The position numbers and the translations under genes were made by a program. DNA of 64,000 nucleotides from Salvelinus alpinus (taxonomy: Eukaryota; Chordata; Actinopteri; Salmoniformes; Salmonidae). The stretch lies in contig NC_092122.1 of the NCBI RefSeq assembly GCF_045679555.1, positions 10,403,543 to 10,467,542 of the forward strand, given 5' to 3'. Each line of letters begins with the position of its first letter. Positions within the stretch are counted from its first letter, which is position 1. The notes under the pieces were generated by a model that ran no database searches, was not told the DNA's origin, and saw only the letters and a list, made by a program, of their open reading frames with translations. Of this stretch, positions 1 to 64,000 are shown piece by piece.

Positions 1-256
1 TTGAAGCAGGATGTTGTGGTAATGTAATTATGAGAAAGCCTCATTCCTCTTTGGGTGGCATTTATGTGACGCAAATGAGCACGTCACTGTGCAAGTGAAT
101 GTGTTCCAATTGAATTTGTGTTCTGTGAAAGCCTCCTCCCATAGCCTGGTGGTCTAGTCTGTGTTGTTAGCCAACCCTCTGTGTGTATGGCTTGACAGTG
201 ATTGGAAAGTAGGAAACACTACAGCACGCACAGTATGGGACCAAGGCTCAAAAAGC

Positions 257-373
257 TTCTCAGAGCAGGAGTGCTGATCTAGGGCCAGGTCCACCTGTCC
301 ATATCATTATTTTCCTTGTGAGCTAAAATGCTAAACTGATCCTAGATCAGCACTCCTATTCTGAGACGCTTTG
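257..373. mobile_element. Palindromic MITE-like repeat
   Basis: The two ends form inverted arms: gcttctcagagcaggagtgc near 260 and its near reverse complement around 345-370 (cactcctattctgagacgct). The total is about 115 bp with no coding content. It is typical of short foldback elements scattered through salmonid introns. The family name is not known to me. Confidence 0.5.
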
Positions 374-408
374 TCTCCTGAGGACAAGAGTTAACCCCCC
401 CCCCCCCT

Positions 409-2704
409 CGCTGCTCCGTGCGGGAGTATCATAACCACATCATGCCCGACTGGCCTCTCGCCATGTGCAAGCTGCCACTCAAATACGTAAGGCCCCGCTT
501 CCTCCTCCCCGCCACAATACCACATTCTGATTTGCAATGTCTCTCAACCAGACCTGCTCAATTCAGATAGGTGTGTGTGTAGGAGTTCTAGAAAAATTGC
601 CCACATTCTGCGAACAGCTAACCAGTCAGGCCTGTTAGCCAACTGTAATACCTAGTCAGTCGGTCAGAGGGCACTTACTGGGAAATCATGTTATCCCTGT
701 TACATTTAGTGTGCCTGAGCTGTGCTGAGGCGGTAAATGTTAAGTCATAAAAGGGATTCATTACATACAGCTGATTGTAGTTGAGATGGTGAACTCCTTT
801 TCATTCACAAAGCTTGTATGTACAGTGAGGGGAAAAAAGTATTTGATCCCCTGCTGATTTTGTACGTTTGCCCACTGACAAAGAAATTATCAGTCTATAA
901 TTTTAATGGTAGGTTTAATTGAACAGTGAGAGACAGAATAACAACAAAACAATCCAGAAAAACACATGTCAAAAATGTTATAAATTGATTTGCATTTTAA
1001 TGAGGGAAATAAGTATTTGACCCCCTCTCAATCAGAAAGATTTCTGACTCCCAGGTGTCTTTTATACAGGTAACGAGCTGAGATTAGGAGCACACTCTTA
1101 AAGGGAATGCTCCTAATCTCAGTTTGTTACCTGTATAAAAGACACCTGTCCACAGAAACAATCAATCAATCAGATTCCAAACTCTTCACCATGGCCAAGA
1201 CCAAAGAGCTCTCCAAGGATGTCAGGGACAAGATTGTAGACCTACACAAGGCTGGAATGAGCTACAAGACCATCGCCAAGCAGCTTGGTGAGAAGGTGAC
1301 AACAGTTGGTGCGATTATTCGCAAATGGAAGAAACACAAAAGAACTGTCAATCTCCCTCGGCCTGGGGCTCCATGCAAGATCTCACCTCGTGGAGCTGCA
1401 ATGATCATGAGAACGGTGAGGAATCAGCCCATAACTACACGGGAGGATCTTGTCAATGATCTCAAGGCAGCTGGGACCATAGTCGCCAAGAAAACAATTG
1501 GTAACACACTATGCCGTGAAGGACTGAAATCCTGCAGCGCCCGCAAGGTCCCCCTGCTCAAGAAAGCACATATACATGCCCGTCTGAAGTTTGCCAATGA
1601 ACATCTGAATGATTCAGAGGACAACTGGGTGAAAGTGTTGTGGTCAGATGAGACCAAAATGGAGCTCTTTGGCATCAACTCAACTCGCCGTGTTTGGAGG
1701 AGGAGGAATGCTGCCTATGACCCCAAGAACACCATCCCCACCGTCAAACATGGAGGTGGAAACATTATGCTTTGGGGGTGTTTTTCTGCTAAGGGGACAG
1801 GACAACTTCACCGCATCAAAGGGATGATGGACGGGGCCATGTACCGTCAAATCTTGGGTGAGAACCTCCTTCCCTCAGCCAGGGCATTGAAAATGGGTCG
1901 TGGATGGGTATTCCAGCATGACAATGACCCAGAACACACGGCCAAGGCAACAAAGGAGTGGCTCAAGAAGAAGCACATTAAGGTCCTGGAGTGGCCTAGC
2001 CAGTCTCCAGACCTTAATCCCATAGAAAATCTGTGGAGGGAGCTGAAGGTTCGAGATGCCAATGTCAGCCTCGAAACCTTAATGACTTGGAGAAGATCTG
2101 CAAAGAGGAGTGGGACAAAATCCCTCCTGAGATGTGTGCAAACCTGGTGGCCAATTACAAGAAACGTCTGACCTCTGTGATTGCCAACAAGGGTTTTGCC
2201 ACCAAGTACTAAGTCATGTTTTGCAGAGGGGTCAAATACTTATTTCCCTCAGTAAAATGCAAATCAATTTATAACATTTTTGACATGCGTTTTTCTCGAT
2301 TTTGTTGTTGTTATTCTGTCTCTCACTGTTCAAATAAACCTACCATTAAAATTATAGACGGATCATTTCTTTGTCAGTGGGCAAACGTACAAAATCAAAT
2401 ACTTTTCCCCCTCACTGTATGTGACTGACTGACTCTCTGTCTCGGTGTGTTGTAGATGGATAGTGCAGACGATGGAGGTCCTATGTGTGGGGCATGTGTG
2501 TTGCAGCGTATCGGCCCCACAGCCAGTCTCCTAGCCTCCCCGGAACTGCTCAAGGTCCTGCCAGTGACGGAGGAGCACCTGAACCTGCCCATCAACTACG
2601 CTTTGCTGATGGCACTCTTCTGGGAGACTCGCACACACACAAACTCAACATGCTGCTTGAACTGTTCTGAGAACACACACACTCAACATGAACCTCTCCA
2701 CTGA
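409..2704 (+). CDS. fbh1: FBH1 (FBXO18)-like F-box DNA helicase, last two exons (5' part outside window)
   Basis: FBH1 is an F-box UvrD-type helicase that limits homologous recombination in the nucleus; only its extreme C-terminus lies here. Two exons are seen: one ending at 486 (donor AC|gtaagg; 5' edge unclear because of a poly-C run at 395-408) reading ...MCKLPLKY, and a last exon 2456-2704 (acceptor tgttgtag) reading [20 protein letters not shown]..., stop TGA 2702-2704. Both are phase 0 at the join. The assignment rests on remembered similarity to the human C-terminus (a KLPL.Y stretch, then C..C...R.GP...L..SPE) and on gene order beside IL15RA, RBM17 and PFKFB3. The helicase motifs lie outside the window. 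The final 30 or so residues (from about WETRTHTNS) read through a CA-rich stretch and do not look like the family, so the C-terminus may be changed or lengthened. The intron 487-2455 carries a Tc1 element. Moderate confidence. Confidence 0.6.
823..2417 (+). mobile_element. Tc1-like transposon, near complete, in FBH1 intron
   Basis: The element begins cagtgaggggaaaaaagtat and ends with the inverted copy, and is flanked by the TA duplication expected of Tc1/mariner (821-822 and 2418-2419). Its length of 1595 bp is the usual Tc1 size. It contains a transposase reading frame with a single obvious frameshift (next entry). It belongs to the same broad subgroup as the copy inside the Gypsy element at 22301-23905. 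Confidence 0.92.
1191..2212 (+). pseudogene. Tc1 transposase, DD34E type, one frameshift
   Basis: Cut-and-paste transposase. The start is taken at ATG 1191 ([20 protein letters not shown]), where fish Tc1 proteins begin, not at the upstream in-frame ATG 1107. It shows an N-terminal paired-like helix-turn-helix (about aa 5-60), a GRPR-like LPRPGAPCK region, and then the catalytic DDE domain with WSDET (first Asp), FQHDNDP (second Asp) and NPIENLW (Glu). The frame is open to about 2055. A frameshift between about 2055 and 2080 then moves the last 45 or so codons into another frame, where they run to TAA 2210-2212. In the original frame it stops at 2171. No other lesion is seen. It is probably inactive, but a recent loss. 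Confidence 0.85.
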
Positions 2705-2913
2705 TGTTGTCATGGAAAAAATACCTCTGTGTAATAGGCATTTGAACTAGCCAATTATGGACCAGAGGGTAACAGTGTGGAACAGAGTTACTCAGCCAAT
2801 CTCCTAGAACCTAGAGACACTGACAACGTGGTACCCTTGATGACGATTGGCCTAGACCTGCCCCCCATGATCTCTGTTAGTCAAAAGTTGTGTTCCTTGC
2901 TGATTGGGTAAAA

Positions 2914-2919
2914 AATAAA
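2914..2919 (+). promoter_or_regulatory. Polyadenylation signal AATAAA, FBH1 3'UTR
   Basis: A canonical AATAAA lies 210 bp after the FBH1 stop, followed by a GT/T-rich stretch (tcttcagtcttcagtgtctt). It is the first such hexamer after the stop on this strand. The 3'UTR would be about 2705-2940. Confidence 0.5.
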
Positions 2920-3352
2920 CAGATGTCTTCAGTCTTCAGTGTCTTTAGTCTGAGTACTTTGAGGTTAACAACATAAGCATCCTCATAAGTCATGTCCATT
3001 GTTTCCATGAAGGCACAGATGCCAATACTCTAAAGGAGACGGTAAAGACAGGTATTTATGAATTGTGGTTAGTTTGGAATGTAATTTAAAGTGTATTAGT
3101 GTTTGGAAGGAGTAAGATGACTTCACACCCGCCAACAAACTGCCATATAAGGAATAGGTGCCTTTTGGGATGGGGCCTGTGGCTGTGTTCGAGAGGATCA
3201 AAACCTGCAATGTATCATGGGTAAATTGACTGAGTAACAGATCTACACATAATAATGAGTCGTTATCTATGATGCAAGGTGATTTGTAGATCAGTAACTC
3301 GGCAGTCGCCTGCAGTCGTTTTGATGCTCTTGAGCATTTCTCCAATCTACCC

Positions 3353-4625
3353 ACCTGACAAGTATGGCATATCAAGAAGCTGATTAAACAGCATGATCAT
3401 TACACAGGTGCACCTTGTGCTGTGGACAATAAAAGGCCACTCTAAAATGTGCAGTTTCTTCACAACAAAATGCTACAGATGTCTCAAGTTTTGAGGGAGC
3501 GTTCAATTGGCATGCTGACTGGAAGCTGTTGACAGAATTTAATGTTAATATCTCTGCCATAAGCAACCTCCAACGTTGTTTTAGAGAACATGGCAGTACA
3601 TCCAACTGGCCTCAAAACCACAGACCACGTGTAACCACGCCAGCCCAGGATCTCCACATCCGGCTTCTTCACCTGCGGGATCGTCTGAGACCAGACACCC
3701 GGATTGCTGATGAAAATGGGTTTGCACAACTGAAGAATTTCTGAACAAACTGTCAGAAACCGTCTCAGGGAAGCTCATCTGTGTGCTTGTCGTCCTCACC
3801 AGGGTCTTGACCTGACTGCAGTTTGGCGTTGTAACTGACTTCAGTGTGAAAATGCTTACCTTCCATGGCCACTGGCACGCTGGAGAAGTGTGCTCTTCAC
3901 AGATGAATCCCGGTTTCAACTGTACCGGGCAGATGGCAGACGTGTGGGCGAGTGGTTTACCCATGTCAACGTTGTGTACAGAGTGCCCCATGGTGGCGGT
4001 GGAGTTATGGCATGGGCAGGCATAAGCAATGGACAATGAACACAATTGCATTTTCTCGATGGCAATTTAAATGCACAGAGATACCGTAACGAGATCCTTA
4101 GGCCCATTGTTGTGCCATTCATCCAACGCCATCACCTCATGTTTCAGCATGATAATGCACGGCCCCATGTCACAAGGATCTGTACACAATTCCTGAAAGC
4201 TAAAAATGTCCCAGTTCTTCCATGGCCTGCATACTCACCAGACATCCATTGAGCATGTTTGGGATGCTCTGGATCGACACGTACGACAGCATGTTTCAGT
4301 TCCCGCCAATATCCAGCAACTTCGCAGTCATTGAAGAGGAGGGGGACAACATTCCGCAGGCCACAATCAACAGCCTGATCAACTATGCGAAGGAGATGTC
4401 TTGCGCTGCATGAGGCAAATGTTGGTCACACCAGATACTGACTGGTTTTCTGATCGACGCCCCTACCTTTTTTATTTTAAAGGTATTTGTGACCAACAGA
4501 TGCATATCTGTATTCCCAGTCATATTAAATCCATAGATTAGGGCCTAATGAATTGACTTAAATTGACTGATTTCCTTATATGAACTGTAACTCAGTCAAA
4601 TCTTTTAAATTGTTGCGTTTATATG
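3353..4625 (+). mobile_element. Decayed Tc1-like transposon (aaaatataaacgcaac family)
   Basis: A remnant whose 5' inverted repeat is missing; the 3' end (gttgcgtttatat, about 4612-4624) is also clipped. Inside are shreds of transposase in several frames: an N-terminal HTH around 3480-3740, a HGGGGVMAWAG-like stretch near 3990, and MFQHDNARPHVT (second catalytic Asp) near 4140-4185, followed by PWPAYSPDI. Many frameshifts and stops show it is long dead. A shorter internally deleted relative with both ends is at 36763-37287. Confidence 0.8.
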
Positions 4626-4800
4626 CGTATGTCCTTAACATCACGTTTGGTCTTGCCAGAACCTGACCACTCTAGAATGAACTGTCAGACCAGTGAAACA
4701 AAGTACCATCGATCTAATGAACAGTTAATATTTAGACAGAAACCGTCTGGAAGATATAGGGGCTGTCTGGGGAATTCTGACTGTCACACAAACCTACATA

Positions 4801-5858
4801 CAGTGGCAAGAAAAAGTATGTGAACCCTTTGGAATTACCTGGATTTCTGCATAAATTGGTTATCAAATTTGATCTGATCTTCATCTAAGTCACAACAATA
4901 GACAAACAAATAGCACACAAATGATTGTATTTTAATTGTTTATATTGAATACATAATTTAAGTCAGGAGTCAGGAGTCAGCTGACCTGGAGTCCAATCAA
5001 TGACACGAGATTGGAGATGTTGGTTAGAGGTGCTTTGCCCTATAAAAAAGACTCACAAAATTTGAATTTACAATTCACAAGAAGCATTGCCTGATGTGAA
5101 CCATGCCTCGAACAAAAGAGATCTCAGAAGACTTAAGATTAAGAATTGTTGACCTGCATAAAGCTGGAAAGGGTTACAGAAGTATCTCTAAAAGCCTTGA
5201 TGTTCTTCAGTCCAAGGTAAGACAAATTGTCTATAAATCGAGAAAGCTCAGCATGTTGCTACTCTCCCTAGGAATGGCCGCTCTGCAAAGATGACTGCAA
5301 GAGCACAGCGCAGAATGCTCAATGAGGTTAAGAAGAATGCTAGTGTCAACTAAAGACTTAAAGAAATCTCTGGAACATGCTAACATCTCCGTTGACGAGT
5401 CTACGATACGTAAAACACTAAACAAGAATGGTGTTCATGGGAGGACACCACGGAAGAAGCCTCTGCTGTCAAAAAAAACATTGCTGCACGTCTGAAGTTT
5501 GCAAAAGTGCACCCGGATGTTCCACAGCACTACTGTGGAACTGTTACTGTGGAACCTTCTGACAGTTGTGCAGGTCTGACCGCAACTACAGAAAACGTTT
5601 GGTTGAGGTTATTGCTGCCAAAGGAGGGGCAACCAGTTATTAAATCCAAGGGTTCACATACTTTTCCCACCCTGCACTGTGAACGTTTACACGGTGTGTT
5701 CAATAGACATGAAAACGTATAATTATTTGTGTGTCATTAGTTTAAGCAGACTGTGTTTGTCTATTGTTGAGACCTAGAAGATCAGATCAAATTGTATCAC
5801 CAGTTTATGCAGAAATCTAGTTATTTCGAAAAGGTTCACATACTTTTTCTTGCCACTG
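4801..5858 (+). mobile_element. Internally deleted Tc1-like transposon
   Basis: Inverted ends cagtggcaagaaaaagtatg (4801) and its complement (to 5858) are flanked by TA on both sides (4799-4800, 5859-5860). At 1058 bp it is about 540 bp shorter than a full Tc1. The transposase N-terminus starts at 5103 (MPRTKEISEDLRLRIVDLHK) with its HTH, then frameshifts near 5240. The catalytic core is missing: the frame jumps from the middle of the protein (ARLKFAK near 5500) to 3' sequence. Confidence 0.88.
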
Positions 5859-6290
5859 TAGATCATCACGCACATTCCAACTCATGTCATTAAATCAAGG
5901 TTGTCTGGTATGTTCCAGTGTGATCATATTTGTGCAAGAATACACTGTACAAACAAGCAGGAAGCCACTGGCACCACTAAATGTTTATTAGGGAAAGGTG
6001 CAATCTTCCCGATTTTACAATTTCAACCCGAACTGTAATTTTCTCACATTTGCACGTACATGGATGTAACTACAAATCTTATTGAGTGTCCAAATTAAAA
6101 AACAAAGCAACTATAATATGGCAACTACTGTCTAATAATAGAACACTCAACTTACATAATACAAATAAAAAACGAACATTATGTGACCATATTTGTATAT
6201 TAACAGTTTGTTCTTAACATTTGAAAAAGGGTTTTCTTAAATTCACTGTAATTTTAATGCCCTGATTTCTACAGGTAAATTATTCCAGCC
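5859..6290. other. Intergenic AT-rich stretch, no feature seen
   Basis: No exon-like reading frame, RNA gene or clear repeat boundary can be supported here. It lies between two Tc1 relics. Confidence 0.4.
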
Positions 6291-6359
6291 AGTTGGGCCT
6301 TTTGTATCTGAAAGATACACAGTATCTGAAAGATACAAAAGGCCTGTTAAACAACCCTA

Positions 6360-6775
6360 CCTTGTCACAACAGAATGGATTGGCTCAAACAGATTAAGAA
6401 GGAAATAAATTCCACAAAGTAACTTAACAAGGTACACCTGTTAATTGAAATGCATTCCAGGTGACTACTTCATGAAGCTGGTTGAGAGAACGCCAAGAGT
6501 GTGATAAGCTGTCATCAAGGCAAAGGGTAGCTACTTTTCAGAATCTCAAATATAAAATATATTTTGATTTGATTAACACTTTTGTGTGATAAGCTGTCAT
6601 CAAGGCAAAGGGTAGCTACTTTGAAGAATCTCAAATATAAAATATATTTTGATTTGATTAACACTTTTTTTGGTTACTACATGATTTTGATGTCTTCACT
6701 ATTATTCTACAATATAGTAAAAAGAAAGAAACCCTGGAATGAGTAGGTGTGAAAATATTTGGCTGGTAATGTATA
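6360..6775 (+). mobile_element. 3' relic of Tc1 (family of 11841-13412) with internal 85-bp duplication
   Basis: The segment matches the 5' flank and 3' untranslated end of the Tc1 at 11841-13412 (shared: tctcaaatataaaatatatt, ggttactacatgat, tgtcttcactattattctac), with almost all of the transposase lost. An 85-bp block is directly repeated (6499-6583 and 6584-6668) with very few differences. A small palindrome (6297-6343, arms ccttttgtatct) lies just before it. Confidence 0.7.
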
Positions 6776-7060
6776 TACAAGGAAATATAAGTTAATACAT
6801 TTAAAAATAAATTGGTACCAATGCAGATGTCTTCTGTTTGGGAGTGACAGACAATTTAGTGATTCATACACGGTGCAATGTTGTGTCTTATAATAACATC
6901 TAATTAATTTAATAACATTTAATTCACAAAGTAAGGTCTTGGTTGTGTTTTGATAGATGTCACCATAATCATGGACAGAAAGCAGCAGTTGGGTTACTAG
7001 GGTCTTTGTAATGGATACAGTAAAACAATTGTTAGATCTGTATAGTAACCGAAAGCTATA

Positions 7061-8650
7061 CAGTGCATTCGGAAATTATTCACTTATTCCACATTTTTTG
7101 ATTTAGGTTACAGACTTATTCTAAAATGGATTAAACAATTTTTTCCCCTCATCAATCTACACACTACCCCATAATGACAAAGAAAAAACAGGTTTAGACA
7201 TTTTTGCAAATTTATAAAAAACATAAATACCTTATTTTACAGAAGTATTCAGACCCTTTGCTATGAGACTCGAAATTGAGCTCAGGTGCATCCTGTTTCC
7301 ATTTTTCATCCTTGAGCTGTTTCTACAACTTGATTGGAGTCCCCCTGTGGTACATTCAATTGATAGGACATGAATTGTAAAAGGAACACACCTGTCTATA
7401 TAAGGTCCCACGGTTGACAGTGCATGTCAGAGAAAAAACCAAGCCATGAGGTCGAAGTAACTGTCCGTAGAGCTCAGAGACAGGATTGTGTCGAGGCACA
7501 GCAGTGGGGAAGTGTATCAAAAAACGTCGGCAGCATTGAAGGTCCCCAAGAACACAGTGGCCTCATCATTCTTAAATGGAAGAAGTTTGGAACCACCAAG
7601 ACTCTTCCTAGAGGTGGTCGCCCGGCCAAACTGAGCAATCGGGAGAAGGGCCTTGGTCAGGGAGGTGACCAAGAACCCGATGGCCACTCTGACAGAGCTC
7701 TAGAGTTCCTCTGTGGAGATGGGAGAAACTTCCAGGACAACCATCTCTGCAGCACTCCACCAATCAGGCCTTTATGGTAGAGTCGTCAGACGGAAGCCAC
7801 TCCTCAGTATAGGCACATGACAGCCTGCTTGGAATTTGCCAAAGGGCACCTAAAGGACTCTCAGACCATGAGAAACAAGATTCCCTGGTCTGATGAAACC
7901 AAGATTGAACTCTTTGGCCTGAATGCCAAGCGTCACATTTGGAGGAAACCAGGTACCGCTCATCACCTGGCCAATCCCATTCCTACTGTGAAGCATGGTG
8001 GTGGCAGCATCATGCTGTGGGGATGTTTTTCAGTGGCAGGGACTGGGACACTAGTTAGGATTGACGGAAAGATGAACAGAGCAAAGTACAGAGAGAGCCT
8101 TGATGAAAACCTGCACCAGAGCGTCCAGGACCTCAGACTGGGGCGAAGGTTCACCTTCTAATAGGACAACGACCCTAAGCGCACAACCAAGACAACGCAG
8201 GAGTGGCTTTGGGACAAGTCTCTGAATATTCTTGAGTGGCCCAGCCAAAGCCCGGACTTGAACCCGATCGAACATCTCTGGAGACCTGAAAATAGCTGTG
8301 TCGCAACGCTCCCCATCCAACCTGACAGAGCTTGAGAGGATCTGCAGAGAAGAATGGGAGAAACTCCCCAAATACAGTTGTGCCAAGCTTGTAGCGTCAT
8401 ACCCAAGAAGACTCAAGGCTGTAATCGCTGTCAAAGGTGCTTCAACAAAGTACTGAGTAAAGGGTCTGAATACTTATGTAAATTTGATATTTCAGTTCTT
8501 TATTTGTAATGCATTTGCAAAAATGTCTTAAAATCTGTTTTTGCTTTGTCATTATGTTTGATAAGGGATTTTTTTTTATACATTTTTAGAATAAGGCTGT
8601 AACAAAATGTGGAAAAAGTCAAAGGGTCTGCATACTTTCCGAATGCACTG
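7061..8650 (+). mobile_element. Tc1-like transposon (cagtgcattcgg family), full length, dead
   Basis: Inverted ends cagtgcattcgg at 7061 and ccgaatgcactg to 8650 are flanked by TA (7059-7060, 8651-8652). The length is 1590 bp. It sits just downstream of the il15ra 3' end. An antisense relative is at about 61800-63105. Confidence 0.9.
7424..8456 (+). pseudogene. Tc1 transposase remnant, several frameshifts and stops
   Basis: The N-terminal part (from MSEKKPSHEVE, 7424) is shifted out of frame after about 30 codons. The central part, 7817-8161, reads cleanly with [10 protein letters not shown] (first catalytic Asp) and [12 protein letters not shown]. It then stops just before the second Asp (LGRRFTF-stop at 8159-8161; the next bases still encode a DNDP-like stretch). 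A C-terminal remnant runs to TGA 8454-8456. It is not functional. Confidence 0.8.
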
Positions 8651-8736
8651 TAGTTAATTGTTTTTTAATATAACCAATATGCTTCCATATTAATTTAGAA
8701 TCTATCCTCAAAAAAGTTTATGGATATTAATTAATA

Positions 8737-8742
8737 AATCAT
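8737..8742 (-). promoter_or_regulatory. Candidate polyadenylation signal for il15ra
   Basis: AATAAA on the minus strand about 220 bp after the il15ra stop codon and before the Tc1 at 7061-8650. The surroundings are AT-rich, so a chance match is possible. Confidence 0.4.
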
Positions 8743-8959
8743 TTGATTTATTAATAAATCAATATGTCTTAAATTAATCCATTTGGGTGGTGCTTTAGGT
8801 ATTTTCATTTTCCACACGAGGACAACGAGGTCTGGGCCACACATTTTTGGTCCACCTCTTGTCCAATCCAAGGTCATTGTTCCCCCACCATCAGACTGAT
8901 GCAATTTTGCCTTTTCTAAGCGGCTGCTGGTTGTCAGTCAGGGCACTAAGGAGTGTGGC

Positions 8960-11900
8960 TCATGTCACAACATTAATTTGCACTATTTCGTCTGGTGTTG
9001 GCGACAGATCAAGCCGCTGCATCCTGTCATAAGGGAGAGAAAGTGTTTGAAATTCAACAGAGACGTAATAAGACCCCCTTCCCCACAAGGAAACACTGGT
9101 TGACCAGCCAATCTTACCATTTCCTTCTCCCAAACATTAGCACTCCAAACGCTGCAACCAGCAATGCAGTTACTACCACCCCACCTACACCTAGGATTTC
9201 CATTCAATGGGAACAAGAGAGAAACAAAACCATCAGGAGAAAGGACTCAGACTTACTTCCTGTTATACTCCTTCTCTCCCTCCCTGTAATCTGTTTGGTA
9301 GCCTACTCACCCGCATATATGGCTGTAGCAGAACTCTTCTCAGTGCTTCCACCTGAGAGTGAGAGAGAAAGAGAGACTGCATAAGTAAGTAAAAGTCTTG
9401 AGAGAGAGAGATTCACGAGTGTGGTAATAATGGTCAAAGAATGATGCCAGGAAATGGTTGTAGTGAGTGTGTAGTTAGCATGCCCATGCCAGGAGAGATC
9501 AGTGGGAGTGAAGCCAGCTGGCAGAGGAACACAGGCAGTTTTCTCTAAAGACTAGCATCGTCTAGAACAGCGGTTCCAAAACGAGGGGTCGCGACCCTAA
9601 GTGGGGTCACCGGATATAAAAATGGGGTCACAGGAAAATGTTCAATGTGTGGGGAGGCACCAGCACAGAAGCTCACATCAATACCTTTGTCAGATAACAC
9701 TGTTAAACAAATAATGTATGTGATTGCTAGCAATCAAGAGGAAACTGAGTGAACGACTCAAAAACTTCCCAGTTTATGCTCTCCAAATTAACGTTAGCTG
9801 TGAGGGCGGAGATGCCCATGCATTGACTTTTGTTCGCTATACATGTCGGACATAACGTTCTGTCTCACGATTCCCAAGCATGAAATGGCACAGGGGATGT
9901 TCAGTGTGCTGCGTGGCTATATTGACGAAAAACAGATTCCATGTGATCAAATGGTGGGCTTTGCACAGATGGGGCTCCATCTATGGTGGGAAGGTGGGCA
10001 GGCCTCTGCACCCTAGTTATGAATGTCTCCCTCTGCCATATTGACGAATTGTATGATACACCGAGAGCACCTGGCTGCAAAAGACCTGAGCACAGAACTC
10101 GGGAGATATACTGCAGCAGGTAACTTTGATTGTAAACTACATCAAACCACATCCACTGCGCGCACGCCTGTTCACAAAACTATGTGGAGATATGGGATCA
10201 GAGCATGACAACGTTCTATTTCACACCGAGGCTTGGTGGTTATCGAGGGGAGTATTGGAAAGATTTTTCACATTGATGGAGTAACTGTTGTCATTCATAA
10301 TGGATGTAACAAAAACAGACTTGGTTGAATTTCTGTGTAATGAAAATAAAATGTGTCTCCTTGCCTATGTAATAGACACATTTGGGAAACTGAACAAACA
10401 TTCTACAGATGACTGACCAAATCAGTGAATTCAGAGGAAAGACTTGTTATTGTAGAGTCTTTCAAAAGCCAACCATGTTTCTAACAGAAAACAGCATCAG
10501 TAAGGGAAAGGCCCCAAATAAAAAAGTAACATTGGCTGTTAATAACATTTAAATTACATTTAAATTACATTTTTTTCACATGGTTGGAGCCATGAGAATT
10601 TTCAGATATCAAAATCGGGTCGTGGGCCAAAGAGTTTTGGGAACCCCTGGTCTAGCATGAACAACAAAGAACAGTACACCAGAATGGACCATTACCCAAC
10701 ACAGATCCTTAAATAAATGCAACAAAAATATATCTGTACTATTCAATAGAGTGATATACTATGGGACAAGTCTCCTCACCGCCAACTGGATCCTCACTGG
10801 AGGCTGGGGTTCTGAAGACAGAAGTCACCGCACTGGACTTATCCACTGGCACTGATGTAAGGTCATCGATGATGGTGGTTGTCACTGTAACAGTAGTAAT
10901 GACCTCTTGGTTCTCTGTAACAGGATCCAGGGTTAGAGGGCAAAGGTCAGAGCAACAGTTTTAACTGACCTGTCCAACCATACCTCTCATAGAAGCACAT
11001 TGATCATTAACATACGGAGAGAAGAAAGGCAGCAATTGATGAAAATTGGGAGGGACATACGCAGTATTGGAGATAAAAGTGAACTGGGAGTGGTTGGTCT
11101 TGGGCTATTTCTCTCTGTGGGCACTGAGAGGTGCACTGTGGGAGATGGAGTTCTCTTGTGAGTTGTTGAAGCTGTTGGGGGAGAGAGGATAAAAGAGGTC
11201 AGTCATAAGAAATCAATACAGCCAGGGCAGGGACTTACAGTGCCTTCAGAGAGTATTCACACCCCTTGAATTTTTACACATTTTGTTGTGTTACAACCTG
11301 AATTTAAAATTGTTTGAATTTAAATTTGGTGTCACTGATCTACACACAACACCCCATAGTATCAAAGTGGAATTATGTTTTAGGAAATGTTTACAAGTGA
11401 ATTTAAAATGAAAATCTGAAATGTTTTGAATGTTGCTTAGCCACATAAGTTGCATGGACTCACTCGGTGTGCAATAATAGTGTTTAAAAGGTCTAATGCA
11501 GCTGTTTTTAGCTTAATATCAAATAATTTCTGGGTAACAATTAAGTAACTTACTGTGAAATGGTTAAAAAGAAACCAAAATAGCAACAATTTTGCTAGGA
11601 CTGTCTGGGAGTGGTCTGAGTCGGAGGGGGAAAGAAAATTTGCTGTTATTGGCAGAGGTTTGGAACTCTTTCTTATTGGTCTATTAACTAATTTACTGCA
11701 TGGTGATGTCACCATGTAGGCCAAAACATCATCCCTCCAAAACTGTTTGAAATTTCAGACGGGCTTTTCAAACAGCTCCTACACTAAAAGGGTATTGTCA
11801 TCATTTTTACAGTATTATTCCAACCTAGCATGGAAATATACAGTACCAGTCAAAAGTTTGGACACACCTACTCATTCAAGGGTTTTTCTTTATTTTTACT

Positions 11901-14900
11901 GTTTTCTACATTGTATAATAATAGTGAAGATATAAAAATGATGAAATAACACATGGAATCATGTAGTAACCAAAAAAGTGTTAAACAAATCAGAATATAT
12001 TTTATATTTGAGATTCTGCAAAGTAGCCACTGTTTGCCTTGATGACAGCTTTGCACACTCTTGGCATTATCTCAACCAGCTTCAGGAGGTAGTCACCTGG
12101 AATGTATTTCAATGAACAGGTGTGCCTTGTTAAAAGTTGATTTGTGGAATTTCTTTCCATCTTAATGCATTTGAGCCAATCAGTTGTGTTGTGACAAAGT
12201 AGGGTTGGTATACAGACGATAGCCCTATTTGGTAAAAGACCAAGTCCATATTATGGCAAGAACAGCTCAAATAAGCAAATAGAAATGACAGTCCATCATT
12301 ACTTCAAGACATGAAGGTCAGTCAATGCAGAACATTTCAAAATGTTTATTTTTTAATTTTTTTAAGTGCAGTCGCAAAAACCATCAAGTGCTATGATGAA
12401 ACTGGCTCTCACGAGGACCGCCACAGGAAAGGAAGACCCAGAGTTACCTCTGCTGCAGAGGATAAGTTCATTAGAGTTACCAGCCTCAGCAATTGCAGCC
12501 TAAATAAATGCTTCACAGAGTTCAAGTAACAGACACATCTCAACATCAACTGTTCAGAGTAGACCGTGAATAAGGCCTTCATGGTCGAATTGCTGCAAAG
12601 AAACCACTACTAAAGGACACCAATAAGAATAAGAGACTTACTTGGGCCAAGAAACACGAGCAATGGACATTAGACCGGTGGAAATCAAATCAAATTTGAG
12701 ATTTTTGGTTCCAACTGCCATGTCTTTGTAAGACGCAAAGTAGGTGATCTCTGCATGTGTGGTTCCCACCGTGAAGCATGGAGGAGGAGGTGTGATGGTG
12801 TGGGGGTGCATGGCTGGTGACACAGTCAGTGATTTATTTAGAATTCAAGGCACACTTAACCAGCATGGCTACCACAGCATTCTGCAGCGATACACCATCC
12901 CATCCAGTTTGTGCTTAGTGGGACTATCATTTGTTTTTCAACAGGACAATGCCCCAAAACATACATCCAGGCTGTGTAAGGGCTATTTGACCAAGAAGGA
13001 GAGTGATGGAGTGCTGTATGAGATGACTTGGCCTCCACAATCACCCGACCGCAACCCAATTGTGATGGTTCGGGATGAGTTGAACCACAGAGTGAAGGAA
13101 AAGCAGCCAACAAGTGCTCAGCATATGTGGGAACTCCTTCAAGACTTTTGCAAAAGCATTCCAAGTGAAGTTCGTTGAGAGAATGCCAAGAGTGTGCAAA
13201 GCTGTCATCAAGGCAAACAGTGGCTACTTTGCAGAATCTCAAATATAAAATATATTTTGAATTGATTAACACTTTTTTGGTTACTACATGATTCCATATG
13301 TGTTATTTCATAGTTTTGATGTCTTCACTATTATTCTACAATGTAGAAAATAGTAAAAAATAAAGAAAAATCCTTGAATGAGTATGGGTGTCCAAACCTT
13401 TGACTGGTACTGTTAATATATAATCCTTTTTCCCACTTAGACATTACAGAGTATGTTGTGTAGATTGTTGACAAAAAATGACAATTAAATCCATTTTAAT
13501 TCCACTTTGTAACAGAACAAAATGTGGAAAAAGTCAAAGGGTGTGAATACTTTCTGAAGGCACTGGAGGTCCCAGCCCAAGTCAAACAACACCTGCACAC
13601 AGTGTGGAGTTGGCCACAGAAACAGCCTAAATCACAGAGAGAATCACATCGTGTACTCAGACGGTTGATAACTACAGTCTGATCAATGTCAGTGGACCCT
13701 TTCCCTTAGGTCGGCGTTTCCCTAACCAAGGGGTGCACATTTTGGTTTTTCCCTAGCACTACACAGCTGATTCAAATAATCAACTAATCCTCACGTTTTG
13801 AATCAGCTGTGTAGTGTTAGGGCAAAAACCAAAACGTGTAACCCTTGGGCTCCCGAGGACCGAGTTTGGGAAACAATGCCTTAGGTCCATTGGCAATGTA
13901 CAGAATGTTCCATACAATGTATCTTTCCATAAACTGTGTCATACAGATCACGTACCCAAAAGGATAGGAGAGAAAGTGAAAGTAGTGGTGATGGATGACA
14001 AGAAGAGGAAAGAAGAGAGGATATTACTAATGTAGACTCAAGGGCGTTCGTCATGGTGATCAGTTATTTTTAGTCTATGGTATTAAAATAAATCTGCACC
14101 CACTCCCCTATGGTACTTTCCATTTTACTTTCAAACTTGTACTTATTTCTTTTTTAACTGCCGTATGTTCAAACCATACAGTAACATTATGGAAACGTTG
14201 TACAGCTACTAAAGTGTATTTAGACGGTTTCACCCTACGTCTATGAGGTTAACAGAACACAAGTCCCATGCTAACCAATTGGCTAATTTCCCAGATATCA
14301 GAGATAATGATTCTCTCTCTCTCTCTCTCTGTCCCTCCCCAATTGGTAATTACAGTCCTGTCCCATCGCTGAAACTCCGTGCGGACTCGGGAGAGGCGAA
14401 GGTCGAGAGCCGTGTGTCCTCTGAAACACAACCCAGCCAAGCCGCACTGCTTCTTGACACATTGCCCGCTTAACCCGGAAGCCAGCCGCACCAATGTGTC
14501 GGAGGGAACACCATACACCTGGCGACCGTGCCAGCGTGCACTGCGCCACAGGAGTGGCTAGTGCGCGAAGGGACAGGAACATCCCTGCTGGCCAAACCCT
14601 CCCCTAACCTGGACGACGTTGGGCCAATTGTGTGCCGCCCCATGGGTCTCCCGGTCGGCTGCGACAGAGCCAGGATCTCTAGTGGCATAGCTAGCACTGC
14701 GATGCAGTGCCTTAGACAACTTCGCCACTCTGGCAATTTAACCCAGTGTTTAACCCAAAAGGCTCAGACTTTTCTGTTTCCCTCTATGTGGGCTGGCACC
14801 CATGTCTCCGGTGGACCTGCTCTGACTTGGAGCCAAGGCAAGGGCCTGGGTACTTTTCAGCTGTCATTTTATTTTTACATTTAACCTTTATTTAACTATG

Positions 14901-17900
14901 CAAGTCAGTTAAGAACAAATTCTTATTTACAATGACGGCCTACCCCGGCCTATGCTGTACCAATTGTGCGCCGCCCTATGGGACTCCCAATCCCGGCCCG
15001 GATGTGATACAGCCTGGATTCAAACCAGGGACTGTAGTGACGCCTCTTGCACTGAGATGCAGTGCCTTAGACTGCTGCACCACTCGGGAGCATTTACATA
15101 ACAATGGCTAACCGTGAAATGTAACCTTCTCACAAACGCAACAATCTTGAATGATGCCGTTGTTGATTTCGCTCGCCACAAGTCTTTAGTGTCGAACTCC
15201 TGATGGAAACACTAGAGCTGGCATTAACATAAAACACTGGTGACACCCTGGTGTGGGAGTAAGTCTAGATGGAAAAGTACCAATAAGGAACTGAGAACAA
15301 CTCTATAGAGTCTTTCACAGCCTGAAAACGAAATTAAAACTAGAGAGATGCTGGCTTTAATCTCACTGATCTCCCCTGACATGAAACTCACTACAACCAT
15401 TTCCTGCCATCCCGCTTTGGCAATTATTAACAACATTCATGAATGTCTCTTTTTCTCTCTCTGGCAGACAGGCAGGCAGGCAGGCATGCATGCAGACAGG
15501 CAATACTCACGTTCTATCGTAGTTGGAATAGATGGGTAGGCTGGAATAAGCATGCGAGAATCAGCCAGAAAATACACACATTTGTTCCAAATATCTAGTC
15601 TCATACCTGCTCTTTATATGTAAATGATATGCATTACAGATGTAGTCTATAGTTATTGTATAATTGGAATACCTGATCTTATAGGTGTGGCTTGTCTGTC
15701 TTAATGTGTCATAGGTGGGTAGCGCGTCTACTTACGTATGCATATCAGTGTTGGGCCTTCCCACTGAAGAACCTGATCAATTCGTTTGCACCTGATGCGA
15801 CTGGAGGTCCCCGCCATCCTCACATAGCCATCCACACACTGGTAGTGTACAAAGTAGTTTTCTTGATAACTATCCCACTTGTTCAGGGGCTTGGTGAGCT
15901 TCCACTGAGGCAGGGGTGGGCACACGTCTGAGGGGTGATGAGAAGGTGACTAAGTAAATAAGGTGTGTTCCCATAAAACTGGGGTGGAACCAAAGCCCCA
16001 AAGAATTATTGTGCTAGGACTGTCTGGGAGTGGTCTGAGTGGGGAGGAAAGGGCACCTAAGCAGTGCATAAACCACAATGTGGCTCAATCCACCAGATCG
16101 GAGGGACCTAATGGGAGGGATATGTAATCTGAAAATGAGCTGTTATTGGCAGAGAGGTTTCAAACTCTCTTTGTTATTGGTCAACTAATTTATACCATCT
16201 GGTGATGTCACCAGGCAAGCCAAAACTCCTAATCAGCACATTTTGCATGGATGAAGGCCCTGTGTAGATTGTATTTTCAACCAACAACTATTACATCACA
16301 CATTATCACAAAAACAAAATCACACTTTTACAGTGTTAGTTTCTTCAGTTGTTGCATAATATAATAAATAATACAGAAAGAAAATGCATTTTGACTGCAC
16401 TGGGCCTTTAACAATGTTTGCCATTACTCATGGTCTCTCTGGAAGGTTAGTAGAAAACATAGCACGAGAGGAAAGATATGTTTGAGTAGTGTTTTAAGGA
16501 CAATATAAGCAAGACAATGGGTGTGAATAGGGTTGCAAAGGGTCAGAAACTTTCCGGTAAATTTCTGGAAATCTTCCGCAAATTTTCCATGGGAAGTTAA
16601 GCCCGGGAATTTGGGGAATTTTGCTTAAATTCATCAAAAAAGTTAGCTTATAACAGTGAACCTTTTTTGTGGGATACACATAAGGCAATTCTAGGTCTTG
16701 TGGTATATTTTGGTTAAACTATTTTGGTTATACTATTCAATGGAATTGCAACCCTCAACATACACAGTGCATTCTTCCATCACATGTACAAGATCTTGCA
16801 CACTAATGAGATGATATTGAGCCCACACTACTACACTGTCTGAGCCAAGGACTACATGCTTTCTGGTTTTGATTACAATACTGGGTGGGATGAATATATT
16901 TTATATGACATACTGTCACGTTCTGACCTTAGTTCCTTTTTTATGTCTTTATTTTAGTTTGGTCAGGGCGTGAGTTGGGGTGGGCATTCTATGTTGTTTT
17001 TCTATGTTTTGTTCTAGTCGTTATATTTCTATGTGTTTGGCCTAGTATGGTTCTCAATCAGAGGCAGGTGTCGATCGTTGTCTCTGATTGAGAATCATAC
17101 TTAGGTAGCCTGTTTTCCCACTATGGGTTGTGGGTAGTTATTTTCTGTTTAGTGTTTTTGTTTGCACCTTTCAGAACTGTTTGTTTGTCGGTTTGTTGTT
17201 TTTGTTCAGTATTCATTCTTTATTAAATTATTATGAATACGTACCACGCTGCACTTTGGTCCTCTTCTCCTTCCACCAACGACAACCGTTACACATACAT
17301 GGTTTTTTGTTAACTAGTAAATAGTAGCCTACAGCAAAGTGTGTTCAAATAATTTCTAACTTGTTAACAACTTCTGCTAGTTAGTTTTTGCTACCATGTG
17401 GGTTTTAGCTTGCCTGATCCTGCTATCTGGAGTGTTAATTCACCTGTTTCCATACATGTTTCATTTTAAAATATGTATCTTACAACGAGTTGTTTAATCT
17501 GCTTAACTATTTATCTGTACATTGAATTGTATTTTATTTTATTTTTTTACTGATAAAATAATTTATATGTTTAAAGATAATGATTAAATAATTCTACCCT
17601 GAAACCCAACTATTAGGGATTATAGTTTATGTAGCATGTATAAGGAATAATTAAAGTATTAAACATAAGTATGTTAGAGAAATATGTGTGTATGTGTGTG
17701 CCTAAGAAAATACAGAGAACAATTCAACTGTGCTTGACCCGACCTGGCTAGAACTCTGAGAAATGTATGATAGGACAGGGAGTACTTCTCAAGGTTTCCC
17801 TAATCTCGGGGGAATGGAACTGTCGGCTGGGTAGTGATACACAGTGGTGAGAACTCTGGAGAAGGATACAACTCACCTACTGTTCGTGTGTATGTATGTG

Positions 17901-20311
17901 CGTAGGATATCTACTGTTTGTGCGTAAGTAAGGAGCCAGATATAAAATGGATGTCTTTGTATAATGGACTTCAGAGTGCTCTCGTGAATAAACGTTTTGA
18001 CTATTGTAAGCTGGGAAATCTGTCTGTTTCATTTAAACCAGAACTTTACAAACTCTGGGTTGCAGACTGAGTAGATTAATTGAAGTTTATGAACATTGAT
18101 AATGAAATTCTCATAACATTTACTCATTTTTTTCTAATCTTTACAGGAAAATGCCACGGGCACTATCTGATATGTGGAAACATTTCACTGTTGCTAATGT
18201 AGAAAGAAAAGCGGTGTACATTTGCAAATACGGTGCCAAATCATATCTGAAGAATGCAACAAAGATGCAGAATCATCTGGCCAAGTGCATAAAGTTCCCT
18301 CAGCGCTCACAACAAGCAACCTCTGACAAAAGTCCCTCTACTTCTATTCGAGGTGAAAATGATGAATCAGACACCTTATTCAATAGCAACAGCTCATGGT
18401 CCTCCTGGAATCATAAGTTATTTTGACTCAATGGAGGAACGTAGTCAGAGAAATGCTGATGAATGTCTTGCTCGAGCTGTGTACGCAACTGGTTCACCTC
18501 TGATGCTCACAGGCAATGTGTATTGGAAGAGATTTCTGAATGTTCTTCACCCAGCATACACCCCTCCAACCAGACATGCTTTATCTAGTAATTTGCTGGA
18601 TACAGAGTTCAACAGAGTTCAAGTGAAGGTCAAGCAAATCATAGAGAAAGCAGACTGTATTGCAATCATCTCTGATGGGTGGCCGAATGTTTGTGGGCAA
18701 GGAATAATTAACTACATCATCTCCACCCCTCAACCAGTATTCTACAAGAGCACAGACACAAGGGACAACAGACACACCGGTCTCTACATTGCAGATGAGC
18801 TGAAGGCAGTCATCAATGACCTTGGACAACAGAAGGTATTTGCACTGCTGACAGACAATTCTGCAAACATGAAGGCTGCTTGGTCTAAAGTGGAGGAGTC
18901 CTACCCTCACATCACACCCACTGGCTGTGCTGCTCATGCATTGAATCTGCTCCTCAAGGACATCATTTACATTTAACATTTAAGTCATTTAGCAGACGCT
19001 CTTATCCAGAGCGACTTACAAATTGGTGCATTCACCTTATGATATCCAGTGGAACAACCACTTTACAATAGTGCATCTAACTCTTTTAAGGGGGGGGGGG
19101 GTTAGAAGGATTACTTTATCCTATCCTAGGTATTCCTTAAAGAGGTGGGGTTTCAGGTGTCTCCGGAAGGTGGTGATTGACTCCGCTGACCTGGCGTCGT
19201 GAGGGAGTTTGTTCCACCATTGGGGTGCCAGAGCAGCGAACAGTTTTGACTGGGCTGAGCGGGAACTGTACTTCCTCAGAGGTAGGGAGGCGAGCAGGCC
19301 AGAGGTGGATGAACGCAGTGCCCTTGTTTGGGTGTAGGGCCTGATCAGAGCCTGAAGGTACGGAGGTGCCGTTCCCCTCACAGCTCCGTAGGCAAGCACC
19401 ATGGTCTTGTAACGGATGCGAGCTTCAACTGGAAGCCAGTGGAGAGAGCGGAGGAGCGGGGTGACGTGAGAGAACTTGGGAAAGTTGAACACCAGACGGG
19501 CTGCGGCGTTCTGGATGAGTTGTAGGGGTTTAATGGCACAGGCAGGGAGCCCAGCCAACAGCGAGTTGCAGTAATCCAGACGGGAGATGACAAGTGCCTG
19601 GATTAGGACCTGCGCCGCTTCCTGCGTGAGGCAGGGTCGTACTCTGCGAATGTTGTAGAGCATGAACCTACAGGAACGGGTCACCGCCTTGATGTTAGTT
19701 GAGAATGACAGGGTGTTGTCCAGGATCACGCCAAGGTTCTTAGCACTCTGGGAGGAGGACACAATGGAGTTGTCAACCGTGATGGCGAGATCATGGAACT
19801 GAAAACAATGTATACACTCTACAAGAGAGCCAAGGAAATGGTTAGGTATGTGAAGGGTCATCAAGTTATAGCAGTAATCTCCCTCACCAAGCAAAGTGCT
19901 GATGAGGGAAACTAAAACAAGAAGCTCCAGCGCTCAGGTCTGTTCAACGCTGGTCCGACCAATCTGATTCCACGCTTCAAGACTGCTTCGATCACGTGGA
20001 TTGGGATATGTTCCGCATTGCGTCCAACAACAACATTGAAGAATACGCTGATTCGGTGAGCGAGTTCATTAGAAAGTGCATCGGCGACGTAATACCCACA
20101 GCAACGATTAAAACATTCCCAAACCAGAAACCGTGGATTGATGGCAGCATTCGCGTGAAACTGAAAGCGCGAACCACTGCTTTTAACCAGGGCAAGGTGA
20201 CCGGAAACATGACCGAATACAAACAGTGTAGCTATTCCCTCCGCAAGGCAATCAAACAAGCTAAGTGTCACGGTTCATGAATCCACTGCCTCCCTCTCTC
20301 TTTCTCTTTCT

Positions 20312-20350
<39 letters not shown>

Positions 20351-23300
20351 GTGTTTGTGTGGGCGTGGTTCCCAATCTCGGCCTGATTGTCTGCGCCAGC
20401 TGGAATCACTTATCTTCCCTTTATATGTTCTGTAACCAGTGTTTCTTGTTGTCAGATCGTTGTTACTTCCCTGAGGTTGTGTCGTGTGTCCGTGCTCATT
20501 CTCTCGCCGCCCTTGTGTGGATTATCTTCAGTGCTCCTTCCTACCCATCCGGACACACTCCCCTGGATTTCTCAGCACGCTATAATCGGAAGATGCGCCC
20601 TAGTCCCTGGGTCGGATTCCGTCTGAGTACAGTCTGTCTGTCCTGTTGCTGCTGTAAACTGTATTCATTAAACCATCGTTGCTTGCATCTTGCATCCGCC
20701 TCTGTATTGTCACAGAACGATCTGACCAGACCATGGATGCAGCGAGTTCAACGAGTCTGACCGAATTCATTTCCCGCAGTATCACGAGAATGGATCAACA
20801 AGAGGAGAACATCTCCAGCACAGGTCGGGCAGTACAAGCCCTTGCGACGCAGGTATCCCAGCTGACCCAACAATTACAACATCTGAGGGGTCTCGCTGCG
20901 CCACCTACACCGGCAGTTCAACCCGCCCCGCCAGAGCCGGATTCCCAGCTAGAGCCACGGCTACCGACACCAGAGGGTTATTCAGGTGATCCTGACTATT
21001 GCAGAGCTTTTCTTACGAGATGTTCCATGCATTTCTCGTTGCAGCCACGGACCTTCAACCGTGAACAGTCTAAGGTAGCATTCGTACTCACACTGCTATC
21101 AGGCAAAGCGGCTCTTTGGGGAACGGCGGTGTGGGCGAACCAGGACCCATGCTGCACCTCTTTCCAGACACTCTCCGAGGAGATGAGAAGGGTCTTCGAT
21201 CGGGCCGTGGCGGGTAGGGAGGCGGCCAGACTACTCGCTGACCTTCGCCAAGGAGACCGTTCAGTATCGGAATACTCCATCCAATTCCGCACTCTGGCCG
21301 CAGAGTGTCAGTGGAACGAGGAGGCGCAGTGGGACATGTTCCTGCATGGGCTGGAGGACCGGATCCAGAAGGAGATTTATGTTCTGGACCTTCCCAGGAG
21401 TTTAAATGGACTAGTGGAACTAGCCTTGAGGGTCGACGCTCGTCTGAGTCGTATTGGCCGCCGAGCATGCCCTAACAGACCGTATAACGACACGGAGGGC
21501 TGGCATGCCAGCGGCGGGAACACGGCCAGTTCAGCCTCCGCTCACGAACCCATGCAGCTGGGGAGAGCTCGCCTCTCCCGGGAAGAGAGGGAGAGGCGGA
21601 GATCCCAAGGACTCTGTCTCTACTGTGGTAGAGCGGGCCACTTTATCCACTCCTGCCCGGTAAAAGATCAGGCCCGGTAGTAAGTATGAGGCTACTATCG
21701 GGTGGTGTCACCACAGAGAAGACCTCATCATCTACTCTCCTCCCGGTAAGACTAAGATGGGCCACCCACACGCACGACACCCAAGCCTTACTGGACTCAG
21801 GAGCAGAGGGTAATTTTATGGACTTCAAGCTCGCTCACAAACTCCAGATACCTATCACCTCACTCACGCACAAGATATCCGTCAACGCTCTCAATGGTCA
21901 AGAACTCCCCAACATTTCTCACACCACTGAACCTATCACACTCATCACTTCTGGCAATCACACTGAGACACTATCATTTCTACTCATGGACTCACCCCTT
22001 GCACCATTAGTTCTCGGCCACCCTTGGCTCACCCAACACAACCCCAGAGTTGACTGGGGTCATAACTCTATATCCATGTGGAGTAACAAGTGTCTTGAGT
22101 CCTGTTTAGTGTCTGCTTGTTCATCTGTGTCTGATTCTGTGTTTCTAGAGGAGGCAGTGGATTTGTCTAACGTGCCCGTTGAATACCTCGACCTGAAGGA
22201 GGTGTTCAGTAAGTCCCGTGCTGCTTCTCTTCCTCCGCATCGTCACTATGACTGTGCAATAGAATTATTGCCAGGTGAGTCTCCGCCTAAAGGCAAGTTA
22301 CAGTGGGGAGAACAAGTATTTGATACACTGCCGATTTTGCAGGTTTTCCTACTTACAAAGCATGTAGAGGTCTGTAATTTTTATCATAGGTACACTTCAA
22401 CTGTGAGAGACGGAATCTAAAACAAAAATCCAGAAAATCACATTGTATGATTTTTAAGTAATTAATTTGCATTTTATTGCATGACATAAGTATTTGATAC
22501 ATCAGAAAAGCAGAACTTAATATTTGGTACAGAAACCTTTGTTTGCAATTACAGAGATCATACGTTTCCTGTAGTTCTTGACCAGGTTTGCACACACTGC
22601 AGCAGGGATTTTGGCCCACTCCTCCATACAGACCTTCTCCAGATCCTTCAGGTTTCGGGGCTGTCGCTGGGCAATACGGACTTTCAGCTCCCTCCAAAGA
22701 TTTTCTATTGGGTTCAGGTCTGGAGACTGGCTAGGCCACTCCAGGACCTTGAGATGCTTCTTATGGAGCCACTCCTTAGTTGCCCTGGCTGTGTGTTTCG
22801 GGTCGTTGTCATGCTGGAAGACCCAGCCACGACCCATCTTCAATGCTCTTACTGAGGGAAGGAGGTTGTTGGCCAAGATCTCGCGATACATGGCCCCATC
22901 CATCCTCCCCTCAATACGGTGCAGTCGTCCTGTCCCCTTTACAGAAAAGCATCCCCAAAGAATGATGTTTCCACCTCCATGCTTCACGGTTGGGATGGTG
23001 ATCTTGGGGTTGTACTCATCCTTCTTCTTCCTCCAAACACGGCGAGTGGAGTTTAGACCAAAAAGCTCTATTTTTGTCTCAACAGACCACATGACCTTCT
23101 CCCATTCCTCCTCTGGATCATCCAGATGGTCATTGGCAAACTTCAGACGGGCCTGGACATGCGCTGGCTTGAGCAGGGGGACCTTGCGTGCGCTGCAGGA
23201 TTTTAATCCATGACGGCGTAGTGTGTTACTAATGGTTTTCTTTGAGACTGTGGTCCCAGCTCTCTTCAGGTCATTGACCAGGTCCTGCCGTGTAGTTCTG

Positions 23301-26300
23301 GCTGATCCCTCACCTTCCTCATGATCATTGATGCCCCACGAGGTGAGATCTTGCATGGAGCCCCAGACCGAGGGTGATTGACCATCATCTTGAACTTCTT
23401 CCATTTTCTAATAATTGCGCCAACAGTTGTTGCCTTCTCACCAAGCTGCTTGCCTATTGTCCTGTAGCCCATCCCAGCCTTGTGCAGGTCTACAATTTAA
23501 CCCTGATATCCTTACACAGCTCTCTGGTCTTGGCCATTGTGGAGAGGTTGGAGTCTGTTTGATTGAGGTTGTGGACAGGTGTCTTTTATACAGGTAACGA
23601 GTTCAAACAGGTGCAGTTAATACAGGTAATGAGTGGAGAACAGGAGGGCTTCTTAAAGAAAAACTAACAGGTCTGTGAGAGCCGGAATTCTTACTGGTTG
23701 GTAGGTGATCAAATACTTATGTCATGCAATAAAATGCAAATTAATTACTTAAAAATCATACAATGTGATTTTCTGGATTTTTGTTTTAGATTCCGTCTCT
23801 CACAGTTGAAGTGTACCTATGATAAAAATTACAGACCTCTACATGCTTTGTAAGTAGGAAAACCTGCAAAATCGGCAGTGTATCAAATACTTGTTCTCCC
23901 CACTGTATATTCACTCTCTGTTCCTGAGAGGGAGGCTATGGAGAGATACATCTCTGATTCTCTGGCTTCTGGATTCATTCGTCCTTCCTCTTCTCCAGCG
24001 GGGGCGGGGTTCTTCTTTGTGGGGAAGAAGGACGGATCTCTGCGTCCTTGCATTGATTACCGTGGGTTGAATAACATCACAGTGAAGAATACCTATCCCT
24101 TACCGTTGATGTCCTCAGCCTTTGAAAGGTTACAGGGAGCATCCGTGTTCACTAAGTTGGATTTACGTAATGCATATCATTTGGTTCGCATAAGGACGGG
24201 GGACGAATGGAAGACCGCGTTTAACACCCCCAGAGGGCACTTCGAATATTTGGTCATGCCTTTTGGGCTATCCAACTCCCCAGCGGTTTTCCAGGCACTC
24301 GTCAATGACGTGCTGAGAGATATGATTGATCAGTTCATATATGTTTACCTGGATGACATACTGATTTTTTCTTCTTCTCTCCAGGAACACGTTCAGCACG
24401 TCAGACGAGTGCTTCAGAGGTTGTTGGAGAATGGACTTTTTGTCAAGGCGGAGAAATGCATTTTTCATGCACAATCCGTTCCATTCCTAGGTTACATCGT
24501 CTCGACTGAAGGTATTCGCATGGATCCTGACAAGGTTAAGGCTGTGGTGGATTGGCCAAGCCCAGATTCCCGTAAGGCCCTACAGAGGTTTCTGGGATTC
24601 GCCAATTTCTACCGGCGTTTCGTTTGCAACTTTAGCCAGATAGTCGCTTCTCTTACCGCCTTAACCTCCCCCAGAGTGACGTTCAGGTGGTCCGATACAG
24701 CCGAGGCTGCATTCGCCAAACTCAAGAGCCGCTTTGTTTCGGCCCCCATCCTCATAGCTCCCGATCCCTCGCGTCAGTTCGTGGTGGAGGTGGACGCTTC
24801 AGAGGTGGGGGTAGGTGCGGTACTTTCCCAACGTTCCTCTTCTGACGACAAGATGCACCCTTGCGCGTTCCTGTCCCATCGGTTATCACCTGCGGAACGC
24901 AACTACGACATTGGCAACAGAGAGTTGTTGGCAGTGAAGTTAGCACTGGAGGAGTGGCGCCATTGGTTAGAGGGTTCGGGGGTACCTTTTATAGTTTGGA
25001 CCGATCACAAGAATTTGGAATATATCAGAACCGCCAAGCGACTCAACTCCAGGCAGGCGCGGTGGGCACTCTTTTTCGGACGTTTTGACTTCTCTCTCTC
25101 GTATCGCCCGGGTTCCAAGAATGTCAAACCCGATTCCCTTTCTCGCATTTTTGACCATTCCGAACGCCCATCCACTCCCGAGTGCATCCTACCCGGGACC
25201 CTAGTGGTCTCCACACTCACATGGGAGGTTGAATCGAGGGTCAAAACGGCCTTAGAAGGGGTAAAGCCTCCGCCCGGTTGCCCGCCTAATCGGTTGTTTG
25301 TGCCGGAGGGGTGTCGGTCCGATGTTATTCGGTGGGGGCATTGCTCCAACGTAGCGTGTCATCCAGGAGTCAGCCGCACTAGCTTTTTGGTTAAGCAACG
25401 CTTTTGGTGGCCACTGATGGCTCGTGACATTCACAGTTTTGTCTTGGCTTGCTCGGTTTGTGCCACTGGGAAGACTTCTAATCGACCTCCAGATGGGTTA
25501 CTCCAACCGCTGTCGGTCCCTTCGAGACCCTGGTCCCACATCGCGCTAGATTTTGTTACCGCCCTCCCGCCCTCCCAGAGCAAAACGGTTGTTTTGACCG
25601 TGGTGGACCGGTTCTCGAAGGCGGCTCATTTTATTCCCTTGCCTAAATTACCATCTGCCAAGGAGACAGCGGTAACTGTCGTGGATCACGTCTTTCGCTT
25701 ACATGGCCTGCCGATGGACGTAGTTTCTGACAGGGGGCCCCAATTTGTGTCCAAGTTTTGGCAAGAGTTTTGTAGGTTACTGGGAGCGAGTGTCAGTCTG
25801 TCTTCAGGGTTTCATCCCCAGAGCAACGGTCAAACGGAGAGGGCCAACCAAGATTTGGAGAGAGTGTTGCGATGTTTGGTTTCTAAGAATCCCTCTTCCT
25901 GGAGTCAACAACTCTCTATGGTTGAGTACGCTCACAATTCGTTGCCAGTGGCAGCCACGGGTCTCTCTCCGTTTGAGTGTAGTTTAGGTTACCAGCCACC
26001 TATCTTTCCCAGTACGGAGTCCGAGGTCACTGTTCCCTCCGCTCACGCTTTCATCCAGAGGTGCCGTCACGCATGGAGCAGAGCCCGTGAGACTCTTCTC
26101 CGGGTGGGGGCGCGCACCAAGGCTAAGGCCGATCGCCGCCGGTCGAAGCCTCCGGTATACGTCGTTGGCCAAGGAGTGTGGCTTTCTACTAAGAACATTC
26201 CACTCCGATCCGTTTCGAACAAGCTTGCCCCCAAATTTATCGGCCCGTTCAAAGTCACCAGGATCATTAGTCCGGTGGCGGTCCGGCTCAAGCTTCCTCC

Positions 26301-26666
26301 GGCGTATAGGAGAATTCATCCTACCTTTCATGTGTCTAAAATAAAACCTGTGTTTCAGGCACGCATTAACCCGCCGGTCCCGGTTCCCCCGCCGCCACGA
26401 CTTGTTGATGGGGAACCCACCTTTTCTGTCAATCGTATTTTGGACTCTAGAAGGAGGGGACGCGGATTCCAGTACCTGGTGGACTGGGAGGGTTACGGTC
26501 CGGAGGAGAGAAGTTGGGTACCTGCTAGGGACATTCTGGATCACTCCCTTATCGATGATTTCAATCGACAGGTAAATTCGCCTGGGAACACCAAGAGGCG
26601 TTCCTAGGGGGGGGGGTTATTGTCACGGTTCATGAATCCACTGCCTCCCTCTCTCTTTCTCTTTCT

Positions 26667-26725
<59 letters not shown>

Positions 26726-29700
26726 GTGTTTGTGTGGGCGTGGTTCCCAATCTCGGCCTGATTGTCTGCGCCAGCTGGAATCACTTATCTTCCCTTTATA
26801 TGTTCTGTAACCAGTGTTTCTTGTTGTCAGATCGTTGTTACTTCCCTGAGGTTGTGTCGTGTGTCCGTGCTCATTCTCTCGCCGCCCTTGTGTGGATTAT
26901 CTTCAGTGCTCCTTCCTACCCATCCGGACACACTCCCCTGGATTTCTCAGCACGCTATAATCGGAAGATGCGCCCTAGTCCCTGGGTCGGATTCCGTCTG
27001 AGTACAGTCTGTCTGTCCTGTTGCTGCTGTAAACTGTATTCATTAAACCATCGTTGCTTGCATCTTGCATCCGCCTCTGTATTGTCACACTAAGTGCCAG
27101 TATAGAGACAAAGTAGAGTCGCAATTCAACAGCTCAGACACAAGAGGTATGTGGCAGGGTCTACAGTCAATCACGGATTACAAAAAGAAAACCAGCCCCG
27201 TCGCGGACCAGGATGTCTTGCTCCCAGACAGACTAAATACCTTTTTTGCTCGCTTTGAGGACAATACAGTGCCACTGACACGGCCCGCTACCAAAACCTG
27301 CGGGCTCTCCTTCACTGCAGCCGAGGTGAGTAAAACATTTAAACGTGTTAACCCTCGCAAGGCTGCAGGCCCAGACGGCATTCCCAGCCGCGTCCTCAGA
27401 GCATGCGAAGACCAGCTGGCTGGTGTGTTTACGGACATATTCAATCAATCCTTATCCCAGTCTGCTGTTCCCACTTGCTTCAAGAGGGCCACCATTGTTC
27501 CTGTTCCCAAGAAAGCTAAGGTAACTGAGCTAAACGACTACCGCCCCGTAGCACTCACTTCCGTCATCATGAAGTGCTTTGAGAGACTAGTCAAGGACCA
27601 TATCACCTCCACCCTACCTGACACCCTAGACCCACTCCAATTTGCTTACCGACCCAATAGGTCCACAGACGACGCAATCACAACCACAATGCACACTGCC
27701 CTAACCCATCTGGACAAGAGGAATACCTATGTGAGAATGCTGTTCATCGACTACAGCTCAGCATTTAACACCACAGTACCCTCCAAACTCGTCATCAAGC
27801 TCGAGACCCTGGGTCTCGACCCCACCCTGTGCAACTGGGTACTGGACTTCCTGACGGGCCGCCCCCAGGTGGTGAGGGTAGGTAACAACATCTCCACCCC
27901 GCTGATCCTCAACACTGGGGCCCCACAAGGGTGCGTTCTGAGCCCTCTCCTGTACTCCCTGTTCACCCACAACTGCGTGGCCATGCACGCCTCCAACTCA
28001 ATCATCAAGTTTGAAGACCGAGAGACTGAAAAACAGCTTCTATCTCAAGGCCATCAGACTGTTAAACAGCCACCACTAACATTTAGTGGCCGCTGCCAAC
28101 ATACTGACTCAACTCCAGCCACTTTAATAATGGGAATTGATGGAAATGTATGTAAAAATGTATCACTAGCCACTTTAAACAATGCCACTTAATATAATGT
28201 TTACATACCCTACATTACTCATCTCATATGTATATGTATATACTGTACTCTATATCATCTACTGCATCTTGCCATCTTTATGTAATACATGTATCACTAG
28301 CCACTTTAAACTATGCCACTTTATGTTTATATACCCTACATTACTCATCTCATATGTATATACTGTACTCTATACCATCTACTGCATCTTGCCTATGCCG
28401 TTCTGTACCATCACTCATTCATATATCTTTATGTACATATTCTTTATCCCTTTACACTTGTGTGTATAAGGTAGTAGTTGTGGAATTGTTAGGTTAGATT
28501 ACTCGTTGGTTATTACTGCATTGTCGGAACTAGAAGCACAAGCATTTCACTACACTCGCATTAACATCTGCTAACCGTGTGTATGTGACAAATACAATTT
28601 TGATTTGAAGTGAGAAGAATAAGAGCACCACATTGAAGCTGCCCAGCAACACCCGAGAGAGTGGTAAGCAGCCTGAAACTCTTGAAACCTATAGCAGTAG
28701 CCATTGCACGGATTGAGGGAGACAATGCCATCCTGTCTGATATTCAGACTCTGCTTGCAGATGTAGAGAAGAAATCCGTACTGCTCTGCCCACTTCACTG
28801 TTGCTCCAAGCAGAGGAAACTGCAGTTCTGAAATACATCAAAAAGCGTGAAGACTTTGCCTGAAACCCATACACGCCGCAGCGAATACGTTGGACCCCAA
28901 GTATGCTGGCAAGAGCATCCTGTCTGGTGCAGAGATCAACAAGGCCTATGGTGTCATCACTACCGTGTCTCGCCACCTTGGCTTGGATGAGGGCAAGGTT
29001 CTTGGCAGTCTCGCGAAGTACACTTCCAAGCAAGGGCTTTGGGATGGAGATGCAATATGGCAGTCGTGCCAACATATCTCATCAGCCACCTGGTGGAAGG
29101 GACTTTGTGGATCTGAGGCTCTTTCCCCTGTTGCCTCCATCATCCTCCAAATCCCACCGACGTCAGCCGCCTCAGAGCGCAACTGGTCCTGGTTTAGGAA
29201 CACACACAGCACGCGAAAGGTTGACCAATACAAGGGTTGAAATATTGGTGACCACCCGGGCAAATTTTAGGCTTTTTGAGCCTGACAACGAGCCTGACAA
29301 CGAGCCATCCTCAACAAGGTTGGAAAGTGACAGTGAAGATGAGGCCTCAGATGTTCACGAGGTGGACATTGAGGAGGTCATTGAAGAGGTCCAGGGAGAA
29401 GACAAGGGGAAGACAACCAAAGCTTTAGTTTCTCGACTATCATTTTACAGATGTATGTTGAAAAATATTTTTGGGAGATGCGATGGATCATTGGGCATCA
29501 TTCAATATTCAGTGAAATCATCCCATGTGAAGAGTCAACTTATTTAATTAAAGTTTAATTCGGAATTAAATAGTTTTTGAAAATGTATATTGGAAGGATT
29601 TAATAATTTGCAATTATGTCTACTTATGATTGTCACGTCCGTCGTTAGAATGAGACCAAGGCGCAGCGTGGTATGCGTACATTCTCTTTTAATGAATGAA

Positions 29701-32700
29701 CACCGAACAAACCAACAAAATGAACAAACGAAACGTGAAGCTATACAACTAGCGCTGACAGGCAACTAAACATAGACTAGATCCCACAAACACAAATGAG
29801 GAAATGGCTACCTAAATATGATCCCCAATCATAGACAACGATAAACGGCTGCCTCTGATTGGGAACCATATCAGGCCACCATAGAAATACAAAAACACAG
29901 AGATGACCCACCCAAGTCACTGTCACGCCCCAACCAACACAGAGAAGAAACAGCTTACTATGGTCAGGGCGTGACAGTGTGCGGACTCCGACCGCAAAAC
30001 CTGACTCAATCGGGGAGGGTCTGGGTGGGCATCTATGATGGATGACGCAGGGCGAAGGGAGCGGCTCCGGTGCGGGACGAAGTACCCACTCCACTCGCAG
30101 ATACGTCTTCCTCCATGGCGGCTCTGGTGCGGGGATCATCGCCGGAAGCTCCGAACCGTGGGTCGTCGCTGGAGGCACCGGACCGTGGATCGTCCCCGGA
30201 GGCTCCGGACTGAGAACCCCCGCCGAAGGCTCTGGACTGCAGATCGTCGCTGGAGGCTCTGGACCGCCGACCGTCGCTGAAGGCTTCGTCGCTGGAGGCA
30301 CCGGACCGTGGATCATCGCCGGAGGCTCTGAACTGGGAACCACCACTGGAGGCTCGGACTGCAGATCGTCGCCGGAGGCTCCGGACCGGGGACCGTCGCT
30401 GGAGGCTCCGGACCGCAGACCGTCTCAGGAGGTTCCGGACCGCGGACCGTCTCAGGAGGTTCCGGACCGCGGACCGTCTCAGGAGGTTCCGGACCGTGGA
30501 CCGTCTCAGGAGGTTCCGGACCGTGGACCGTCGTTGGAGGTTCCGGACTGTGAAACGTCGCCGGAAGCTCTGGACCGGGAACTGTCGCCAGAAGCTCTGG
30601 ACTGGGAACTGTCACCGGAAGCTCTGGACTGGGAACTGTCACCGGAAGCTCTGGACTGGGAACTGTCACCGGAAGCTCTGGACTGGGAACTGTTGCCAGA
30701 AGCTCTGGACTGGGAACTGTCGCCGGAAGCTCTGGACTGTGGAGGCGCACTGGAGGCCTGATGCGTGGGACCGGTACAGGTGGCACCAGGCTGATGACAT
30801 GCACCTCAGGGCGAGTGCGGGGAAGAGGCACAGGACGTACTGGACTGTGGATGCGCACCGGAGACCTGATGTGTGGGACCGGTACAGGTGGCACCGGGCT
30901 GATGACACGCACCTCAGCACGCCCGCTCTGCAGCGCTCTCAATGCTAGCACCTCTCTCCGGAATCTTGCGTCGAGTTCCTCACTCAACTCCCTGACTGGC
31001 TCTGGTTCACTCCTCGGCTCCGCCGACTGCTCCATGTGCCCACCAATTTATTTTTTATTGGGGTTTCTGTGGCCTTCCTCCCCAACGTCGTTGCTGTCCT
31101 CTCATGCTCCTAGGCGACTCCCGCCAAGGAAGGCGATCCTGTCCTGCCAGGATTTCCTCCCAAGTACAGGATCTCTTCCCAAGTCCAGGATACTTCCTCC
31201 TCCTAGGCACGCTACTTGGTCCTTTGTTGGTGGGATCTTCTGTCACGTCCGTCGTTAGAATGAGACCAAGGCGCAGCGTGGTATGCGTACATTCTCTTTT
31301 AACGAATGAACACCGAACAAACCAACAAAATGAACAAACGAAACGTGACGCTATACAACTAGCGCTGACAGGCAACTAAACATAGACAAGATCCCACAAA
31401 CACAAATGAGGAAATGGCTACCTAAATATGATCCCCAATCATAGACAACGATAAACGGCTGCCTCTGATTGGGAACCATATCAGGCCACCATAGAAATAC
31501 AAAAACACAGAGATGACCCACCCAAGTCACTGTCACGCCCCAACCAACACAGAGAAGAAACAGCTTACTATGGTCAGGGCGTGACAGTGTGCGGACTCCG
31601 ACCGCAAAACCTGACTCAATCGGGGAGGGTCTGGGTGGGCATCTATGATGGATGACGCAGGGCGAAGGGAGCGGCTCCGGTGCGGGACGAAGTACCCACT
31701 CCGCTCGCAGATACGTCTTCCTCCATGGCGGCTCTGGTGCGGGGATCATCGCCGGAAGCTCCGAACCGTGGGTCGTCGCTGGAGGCACCGGACCGTGGAT
31801 CGTCCCCGGAGGCTCCGGACTGAGAACCCCCGCCGAAGGCTCTGGACTGCAGATCGTCGCTGGAGGCTCTGGACCGCCGACCGTCGCTGAAGGCTTCGTC
31901 GCTGGAGGCACCGGACCGTGGATCATCGCCGGAGGCTCTGAACTGGGAACCACCACTGGAGGCTCGGACTGCAGATCGTCGCCGGAGGCTCCGGACCGGG
32001 GACCGTCGCTGGAGGCTCCGGACCGCAGACCGTCTCAGGAGGTTCCGGACCGCGGACCGTCTCAGGAGGTTCCGGACCGTGGACCGTCTCAGGAGGTTCC
32101 GGACCGTGGACCGTCGTTGGAGGTTCCGGACTGTGAAACGTCGCCGGAAGCTCTGGACCGGGAACTGTCGCCAGAAGCTCTGGACTGGGAACTGTCACCG
32201 GAAGCTCTGGACTGGGAACTGTCACCGGAAGCTCTGGACTGGGAACTGTCACCGGAAGCTCTGGACTGGGAACTGTTGCCAGAAGCTCTGGACTGGGAAC
32301 TGTCGCCGGAAGCTCTGGACTGTGGAGGCGCACTGGAGGCCTGATGCGTGGGACCGGTACAGGTGGCACCAGGCTGATGACATGCACCTCAGGGCGAGTG
32401 CGGGGAAGAGGCACAGGACGTACTGGACTGTGGATGCGCACCGGAGACCTGATGTGTGGGACTGGTACAGGTGGCACCGGGCTGATGACACGCACCTCAG
32501 CACGCCCGCTCTGCAGCGCTCTCAATGCTAGCACCTCTCTCCGGAATCTTGCGTCGAGTTCCTCACTCAACTCCCTGACTGGCTCTGGTTCACTCCTCGG
32601 CTCCGCCGACTGCTCCATGTGCCCACCAATTTATTTTTTATTGGGGTTTCTGTGGCCTTCCTCCCCAACGTCGTTGCTGTCCTCTCATGCTCCTAGGCGA

Positions 32701-35700
32701 CTCCCGCCAAGGAAGGCGATCCTGTCCTGCCAGGATTTCCTCCCAAGTCCAGGATCTCTTCCCAAGTCCAGGATACTTCCTCCTCCTAGGCACGCTACTT
32801 GGTCCTTTGTTGGTGGGATCTTCTGTCACGTCCGTCGTTAGAATGAGACCAAGGCGCAGCGTGGTATGCGTACATTCTCTTTTAACGAATGAACACCGAA
32901 CAAACCAACAAAATGAACAAACGAAACGTGACGCTATACAACTAGCGCTGACAGGCAACTAAACATAGACAAGATCCCACAAACACAAATGAGGAAATGG
33001 CTACCTAAATATGATCCCCAATCAGAGACAACGATAAACGGCTGCCTCTGATTGCGAACAATATCAGGCCACCATAGAAATACAAAAACACCTAGATGAC
33101 CTACCCAAGTCACTATCACGCCCCAACCAACACAGAGAAAAAACAGCTTACTATGGTCAGGGCGTGACAATGATAAGGTAAAAGGTTTATGTTTCTGTCT
33201 CCATATATGGTAAATATATCAAATGCAAAAAACATCTACATTTAAATGATATTAATATTAATTTGCATATATTTCCATGAATTCCCATATATTCCTGTTA
33301 ATTCCCATATATTCCCGTTAATTCCCACGAACAGTTTCCACCTCTAAATTAGGGTCGGGCAATATGGCAAAAATAGTACATCACGGTTAAAAAATTTTTT
33401 TTTTACGGTATGACGATATTTATGTTTTCTAATAATAAAAGTTCAAAATTTGCTTTATGAGTAGTGTCTCAACACATACATTCTAAGTGATTTCAATGGG
33501 TCTTTCTCCATTCTGATTGTTTTATACTGTTCAATTCAACTTCAACCAAAAAAATGTCATAATTTTCATAAATTTCTGCATTTGAGATCATGTCTACTCT
33601 GCCACGTAGGGCTACACAATATGGGCAAGCAATCTGGGCCTCATTTTTAACCAAATGTTGCAATTTAGAGCAAAACACTTGGGTTAACTGTTGGAATAAT
33701 GGAAATAGAATGTCTATTATAATTATTTATTTACTATATAATAGTGGGCACTTTGAATACAGTGCTGTTTGACATGACAATGAATGAAAATGCCAGGGAG
33801 GAGTTGTGTCAGGGTAGGATCTTAAGTGTTTATATGCCTTTTCTAGGGGACCTTATAATCTTTGGCTACATTGAATGTTTTCTCTTAGCTACTTCATGTA
33901 GCTAACACATTCTTGCTTTGTGTTTACCTATTTAATTTAGAAGATACTGTTGCACAAACAACATGCTGATATAGGTCTACACCATCACTGGTATTCTCAG
34001 GCTGTATAGCTAATTACGCTTGCTCTTACTCAGTGCATTTATTAGCTAGATAGCTAGCGATTAGCATTAGCGTCTAACAATCAGCGGCTAATAAGATTTA
34101 GGAACAACTAGATAAGAAAAGACAAACGAGCTGTTTGCAGATGTAAGAAACACAAGCTAATAGTGTAATTATAGAATGCTAGTAGATTTATATTAAGAAG
34201 CAAAGTGACAACTGTATCGTTGTCATCAACATTGTTGCATGTGCTGCATAGACCAGGCAGACTGAATGCAAGTGTCTCGTGGTTGAGGAAAAACAAATGC
34301 GCTCCTTGAGTGACACAAGCTGGGCATACTAGGTCTGTGTGGAAAGCGCATGAAGAGAGTGATGACTCAAGTAGCGAAGTAAACTATAAAAATGGGTGTT
34401 ACACACTGCGTATTACATTTAACAAACCAAACATTCAAATACCGTTATAGAAGGTAAAGTAAAAACCCAAACCGGTCCGTGCATCAATATCGTAAAAACG
34501 GTATACAGCCCTGCCCTACTCTGAATATTCCACAAAATGTGCAACCCCGGGTGCCAAAATGTTTAACTATTACATTCCAGAGAGCCTTTAAAAGAGCCTT
34601 CATTGGGTTGGCCCACAGATGTGGCAGGTTCCTGTCATGTCAAATAGTGTCCACTGCCAAATTGTGTTCAACCCCTGTTTCACAATAGGCTAAAACAGGG
34701 TCACACATGGTGTTGTTTGGTAATTTTAAAAATCTTCATGGTATCAAAAGTATACACCTCACACACATATGGTTATTGGCGCAAATTGAAGAAGACACCT
34801 GTACCATGTCAGATATTGAGTTGAAATGCAGTCTGAGTTTACATCCCAATATTACACTAATATACAACACAGAAGCTCAAAAAATAAAAAACTCTAGTTT
34901 GTTTTTGAGGTGTGCATGAAGAGTACTATTCAAAGATGCTCTGTTGGTCAATATTTCCCTTCGGTGAATCCCTATCATCTTGTCAACAAGCAGATATCTT
35001 TTACCAATCTGTCTGTATAGGCTTTTATCCATAACAAGTCCCAGGCATCAAATCTTCTGTTTCTGGAGTATGAATCCTCTTAATGTACAAGTATACACCC
35101 GAATCTGTCACAGGGCCTTACCCCCAATCCACTCCTTAATGCTGTGTGCCAAGCAGAGAGGAATCAGGTCCCATTTATAGTCTTTGGTAGGACTTACCCG
35201 GGGATTGAACTCCCAACCTTCCAATCTCAGGTTGGGAGGCTGCTGAGGTTGTTTTACATTTCAAAAATCTCTCCAAAATGTATTTAAAAATATATATATT
35301 TCTATCAACTTATATAAAAACAAAAAAATTATGGCCAAAATGACATTCTTTGATTATAGACAATAACTTTTTCATGTTTTCATGAGTGTTTGAGTTTAGG
35401 TCCATAACTGGCCTCTGTCTGCTTAGACTGCTTTCAGGGTAAGGTAACATGGTTTCTTTCAGCATTTCTCAAACAGGGATCGGTGATTAGGCCCTCTTCC
35501 TCTGGGGACCATTTGGGTAAAGAATAATTGCCCATTGCTTTTTTAAATTAAAAACACACATTTTTCTTTACTAACACATAGGCTATGATTGATTTAAGAC
35601 AGCTTGATTGTCCATGTTATTACTATTTCATTCTCTATTTTAGGACACCTGGTAGTATCTGAAACAAATGTGTAAAAACTATTTGATGAAACTGCACTAA

Positions 35701-37977
35701 ATAACACACAAACACATTGAGTGTACAAAACATTGAGTTGCACCCCCTTTTGCCCTCAGAACAGCCTGAATTAGTAGGGGCATGAAATCTACAAGGTGTT
35801 GAAAGCGTTCCACAGGGAAGCCGGCCCATGTTGAATGCTTCCCACAGTTGTGTCAAGTTGGCTGGATGTCCTTTGGGTGGAGGACCGTTTTTGATACACA
35901 CGGGAAACTGTTGAGTGTGAAAAACCCAGCAGCGTTGTAGTTATTGACACACTAAAACCGGTGCACCTGGCACCTACTACCATACCCTGTCCAAAGGCAC
36001 TTAAATATTTTGTCTTGCCCATTCATCCTCTGAATGGCACACATACCCAATACATGTCTCAATTGACACAAGGCTTAAAAATCCGTATTTAACCTGTCTC
36101 CTCCCCTTCATCTACACTGATTGAAGTGGATTTAACAAGTGACATCAATAAAGGATCATAGCTTTCACCTGGTCAGTCTATGTCACCGTTCCATGTAGAA
36201 CCCTTTCGCCAGAGGGTTCTACATGGAACCAAAAGGTGTTCTACCTGGAACCAAAAAGGGTTCTCCTATGGGGACAGCCGAATAACCCTTTTTTCAAAGC
36301 GTGTATGAGAGAATGATAGTTCTACCTGGAACCAAAAGGGTACTACCTGGAACCAAAAAGGGTTATTTTAGGTTCTAGATAACACCTTTTAAGAGTGTTG
36401 TTCAATCTATGCGGATGGCAGCCCCCAACAGGTGAGTAGCATCCTCAACAACACACACAGACACACCAAATAACCATTCATGAATAAATAACAGAAAGAA
36501 AAAAACATATGCTTATTATTCAGTGTGAAATAAATGAATAAATAGTAAGTAAGGGATAAAACACAGACGTTCTGTAACATTACCTTGGAATTATACAACG
36601 AGTGGGTCTAATCCTGTATGCCAATTGGTTAAAACCGCATTCTAGCTGGTGTCTATTCCACAAGTTACCACCTACTAAATCTATGACATTGAAATGCGTA
36701 TTTACTCTGTTCCATCTGACTGCGCAATCCACTGTCTCATCAGCTCAGCCAGGTAATGCATACTGAACAAAAATATAAACGCAACATGTAAAGTGTACCA
36801 TGTTTCATGAGCTGAAATAAAAGATCCCAGAAATATTTCATACACACAAAAAGCTTATTTCTCTCAAATATTGTGCACAAATTTGTTTACATCCCTGTTA
36901 GTGATAATTTCTCCTTTGCCAAAATAATCCATCCACCTGACAGGTGTGGCACATCAAAAAGCTGATAAAACAGCATGATCATTTATTTCAAAGGTGCACC
37001 TTGTTGGGACAATAAAAGGCCACTCTAAAATGTGCAGTTTTGTCATACAACACAATGCCAGCAATTCTTTGAGGGAGCGTGCCTGACTGCTGGAATGTCC
37101 ACCAGAGCTGTTGCCAGAGAATTGAATATTAGTTTCTCTACCATTAGCCGCCTCCATCCTCGTTTTAGAAAATTTGGCAGTATGTCCAAACAGCCTCACA
37201 ACTGCAGGACAAGTGTAATCATGCTAGCCCCTCTTACATCCAGCTTCTTCACCTGTGGGATGATCTGAGGCCGCTATTGTTGTTCAGTATTTACACTAGA
37301 TCTACACTGTAAAAAGCATCTAGACATTATCTCCCATTTCTTTAAGACTAGCATTTGGTTAAATGTTATTTCTAACAGTAAATGTGTGCTTATAGTATTG
37401 TTTTATTTGGTAACTGTGGTATAAACGGCGTAAACAAACGCAAAATACTACAAGTTGCCGTTATTCTGACTGAAGAGCCGGGGCGTGACTTTGTAGCTGT
37501 AGCTAGCAGTAAGCAAGGGATACGAACGTTGCCGCTGAGCATGGCAAACGAACATAAAGAACGAACGACTGGGTCGCTTATTTAGCTAGATAAATAGTTT
37601 GCTGATAGCAAACCTGCTTATATGACAACTGAATAAAAAAAAATATCAGTTTCTGAAAACAGCTGGTCAAACTAGAAACATGGGAGGATAAATATCGAAC
37701 TAGCAACCAAAATATAAGAAAGTGTGAATACGCTTAAAAAATTTAAATCAAAGGAAGAAAAAATTCCACAGGTAAATGTTTTATTTGGCAACTGTGCTAT
37801 AAGCGGGATAAACAACGCCGTTCTGTAAAATACCTTGTAAAAATTAACTCTGCAAAGGGACGACGTTTATCCCTTACTATACATAATTGTAACAGACAAA
37901 ATGTACTGACCTCGCCTTACAATATTGAGTCGACACACTTTGATGATAAAAAGGAGGGAAAGGAGACGCAGCCGCAT
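8960..37977 (-). CDS. il15ra: Interleukin-15 receptor alpha (sushi-domain cytokine receptor), six exons
   Basis: Membrane receptor chain that binds IL-15 through one sushi/CCP domain and presents it to the IL-2/15 receptor beta and gamma chains. Exons on the minus strand: 1, 37977-37911 (signal peptide, [15 protein letters not shown]...); 2, 15927-15736 (sushi, CPPLPQWKL ... [11 protein letters not shown] ... WEGPTLICI, four Cys); 3, 11171-11061 (Pro/Ser/Thr stalk, [11 protein letters not shown]); 4, 10914-10780 (Thr-rich stalk, [12 protein letters not shown]); 5, 9190-9118 (membrane span [16 protein letters not shown] then GRRKW); 6, 9023-8960 (tail [20 protein letters not shown], stop TGA). 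Every junction has GT/AG. Exons 1 to 4 end in phase 1 and exon 5 in phase 2, all compatible, giving about 213 aa. The AGTSS...C...W..P.L.CI pattern is that of IL-15R alpha sushi domains. Exon 1 is the least certain: it is picked by phase, a weak signal peptide and the ISRE nearby. Intron 1 is about 22 kb, nearly all transposons. A close alternative name is the fish CD25-like chain. Confidence 0.72.
9568..10649 (+). mobile_element. hAT (Charlie/ZBED5-SCAND3-type) transposon, internally deleted
   Basis: The ends are an imperfect inverted pair: cagcggttccaaaacgaggg at the left, and cagggg ttcccaaaac read from the right. They are flanked by an 8-bp duplication, gtctagaa (9560-9567) and gtctagca (10650-10657), one mismatch apart. 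The size is 1082 bp. Inside are decayed transposase words of the ZBED5/SCAND3 family, for example [14 protein letters not shown] (about 10050-10095) and an upstream [13 protein letters not shown]-like region, without a long frame. It lies in the il15ra intron between the membrane-span and stalk exons. Confidence 0.8.
11841..13412 (+). mobile_element. Inner Tc1-like transposon (cagtaccagtcaaaagtttg family)
   Basis: Inverted ends cagtaccagtcaaaagtttg (11841) and caaacctttgactggtactg (to 13412), with TA before the left end. The length is 1572 bp. The transposase is badly decayed: it begins at 12254 (MARTAQISK) and hits a stop within 10 codons. Around 12670-12740 a foreign-looking stretch replaces part of the catalytic domain. 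Confidence 0.88.
12744..13178 (+). pseudogene. Tc1 transposase C-terminal half, catalytic Glu lost
   Basis: A 144-codon open stretch covers the second half of the DDE domain: [34 protein letters not shown] (second Asp present), [11 protein letters not shown] and the usual tail [17 protein letters not shown]. Where the family has NPIE, this copy reads NPIV, so the catalytic glutamate is a valine. The first Asp region (WSDET-like) is missing upstream. It is not functional. Confidence 0.82.
13713..13879. mobile_element. hAT-type palindromic MITE with perfect 8-bp duplication
   Basis: A 167-bp foldback with arms ggcgtttccctaaccaaggg and its complement at the right (ccgagtttgggaaacaatgc), and an inner palindrome around ctacacagctgattcaaa. 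It is flanked by identical 8-bp cttaggtc (13705-13712 and 13880-13887), the size typical of hAT insertions. A related copy is at 59920-60110. Confidence 0.82.
14311..14740 (-). mobile_element. tRNA-derived SINE, long form
   Basis: Read on the minus strand it starts with a tRNA-like head (gtggcgaagttgtctaaggc as A-box region; the B-box is decayed) and continues into a long GC-rich body (cgaccgggagacccatgggg, cacaattgggccaacgtcgt). It ends with a GA/CT microsatellite tail (14314-14330 on the plus strand). No protein is coded; the open frames here are incidental. The SINE family name is not recalled with certainty. Confidence 0.65.
14868..15091 (-). mobile_element. tRNA-derived SINE, short form
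   Basis: On the minus strand: head gagtggtgcagcagtctaag (A-box-like), B-box-like tggtttgaatcc, middle cccatagggcggcgcacaat, and tail ttgttcttaactgacttgca ending in taaataaaggttaaa. The tail is shared with the SINEs at 39467-39680 and 56372-56572, but the tRNA-like head differs. Confidence 0.75.
16010..16400. repeat. Interspersed repeat, unnamed
   Basis: Shares long blocks with 11575-11840 (gctaggactgtctgggagtg, tgttattggcagag, ggtgatgtcaccatg/ggtgatgtcaccagg). Neither copy has clear ends or coding capacity. It looks like an old DNA-transposon or SINE-like repeat dispersed in il15ra introns. Confidence 0.5.
16914..17293 (+). mobile_element. Solo LTR of a Ty3/Gypsy-type retrotransposon
   Basis: A 380-bp block begins tgtcacgttctgacc and ends ccgttaca, flanked by a perfect 5-bp duplication catac (16909-16913 and 17294-17298). 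It contains tattaaatt as a polyadenylation-like signal near 17221. There is no internal region, so it is a solo LTR left by LTR-LTR recombination. It is related to the 346-bp LTRs at 29631-33169 (shared tctctgattg, accacgctgc) but in the opposite orientation. Confidence 0.85.
17600..18070 (+). other. Unassigned stretch, possible solo LTR
   Basis: It contains a TATA box (tataaaat, 17941) followed 45 bp later by AATAAA (17987-17992), a spacing typical of a retroelement U3/R region. It lies in the hAT where no transposase is expected. I could not find a convincing TG...CA boundary pair or target duplication, so the call is tentative. Confidence 0.3.
18151..18976 (+). pseudogene. hAT transposase, BED zinc finger and N-terminal core, frameshifted
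   Basis: Starts [20 protein letters not shown] just after a good splice acceptor (ctttacag). It carries a BED-like finger in the first 50 residues (ICKYG; H..KC near aa 43-48, with the first Cys pair partly lost). A frameshift near 18350-18400 moves the reading to a second open stretch, 18353-18976, with typical hAT words: [32 protein letters not shown], and [13 protein letters not shown] (near the conserved C..H.LNL motif). It is cut at about 18970 by a LINE insertion. Not functional. Confidence 0.78.
18970..19797 (-). pseudogene. 5'-truncated LINE, reverse transcriptase C-terminal region and 3' tail
   Basis: Minus-strand reading from about 19797 to 19121 gives the post-palm part of a fish LINE polymerase: [50 protein letters not shown], and [15 protein letters not shown]. 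The untranslated 3' end follows (18970-19120) with the widespread fish motif ctcttatccagagcgactta (plus strand, about 18998-19020). The catalytic palm is missing, so the copy was 5'-truncated on insertion. It lies within hAT transposase sequence, which resumes at 19797. Confidence 0.8.
20266..20714 (+). repeat. Gypsy 5' LTR
   Basis: 449 bp, TG...CA ends, with a CT microsatellite near its start (about 20317-20348). attcattaaa near 20665 may act as the polyadenylation signal. The upstream 5-mer is ctaag. Confidence 0.95.
20733..21680 (+). CDS. Gypsy gag polyprotein
   Basis: Retrotransposon capsid/nucleocapsid protein, about 315 aa from ATG 20733 ([16 protein letters not shown]), 18 bp after the left LTR. 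It shows an N-terminal coiled-coil-like Gln-rich stretch (aa 20-55), a Pro-rich linker, the retrotransposon gag core (about aa 75-215; [38 protein letters not shown]) and one CCHC zinc knuckle near the end, [14 protein letters not shown]. Stop TAG 21678-21680. No lesions are seen. The upstream in-frame ATG at 20679 lies in the LTR and is not preferred. Confidence 0.9.
   Translation: MDAASSTSLTEFISRSITRMDQQEENISSTGRAVQALATQVSQLTQQLQHLRGLAAPPTPAVQPAPPEPDSQLEPRLPTPEGYSGDPDYCRAFLTRCSMHFSLQPRTFNREQSKVAFVLTLLSGKAALWGTAVWANQDPCCTSFQTLSEEMRRVFDRAVAGREAARLLADLRQGDRSVSEYSIQFRTLAAECQWNEEAQWDMFLHGLEDRIQKEIYVLDLPRSLNGLVELALRVDARLSRIGRRACPNRPYNDTEGWHASGGNTASSASAHEPMQLGRARLSREERERRRSQGLCLYCGRAGHFIHSCPVKDQAR
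22301..23905 (-). mobile_element. Tc1-like transposon inserted in Gypsy pol
   Basis: Inverted ends cagtggggagaacaagtatt (22301) and ttgttctccccactg (to 23905) are flanked by TA (22299-22300 and 23906-23907). The length is 1605 bp. The transposase runs on the minus strand. It interrupts the codons between protease and reverse transcriptase. Confidence 0.93.
22517..23537 (-). pseudogene. Tc1 transposase (antisense to Gypsy pol), frameshifted near its N-terminus
   Basis: The start would be at about 23537 (MAKTRE). The N-terminal HTH is spread over two frames (23472-23266 reads [20 protein letters not shown]). From 23404 to 22517 a 295-codon frame is open, carrying [19 protein letters not shown] (the family has WSDET, so the first Asp is Val here), [24 protein letters not shown] (second Asp), [13 protein letters not shown] (Glu) and a normal C-terminus ending GFCTKY. 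Lesions are frameshifts near 23480 and around 23300, plus loss of the first catalytic Asp. Otherwise it is well preserved. Confidence 0.85.
26621..27089 (+). repeat. Gypsy 3' LTR
   Basis: 469 bp, identical by eye to the 5' LTR except for a CT run longer by 20 bp. It is followed by the duplicated ctaag. Confidence 0.95.
27095..28192 (+). pseudogene. LINE reverse transcriptase domain, catalytic motif deleted
   Basis: It reads RT blocks in order: [64 protein letters not shown] (first catalytic Asp), and [16 protein letters not shown]. Then, immediately after ASNSIIKF, where the family has the FADD box, it jumps to [12 protein letters not shown] and 3' sequence. So an internal deletion removed the F/YADD active site and everything after it. 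The copy was dead before or independent of the Gypsy insertion. Confidence 0.8.
28609..29560 (+). pseudogene. hAT transposase C-terminal region
   Basis: Continuation of the transposase cut at 18970 and 19905. In shifting frames it codes hAT words: [20 protein letters not shown] (28890 on) and then the dimerisation segment [20 protein letters not shown] followed by [19 protein letters not shown] (about 29080-29210). The 3' part is Glu/Asp-rich ([20 protein letters not shown]) and ends in untranslated sequence before the LTR array. Frameshifts are frequent. Confidence 0.75.
29631..29976 (-). repeat. LTR copy 1 of tandem element
   Basis: 346 bp. It differs from copy 2 at a handful of sites, for example aatgaatg versus aacgaatg, gtgaagc versus gtgacgc, and tagactag versus tagacaag. 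Confidence 0.88.
30316..31035 (-). CDS. Pro-rich repeat ORF of tandem element, body 1 (gag-like position)
   Basis: A 240-codon open frame starting [20 protein letters not shown] about 200 bp after the LTR on the element's sense strand, where gag would lie. The first 45 residues are charged and helical-looking. The rest is Pro/Val/Ser-rich, built of 9-residue units such as SPELPVTVP and GPEPPETVR (27-bp DNA repeats). There is no zinc knuckle or enzyme motif. Plus-strand frames of 239 and 150 codons are also open, because a 27-bp repeat keeps all frames in phase; so coding is possible but not proven. Confidence 0.45.
31241..31586 (-). repeat. LTR copy 2 (central) of tandem element
   Basis: 346 bp, shared between the two bodies. 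Its right half resembles copy 1 (atagacaacg, agaagaaaca) and its left half resembles copy 3 (aacgaatg, gtgacgct), a mosaic expected from unequal exchange between LTRs. Confidence 0.88.
31926..32618 (-). CDS. Pro-rich repeat ORF of tandem element, body 2
   Basis: A 231-codon frame, same as the body 1 product apart from one 9-residue unit (GPEPPETVR) fewer. That 27-bp unit fully accounts for the 27-bp difference in body length. Conservation of the frame between both copies is equally explained by recent duplication, so it is weak evidence for coding. Confidence 0.45.
32824..33169 (-). repeat. LTR copy 3 of tandem element
   Basis: 346 bp. It carries private changes in its right half (agagacaacg, attgcgaaca, cacctagatgacctac, agagaaaaaaca), making it the most diverged of the three on that side. 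Confidence 0.88.
33350..34518. mobile_element. Non-autonomous hAT-like element nested near the right end of the large hAT
   Basis: Ends tagggtcgggcaatatggca and, from the right, tagggcagggctgtataccg. Flanking 8-mers ctctaaat (33342-33349) and ctctgaat (34519-34526) match at 7 of 8. The size is 1169 bp, AT-rich, with no transposase recognised. A run of T/A follows the left end. Confidence 0.7.
34557..35715. other. il15ra intron 1 sequence without clear features
   Basis: AT-rich, short frames only. One tRNA-like B-box string occurs on the minus strand (gggagttcaatccccg, about 35193-35208) with no convincing A-box or cloverleaf. Confidence 0.35.
35718..36180 (-). mobile_element. Tc1-derived non-autonomous element (gtgtacaaaacatt family), copy 1
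   Basis: It starts gagtgtacaaaacattgag and matches the copy at 55991-56719 over most of its length. On the minus strand it encodes only the Tc1 transposase N-terminus (from [20 protein letters not shown] at 36022, HTH with [13 protein letters not shown]); the catalytic domain is absent. The right inverted end is lost here. Confidence 0.72.
36185..36400. repeat. Short repeat with iterated ggttctacctggaacc units
   Basis: Several near-copies of tacctggaaccaaaaagggt and its inverse (ccatgtagaaccctttcgcc) form an imperfect foldback. No coding content. This kind of repeat is familiar from fish introns, but I do not know its name. Confidence 0.5.
36763..37287 (+). mobile_element. Internally deleted Tc1-like element (aaaatataaacgcaac family)
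   Basis: Left end ctgaacaaaaatataaacgc (36763). The right end, ...attgttgttcag (to 37287), is short. TA lies on both sides (36761-36762, 37288-37289). The length is 525 bp. It keeps only the transposase N-terminal HTH ([20 protein letters not shown], near 37100-37155). It is related to the decayed copy at 3353-4625. Confidence 0.8.
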
Positions 37978-38139
37978 GACACTGGAGCCTGCTATTCCAA
38001 TGTTTAAATAAAGGAGTCTCTGTAAAGTCTCTTTGATAATGAACTGAGCCACAGGAAAATAATATGCATCTCCTAACTTTTGAAGTGGTATGTGATAACG
38101 CCGCAAACCTTTCATCCAAATGTGTAGCTGCCACTTTGG

Positions 38140-38152
38140 CACTTTCACTTTC
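38140..38152 (-). promoter_or_regulatory. IRF/ISRE-like element upstream of il15ra exon 1
   Basis: The minus strand reads gaaagtgaaagtg, an exact match to the GAAANNGAAA core bound by interferon regulatory factors. It lies about 165 bp before the proposed il15ra start codon. Mammalian IL15RA is known to be interferon/IRF1-inducible, so location and motif fit. Function is inferred. Confidence 0.5.
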
Positions 38153-38164
38153 ATTCTCAATCAT

Positions 38165-39045
38165 TCAGGTCTACTGCTGCAACCTGGACTCAGGGGTAGA
38201 AATAACATAGTAAATGTAAATCTTCATTATTAAAATTAGTATGATAGTTGTGCATGATGGGATTTCAACACACAACCTTTGGATTGCTAGACGTGTTGGT
38301 TGGATTCCAATATACAATCATTGATTACAATTGTAAGACTATGTCATAGATTTTTATAACTAACCAACGATAGACTACAGCCTGCCGTTTCCGATGTGAA
38401 CAAATTAGTCATAGTGGGCAGAACAAGCAAGGAGGAGGGCAGAGCCAAGCACGAGCTAGCGAGATCCTATTTGCGCGTTCTAGCATGTATTTGCGTATAT
38501 CCTTTAGGGAACGCCTACTCTGTGAAGTGCGCCTGTACAATAACTCAATTCGCCCTTGCACTCCTTCTAAACAACGGCATTTTTTAGACTTTGGCAAAGG
38601 GTAAAATCTACTAAACTTAATCTATTCTGTTAGTAACAGAATATAGTTTTGGGAACAGAAAACTATATTGAAATCAAATATTTAATCGGTGCTAAAATGT
38701 GCATAATATCAGACAAAATCCATCTCGCTCCATCTTCTCCTACTGTCGGCCACTGGCCTTCTTTCCATCACCATATTTGGTAGTGAGCGGAAACGCTAAC
38801 CGGATGCTTTACACTTATACATCCGGAGAAATATCTGGCTCATTCTTCTATGTGACTATTTGATATCGTTTGAGGTCCGCACACGGTCAACGCTTGTATA
38901 AAAGTTGTCATATGGCTCCATCTAGTGGTCGTTTGATTTTTGTTTATTTTAGATTTTTGTTTTCCAGTTGTGGTTATCCGAACGCTAGGTGGAGACAAGA
39001 TAGTGTTTGATGAGACCACAGGGCCTCACTTACACCCTAGGTATC
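38165..39045. other. Intergenic region between il15ra and rbm17
   Basis: No coding exon recognised. It probably contains the il15ra promoter on the minus strand. A tRNA-like string occurs on the minus strand near 38265-38300 (aaaggttgtgtgttgaaatc), probably an old SINE scrap. Confidence 0.35.
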
Positions 39046-39049
39046 CGAC

Positions 39050-40285
39050 TAACTAATGGCGTGGAGAAAGAGGTAGGTGAAGTGAAATTTGTTTGGTTAA
39101 TTGGAAATGGTAGGTTATTAATATTGTGTGGTAGCCAGGCTCATCAAGAGAAGATTCTCCAAAATGGAAACGTTTAATGGGAAGAAGATTAAAAGCCATG
39201 TCCCTGGTGCTTAGATTGAGGGGAGTCATCACTCGGGTCCCAATATCTATGTCCACAGATGATATTAAAGAAAATGTGAAGGGAGGCAGAGTGATTGAGG
39301 CCAAAAGGTTGATCGGCATGAAAGAGGGTCAAAGAAGTGAACGCTTATCAGTGATGCTGAGGTTTGAGAAAGTCTTGCCAGGAAAAGTACAGATTCAATG
39401 TAAGAAGATCTGTCCCATGGGACATGTAGCTGCTTAGTGTGAAGGAAAGAAAAATTAGCCAAGTGTGTTTTTTATTTATTTAACTATTTAACTTTTATTT
39501 AACTAGGCAGGTCAGTTAAGAACAAATTCTTATTTACAATGACAGCCTAGGAACAGTGTGTTAACTGCCTTGTTCAGGGGCAGAATGACAGATGTTTACC
39601 TTGTCAGCTCAGGGATTCGATCTAGCAAACTTTCGGTTACTGGCCCAACACTAACCACTAGACTACCTGCCACCCCCGGTGAATGTGGAGACAATGTGAA
39701 GGTTAAGTGCTGTAATTGTGGGGGAGAACACAGTGCAGCATTTGGTGGATGCCAGGTACAGAGAGGCTCAGAGATATAGGATCAGTTATGATATGTAGAG
39801 GCCTTAAAACAGATTGGTAGAACTACAGTGTGGACTGATGGAGCTTACATGGATATACCTGTAGTAAGTGGGCCTACTGTCAGGACTGGTGCTTCTGATG
39901 GTCCTGGCATGGTTTCGAGGCCTGTTCAGAAATCCTGTGCTCATTAATGTGCAAGGTGTGTTGAACAATAGTGTTCCGTCCTCCCAGGCTGCCGGGCCTG
40001 CATGATGTCGGATCAGATAGGGCCAAGTAGTGGAATAGCAGTGAGGTTTTAATGGCTGTAGAGATAGTCGGTAGGGCAATTTTTCTTGCCTTTTCCCTAT
40101 CCTTTCCCATTTTGTGTCACAACGTGTAATTAATTCACACTCCAGAAAAGTAGACAGAAACACAGGGCTAGAAAAGAGAAATAGATGAATAGTAGTATAG
40201 TACTACTACACTCCAGTATAGTAGGTGGCAGTGTATGCACCTTGCAGTTGTTTGCGATGCGCCAATATAATTTTAAAGAAGAAGT
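39050..40285 (+). pseudogene. LINE remnant: ORF1-like zinc-knuckle protein and 3' end
   Basis: Decayed non-LTR element. An 86-codon frame at 39177-39437 (VLRLRGVITRVPISMSTDD, LSVMLRFEKVLPGKVQI, ending ICPMGHVAA) leads into a knuckle region. After a SINE insertion (39467-39680) the frame resumes with VKVKCCNCGGEHSAAFGGCQ (about 39702-39762), a CCHC knuckle. The 3' end near 40215-40285 has the typical gtaggtggcagtgtatgcac and aaagaagaag tail. No reverse transcriptase remains. Confidence 0.7.
39467..39680 (-). mobile_element. tRNA-derived SINE
   Basis: On the minus strand: head ggcaggtagtctagtggtta (A-box-like), gctagatcgaatccctga (B-box), tail ttgttcttaactgacctgcc ending in taaataaaagttaaa. 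Inserted in the LINE remnant. Same family as 56372-56572. Confidence 0.8.
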
Positions 40286-40407
40286 TGACCATTTTTGATG
40301 ACGTTTATTGTATCGATTTGAAAGTCAGTGTAGCGATATGTGCTAATAAAAAGGCATGTATTCGCGCATTACAACGATTTATTTGTCTACTAGTTATATT
40401 TTATAAG
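40286..40407 (+). promoter_or_regulatory. Possible non-coding first exon / promoter area of rbm17
   Basis: A strong splice donor (ataag|gtgagtat at 40407/40408) with no upstream coding frame lies about 900 bp before the rbm17 start codon. A good acceptor occurs at 41087/41088 (tttatttacag). Mammalian RBM17 has a non-coding first exon, so this is a candidate. There is no TATA box. Speculative. Confidence 0.3.
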
Positions 40408-41327
40408 GTGAGTATTTGAGTCTTCGTTTGTTAAGGGGTTGTATCTGTGGGAAATATTGTTAGTGTGCCTCCGCGACAAAAGACCGATACAGTTGTTGTT
40501 TAACGTTAGTTGGCTAAAAGTAACGCGTTAGCTAGCTGGTTACGTCCTCACAAATGCAATGTAATGAGTTTTTTATTTATTTTTATAAACCTACTGGACT
40601 GTCTTTCGTAATGGTCTGCTCAGTGTGATGTGTGGTCGCGGAGTTGCAATCCAAACGACAGTTCTAGCTAGCGAGCTATGTCAGGGGTGGGTATAATTTG
40701 TGGAACGTTCCAATTAGGAATCTGTCCCAAAAATGTCGTAAAGTACAAGGTTGCCAACAAACAACGCATACAAAGTAGTATGATCAATTCACCTAGCTAA
40801 CTAGCTGCCGAATAGGCATCAACTCACCACGTAGCGTATTCTTAATGTTTGTCCATAAGCTACCAGATACACTTTTCGGAAGAAACGTGGTGAGTGAAAA
40901 CTTAATGAAATGTAACCCTCTCTCTACCCGGTATCTTATTCGGCCGCTATACAACTTTGTATGCGTTGTTTGGCGGCAATCTTGTTATTTACGAAGTTTT
41001 TGGAACAGGTTCCTGTTGGATCGTTCCATAAATTGTAATCACCACTGTCAGTTATCTATTTTGTCTTGACGCTGCTTTTATTTACAGGTCTATTTACCCA
41101 TGCCACTGCCAGGAGTATCTTTAAGGGACACACTCTTTTCACGCCACTTAGATACAAAGTTATTTTCGTAGCAGGTTAGAAGAGCCTTTTCGCTAACCCT
41201 TTTCCTAACCTTAAGCTCTGTCTGAACCAGCTACGTTAATTCTCTTAACATACTAAGTAAATTCTTCTAACTTACTGCGTACGTTCTCCTAACCTGCTCC
41301 GAAAAAGTTACTTAAACTCTGAGAACA

Positions 41328-43228
41328 ATGTCGCTTTACGACGACATGGGCGTCGGGAGTGCGACCAGTGACACCAAGACCGAGGGCTGGTCCAAGAATT
41401 TTAAGCTACTGCAGTCACAGCTGAAAGTAAAGAAGGCAGCTCTGGCTCAGGCTAAGGTGGGTTCCAATGGCACCGCAGGTTGATGAAAGCTGGATTCAGG
41501 CATGACTCAAAGCTATGTTTACCAAGGCATCCCTAGCCATATCTATGAACCTTGTCTCCACATCCAGAGGTATGGATGATGTGTGTGTGTTCCCCTCAGA
41601 GTCAGCGGATGAAGCAGGGTACTGTCCTGGCACCAGTCATTGACTTAAAGAGAGGAGGTTCTGCTGATGACAGACAGATACTAGACACACCCCCACACAT
41701 TGCAGCAGGACTCAAGGTGAGGGCTGTGTGTGTTTCTGTGCCACAAGTATTTGTCAGGGTGTCCTATGTGAAATGTGCGTTAATGTGTGACTTATGTGAT
41801 GTGTGTGTCAGGACACAGCACCCAGCGTGTTCACCTCGGGGGACGCGCTAATCCCCCTGGCTGATGAGTATGACCCCATGTTCCCCAACGACTACGAGAA
41901 GGTGGTGAAGAGACACCGTGAGGAGAGGCAGAGGCAGAGAGAGCAGGAACGACTGAAGGAGATAGAGGACAGAGAGAAGTACGACCTCTTACCGAACAGC
42001 ACCAAAGCTACACTTCTAGAACATTCAACAGGATTCTGTTGTTATTGTTGACATAAGTTACAATGTTATATCCTTCAGGAAACTGTAAGGAAACTGAGGA
42101 TGACGTATTGCTTATAGAAGTTTTCACACTGTAGGAATATGGACCTGACGATGACCACATCATTTCAGTCGATGTTCTGTCCTTCATGCTGATCTTGTGT
42201 GCTTCCTGTCCAGGAAGAGGAAGGACAGACACGAGGGCAGCAGCGCTCCGAGTGGATTCTCCCGCTTCCCCACGGCAGAGGGAGAGTCTGATGAGGAGGA
42301 GGAGGACTATGAGAAGGAGAAGAGGAAAAGGAGTGAGTAGACCACCTCTGGTTTCACTGAGCCTTCAAAGCAGATGAGCCATTATTTAGGCAGATGGACT
42401 TGTTCTTAATGTTAGGATAATGTTGTGAGTACTTCAGGATAATGTGTCTGACTGTATGTGGTGGTTAGACTATGTCCCTTGATTCTTACCCATGTCTTTC
42501 TTTTAGGTATGGGTGGAGCAGCCATCGCCCCACCCTCCTCACTCGTGGATAGTAGAGACAGTGAGTAATGGCTCACAGAGGGATTGGTGTCTGTCTGTTT
42601 GGGATGTGGGGGAGTTTTTCCAGTAGATAGAGGTGTTTATTTAACGTTAGGATGACATTCAACATGCTTCATCAGGATGAGGTGAGTGTTAACTGTCTCT
42701 CCCCTCCAGGCTCGTCATACTCCTATGAGGATGAGATGCGGCCCTCCCGTGGTTCTAAAGCAGCCATCCCTCCCCCCATGTACGAGGACTCTGACCGCCC
42801 CCGCTCGCCACCTGGCGGTCCCACCAACTCATTCCTGGCCAACATGGGGTGAGTCTGATACCCCCCCCTGCTGGGATAGAATGTCCTGTTAGTTGTATGT
42901 AGTCTCACGTGCCCAACTCAAAACACAACACACCTGAACACTGGCCCTCTAATGGCATCAACCTGTATAGTACAGCAGCTTAGTGTTCTGTCCAGTGGTG
43001 TTGTCTGATGTTGTGTCCCTGTCTCCCCAGAGGGACCGTGGCCCATAAGATCATGCAGAAGTATGGCTTCCGGGAGGGCCAGGGGCTGGGCAAACACGAG
43101 CAGGGTCTCAGCACGGCCCTGTCTGTAGAGAAGACCAGCAAGAGGGGTGGCAAGATCATCATAGGAGACGCCACTGAGAAGAGTAACACCATGCTTCATA
43201 TCTCACTTTCTGCCGTCTCACTGCCCTG

Positions 43229-43272
<44 letters not shown>

Positions 43273-46200
43273 ATGTCTCTCTCAGCTCTCCTGTCTTTCT
43301 CTCAGATTTCACCTATCTCTTATTATATATGCACAGTCTACTCCCTCCCTCTCTCCTTTTTACACCCCCCCTTTCTCTAACACCAATACTCATGATTTCT
43401 TTCTACTAGATAAGATGGATACAAGCTTGTTTTCATTGTCTCCTCTAGTTACATTAACCTGTCCAGATGTTTTTATTTTTTATCATATAATACATAGGCC
43501 CAGAATGAATGGTCTTGGTTTCTAGTTCCAAGACTGTCTATTGTAATATTATTTGTAGCTGTGTATTTGGTCATCCTCAGTCAAGATTCAGTTTTTAATT
43601 GGTATTTTTCATTCATTGATGATTTTAATCTTCAACATTTGTGATCTTAGTTGTGTGTATTGGTGTTCTTTTGTTTTTTGTTTTGTGTTTGTGTCCCTCT
43701 CTAAAGCACCAGGATCCAGTAGCCAGACGGCAGCAGCTGAGCCTTTAGGCTGGGGCTCGGCTTCAATAGGTTTGGCACTGTCACATCACTTCCTCCCTAC
43801 CTTGACGCATCACATCCGGTTTCGCCCCGTGTGTCTTGTTGTCCCATGTCTGTGCTGTCTCCATCTATTCGCATCTCAAACCTTCTCATTTTGACAGGCA
43901 AATTCTCCATTTTTTTGTTATACAGTTTGCTCATCTCAATGTGGGTCAAGTTTCATTATGGAACTACTAACCACATTTATTTTGGGCCTACATTATGATG
44001 GTTGATAACCTAGAAAATTATGAAAATATGATGTGTTAATTGAGTTTTTAGGTTAGTACCTGTAACCCTCATCTGATTTGATTAACTAGCTTTGTTAAAA
44101 TCAGTTGTGGTCCACATTCTGGTCCACATCCTGGTCCAATCTACAGTCTGACTCTCCTCCTGTTTACATTTACCAATATATTCAGTTGTTTTACCTATTG
44201 TTGAAATATTCTGCTCTCTTTCTCCCATCAGCAGACCCCTCCAAGAAGTCAGAGGCCAACCCCCTCACAGAGATCCTCAAATGCCCCACCAAAGTCGTGC
44301 TGCTACGGGTGGGTGCTATGTGTGTCTTTGTCTGTGCATGAGTATTTATTGTAAATTCTTGTGTGTTCGTTTATGTGCATAGGTCCAATAAAGTGTGTGT
44401 GTGTTTTAGAACATGGTGGGCAGAGGAGAGGTGGATGAAGATTTGGAAGGGGAGACCAAAGAAGAGTGTGAGAAATACGGCAAGGTCATCAAGTGTGTCA
44501 TCTTTGAGGTGAGAGGAATAAGTCTGTCTGTGTGTGTATGGTTAAGTGCTGAGTCATATTGTGTTGACTAATTAAGCAGTAAGGCCTGAAGAGGTGTGGA
44601 ATATGGCCAATATACCACGACTATGGGCTGTTCTTATGCACGACGCATCGCGGAGAGCTTAGACACAGCCCTTAGCCGTGGTATATTGGCCATATATCAC
44701 AAACCCCTGAGGTGCCTTACTGCTGTTATAAACTGGTTACCAACGTAATTAGAGCAGTAAAAATCTATGTTTTGTCATACCTGTGGTATACTACGGCTGT
44801 CAGCAATCAGCATTCAGGGCTCAAACCACTCTGTTTAGAATGTGTATTAAACTATGTTCTCCTCAGATTGCCCAGGTGACAGATGATGAAGCAGTGAGGA
44901 TATTTCTAGAGTTTGAGAGAGTCGAGTCTGCCATCAAAGGTCAGTACAACCTTATGTGTTTGTATGGTTACTTTGTGTGTGTCCTTGAGGTTTCTGTAAG
45001 ACGTGTGTGTGCTTGTTTGTCTGTATAACTGTGACGTACGTGTGTATATATAACTGTGACGTACGTGTGTATATATAACTGTGACGTACGTGTGTATATA
45101 TAACTGTGACGTACGTGTGTATATATAACTGTGACGTACGTGTGTATATATAACTGTGACGTACGTGTGTATATATAACTGTGACGTACGTGTGTATATA
45201 TAACTGTGACGTACGCGTGTGTATATATAACTGTGACGTACGCGTGTGTGTATATAACTGTGACGTACGCGTGTGTATATAACTGTGACGTACGCGTGTG
45301 TATATAACTGTGACGTACGCGTGTGTATATAACTGTGACGTACGCGTGTGTATATAACTGTGACGTACGCGTGTGTATATAACTGTGACGTACGCGTGTG
45401 TATATAACTGTGACGTACGCGTGTGTATATAACTGTGACGTACGCGTGTGTATATAACTGTGACGTACGCGTGTGTATATAACTGTGACGTACGCGTGTG
45501 TATATAACTGTGACGTACGCGTGTGTATATAACTGTGACGTACGTACGTGTGTATATATAACTGTGACGTACGTACGTGTGTATATATAACTGTGACGTA
45601 CGTACGTGTGTATATATAACTGTGACGTACGTACGTGTGTATATATAACTGTGACGTACGTACGTGTGTATATATAACTGTGACGTACGTACGTGTGTAT
45701 ATATAACTGTGACGTACGTACGTGTGTATATATAACTGTGACGTACGTACGTGTGTATATATAACTGTGACGTACGTACGTGTGTATATATAACTGTGAC
45801 GTACGTACGTGTGTATATATAACTGTGACGTACGTACGTGTGTATATATAACTGTGACGTACGTACGTGTGTATATATAACTGTGACGTACGTACGTGTG
45901 TATATATAACTGTGACGTACGTACGTGTGTATATATAACTGTGACGTACGTACGTGTGTATATATAACTGTGACGTACGTGTGTGTGTGTGTATATATAT
46001 AACTGTGACGTGTGTGCGTGTGAGCGTCTAACGGTTAGGCGTGTGTGTCTGTAACTGTTACGTGTGAGTGTATAACTGTTATCTCTGTAATAAGGCTAAT
46101 GCAGGGGCCAGTTTTAAATGGGTTGTCCCAGATCAGAAAGCAGGTGAGACTGTCCCCCCCAGGTGTTACATCACAGCTGTCACAGCAACCCCCTGTCCCT

Positions 46201-47232
46201 CCACGCACGCCGTTACATCACATCCTCTAAGGGAACAGAAACACAGCCTGCATAATATATACACACTAGACTGGGCCGGACACACGCACCCTGTTCATTT
46301 CTATAGAGACTAGTGAATGCTACTAATACCAGACTGGACACACACATTGTTACTATTTTTTCCCAGGTGTTTTGACTTTAGACAGTAAGGAATTCAAAGG
46401 GGGAGACAGGCAAGTCTTAGAGAAACCGTGGGAAAGGTGGGCCCTGGGCTTGAACCCCGGCATCCGGTGAGGAGACGCGTGTGACTTATGCCGGGGAGTC
46501 TTACCAATACACCACAGCTCTGCACATGTATCCATCTTTGTCCACACAAGTGCCAGTTTTACTGGGAATGTCCCGGTATTGGTGTTAGGATGAATAGATA
46601 CTTGTCATCACTGCTCAAACACACACGCCCCCATGAGGTCATGTGCCTAACGTTGATAAGGAACTCTCACACAGTGTCCATCTCACTATTGTAGACTGGA
46701 TGTGTGTTTGAACTCTGCCTCCAGGACTGTTTGTTGTTGTTTATTTGTGACATTCTTGGGAAGGAGAAGGGAACTTGGGTGATGTCCCGGCTGTGTTTTC
46801 CAGTGTTTGAACACCAATAAATACTCAGGCCTCTGATAGCCACAACTTTTTGGTTTTTCAAGCTTTGATAAGAATGAATTACGGTCCATGATGAAAACAC
46901 TGTAGACTATCAAAGAGGAGCACCATCCCATAGACCGTGTTAGGATGACAGTATGTTTGTTCACGGTCCAAACGAACGAAACGACCCAATTCCTCACTAG
47001 TCTTCACTCAATGATACATCAGCAGTGATATTGCAGACCTGTCTGGCCAAAGCTGACAAAGTCAAGTCTGTAATGTTGATAAATGTTTGCACAGTAATAA
47101 TGTTTGTTTCCTGTCTTCTCTCCTCTAGCTGTGGTGGATCTGAACGGGAGGTTCTTTGGTGGTCGGGTGGTAAAAGCCTGTTTCTATAACCAGGATAAGT
47201 TCAGAGTGTTGGACCTGGGAGAGCAGATGTGA
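41328..47232 (+). CDS. rbm17: RBM17 / splicing factor 45 (SPF45), complete
   Basis: Nuclear splicing factor that regulates 3' splice-site choice and binds U2AF/SF1/SF3b through a C-terminal UHM. Coding exons: 41328-41456, 41600-41716, 41812-41978, 42214-42332, 42507-42560, 42710-42848, 43031-43182, 44232-44308, 44410-44508, 44867-44939, 47129-47232. All have GT/AG borders and matching phases, total about 409 aa (human 401). The start is MSLYDDMGVGSATSDTKTEG. Then come the N-terminal region (LADEYDPMFPNDYEKVVKR), an Arg/Glu-rich coiled coil, the G-patch domain in exon 7 (GGTVAHKIMQKYGFREGQGL), and the RRM-like UHM (LTEILKCPTKVVLLRNMVG to the end) with the R-x-F motif as GRFFGG. Stop TGA 47230-47232. 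Exon 3 uses the donor AA|gtacga; reading on would hit a stop. A possible in-frame cassette exon and a NAGNAG acceptor are listed separately. Confidence 0.97.
43707..43769 (+). other. rbm17: Candidate 63-nt cassette exon of rbm17
   Basis: Between exons 7 and 8, a 63-nt segment has an acceptor (tccctctctaaag) and donor (aatag|gtttgg). It is phase 1 at both ends, exactly as its neighbours need, and open: TPGSSSQTAAAEPLGWGSAS plus one Ile. Inclusion would add 21 Ser/Ala-rich residues between the G-patch and the UHM. The donor is weak, and I do not recall this peptide from other RBM17 proteins, so chance is possible. Confidence 0.4.
44565..44740. mobile_element. Palindromic MITE in rbm17 intron
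   Basis: Arms aatatggccaatataccacg (about 44601) and cgtggtatattggccatata (about 44677) are near-perfect inverted copies. The outer parts agcagtaaggcctgaagagg and cccctgaggtgccttactgc also pair. About 175 bp, no coding. Confidence 0.75.
45029..46003. repeat. Minisatellite, 25-29 bp unit with TGACGTA core, in last rbm17 intron
   Basis: About 36 tandem units in blocks, counted by the start of ctgtgacgta: 7 units of 25 bp (45029-45203, tail cgtgtgtatatataa), 2 of 27 bp (45204-45257), 11 of 25 bp (45258-45532, tail cgcgtgtgtatataa), then 15 of 29 bp (45533-45967, tail cgtacgtgtgtatatataa), ending in an irregular copy. Units within a block are virtually identical. There are no unique spacers, so it is not a CRISPR array. 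Confidence 0.95.
46425..46522 (-). repeat. tRNA-like sequence (SINE head or tRNA pseudogene)
   Basis: On the minus strand it reads gagctgtggtgtattggtaa (A-box-like) and gccggggttcaagccc (B-box, near-perfect GGTTCRANCC). The spacing between the boxes is about 50 nt, longer than a normal tRNA. An acceptor stem was not found. Most likely a SINE fragment. Confidence 0.45.
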
Positions 47233-47522
47233 GACACACACACGCAGTCCATCCCACCTGAATCGTTAAGACCCGCCTCATTCATACCGACAGGAACAGA
47301 AGAAATGCTCTGACACGCACACACATTGGTAATCACCAGTAGCTCTTTCTGTCTCTAAGTAGCTAAACCGTTATACTCTCAACAGCAGCACAATGTGTCT
47401 GTATTTAGTAAAGAGTTTCACCTGTAGTTTGTTTTGCCAGCAGAAAAATCCTGTATGTGAGGTAATGAACTACTGTCTTGGTCTCTGTGTCCTGGTATGA
47501 ACATGTACAAGTGAAACCTGAA

Positions 47523-47528
47523 AATAAA
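47523..47528 (+). promoter_or_regulatory. Polyadenylation signal AATAAA of rbm17
   Basis: Canonical hexamer 291 bp after the rbm17 stop, followed by the T/GT-rich ttccttttgtttaaaatctt. The 3'UTR is about 47233-47550. Confidence 0.75.
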
Positions 47529-47946
47529 TGTTCCTTTTGTTTAAAATCTTTGGTTTTAATCTCTCTTCTAGGGCAGAGCGTAGTCTAGGAAGCTCAGTTT
47601 CTTTCTAATCTGTCTGACATAAGAGGCTCCCAGAGGACCAGACCCCCAGCTTTCCATCTTTACATAGCCCGGCACGGTGAGGGGGTACTGGGGCAGTTAT
47701 GAAAGAAACACAGCCCTCCCCCTCTAGCCTCATTCGGATCTTATGTAAAACAGACTGGGTTCATAGGGGAGTTAGAGGACTGTCATAATGACTAATCTCT
47801 GTGGAGGATTAAATCAGAACAAATTAATTCCGATCTAGTAGTACACAGAAATGAGCTAATTCATAGAAAGGGAATTAAATTGACATGGACTCTACTATCA
47901 GATTTTATGACTAATCTCAAGAAATAAAGGTTAGATACATAGAAAC

Positions 47947-48099
47947 CAGTGGAGGCTGCTGAGAGGAGGACGGCTCATGATAATGGCTGGAACCGAATGG
48001 AATAGCATCAAACACATGGAAACCATGTATTTGATATCATTCCGCTCCAGCCATTACCACAAACCCGTTCTCCCCAATTAAGGTGCCACCAACCTCCTG
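47947..48099. mobile_element. Palindromic MITE between rbm17 and pfkfb3
   Basis: Left arm cagtggaggctgctgagagg and right arm gtgccaccaacctcctg are inverted. The inner arms ataatggctggaaccgaatg and cattccgctccagccattac also pair. About 150 bp. A very common kind of foldback in salmonid intergenic DNA. Confidence 0.7.
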
Positions 48100-49602
48100 T
48101 TATAGAAATACAAATATGTTTGGGTAAAGCAACATTTAGTTTAAGTGTGTGGGGGGTGGGGTGGTAGGTTATGAGGGAAGGTTTACAGGTCAGGCATGCA
48201 GAGGGTGGAAGGAGAACATGCTTGGCTCATGCAGGGGGAGTGGGATAGTGTCTGGGCGGAGGAGTGACAGTGCTCTTTGCCTAACCTAAATACCACTGGT
48301 TGAGCTGGGTCTGAGAGGGTGGAGAGTATGTGTATTAGGGAAGGGGGGGGGGCACAGTGTGTGGGGGGGGGGTCTCTCCCCTGGCACCCAGACTTGTCAA
48401 GGGTAGGTATTCCCTAGAATCCCTAGTGTGGGTGATTGGGGTCTGGGTCAGGCTCTGACCTGGCCTGGTTCAGGAGAGAAACAGATGGGTGAAGAAGTAG
48501 GCTAGGCTATGAAGAGTTGTGTGTGTGTGTGTGGAGAGGTTGACGGGCCCACATACAAATAGATGCACTCTTTTTGTATCTCCCCCACTCTGAAATATAC
48601 ACCTTGTACTTGGAACCAAAAGAATTTAGAAATAATCAGATCCAAATGGCACAATACCATTATTCTCTCTCTATTAACTGGTATCTTAAGTTTGTTAATG
48701 ATATAAACTGGTCCTATGTGACTGCAGGCTATAGCCATGCTCAGGGCAAGTCTATGTGCCACTAAGGCAGTCACATAGCCTATCATCTCTGTTACCCAGA
48801 AGTAAAATTTTTGCCAAAGTTTGTCACTTCTTGTGTTATGCAAACTCTGTCCAAGAGAGATTAAAGAGCCTATTGAGTGTGGAGCCCATTATTTTGAAAC
48901 CCAGCACTTCTCTACTTTTGTATTTTCCTGCACCATATCCTGTGTTGCTGGAATGATAAACATTTCACTTGACAATTTAGGGTGATATAGTTGTTGCCAA
49001 ATTGTTTTAATGATTTGCATAAAATAAATATGAATCTGCACCAGAAAGTGTCCGAATAGGACATTGGCATGACACTACAAAGTGCAAATGCAGTAAAAAA
49101 AAACTATTTGTGTCATATTTGTACTTCTCTGTCTGAAGGTTTACTGAGGTGCAATTCTGCACGTGCACCGCCGGGATACTCCCATTTGCCCTAATAGTGG
49201 ATTACCGTCCTCAGCCACAAGGTGGCGCAGCGTCACCCCCCCCCCCCCCCTGTGAACGCGCGCCCCGGTGGAGTCATCGATGTCACGTTGTTTCCTGCTA
49301 GGACAGTTTAAATAAAAGAACTGGGACACAGCCGGGTAGATTATTAATGCACCCGCACAGGCTGAACGTTATTAGAATAGAACACAACAGCTCTTAACGA
49401 CTGCTTAGCTCGCCAATATATTATATTTTAGACTACTTGTCTGGTAGAGAAAACGACAGCTGATCCAAAACATTTTGAATTCTATTCTACTGTTTTTATT
49501 TGATCCGTGCTGATCTGAAAGCGCGTAACGGTGGTATTTTGGGGGGACTGATATTAGTGGTAAACCTAGGTTTCTTTCGTGTTTTATTTCACTACCCTCG
49601 GA

Positions 49603-57134
<7,532 letters not shown>

Positions 57135-58945
57135 GATCGCACCGCCTCGATCACCTGATCCAAGATCCCAGGAAGTGATGCCGGCAAAGAAAATTCAACA
57201 ATGTCACCAAAATGGATATTGTTGTGTTTTTCCCCCATCTTCCTCTTTCTGGAGATCCCAGGGCACTTCTGTTCTCTTTTCCCACACAGACGTGTTAGTG
57301 AGGGTCTGGTCTGTGTGTTATCTGCCAGTGCTTGTAGTACAAACACTCAGCCTCTGGGAAAGAGATAGAGAGAACACTGTACATTAGAGGTCTTCTCGGG
57401 TCCACCCAAACCCAAAATACCTGAGACTCGAGCGGGACCGGGTCCAAAATTCTAAGTTTTCCATCGGATATGGGCCGGGTCCTGTTTGATTGTAATCGGG
57501 TGTTGTGTCTATGTAACTACAGCTGATAGACCCGAATGGACCCGGCCACGACTCTGCATAGCCTATAGCATATTTATTTACCAGTAAAACATAATGTTGC
57601 TACTGTACAATATGTTCAGAGAATGTCTTGAGGAACACTGACTCACCTAAGCTATGGTTGTTTCTCACAAGGTTTGTACAGAAGATAGGGACAAACTAGC
57701 ATGTCTCAACCACTCTGCTTTCTCCTCTGGTTTCTCAGAAGTCAATCTGTAGTGACAGCTCACCCTGGATTTGTGGTTTAATTAGGGTAATAGCTCTGAT
57801 TCTAAGGAGCTATTATATCTGGTTTGAGTGACTACTTGGCAGTCGGCAAGGCATCCTTCAGAGAGCTGGAACCAGGCCAAATATTTAAGTCTCCCTTTCT
57901 TGACACCCTCCTGAGATCTGAGTGATGAATGGTTATATCACTCTTTTAAAAACAGATGGAAATGTTTAGTTTACGATGTAAACATTTTCCTATAGGGATG
58001 CCTCTGAAATAATGACTCCCCAAATTGTGTTAATCACTCTGACTTGTTGACGTTGAGCACTTACTCACTTTTCTGTTATGATTTAAGATTTGAGTATCAC
58101 ACTGTTACTTAAAGGATGTTAAACTGAACGCTCGGTGTACTCATGTGCTATGAAATGAATGATCATTTTGCACAGCAAAGTTGACATCCCTGTTGAGTGG
58201 TGTGTATGACTGTCCATAGACACAATTTTCTCTTTCTGTCTTTCTCTCCGAAAGGAGATTCGGACCTAGAGTGCCTAGTGCTTGTCCTCCAAGCCCAATG
58301 CTGCTTCTGTACCCATATAGCTGGCCATAGAAATTCAGACATTCGCTACCTTCAGAGAACATTCAGTATAATGTGATTCACTTTTCTTTGTAAGCCAGCT
58401 GTTAACATGTGTGAGCACTTATATCTTTGTTATGAACATACGTTCTGTAAATAGACATGTAAATATATCAGACTTGAAGGAATGCTCAGTGTTTGGAATG
58501 TTCAAGTCTAGAACTGAGTGGAAAGGTATTTTGTAGATGCTCGTTTGTACTGCTCACTGTTTGGCTGGTTCATACTTCATTGTAAGGAGTGTACTGCTCT
58601 TGCCTTACAAAGGTCAAACACAGTAACTACGCCAACAGTGAAACTGAGGAAAATGGCTTTAAGGTTGTTTTTTCTAGCCAGCCAAATATGTTCTGCATAT
58701 CATATTGGCAGTACTGCTTTTGTTCATTTGTTTGCTTCTGATACTTGAATGTAGTTTTTTTGTAAGACATTTTTTCTCAAACTATTTATTTTTATGTAGA
58801 TATTAATGATCGTTTGAAGCGGATGGCACCTGGTCTTGCCTGAGTACTGTGTATGACTTGTGTATGACAAGCAACGCTTCTGAGAGGACAACATGTGTAT
58901 ATTCTGCATTTGCTGGGCCAATAAATCTCCGGGAAAATAAGCCAT
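57135..58945 (+). other. pfkfb3: pfkfb3 3'UTR with polyadenylation signal
   Basis: About 1.8 kb from the stop codon to the AATAAA at 58920-58925 (ggccaataaatctccggg). AU-rich near the end (ctatttatttttatg, 58783). Mammalian PFKFB3 also has a long AU-rich 3'UTR. Positions 57385-57545 contain an inserted GC-rich repeat (agaggtcttctcgggtccac ... gaatggacccgg) with inverted-looking ends. No coding frame of interest. Confidence 0.65.
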
Positions 58946-58989
58946 CTTGTGGATGTCATATCTTCATTATTTATGTGTGTTGGGAACAC

Positions 58990-59325
58990 TATCTGAAAGG
59001 CAAACCCCCTAAAAATGTGTTTCCCTTTGGAGAAGTATGCTAGAACCTTTAAAGCAACTAAATTGTCACCAAAACACTTGGGATTCTAAAAGGTACTATA
59101 GGACAATATAGAAGTGTATTGAGAGGGCTGAGGCCTGTAGAAACACTACTTGATAGGCAAACACCCAATCAATGTGTTTCAATTTGCAGAGGGAGACCAG
59201 AAACTTGGTCCAAAAAACTGGAAGCTGGAGTTTGTTGTACCATGCCACATTTTAACACATCTGTTCAAATAGTGTCACCACAGAGCCAGAGCCAGCTCAA
59301 CACTAGCTGTCAACACCTAAACTGA
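58990..59325. other. Intergenic, weak internal repeat
   Basis: Two loosely similar halves (aggcaaaccccctaaaaatg and aggcaaacacccaatcaatg, each followed by tgtttc). The origin is unknown and there is no gene. Confidence 0.35.
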
Positions 59326-59330
59326 CCTAT

Positions 59331-59769
59331 AGGTAACTGCCAAAATAAAGGAAACACCAACATAAAGTGTCTTAATAGGGTGTTGAACCACCATGAGCCA
59401 GAACAGCTTTAATGCACCTTGGCATAGATACTACAACTATTTGGAAACTTGATTAGAGGGATGCAACCCCATTCTTCCATGAGAAATTCCATCATTTGGT
59501 CTTTTGTTGATGTTGGTGGAAAACGCTGTCTCAAGGCGCCGCTCTAGAATCTCCCGCCTTAAGTGTTCAATTGGGTTGAGATCTGTTGACTGAGATCTCT
59601 TATTCTAGACACGGTAGCCAAAATAATGGGCAACTGGGCATTTTTATACATCACCCTAAGCACAATGGGATGTTAATTTCTTAGCTAACTCAGGAACCAC
59701 ACCGGTGTCAAAGCACCTGCTTTCAATATACTTTGTATTCCTCATTTACTCAAGTGTTGGCAGTTACCT
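59331..59769. mobile_element. Tc1/MITE element with aggtaactgcc ends
   Basis: Inverted ends aggtaactgccaaaataaag (59331) and ttggcagttacct (to 59769). About 440 bp, non-coding. The interior includes ttcaattgggttgagatctg, a transposase-derived stretch seen in related Tc1 families. Target duplication not clear. Confidence 0.65.
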
Positions 59770-59919
59770 GCTGTAGCTCTATGTGTCTGGTGCTGAGAAT
59801 GAATGAAAACATTCTCTGTTAAAAATACACTCCCAAACAGTCCATGGGGTAAAACATGTTGGAGTAGCTCTTTTACAGGTCAGTAGAACACACACTCAAG
59901 AACAGTGATGCGTGTTTCA

Positions 59920-60110
59920 CAGTGTTTCTTAATCCTGGGCCTGGGGACCCAAAGGGGTGCGCATTTTTGTTTTTTGCCCTAGCACTACACAGCTGATTCA
60001 AATCATCAACTCATCATCAAGCTTTGATGATTCGAATCAGGTATTTGGTGCTAAGGCAAAAACAAAAACACACCCCTTTGGGTCCCCAGGGCCAAGATTA
60101 ACAAACACTG
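59920..60110. mobile_element. hAT-type palindromic MITE, second copy of the 13713-13879 family
   Basis: Left end cagtgtttcttaatcctggg, right end ggccaagattaacaaacactg. The inner palindrome includes ctacacagctgattcaaatc and gattcgaatcaggtatttgg. 191 bp. No clean 8-bp duplication was found. Confidence 0.72.
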
Positions 60111-60680
60111 GTGTAATGTGATTGGACACAATACAATTCATTAAATCTGTGTTGAACTGAGGTAGGTCCAGCTCTCTCCGAACTCCTCTTGTTATTTACG
60201 CCTATTCCTGTCTCCTCTCTCCCCCACTCTTCTCATTTGGCTGTCAGATTTCATTCAGGCGGACATCAAAGGAGAAGCCAATGATACAACATTGGCTCTG
60301 AAACAGTGCTCCGGAATGAAGGTGCTTGTGTGTAATAACAGCGGCATTATTTATCCGTTACTAATCCTCCTAGAATAGCAGGGTCCAAGCCTTCTCTGTC
60401 CTCTGTCCCTCTGCCCATTTCTCTATTGTCTAGACATACAGAGCTGCATGGCAGTACAGAATGTCTGTCTGTGTCCTACATTCAGGGAATCCCTGTGCTG
60501 TACTGTGCTGAACAGGATTAGCCTAGCCTTCTGTCCTCTGGCCCACAGCACTACAGCAGTCTACAAACCACTGGCTCTCAACCCATACCCAGCTCTACCA
60601 TGTATCGCCCTATTGGAAAGAAAGAGAAAGTGATAGCAGTCTCCCTCTTCATATCTGGGACAAGCAACGTTCTCTATCTA
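60111..60680. other. Intergenic, nothing recognised
   Basis: Short frames only; no splice-consistent exon or repeat could be supported. Confidence 0.35.
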
Positions 60681-60686
60681 TTCTAC

Positions 60687-60797
60687 GGCTGCATACCAAA
60701 TGACAACCTATTCCCTATAGCCTGTTACTTTTGACCAAGGCCCATAGGGCTCAAAATAAGTGTACTATGTAGGGAATAGAGTGCCATTTGGTACACA
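60687..60797. mobile_element. Short palindromic MITE
   Basis: Arms gcataccaaatgacaaccta and tagagtgccatttggtacac, with inner arms ttccctatagcctgttactt and actatgtagggaatag. About 110 bp. Foldback of a type that is very abundant in salmonids. Confidence 0.7.
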
Positions 60798-61795
60798 ACC
60801 TATTTCTATGTGGTGGTCCAGTACCTTTTGACCTGGTTAGATACAGTAGTGTCCATAAAACCGCTGCACCATCAGGCCCATGTCATGTGCTGTTGATTTG
60901 GCAGAGGCCAGAGGGTTGATGTGTAAACCAAGGGCAGGTCAGCAGCACTCTAGCTCAGATGGCAATACAGTACTATTTACAGTGGCCACATGACTGCAGT
61001 TACATGTAACTCGAGGTCGAGGGGTTTTTGTCTTGCAAATAGTCAGACGATGTTGTCTGGGCAGAGTTAAAGATGTTGCTCTTGATAGTTGTTGCTGTGT
61101 TGTCGTTGTATAATTCATTCAGATGGTGTTTGTGCAGGGAGTGTGGGGTAACTGTGGCGTGCATGCTGCGGTGATTCAACTCCAGCCAAATGTACACTTC
61201 TGCTACTTGCCAACCCTGGCAGGCGCTGCTGTCTGATTCACAGCCTGGTGTGGTTGGCCTGTGCTGCGTTGGCTGGGGTTTTGGTCTACAGCGGCCAGAG
61301 TGTATGTGACTACTCTCATGTACACTTCTGTCTCTCAGTCTCGACCCAGTCACATGACCTCATGCAGACACACAAGCAAATGTCAGGAAAGTGAATTTGG
61401 ATTGAATTTGCATTGGATTTTGCATACCCAGCTCAGGCTAAACTAATGTTTGATAGACTCAGATATAAAGTTTCTATACGTGACAGATACCTGCATAGAC
61501 TATCTACTCTCGCTTGTGTAAGGTTATACATAAAGAATGAGTCCTGGTTTTGGCTGGAGGCTATTGGGCCAAGTTTCTGTCTGTGTTTGTATGTTCTGTA
61601 TGTGGTGGTGCAGACCGGCTTTCTCCCTGTGTATGTGTGTGTGTTTGTTCATGCATGAGTGCGTGCACACGTGTACATGCATGTGTGTGTACAGTATATG
61701 CATGAATGCGTGACTGTACGTGCATGTGTGTATGTGATCATCTCTGTGGGAGATAAGAGAAGCTGCAGTCAGAGACATGAATGGAACATGGGTCT
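60798..61795. other. Intergenic, nothing recognised
   Basis: Contains GT/CA-rich stretches around 61630-61740. No gene or repeat boundary could be supported. Confidence 0.35.
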
Positions 61796-61799
61796 GGTT

Positions 61800-63105
61800 T
61801 ACAATGCATTCGGAAAAGTTACAGCCTTATTCAAAATTGATTCAATCGTTATTTCCCTCATCAATCTACACACCATACCACATAATGACAAAGCAAAAAC
61901 TGTTTTATTTTAATTTTTGCAAATGTGTAAAAAAAACACCCCTGATATATCACATTTACATAAGTATTCAGACCCTTTACTCAGTACTTTGTTGAAGCAC
62001 CTTTTTCAGTCATTACAGCCTGGAGTCAACTTGGGTATGACTCTACAAGCTTGGCACACCTGTATTTGGGGAGTTTCTCCCGTTCTTCTCTGCAGATCCT
62101 TTCAAGTTCTGTCAGATTGGATGGAGAGCGTCACTGCACAGCTAATTTCAGGTTGCCTCAGAGATGTTCGATCGGGTTCAAGTCCTGGCTCTGGCTGGGC
62201 CACTCAAGGACATTCAGAGACTTGTCCCGAAGCCACTCCTGCGTTGTCTTGGCTGTGTGGTTAGGGTTGTTGTCCCATTGGAAGGTGAACCGTTGCCTCA
62301 GTCTGAGGTTATGAGCACTCTGGAGCAGGTTTTCATCAAGGATCTCTCTGTACTTTGCTCCGTTCATCTTTCCCTCGATCCTGACTAGTTTCCCAGTCCC
62401 TGCCGCTGAAAACGACCCCACAGCATGATGCTGCCACCACCATGCTTCACCGTAGGGATGGTGACAGGTTTCCTCCAGACGTGACGCTTGGCATTCAGAC
62501 CAAAGAGTTCAATCTTGGTTTCATCAGACCAGAGAATCTTGTTTCTCATGGTCTGAGAGTCCTTGGAGTCCTAGTCTCCAAGGGCGCTGTCATGTTCCTT
62601 TTACTGAGGAGTGGCTTCCGTAGAGTGCTGCAGAGATGGTTGTCCTTCTGGAAGGTTCTCCCATCTCCCCAGAGAAACTGAAGCTCTGTCAGAGTGAGCA
62701 TCAGGTTCTTGGTCACTTCTCTGACCAAGGCCCTTCTCCCCTGATTGCTCAGCTCTAGGAAGTCTTGGTGGTTCCAAACTTCTTCCATTTAAGAATGATG
62801 GAGGCCATTGTGTTCTTGGGGACCTTCAATGCTGCAGAACTTTTTTGGTACCTTCCCCAGATCTGTTTCTCGACACAATCCTGTCTCGGAGCTCTACAGA
62901 CAATTCCTTCGATCTCGTGGCTTGGTTTTTGATCTGACATGCACTGTCAACTGTGGGACCTTATGTAGACAGGTGTGTTCCTTTCCAAATCATGTCCAAT
63001 CAATAGAATTTTACCACAGGTGGACTCCAGTGAAGTTGTAGAATCAATGGAAACAGGATGCACCTGAGCTCAATTTCAAGTCTCATAGCAAAGGGTCTGA
63101 ATACT
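61800..63105 (-). mobile_element. Antisense Tc1-like transposon (cagtgcattcgg family), truncated
   Basis: Begins acaatgcattcggaaaagtt, the 3' inverted end of the family seen at 7061-8650, and runs in the opposite orientation to about 63105, lacking the other inverted end. Minus-strand transposase scraps: MSDQKPSHEIEGIVCRAPRQ (62940 on), a middle section in broken frames, and [20 protein letters not shown] ... [20 protein letters not shown] (62421-62158). Multiple frameshifts; dead. Confidence 0.82.
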
Positions 63106-63203
63106 AAAGTAATGTAGCTAAGTAATGTCATTTAATTTCCTCTCATGTGTCATTGTCTTGTCCCCGTTCAGGGAAGTTAGTTTTAATGTGTTGTCTCACT
63201 TGC

Positions 63204-63366
<163 letters not shown>

Positions 63367-63770
63367 TTACTAAAAATATGTTTTCTCCTTGTCATTATGG
63401 GGTGAACTGTAACCGTATCTGCTAAGCCAGCACTCCACAAATAGATCCCCAATGCTGCACTGACTAACTGATGCCAATCACTGCCTTATCCATTCATCTT
63501 CTGTATGGGAAACTAGTGTTGCAGTGCTAAGTCATTTCATTTCTGCTCATACGTCATGTCCCCGTTCAGGGGAAATTCGTTTAAATTTTTTATTTCACTT
63601 GCTATCTCTCTCTCTCGTCATGACTCAGCTCTCTGTCCTCACCAAGGTGATTAGCTCTTCCTCATCAACAGATCATGTGATCATGTTTTCTTATGTCTGA
63701 TAAGACGGACACAGTAATCCTGTCAGTCTAATCTGACCCCTTTGATCTACCCAGCATAATCACACACACA

Positions 63771-64000
63771 CAGTTGAAGTCGGAAGTTTACATACACCTT
63801 AGCCAAATACATTTAAACTCAGTTTTTCACAATTCCTGACATTTAATCCTAGTAAAAATTCCCTGTTTTAGGTCAGTTAGGATCAACACTTTGTTTTAAG
63901 AATGTTAATAATCAGAATAATAGTGGAGAGAATTATTTATTTCAGCTTTTATTTCTTTCATCACATTCCCAGTGGGTCAGAAGTTTACATACACTCCATT
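63771..64000 (+). mobile_element. Left inverted repeat of a Sleeping Beauty-like Tc1 element, cut by window end
   Basis: Begins cagttgaagtcggaagttta and carries a second direct-repeat copy, cagtgggtcagaagtttaca, about 200 bp inside. This is the IR/DR layout of salmonid Tc1 elements from which Sleeping Beauty was reconstructed. The transposase would lie beyond 64000. The left flank is a CA run, so the TA duplication is not obvious. Confidence 0.88.

Follow-up and report, generated by a model that had tools for sequence, protein, structure and literature searches.

Evidence for a duplicated il15ra gene with differing cytokine-contact residues in the salmonid Salvelinus alpinus

Introduction

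In fish, IL-15R alpha is considered a shared chain for IL-2, IL-15 and IL-15L. Small exons resembling parts of such a receptor lie scattered among mobile elements in a 64,000-nucleotide stretch of the Salvelinus alpinus genome (C37:10403543-10467542 of 2.37 Gb, hereafter the window). Do they form a complete il15ra gene, and what does a second copy elsewhere in the genome imply for the receptor? We consider it very probable that the window carries an intact il15ra gene on its minus strand and that this gene is one of two duplicates in the genome, a joint claim on identity, structure and origin.

Eight exons form one reading frame

The il15ra gene extends on the minus strand from a start codon at 37977 to a stop codon ending at 8960. 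Eight exons, all on that strand, join in one frame with AG acceptors and GT donors at every junction and encode 237 aa, as compared to 239 aa for grouper IL-15R alpha (PMC10705774). E1 (37911..37977) contains the start codon and a putative signal peptide (22 protein letters), proposed from hydrophobicity and with an uncertain 3' border. E2 (15736..15927) encodes the sushi (CCP) domain, recognised from its translation and from the second copy, with four Cys and the motifs AGTSS and W..PTLICI. It is followed by a linker exon of 30 nt and 10 protein letters (E3, 15511..15540) and a Ser/Thr/Pro stalk exon (E4, 11061..11171), both kept in the second copy on contig C11, then by a Thr-rich stalk exon (E5, 10780..10914), about 42 nt shorter than the C11 E5 stretch. 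The juxtamembrane exon E6 (9311..9352; 42 nt, 13 protein letters) is also kept in C11. E7 (9118..9190) encodes the transmembrane segment, as judged from its translation, a C11 match and a published IL-15RA reverse primer that is exact over the exon start. Finally, E8 (8960..9023) encodes a short cytoplasmic tail and the stop codon, supported by translation and a C11 match. The predicted protein thus reads as a candidate signal peptide, a single sushi domain, a Ser/Thr/Pro stalk, one membrane span and a short tail, the span being read from the translation and the signal peptide from a hydrophobicity scan. All four sushi cysteines lie inside the 192-nt E2; the IL15RA sushi is described as mostly encoded by a single exon (PMC3894449).

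The initial annotation had proposed a six-exon gene. Those six exons do join in frame, with AG/GT borders, to give 213 aa plus stop, and E3 (15540-15511) and E6 (9352-9311) have to be added to them. Both are phase 1-1, bordered by AG and GT, and conserved in the second copy. Since their omission leaves the frame unbroken, the shorter chain looked complete. The expected main splice junctions would be 15736-15540, 15511-11171, 10780-9352 and 9311-9190, while 15736-11171 and 10780-9190 would represent exon skipping.

A tRNA scan of the window found none, a phage collection queried with the sushi protein gave no match, which says little, and a single-sequence structure prediction of the sushi exon was set aside (mean pLDDT 49).

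A second copy lies in a collinear block

A genome search with the sushi exon gave two matches at E <= 0.001 (12 candidates scored), the gene's own locus and C11:34611301-34611492, with 80% identity. A membrane-span/tail query recovered the two il15ra loci and one further match at E 7.8 (4 candidates scored). Collinearity between the C11 block and the window extends over most of the latter (111 blastn pieces; the matches listed are those with low repeat cover). All eight il15ra exons are recognisable at the corresponding C11 places with matching phases, and six of the eight have equal lengths, the exceptions being E5 (135 nt in the window, 189 nt in C11) and E6 (42 and 39 nt).

The C11 model encodes 254 aa. 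In this copy, the AG homologous to the window E5 acceptor is lost (C11:34616503-34616741), and use of the following AG would put the exon out of frame. We modelled C11 E5 with an in-frame AG located 12 nt upstream, an inferred choice on which the intact C11 frame rests. C11 E5 may also be spliced differently or skipped, and skipping it would keep the frame as well.

The two genes therefore share their eight exons, their phases and the collinear block. They differ in that the C11 copy keeps Arg26, Lys36 and Leu42, has a longer E5, and has an intron 1 of 4.6 kb instead of 22 kb. Because the block is duplicated and collinear and the exons match salmonid primers, the two copies are most likely ohnologs of the salmonid whole-genome duplication.

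Small exons, exon 1 and the long first intron

Whether the short exons exceed chance was assessed by searching 16100-8900 for phase-1-1 exons with reasonably good splice sites, which gave 18 raw candidates. Ten rows pair with the identical scan in C11, and all ten correspond to E2, E3, E4 and E6 themselves or to variants that overlap either of the last two. E5 and E7 are outside this paired list, E7 because its other end has a different phase and E5 apparently because it fails the acceptor filter; the scan says nothing on either. Among the phase-1-1 exons conserved in C11, no second sushi exon was found in 16100-8900; the model has one sushi exon, and IL2RA has two sushi domains.

For exon 1, 229 ATG-to-GT candidates were counted in about 24 kb, 12 of them strongly hydrophobic, so that the choice of a signal-peptide exon from the window sequence taken by itself is weak. 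Comparison with C11 narrows the choice. Six rows of at least moderate hydrophobicity are matched there, and three of the six start at the ATG of position 37977. Two of the remaining rows are far less hydrophobic in C11; the last, which abuts E2, is only moderate in both. The ATG at 37977 is thus the only strongly hydrophobic start among the candidates matched in C11 by the filters used, and the signal-peptide exon proposed earlier is retained at this start. Its 3' border is ambiguous: GTCAGT after 37911, an unusual donor, or GTAAGG after 37878, both conserved in C11 and in phase with each other. The 59 nt directly after the GTCAGT border (37910-37852), inside which GTAAGG lies, are identical in both copies; over the first 250 nt of intron 1, 41 of 242 aligned positions differ. 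Exon 1 may be 100 nt long, with GTAAGG as its donor, and the identical stretch may correspond to this longer exon or to a regulatory element.

The first intron measures 21983 nt in the window versus 4582 nt in C11 and contains mobile-element pieces, in agreement with the long, transposon-filled intron of the initial annotation. Most of this length maps to an 18-kb insertion (16528..34548) of nested mobile-element pieces that is missing at the corresponding C11 point. The alignment leaps from window position 34549 to 16527 at a single C11 point, and the insertion edges carry a 9-bp near-duplication (ttggcaccc / ttcacaccc) where C11 has one ttcacaccc. One nested insertion would therefore explain most of the intron length. 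Its ends, read by eye, resemble short inverted repeats, and hAT-like, gypsy-like and Tc1-like frames were named by eye within it. Separately, at 29777-32958 inside the insertion, two tandem copies of a roughly 1.6-kb unit carry long open frames, on both strands, that encode repetitive peptides.

The cytokine-contact face differs between the copies

The il15ra product would be a single-sushi membrane chain, composed of a signal peptide, the sushi domain, a Ser/Thr-rich stalk, one span and a short tail. From work on trout IL-15R alpha, its sushi face would bind IL-15, IL-15L and IL-2 and display them, either in cis or in trans, to cells with IL-2R beta and gamma-c; those cells would then signal through STAT5. 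Trout IL-2, IL-15 and IL-15L were reported on the cell surface, or there in higher amounts, upon co-expression of bovine or trout IL-15R alpha (PMC7658486).

In a simulation study, Arg24, Arg26, Arg35, Lys36, Ser40, Leu42 and Ile64 of human IL-15R alpha are at the interface with IL-15 (PMC6767322), and Arg26 and Arg35 are also named as contacts in PMC3894449. The C11 copy keeps six of these seven residues, all but Arg24. The window copy keeps three (Arg35, Ser40 and Ile64), and His26, Met36 and Arg42 replace Arg26, Lys36 and Leu42. Positions are given in human IL-15R alpha numbering, which we take to apply to the PDB-based alignment of the C11 copy. The copies differ at 4 of the 7 contact positions versus 9 of the 57 other sushi positions (one-sided Fisher 0.027), a contrast that is only suggestive, the counts being hand-entered and chosen post hoc. 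When polarised by the mammalian sequence, the window copy is the one changed at 26, 36 and 42, and the C11 copy at 41. The changes at these three contact positions suggest that the window copy would bind at least one of IL-15, IL-15L and IL-2 in another way, or less tightly, than its C11 counterpart.

A more specific reading, which we hold only tentatively, is that the copies have divided their ligands, the window copy having been reshaped at its contact face in favour of a single salmonid ligand among IL-2A, IL-2B, IL-15, IL-15La and IL-15Lb. The denser differences at contact positions, the fact that it is the window copy that changed at 26, 36 and 42, and the presence of five such ligands in salmonids (PMC6070626) are consistent with this idea. 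On the other hand, the sushi dN/dS is indistinguishable from 1 (15 nonsynonymous and 3 synonymous changes; ratio 1.58, bootstrap 0.60-6.15), sushi nonsynonymous change is not above that of noncoding sequence at the gene edges (Fisher 0.79), and the comparison rests on two sequences. The fullest version is quite unlikely: two intact salmonid IL-15R alpha genes, of which the window copy, with its face rebuilt (His26, Met36, Arg42), would prefer a different member of the IL-2/IL-15/IL-15L set and substitute for the missing IL-2R alpha.

The reading frame is intact in both models

Changed contact residues could also mark a gene that is being lost. The coding exons of the two models contain no stop, no frameshift and no net frame-breaking length difference. 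In 14 hand-picked syntenic noncoding blocks (5147 aligned bases), 76 of 81 indels are not multiples of three, which leads to an expectation of 10.5 such events in 711 nt (Poisson 2.8e-5). In globally aligned noncoding sequence at the gene edges (2389 bases), 25 of 29 indels are not multiples of three, and 7.4 events would be expected in 711 nt (Poisson 5.9e-4). Zero net frame-breaking differences against 7.4-10.5 expected argues that the frame was maintained by selection during much of the time since duplication. The test pools both copies, gives no date for a loss of constraint in a single copy and depends on the C11 E5 acceptor chosen.

Substitution rates point to a loosely constrained protein. 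Over the whole gene, the copies differ by dN 0.111 and dS 0.116 (bootstrap of the ratio 0.61-1.70). In the same blocks, with exon pieces picked by eye, pN/pS is 0.11 for rbm17 (292 codons) and 0.20 for pfkfb3 (344 codons). By these comparisons, the il15ra protein is fast-evolving or weakly constrained; such rates do not part positive selection from relaxed constraint. Nonsynonymous differences occur at 54 of 522 sites, a share that looked high beside the 350 of 5147 (6.8%) of the blastn-selected noncoding blocks. This apparent excess is not claimed, as globally aligned gene-edge noncoding sequence gives 267 of 2389 (11.2%; Fisher 0.64). This edge set is uneven, with pieces ranging from 0.8% to 24.4%, and its 5' flank may be partly misaligned.

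We find it unlikely that the window copy has recently begun to decay, with a frame still open but no longer a receptor of any importance, and that the C11 copy does the work. What would fit such decay is that dN, dS and gene-edge noncoding divergence are all about equal, that contact residues 26, 36 and 42 are changed, that E5 has lost 42 nt relative both to the C11 copy and to the published primer, and that intron 1 has received an 18-kb insertion. Against it stand the AG/GT borders at all model junctions, a frame free of stops and frameshifts, and, in the pooled test, the net absence of the 7.4 to 10.5 frame-breaking differences expected under no constraint. Overall, the window copy probably still works as a cytokine-presenting chain.

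The sushi domain of the second copy and the neighbouring genes point to IL-15R alpha

By its own sequence, the window sushi is hardly closer to IL-15R alpha than to IL-2R alpha. In a phmmer search of PDB, IL-15R alpha chains score 25.9, 22.7, 21.2 and 20.4 bits, and IL-2R alpha chains at most 22.0 bits, over one stretch. The top match by E-value is a multi-sushi CD55 chain whose 30.1 bits are summed over weak domains; among the five alignments listed, the best single domain is that of IL-15R alpha 2psm, with 25.7 bits, and the next reaches 13.5. In Pfam, the whole protein has a sub-threshold Sushi match (15.7 versus a cut-off of 20.7 bits), its other match being a sub-threshold DUF6479. The C11 sushi is clearly that of IL-15R alpha: IL-15R alpha chains rank first to third (38.5, 33.0 and 30.6 bits), and IL-2R alpha gets no more than 15.7. 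Moreover, the C11 alignment continues into E3, where DPSI faces DPSL of IL-15R alpha 2psm, in support of E3 being a true linker exon. Arg35, reported as conserved throughout IL-2R alpha and IL-15R alpha molecules (PMC3894449), is kept in both copies (YVRMAGTSS in the window, YVRKAGTSN in C11).

The surroundings fit the mammalian il15ra locus. On the plus strand of the window lie the coding exons of rbm17 (approximately 41328..47229; PDB Splicing factor 45, E 1.4e-45, with a G-patch) and those of pfkfb3 (approximately 52050..55190; PDB PFKFB3, E 1.8e-112 versus 2.4e-103 for PFKFB2). FBH1 is immediately left of the window on C37, which places il15ra between FBH1 and RBM17. In mammals, PFKFB3 is the next gene of the locus, and the gene orientations fit. 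The neighbours FBH1, RBM17 and PFKFB3 thus match the mammalian arrangement. The tetrapod cluster is described as ANKRD16, FBH1, IL2RA, IL15RA and RBM17, and the fish locus as a single receptor (PMC9465101). With mammalian IL15RA, the window copy has in common a sushi carrying Arg35, Ser40 and Ile64 and the FBH1 and RBM17 neighbours; unlike it, no second sushi gene is recognised alongside, and Arg24, Arg26, Lys36 and Leu42 are changed. The FBH1-bearing stretch of C37 matches two places on C11 about 18 kb apart (C11:34631684-34633489 and C11:34649919-34651744), as if fbh1, whole or in part, had been tandemly duplicated.

That the gene belongs to another sushi family, IL-2R alpha or a complement regulator, is very improbable. 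In its favour, CD55 heads the list for the window sushi, the Pfam Sushi match is weak, and the gap between the best IL-15R alpha chain and the IL-2R alpha chains is under 4 bits. Against it, the model has a single sushi exon, the C11 copy leaves no ambiguity, FBH1 and RBM17 adjoin, and IL-2R alpha has two sushi domains and is reported as not found in teleosts (PMC6070626). The earlier identification as il15ra, a single-sushi type I receptor, is supported by the exon layout, by synteny and by a second copy with a clear IL-15R alpha sushi.

Relation to known salmonid il15ra

Rainbow trout IL-15R alpha, or CD25-like, was cloned in 2007 (Fang et al. 2007, as cited in PMC10705774 and PMC9465101). 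Trout il15ra is placed on chromosome 21 (PMC11162110), trout LOC110500135 is named 'interleukin-15 receptor subunit alpha-like' (PMC8467531), an Atlantic salmon identifier is ENSSSAG00000057898 (PMC10616884), and an IL-15RA primer pair was published for NM_001124572 (PMC4878077). With the trout cDNA and these salmonid names in print, the suggestion that gene finders may miss the gene finds no support.

The forward primer of that pair falls in E5 and the reverse primer in E7. These positions suggest that salmonid il15ra transcripts include both exons. The forward primer differs from C11 by one mismatch; its best fit in the window gene has 7 mismatches, its site being in the missing E5 stretch. 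The reverse primer fits the window E7 perfectly and C11 with one mismatch. As regards which copy corresponds to the cloned trout gene, the two primers are thus split, the forward one nearer to C11 and the reverse one exact in the window. This pattern suggests that the window copy is without an E5 stretch that is present in the reference cDNA NM_001124572. Rainbow trout IL-15R alpha is likewise a single-sushi salmonid chain, and differs in that its reference cDNA has this stretch.

Among the open-access literature matches listed, two salmonid il15ra copies were not described, which is a weak negative. In PMC6070626, IL-2R alpha is given as not found in teleosts and trout is counted with one such chain (CD25L), two beta and two gamma chains; elsewhere in the same source, some fish species are credited with a pair of isoforms for each. 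If both copies are intact and differ in their contact residues, this receptor count would change, and it would become possible to test directly how duplication divides up a shared cytokine receptor. Given that trout IL-15R alpha is known and that salmonid papers name il15ra, the window il15ra is in itself an ordinary gene; its specialist interest might lie in an intact pair whose cytokine-contact residues differ.

Elsewhere in the window, a long minisatellite (44906-46095) between rbm17 exons is open in several frames and encodes repeats of the YTHVRTSQL type.
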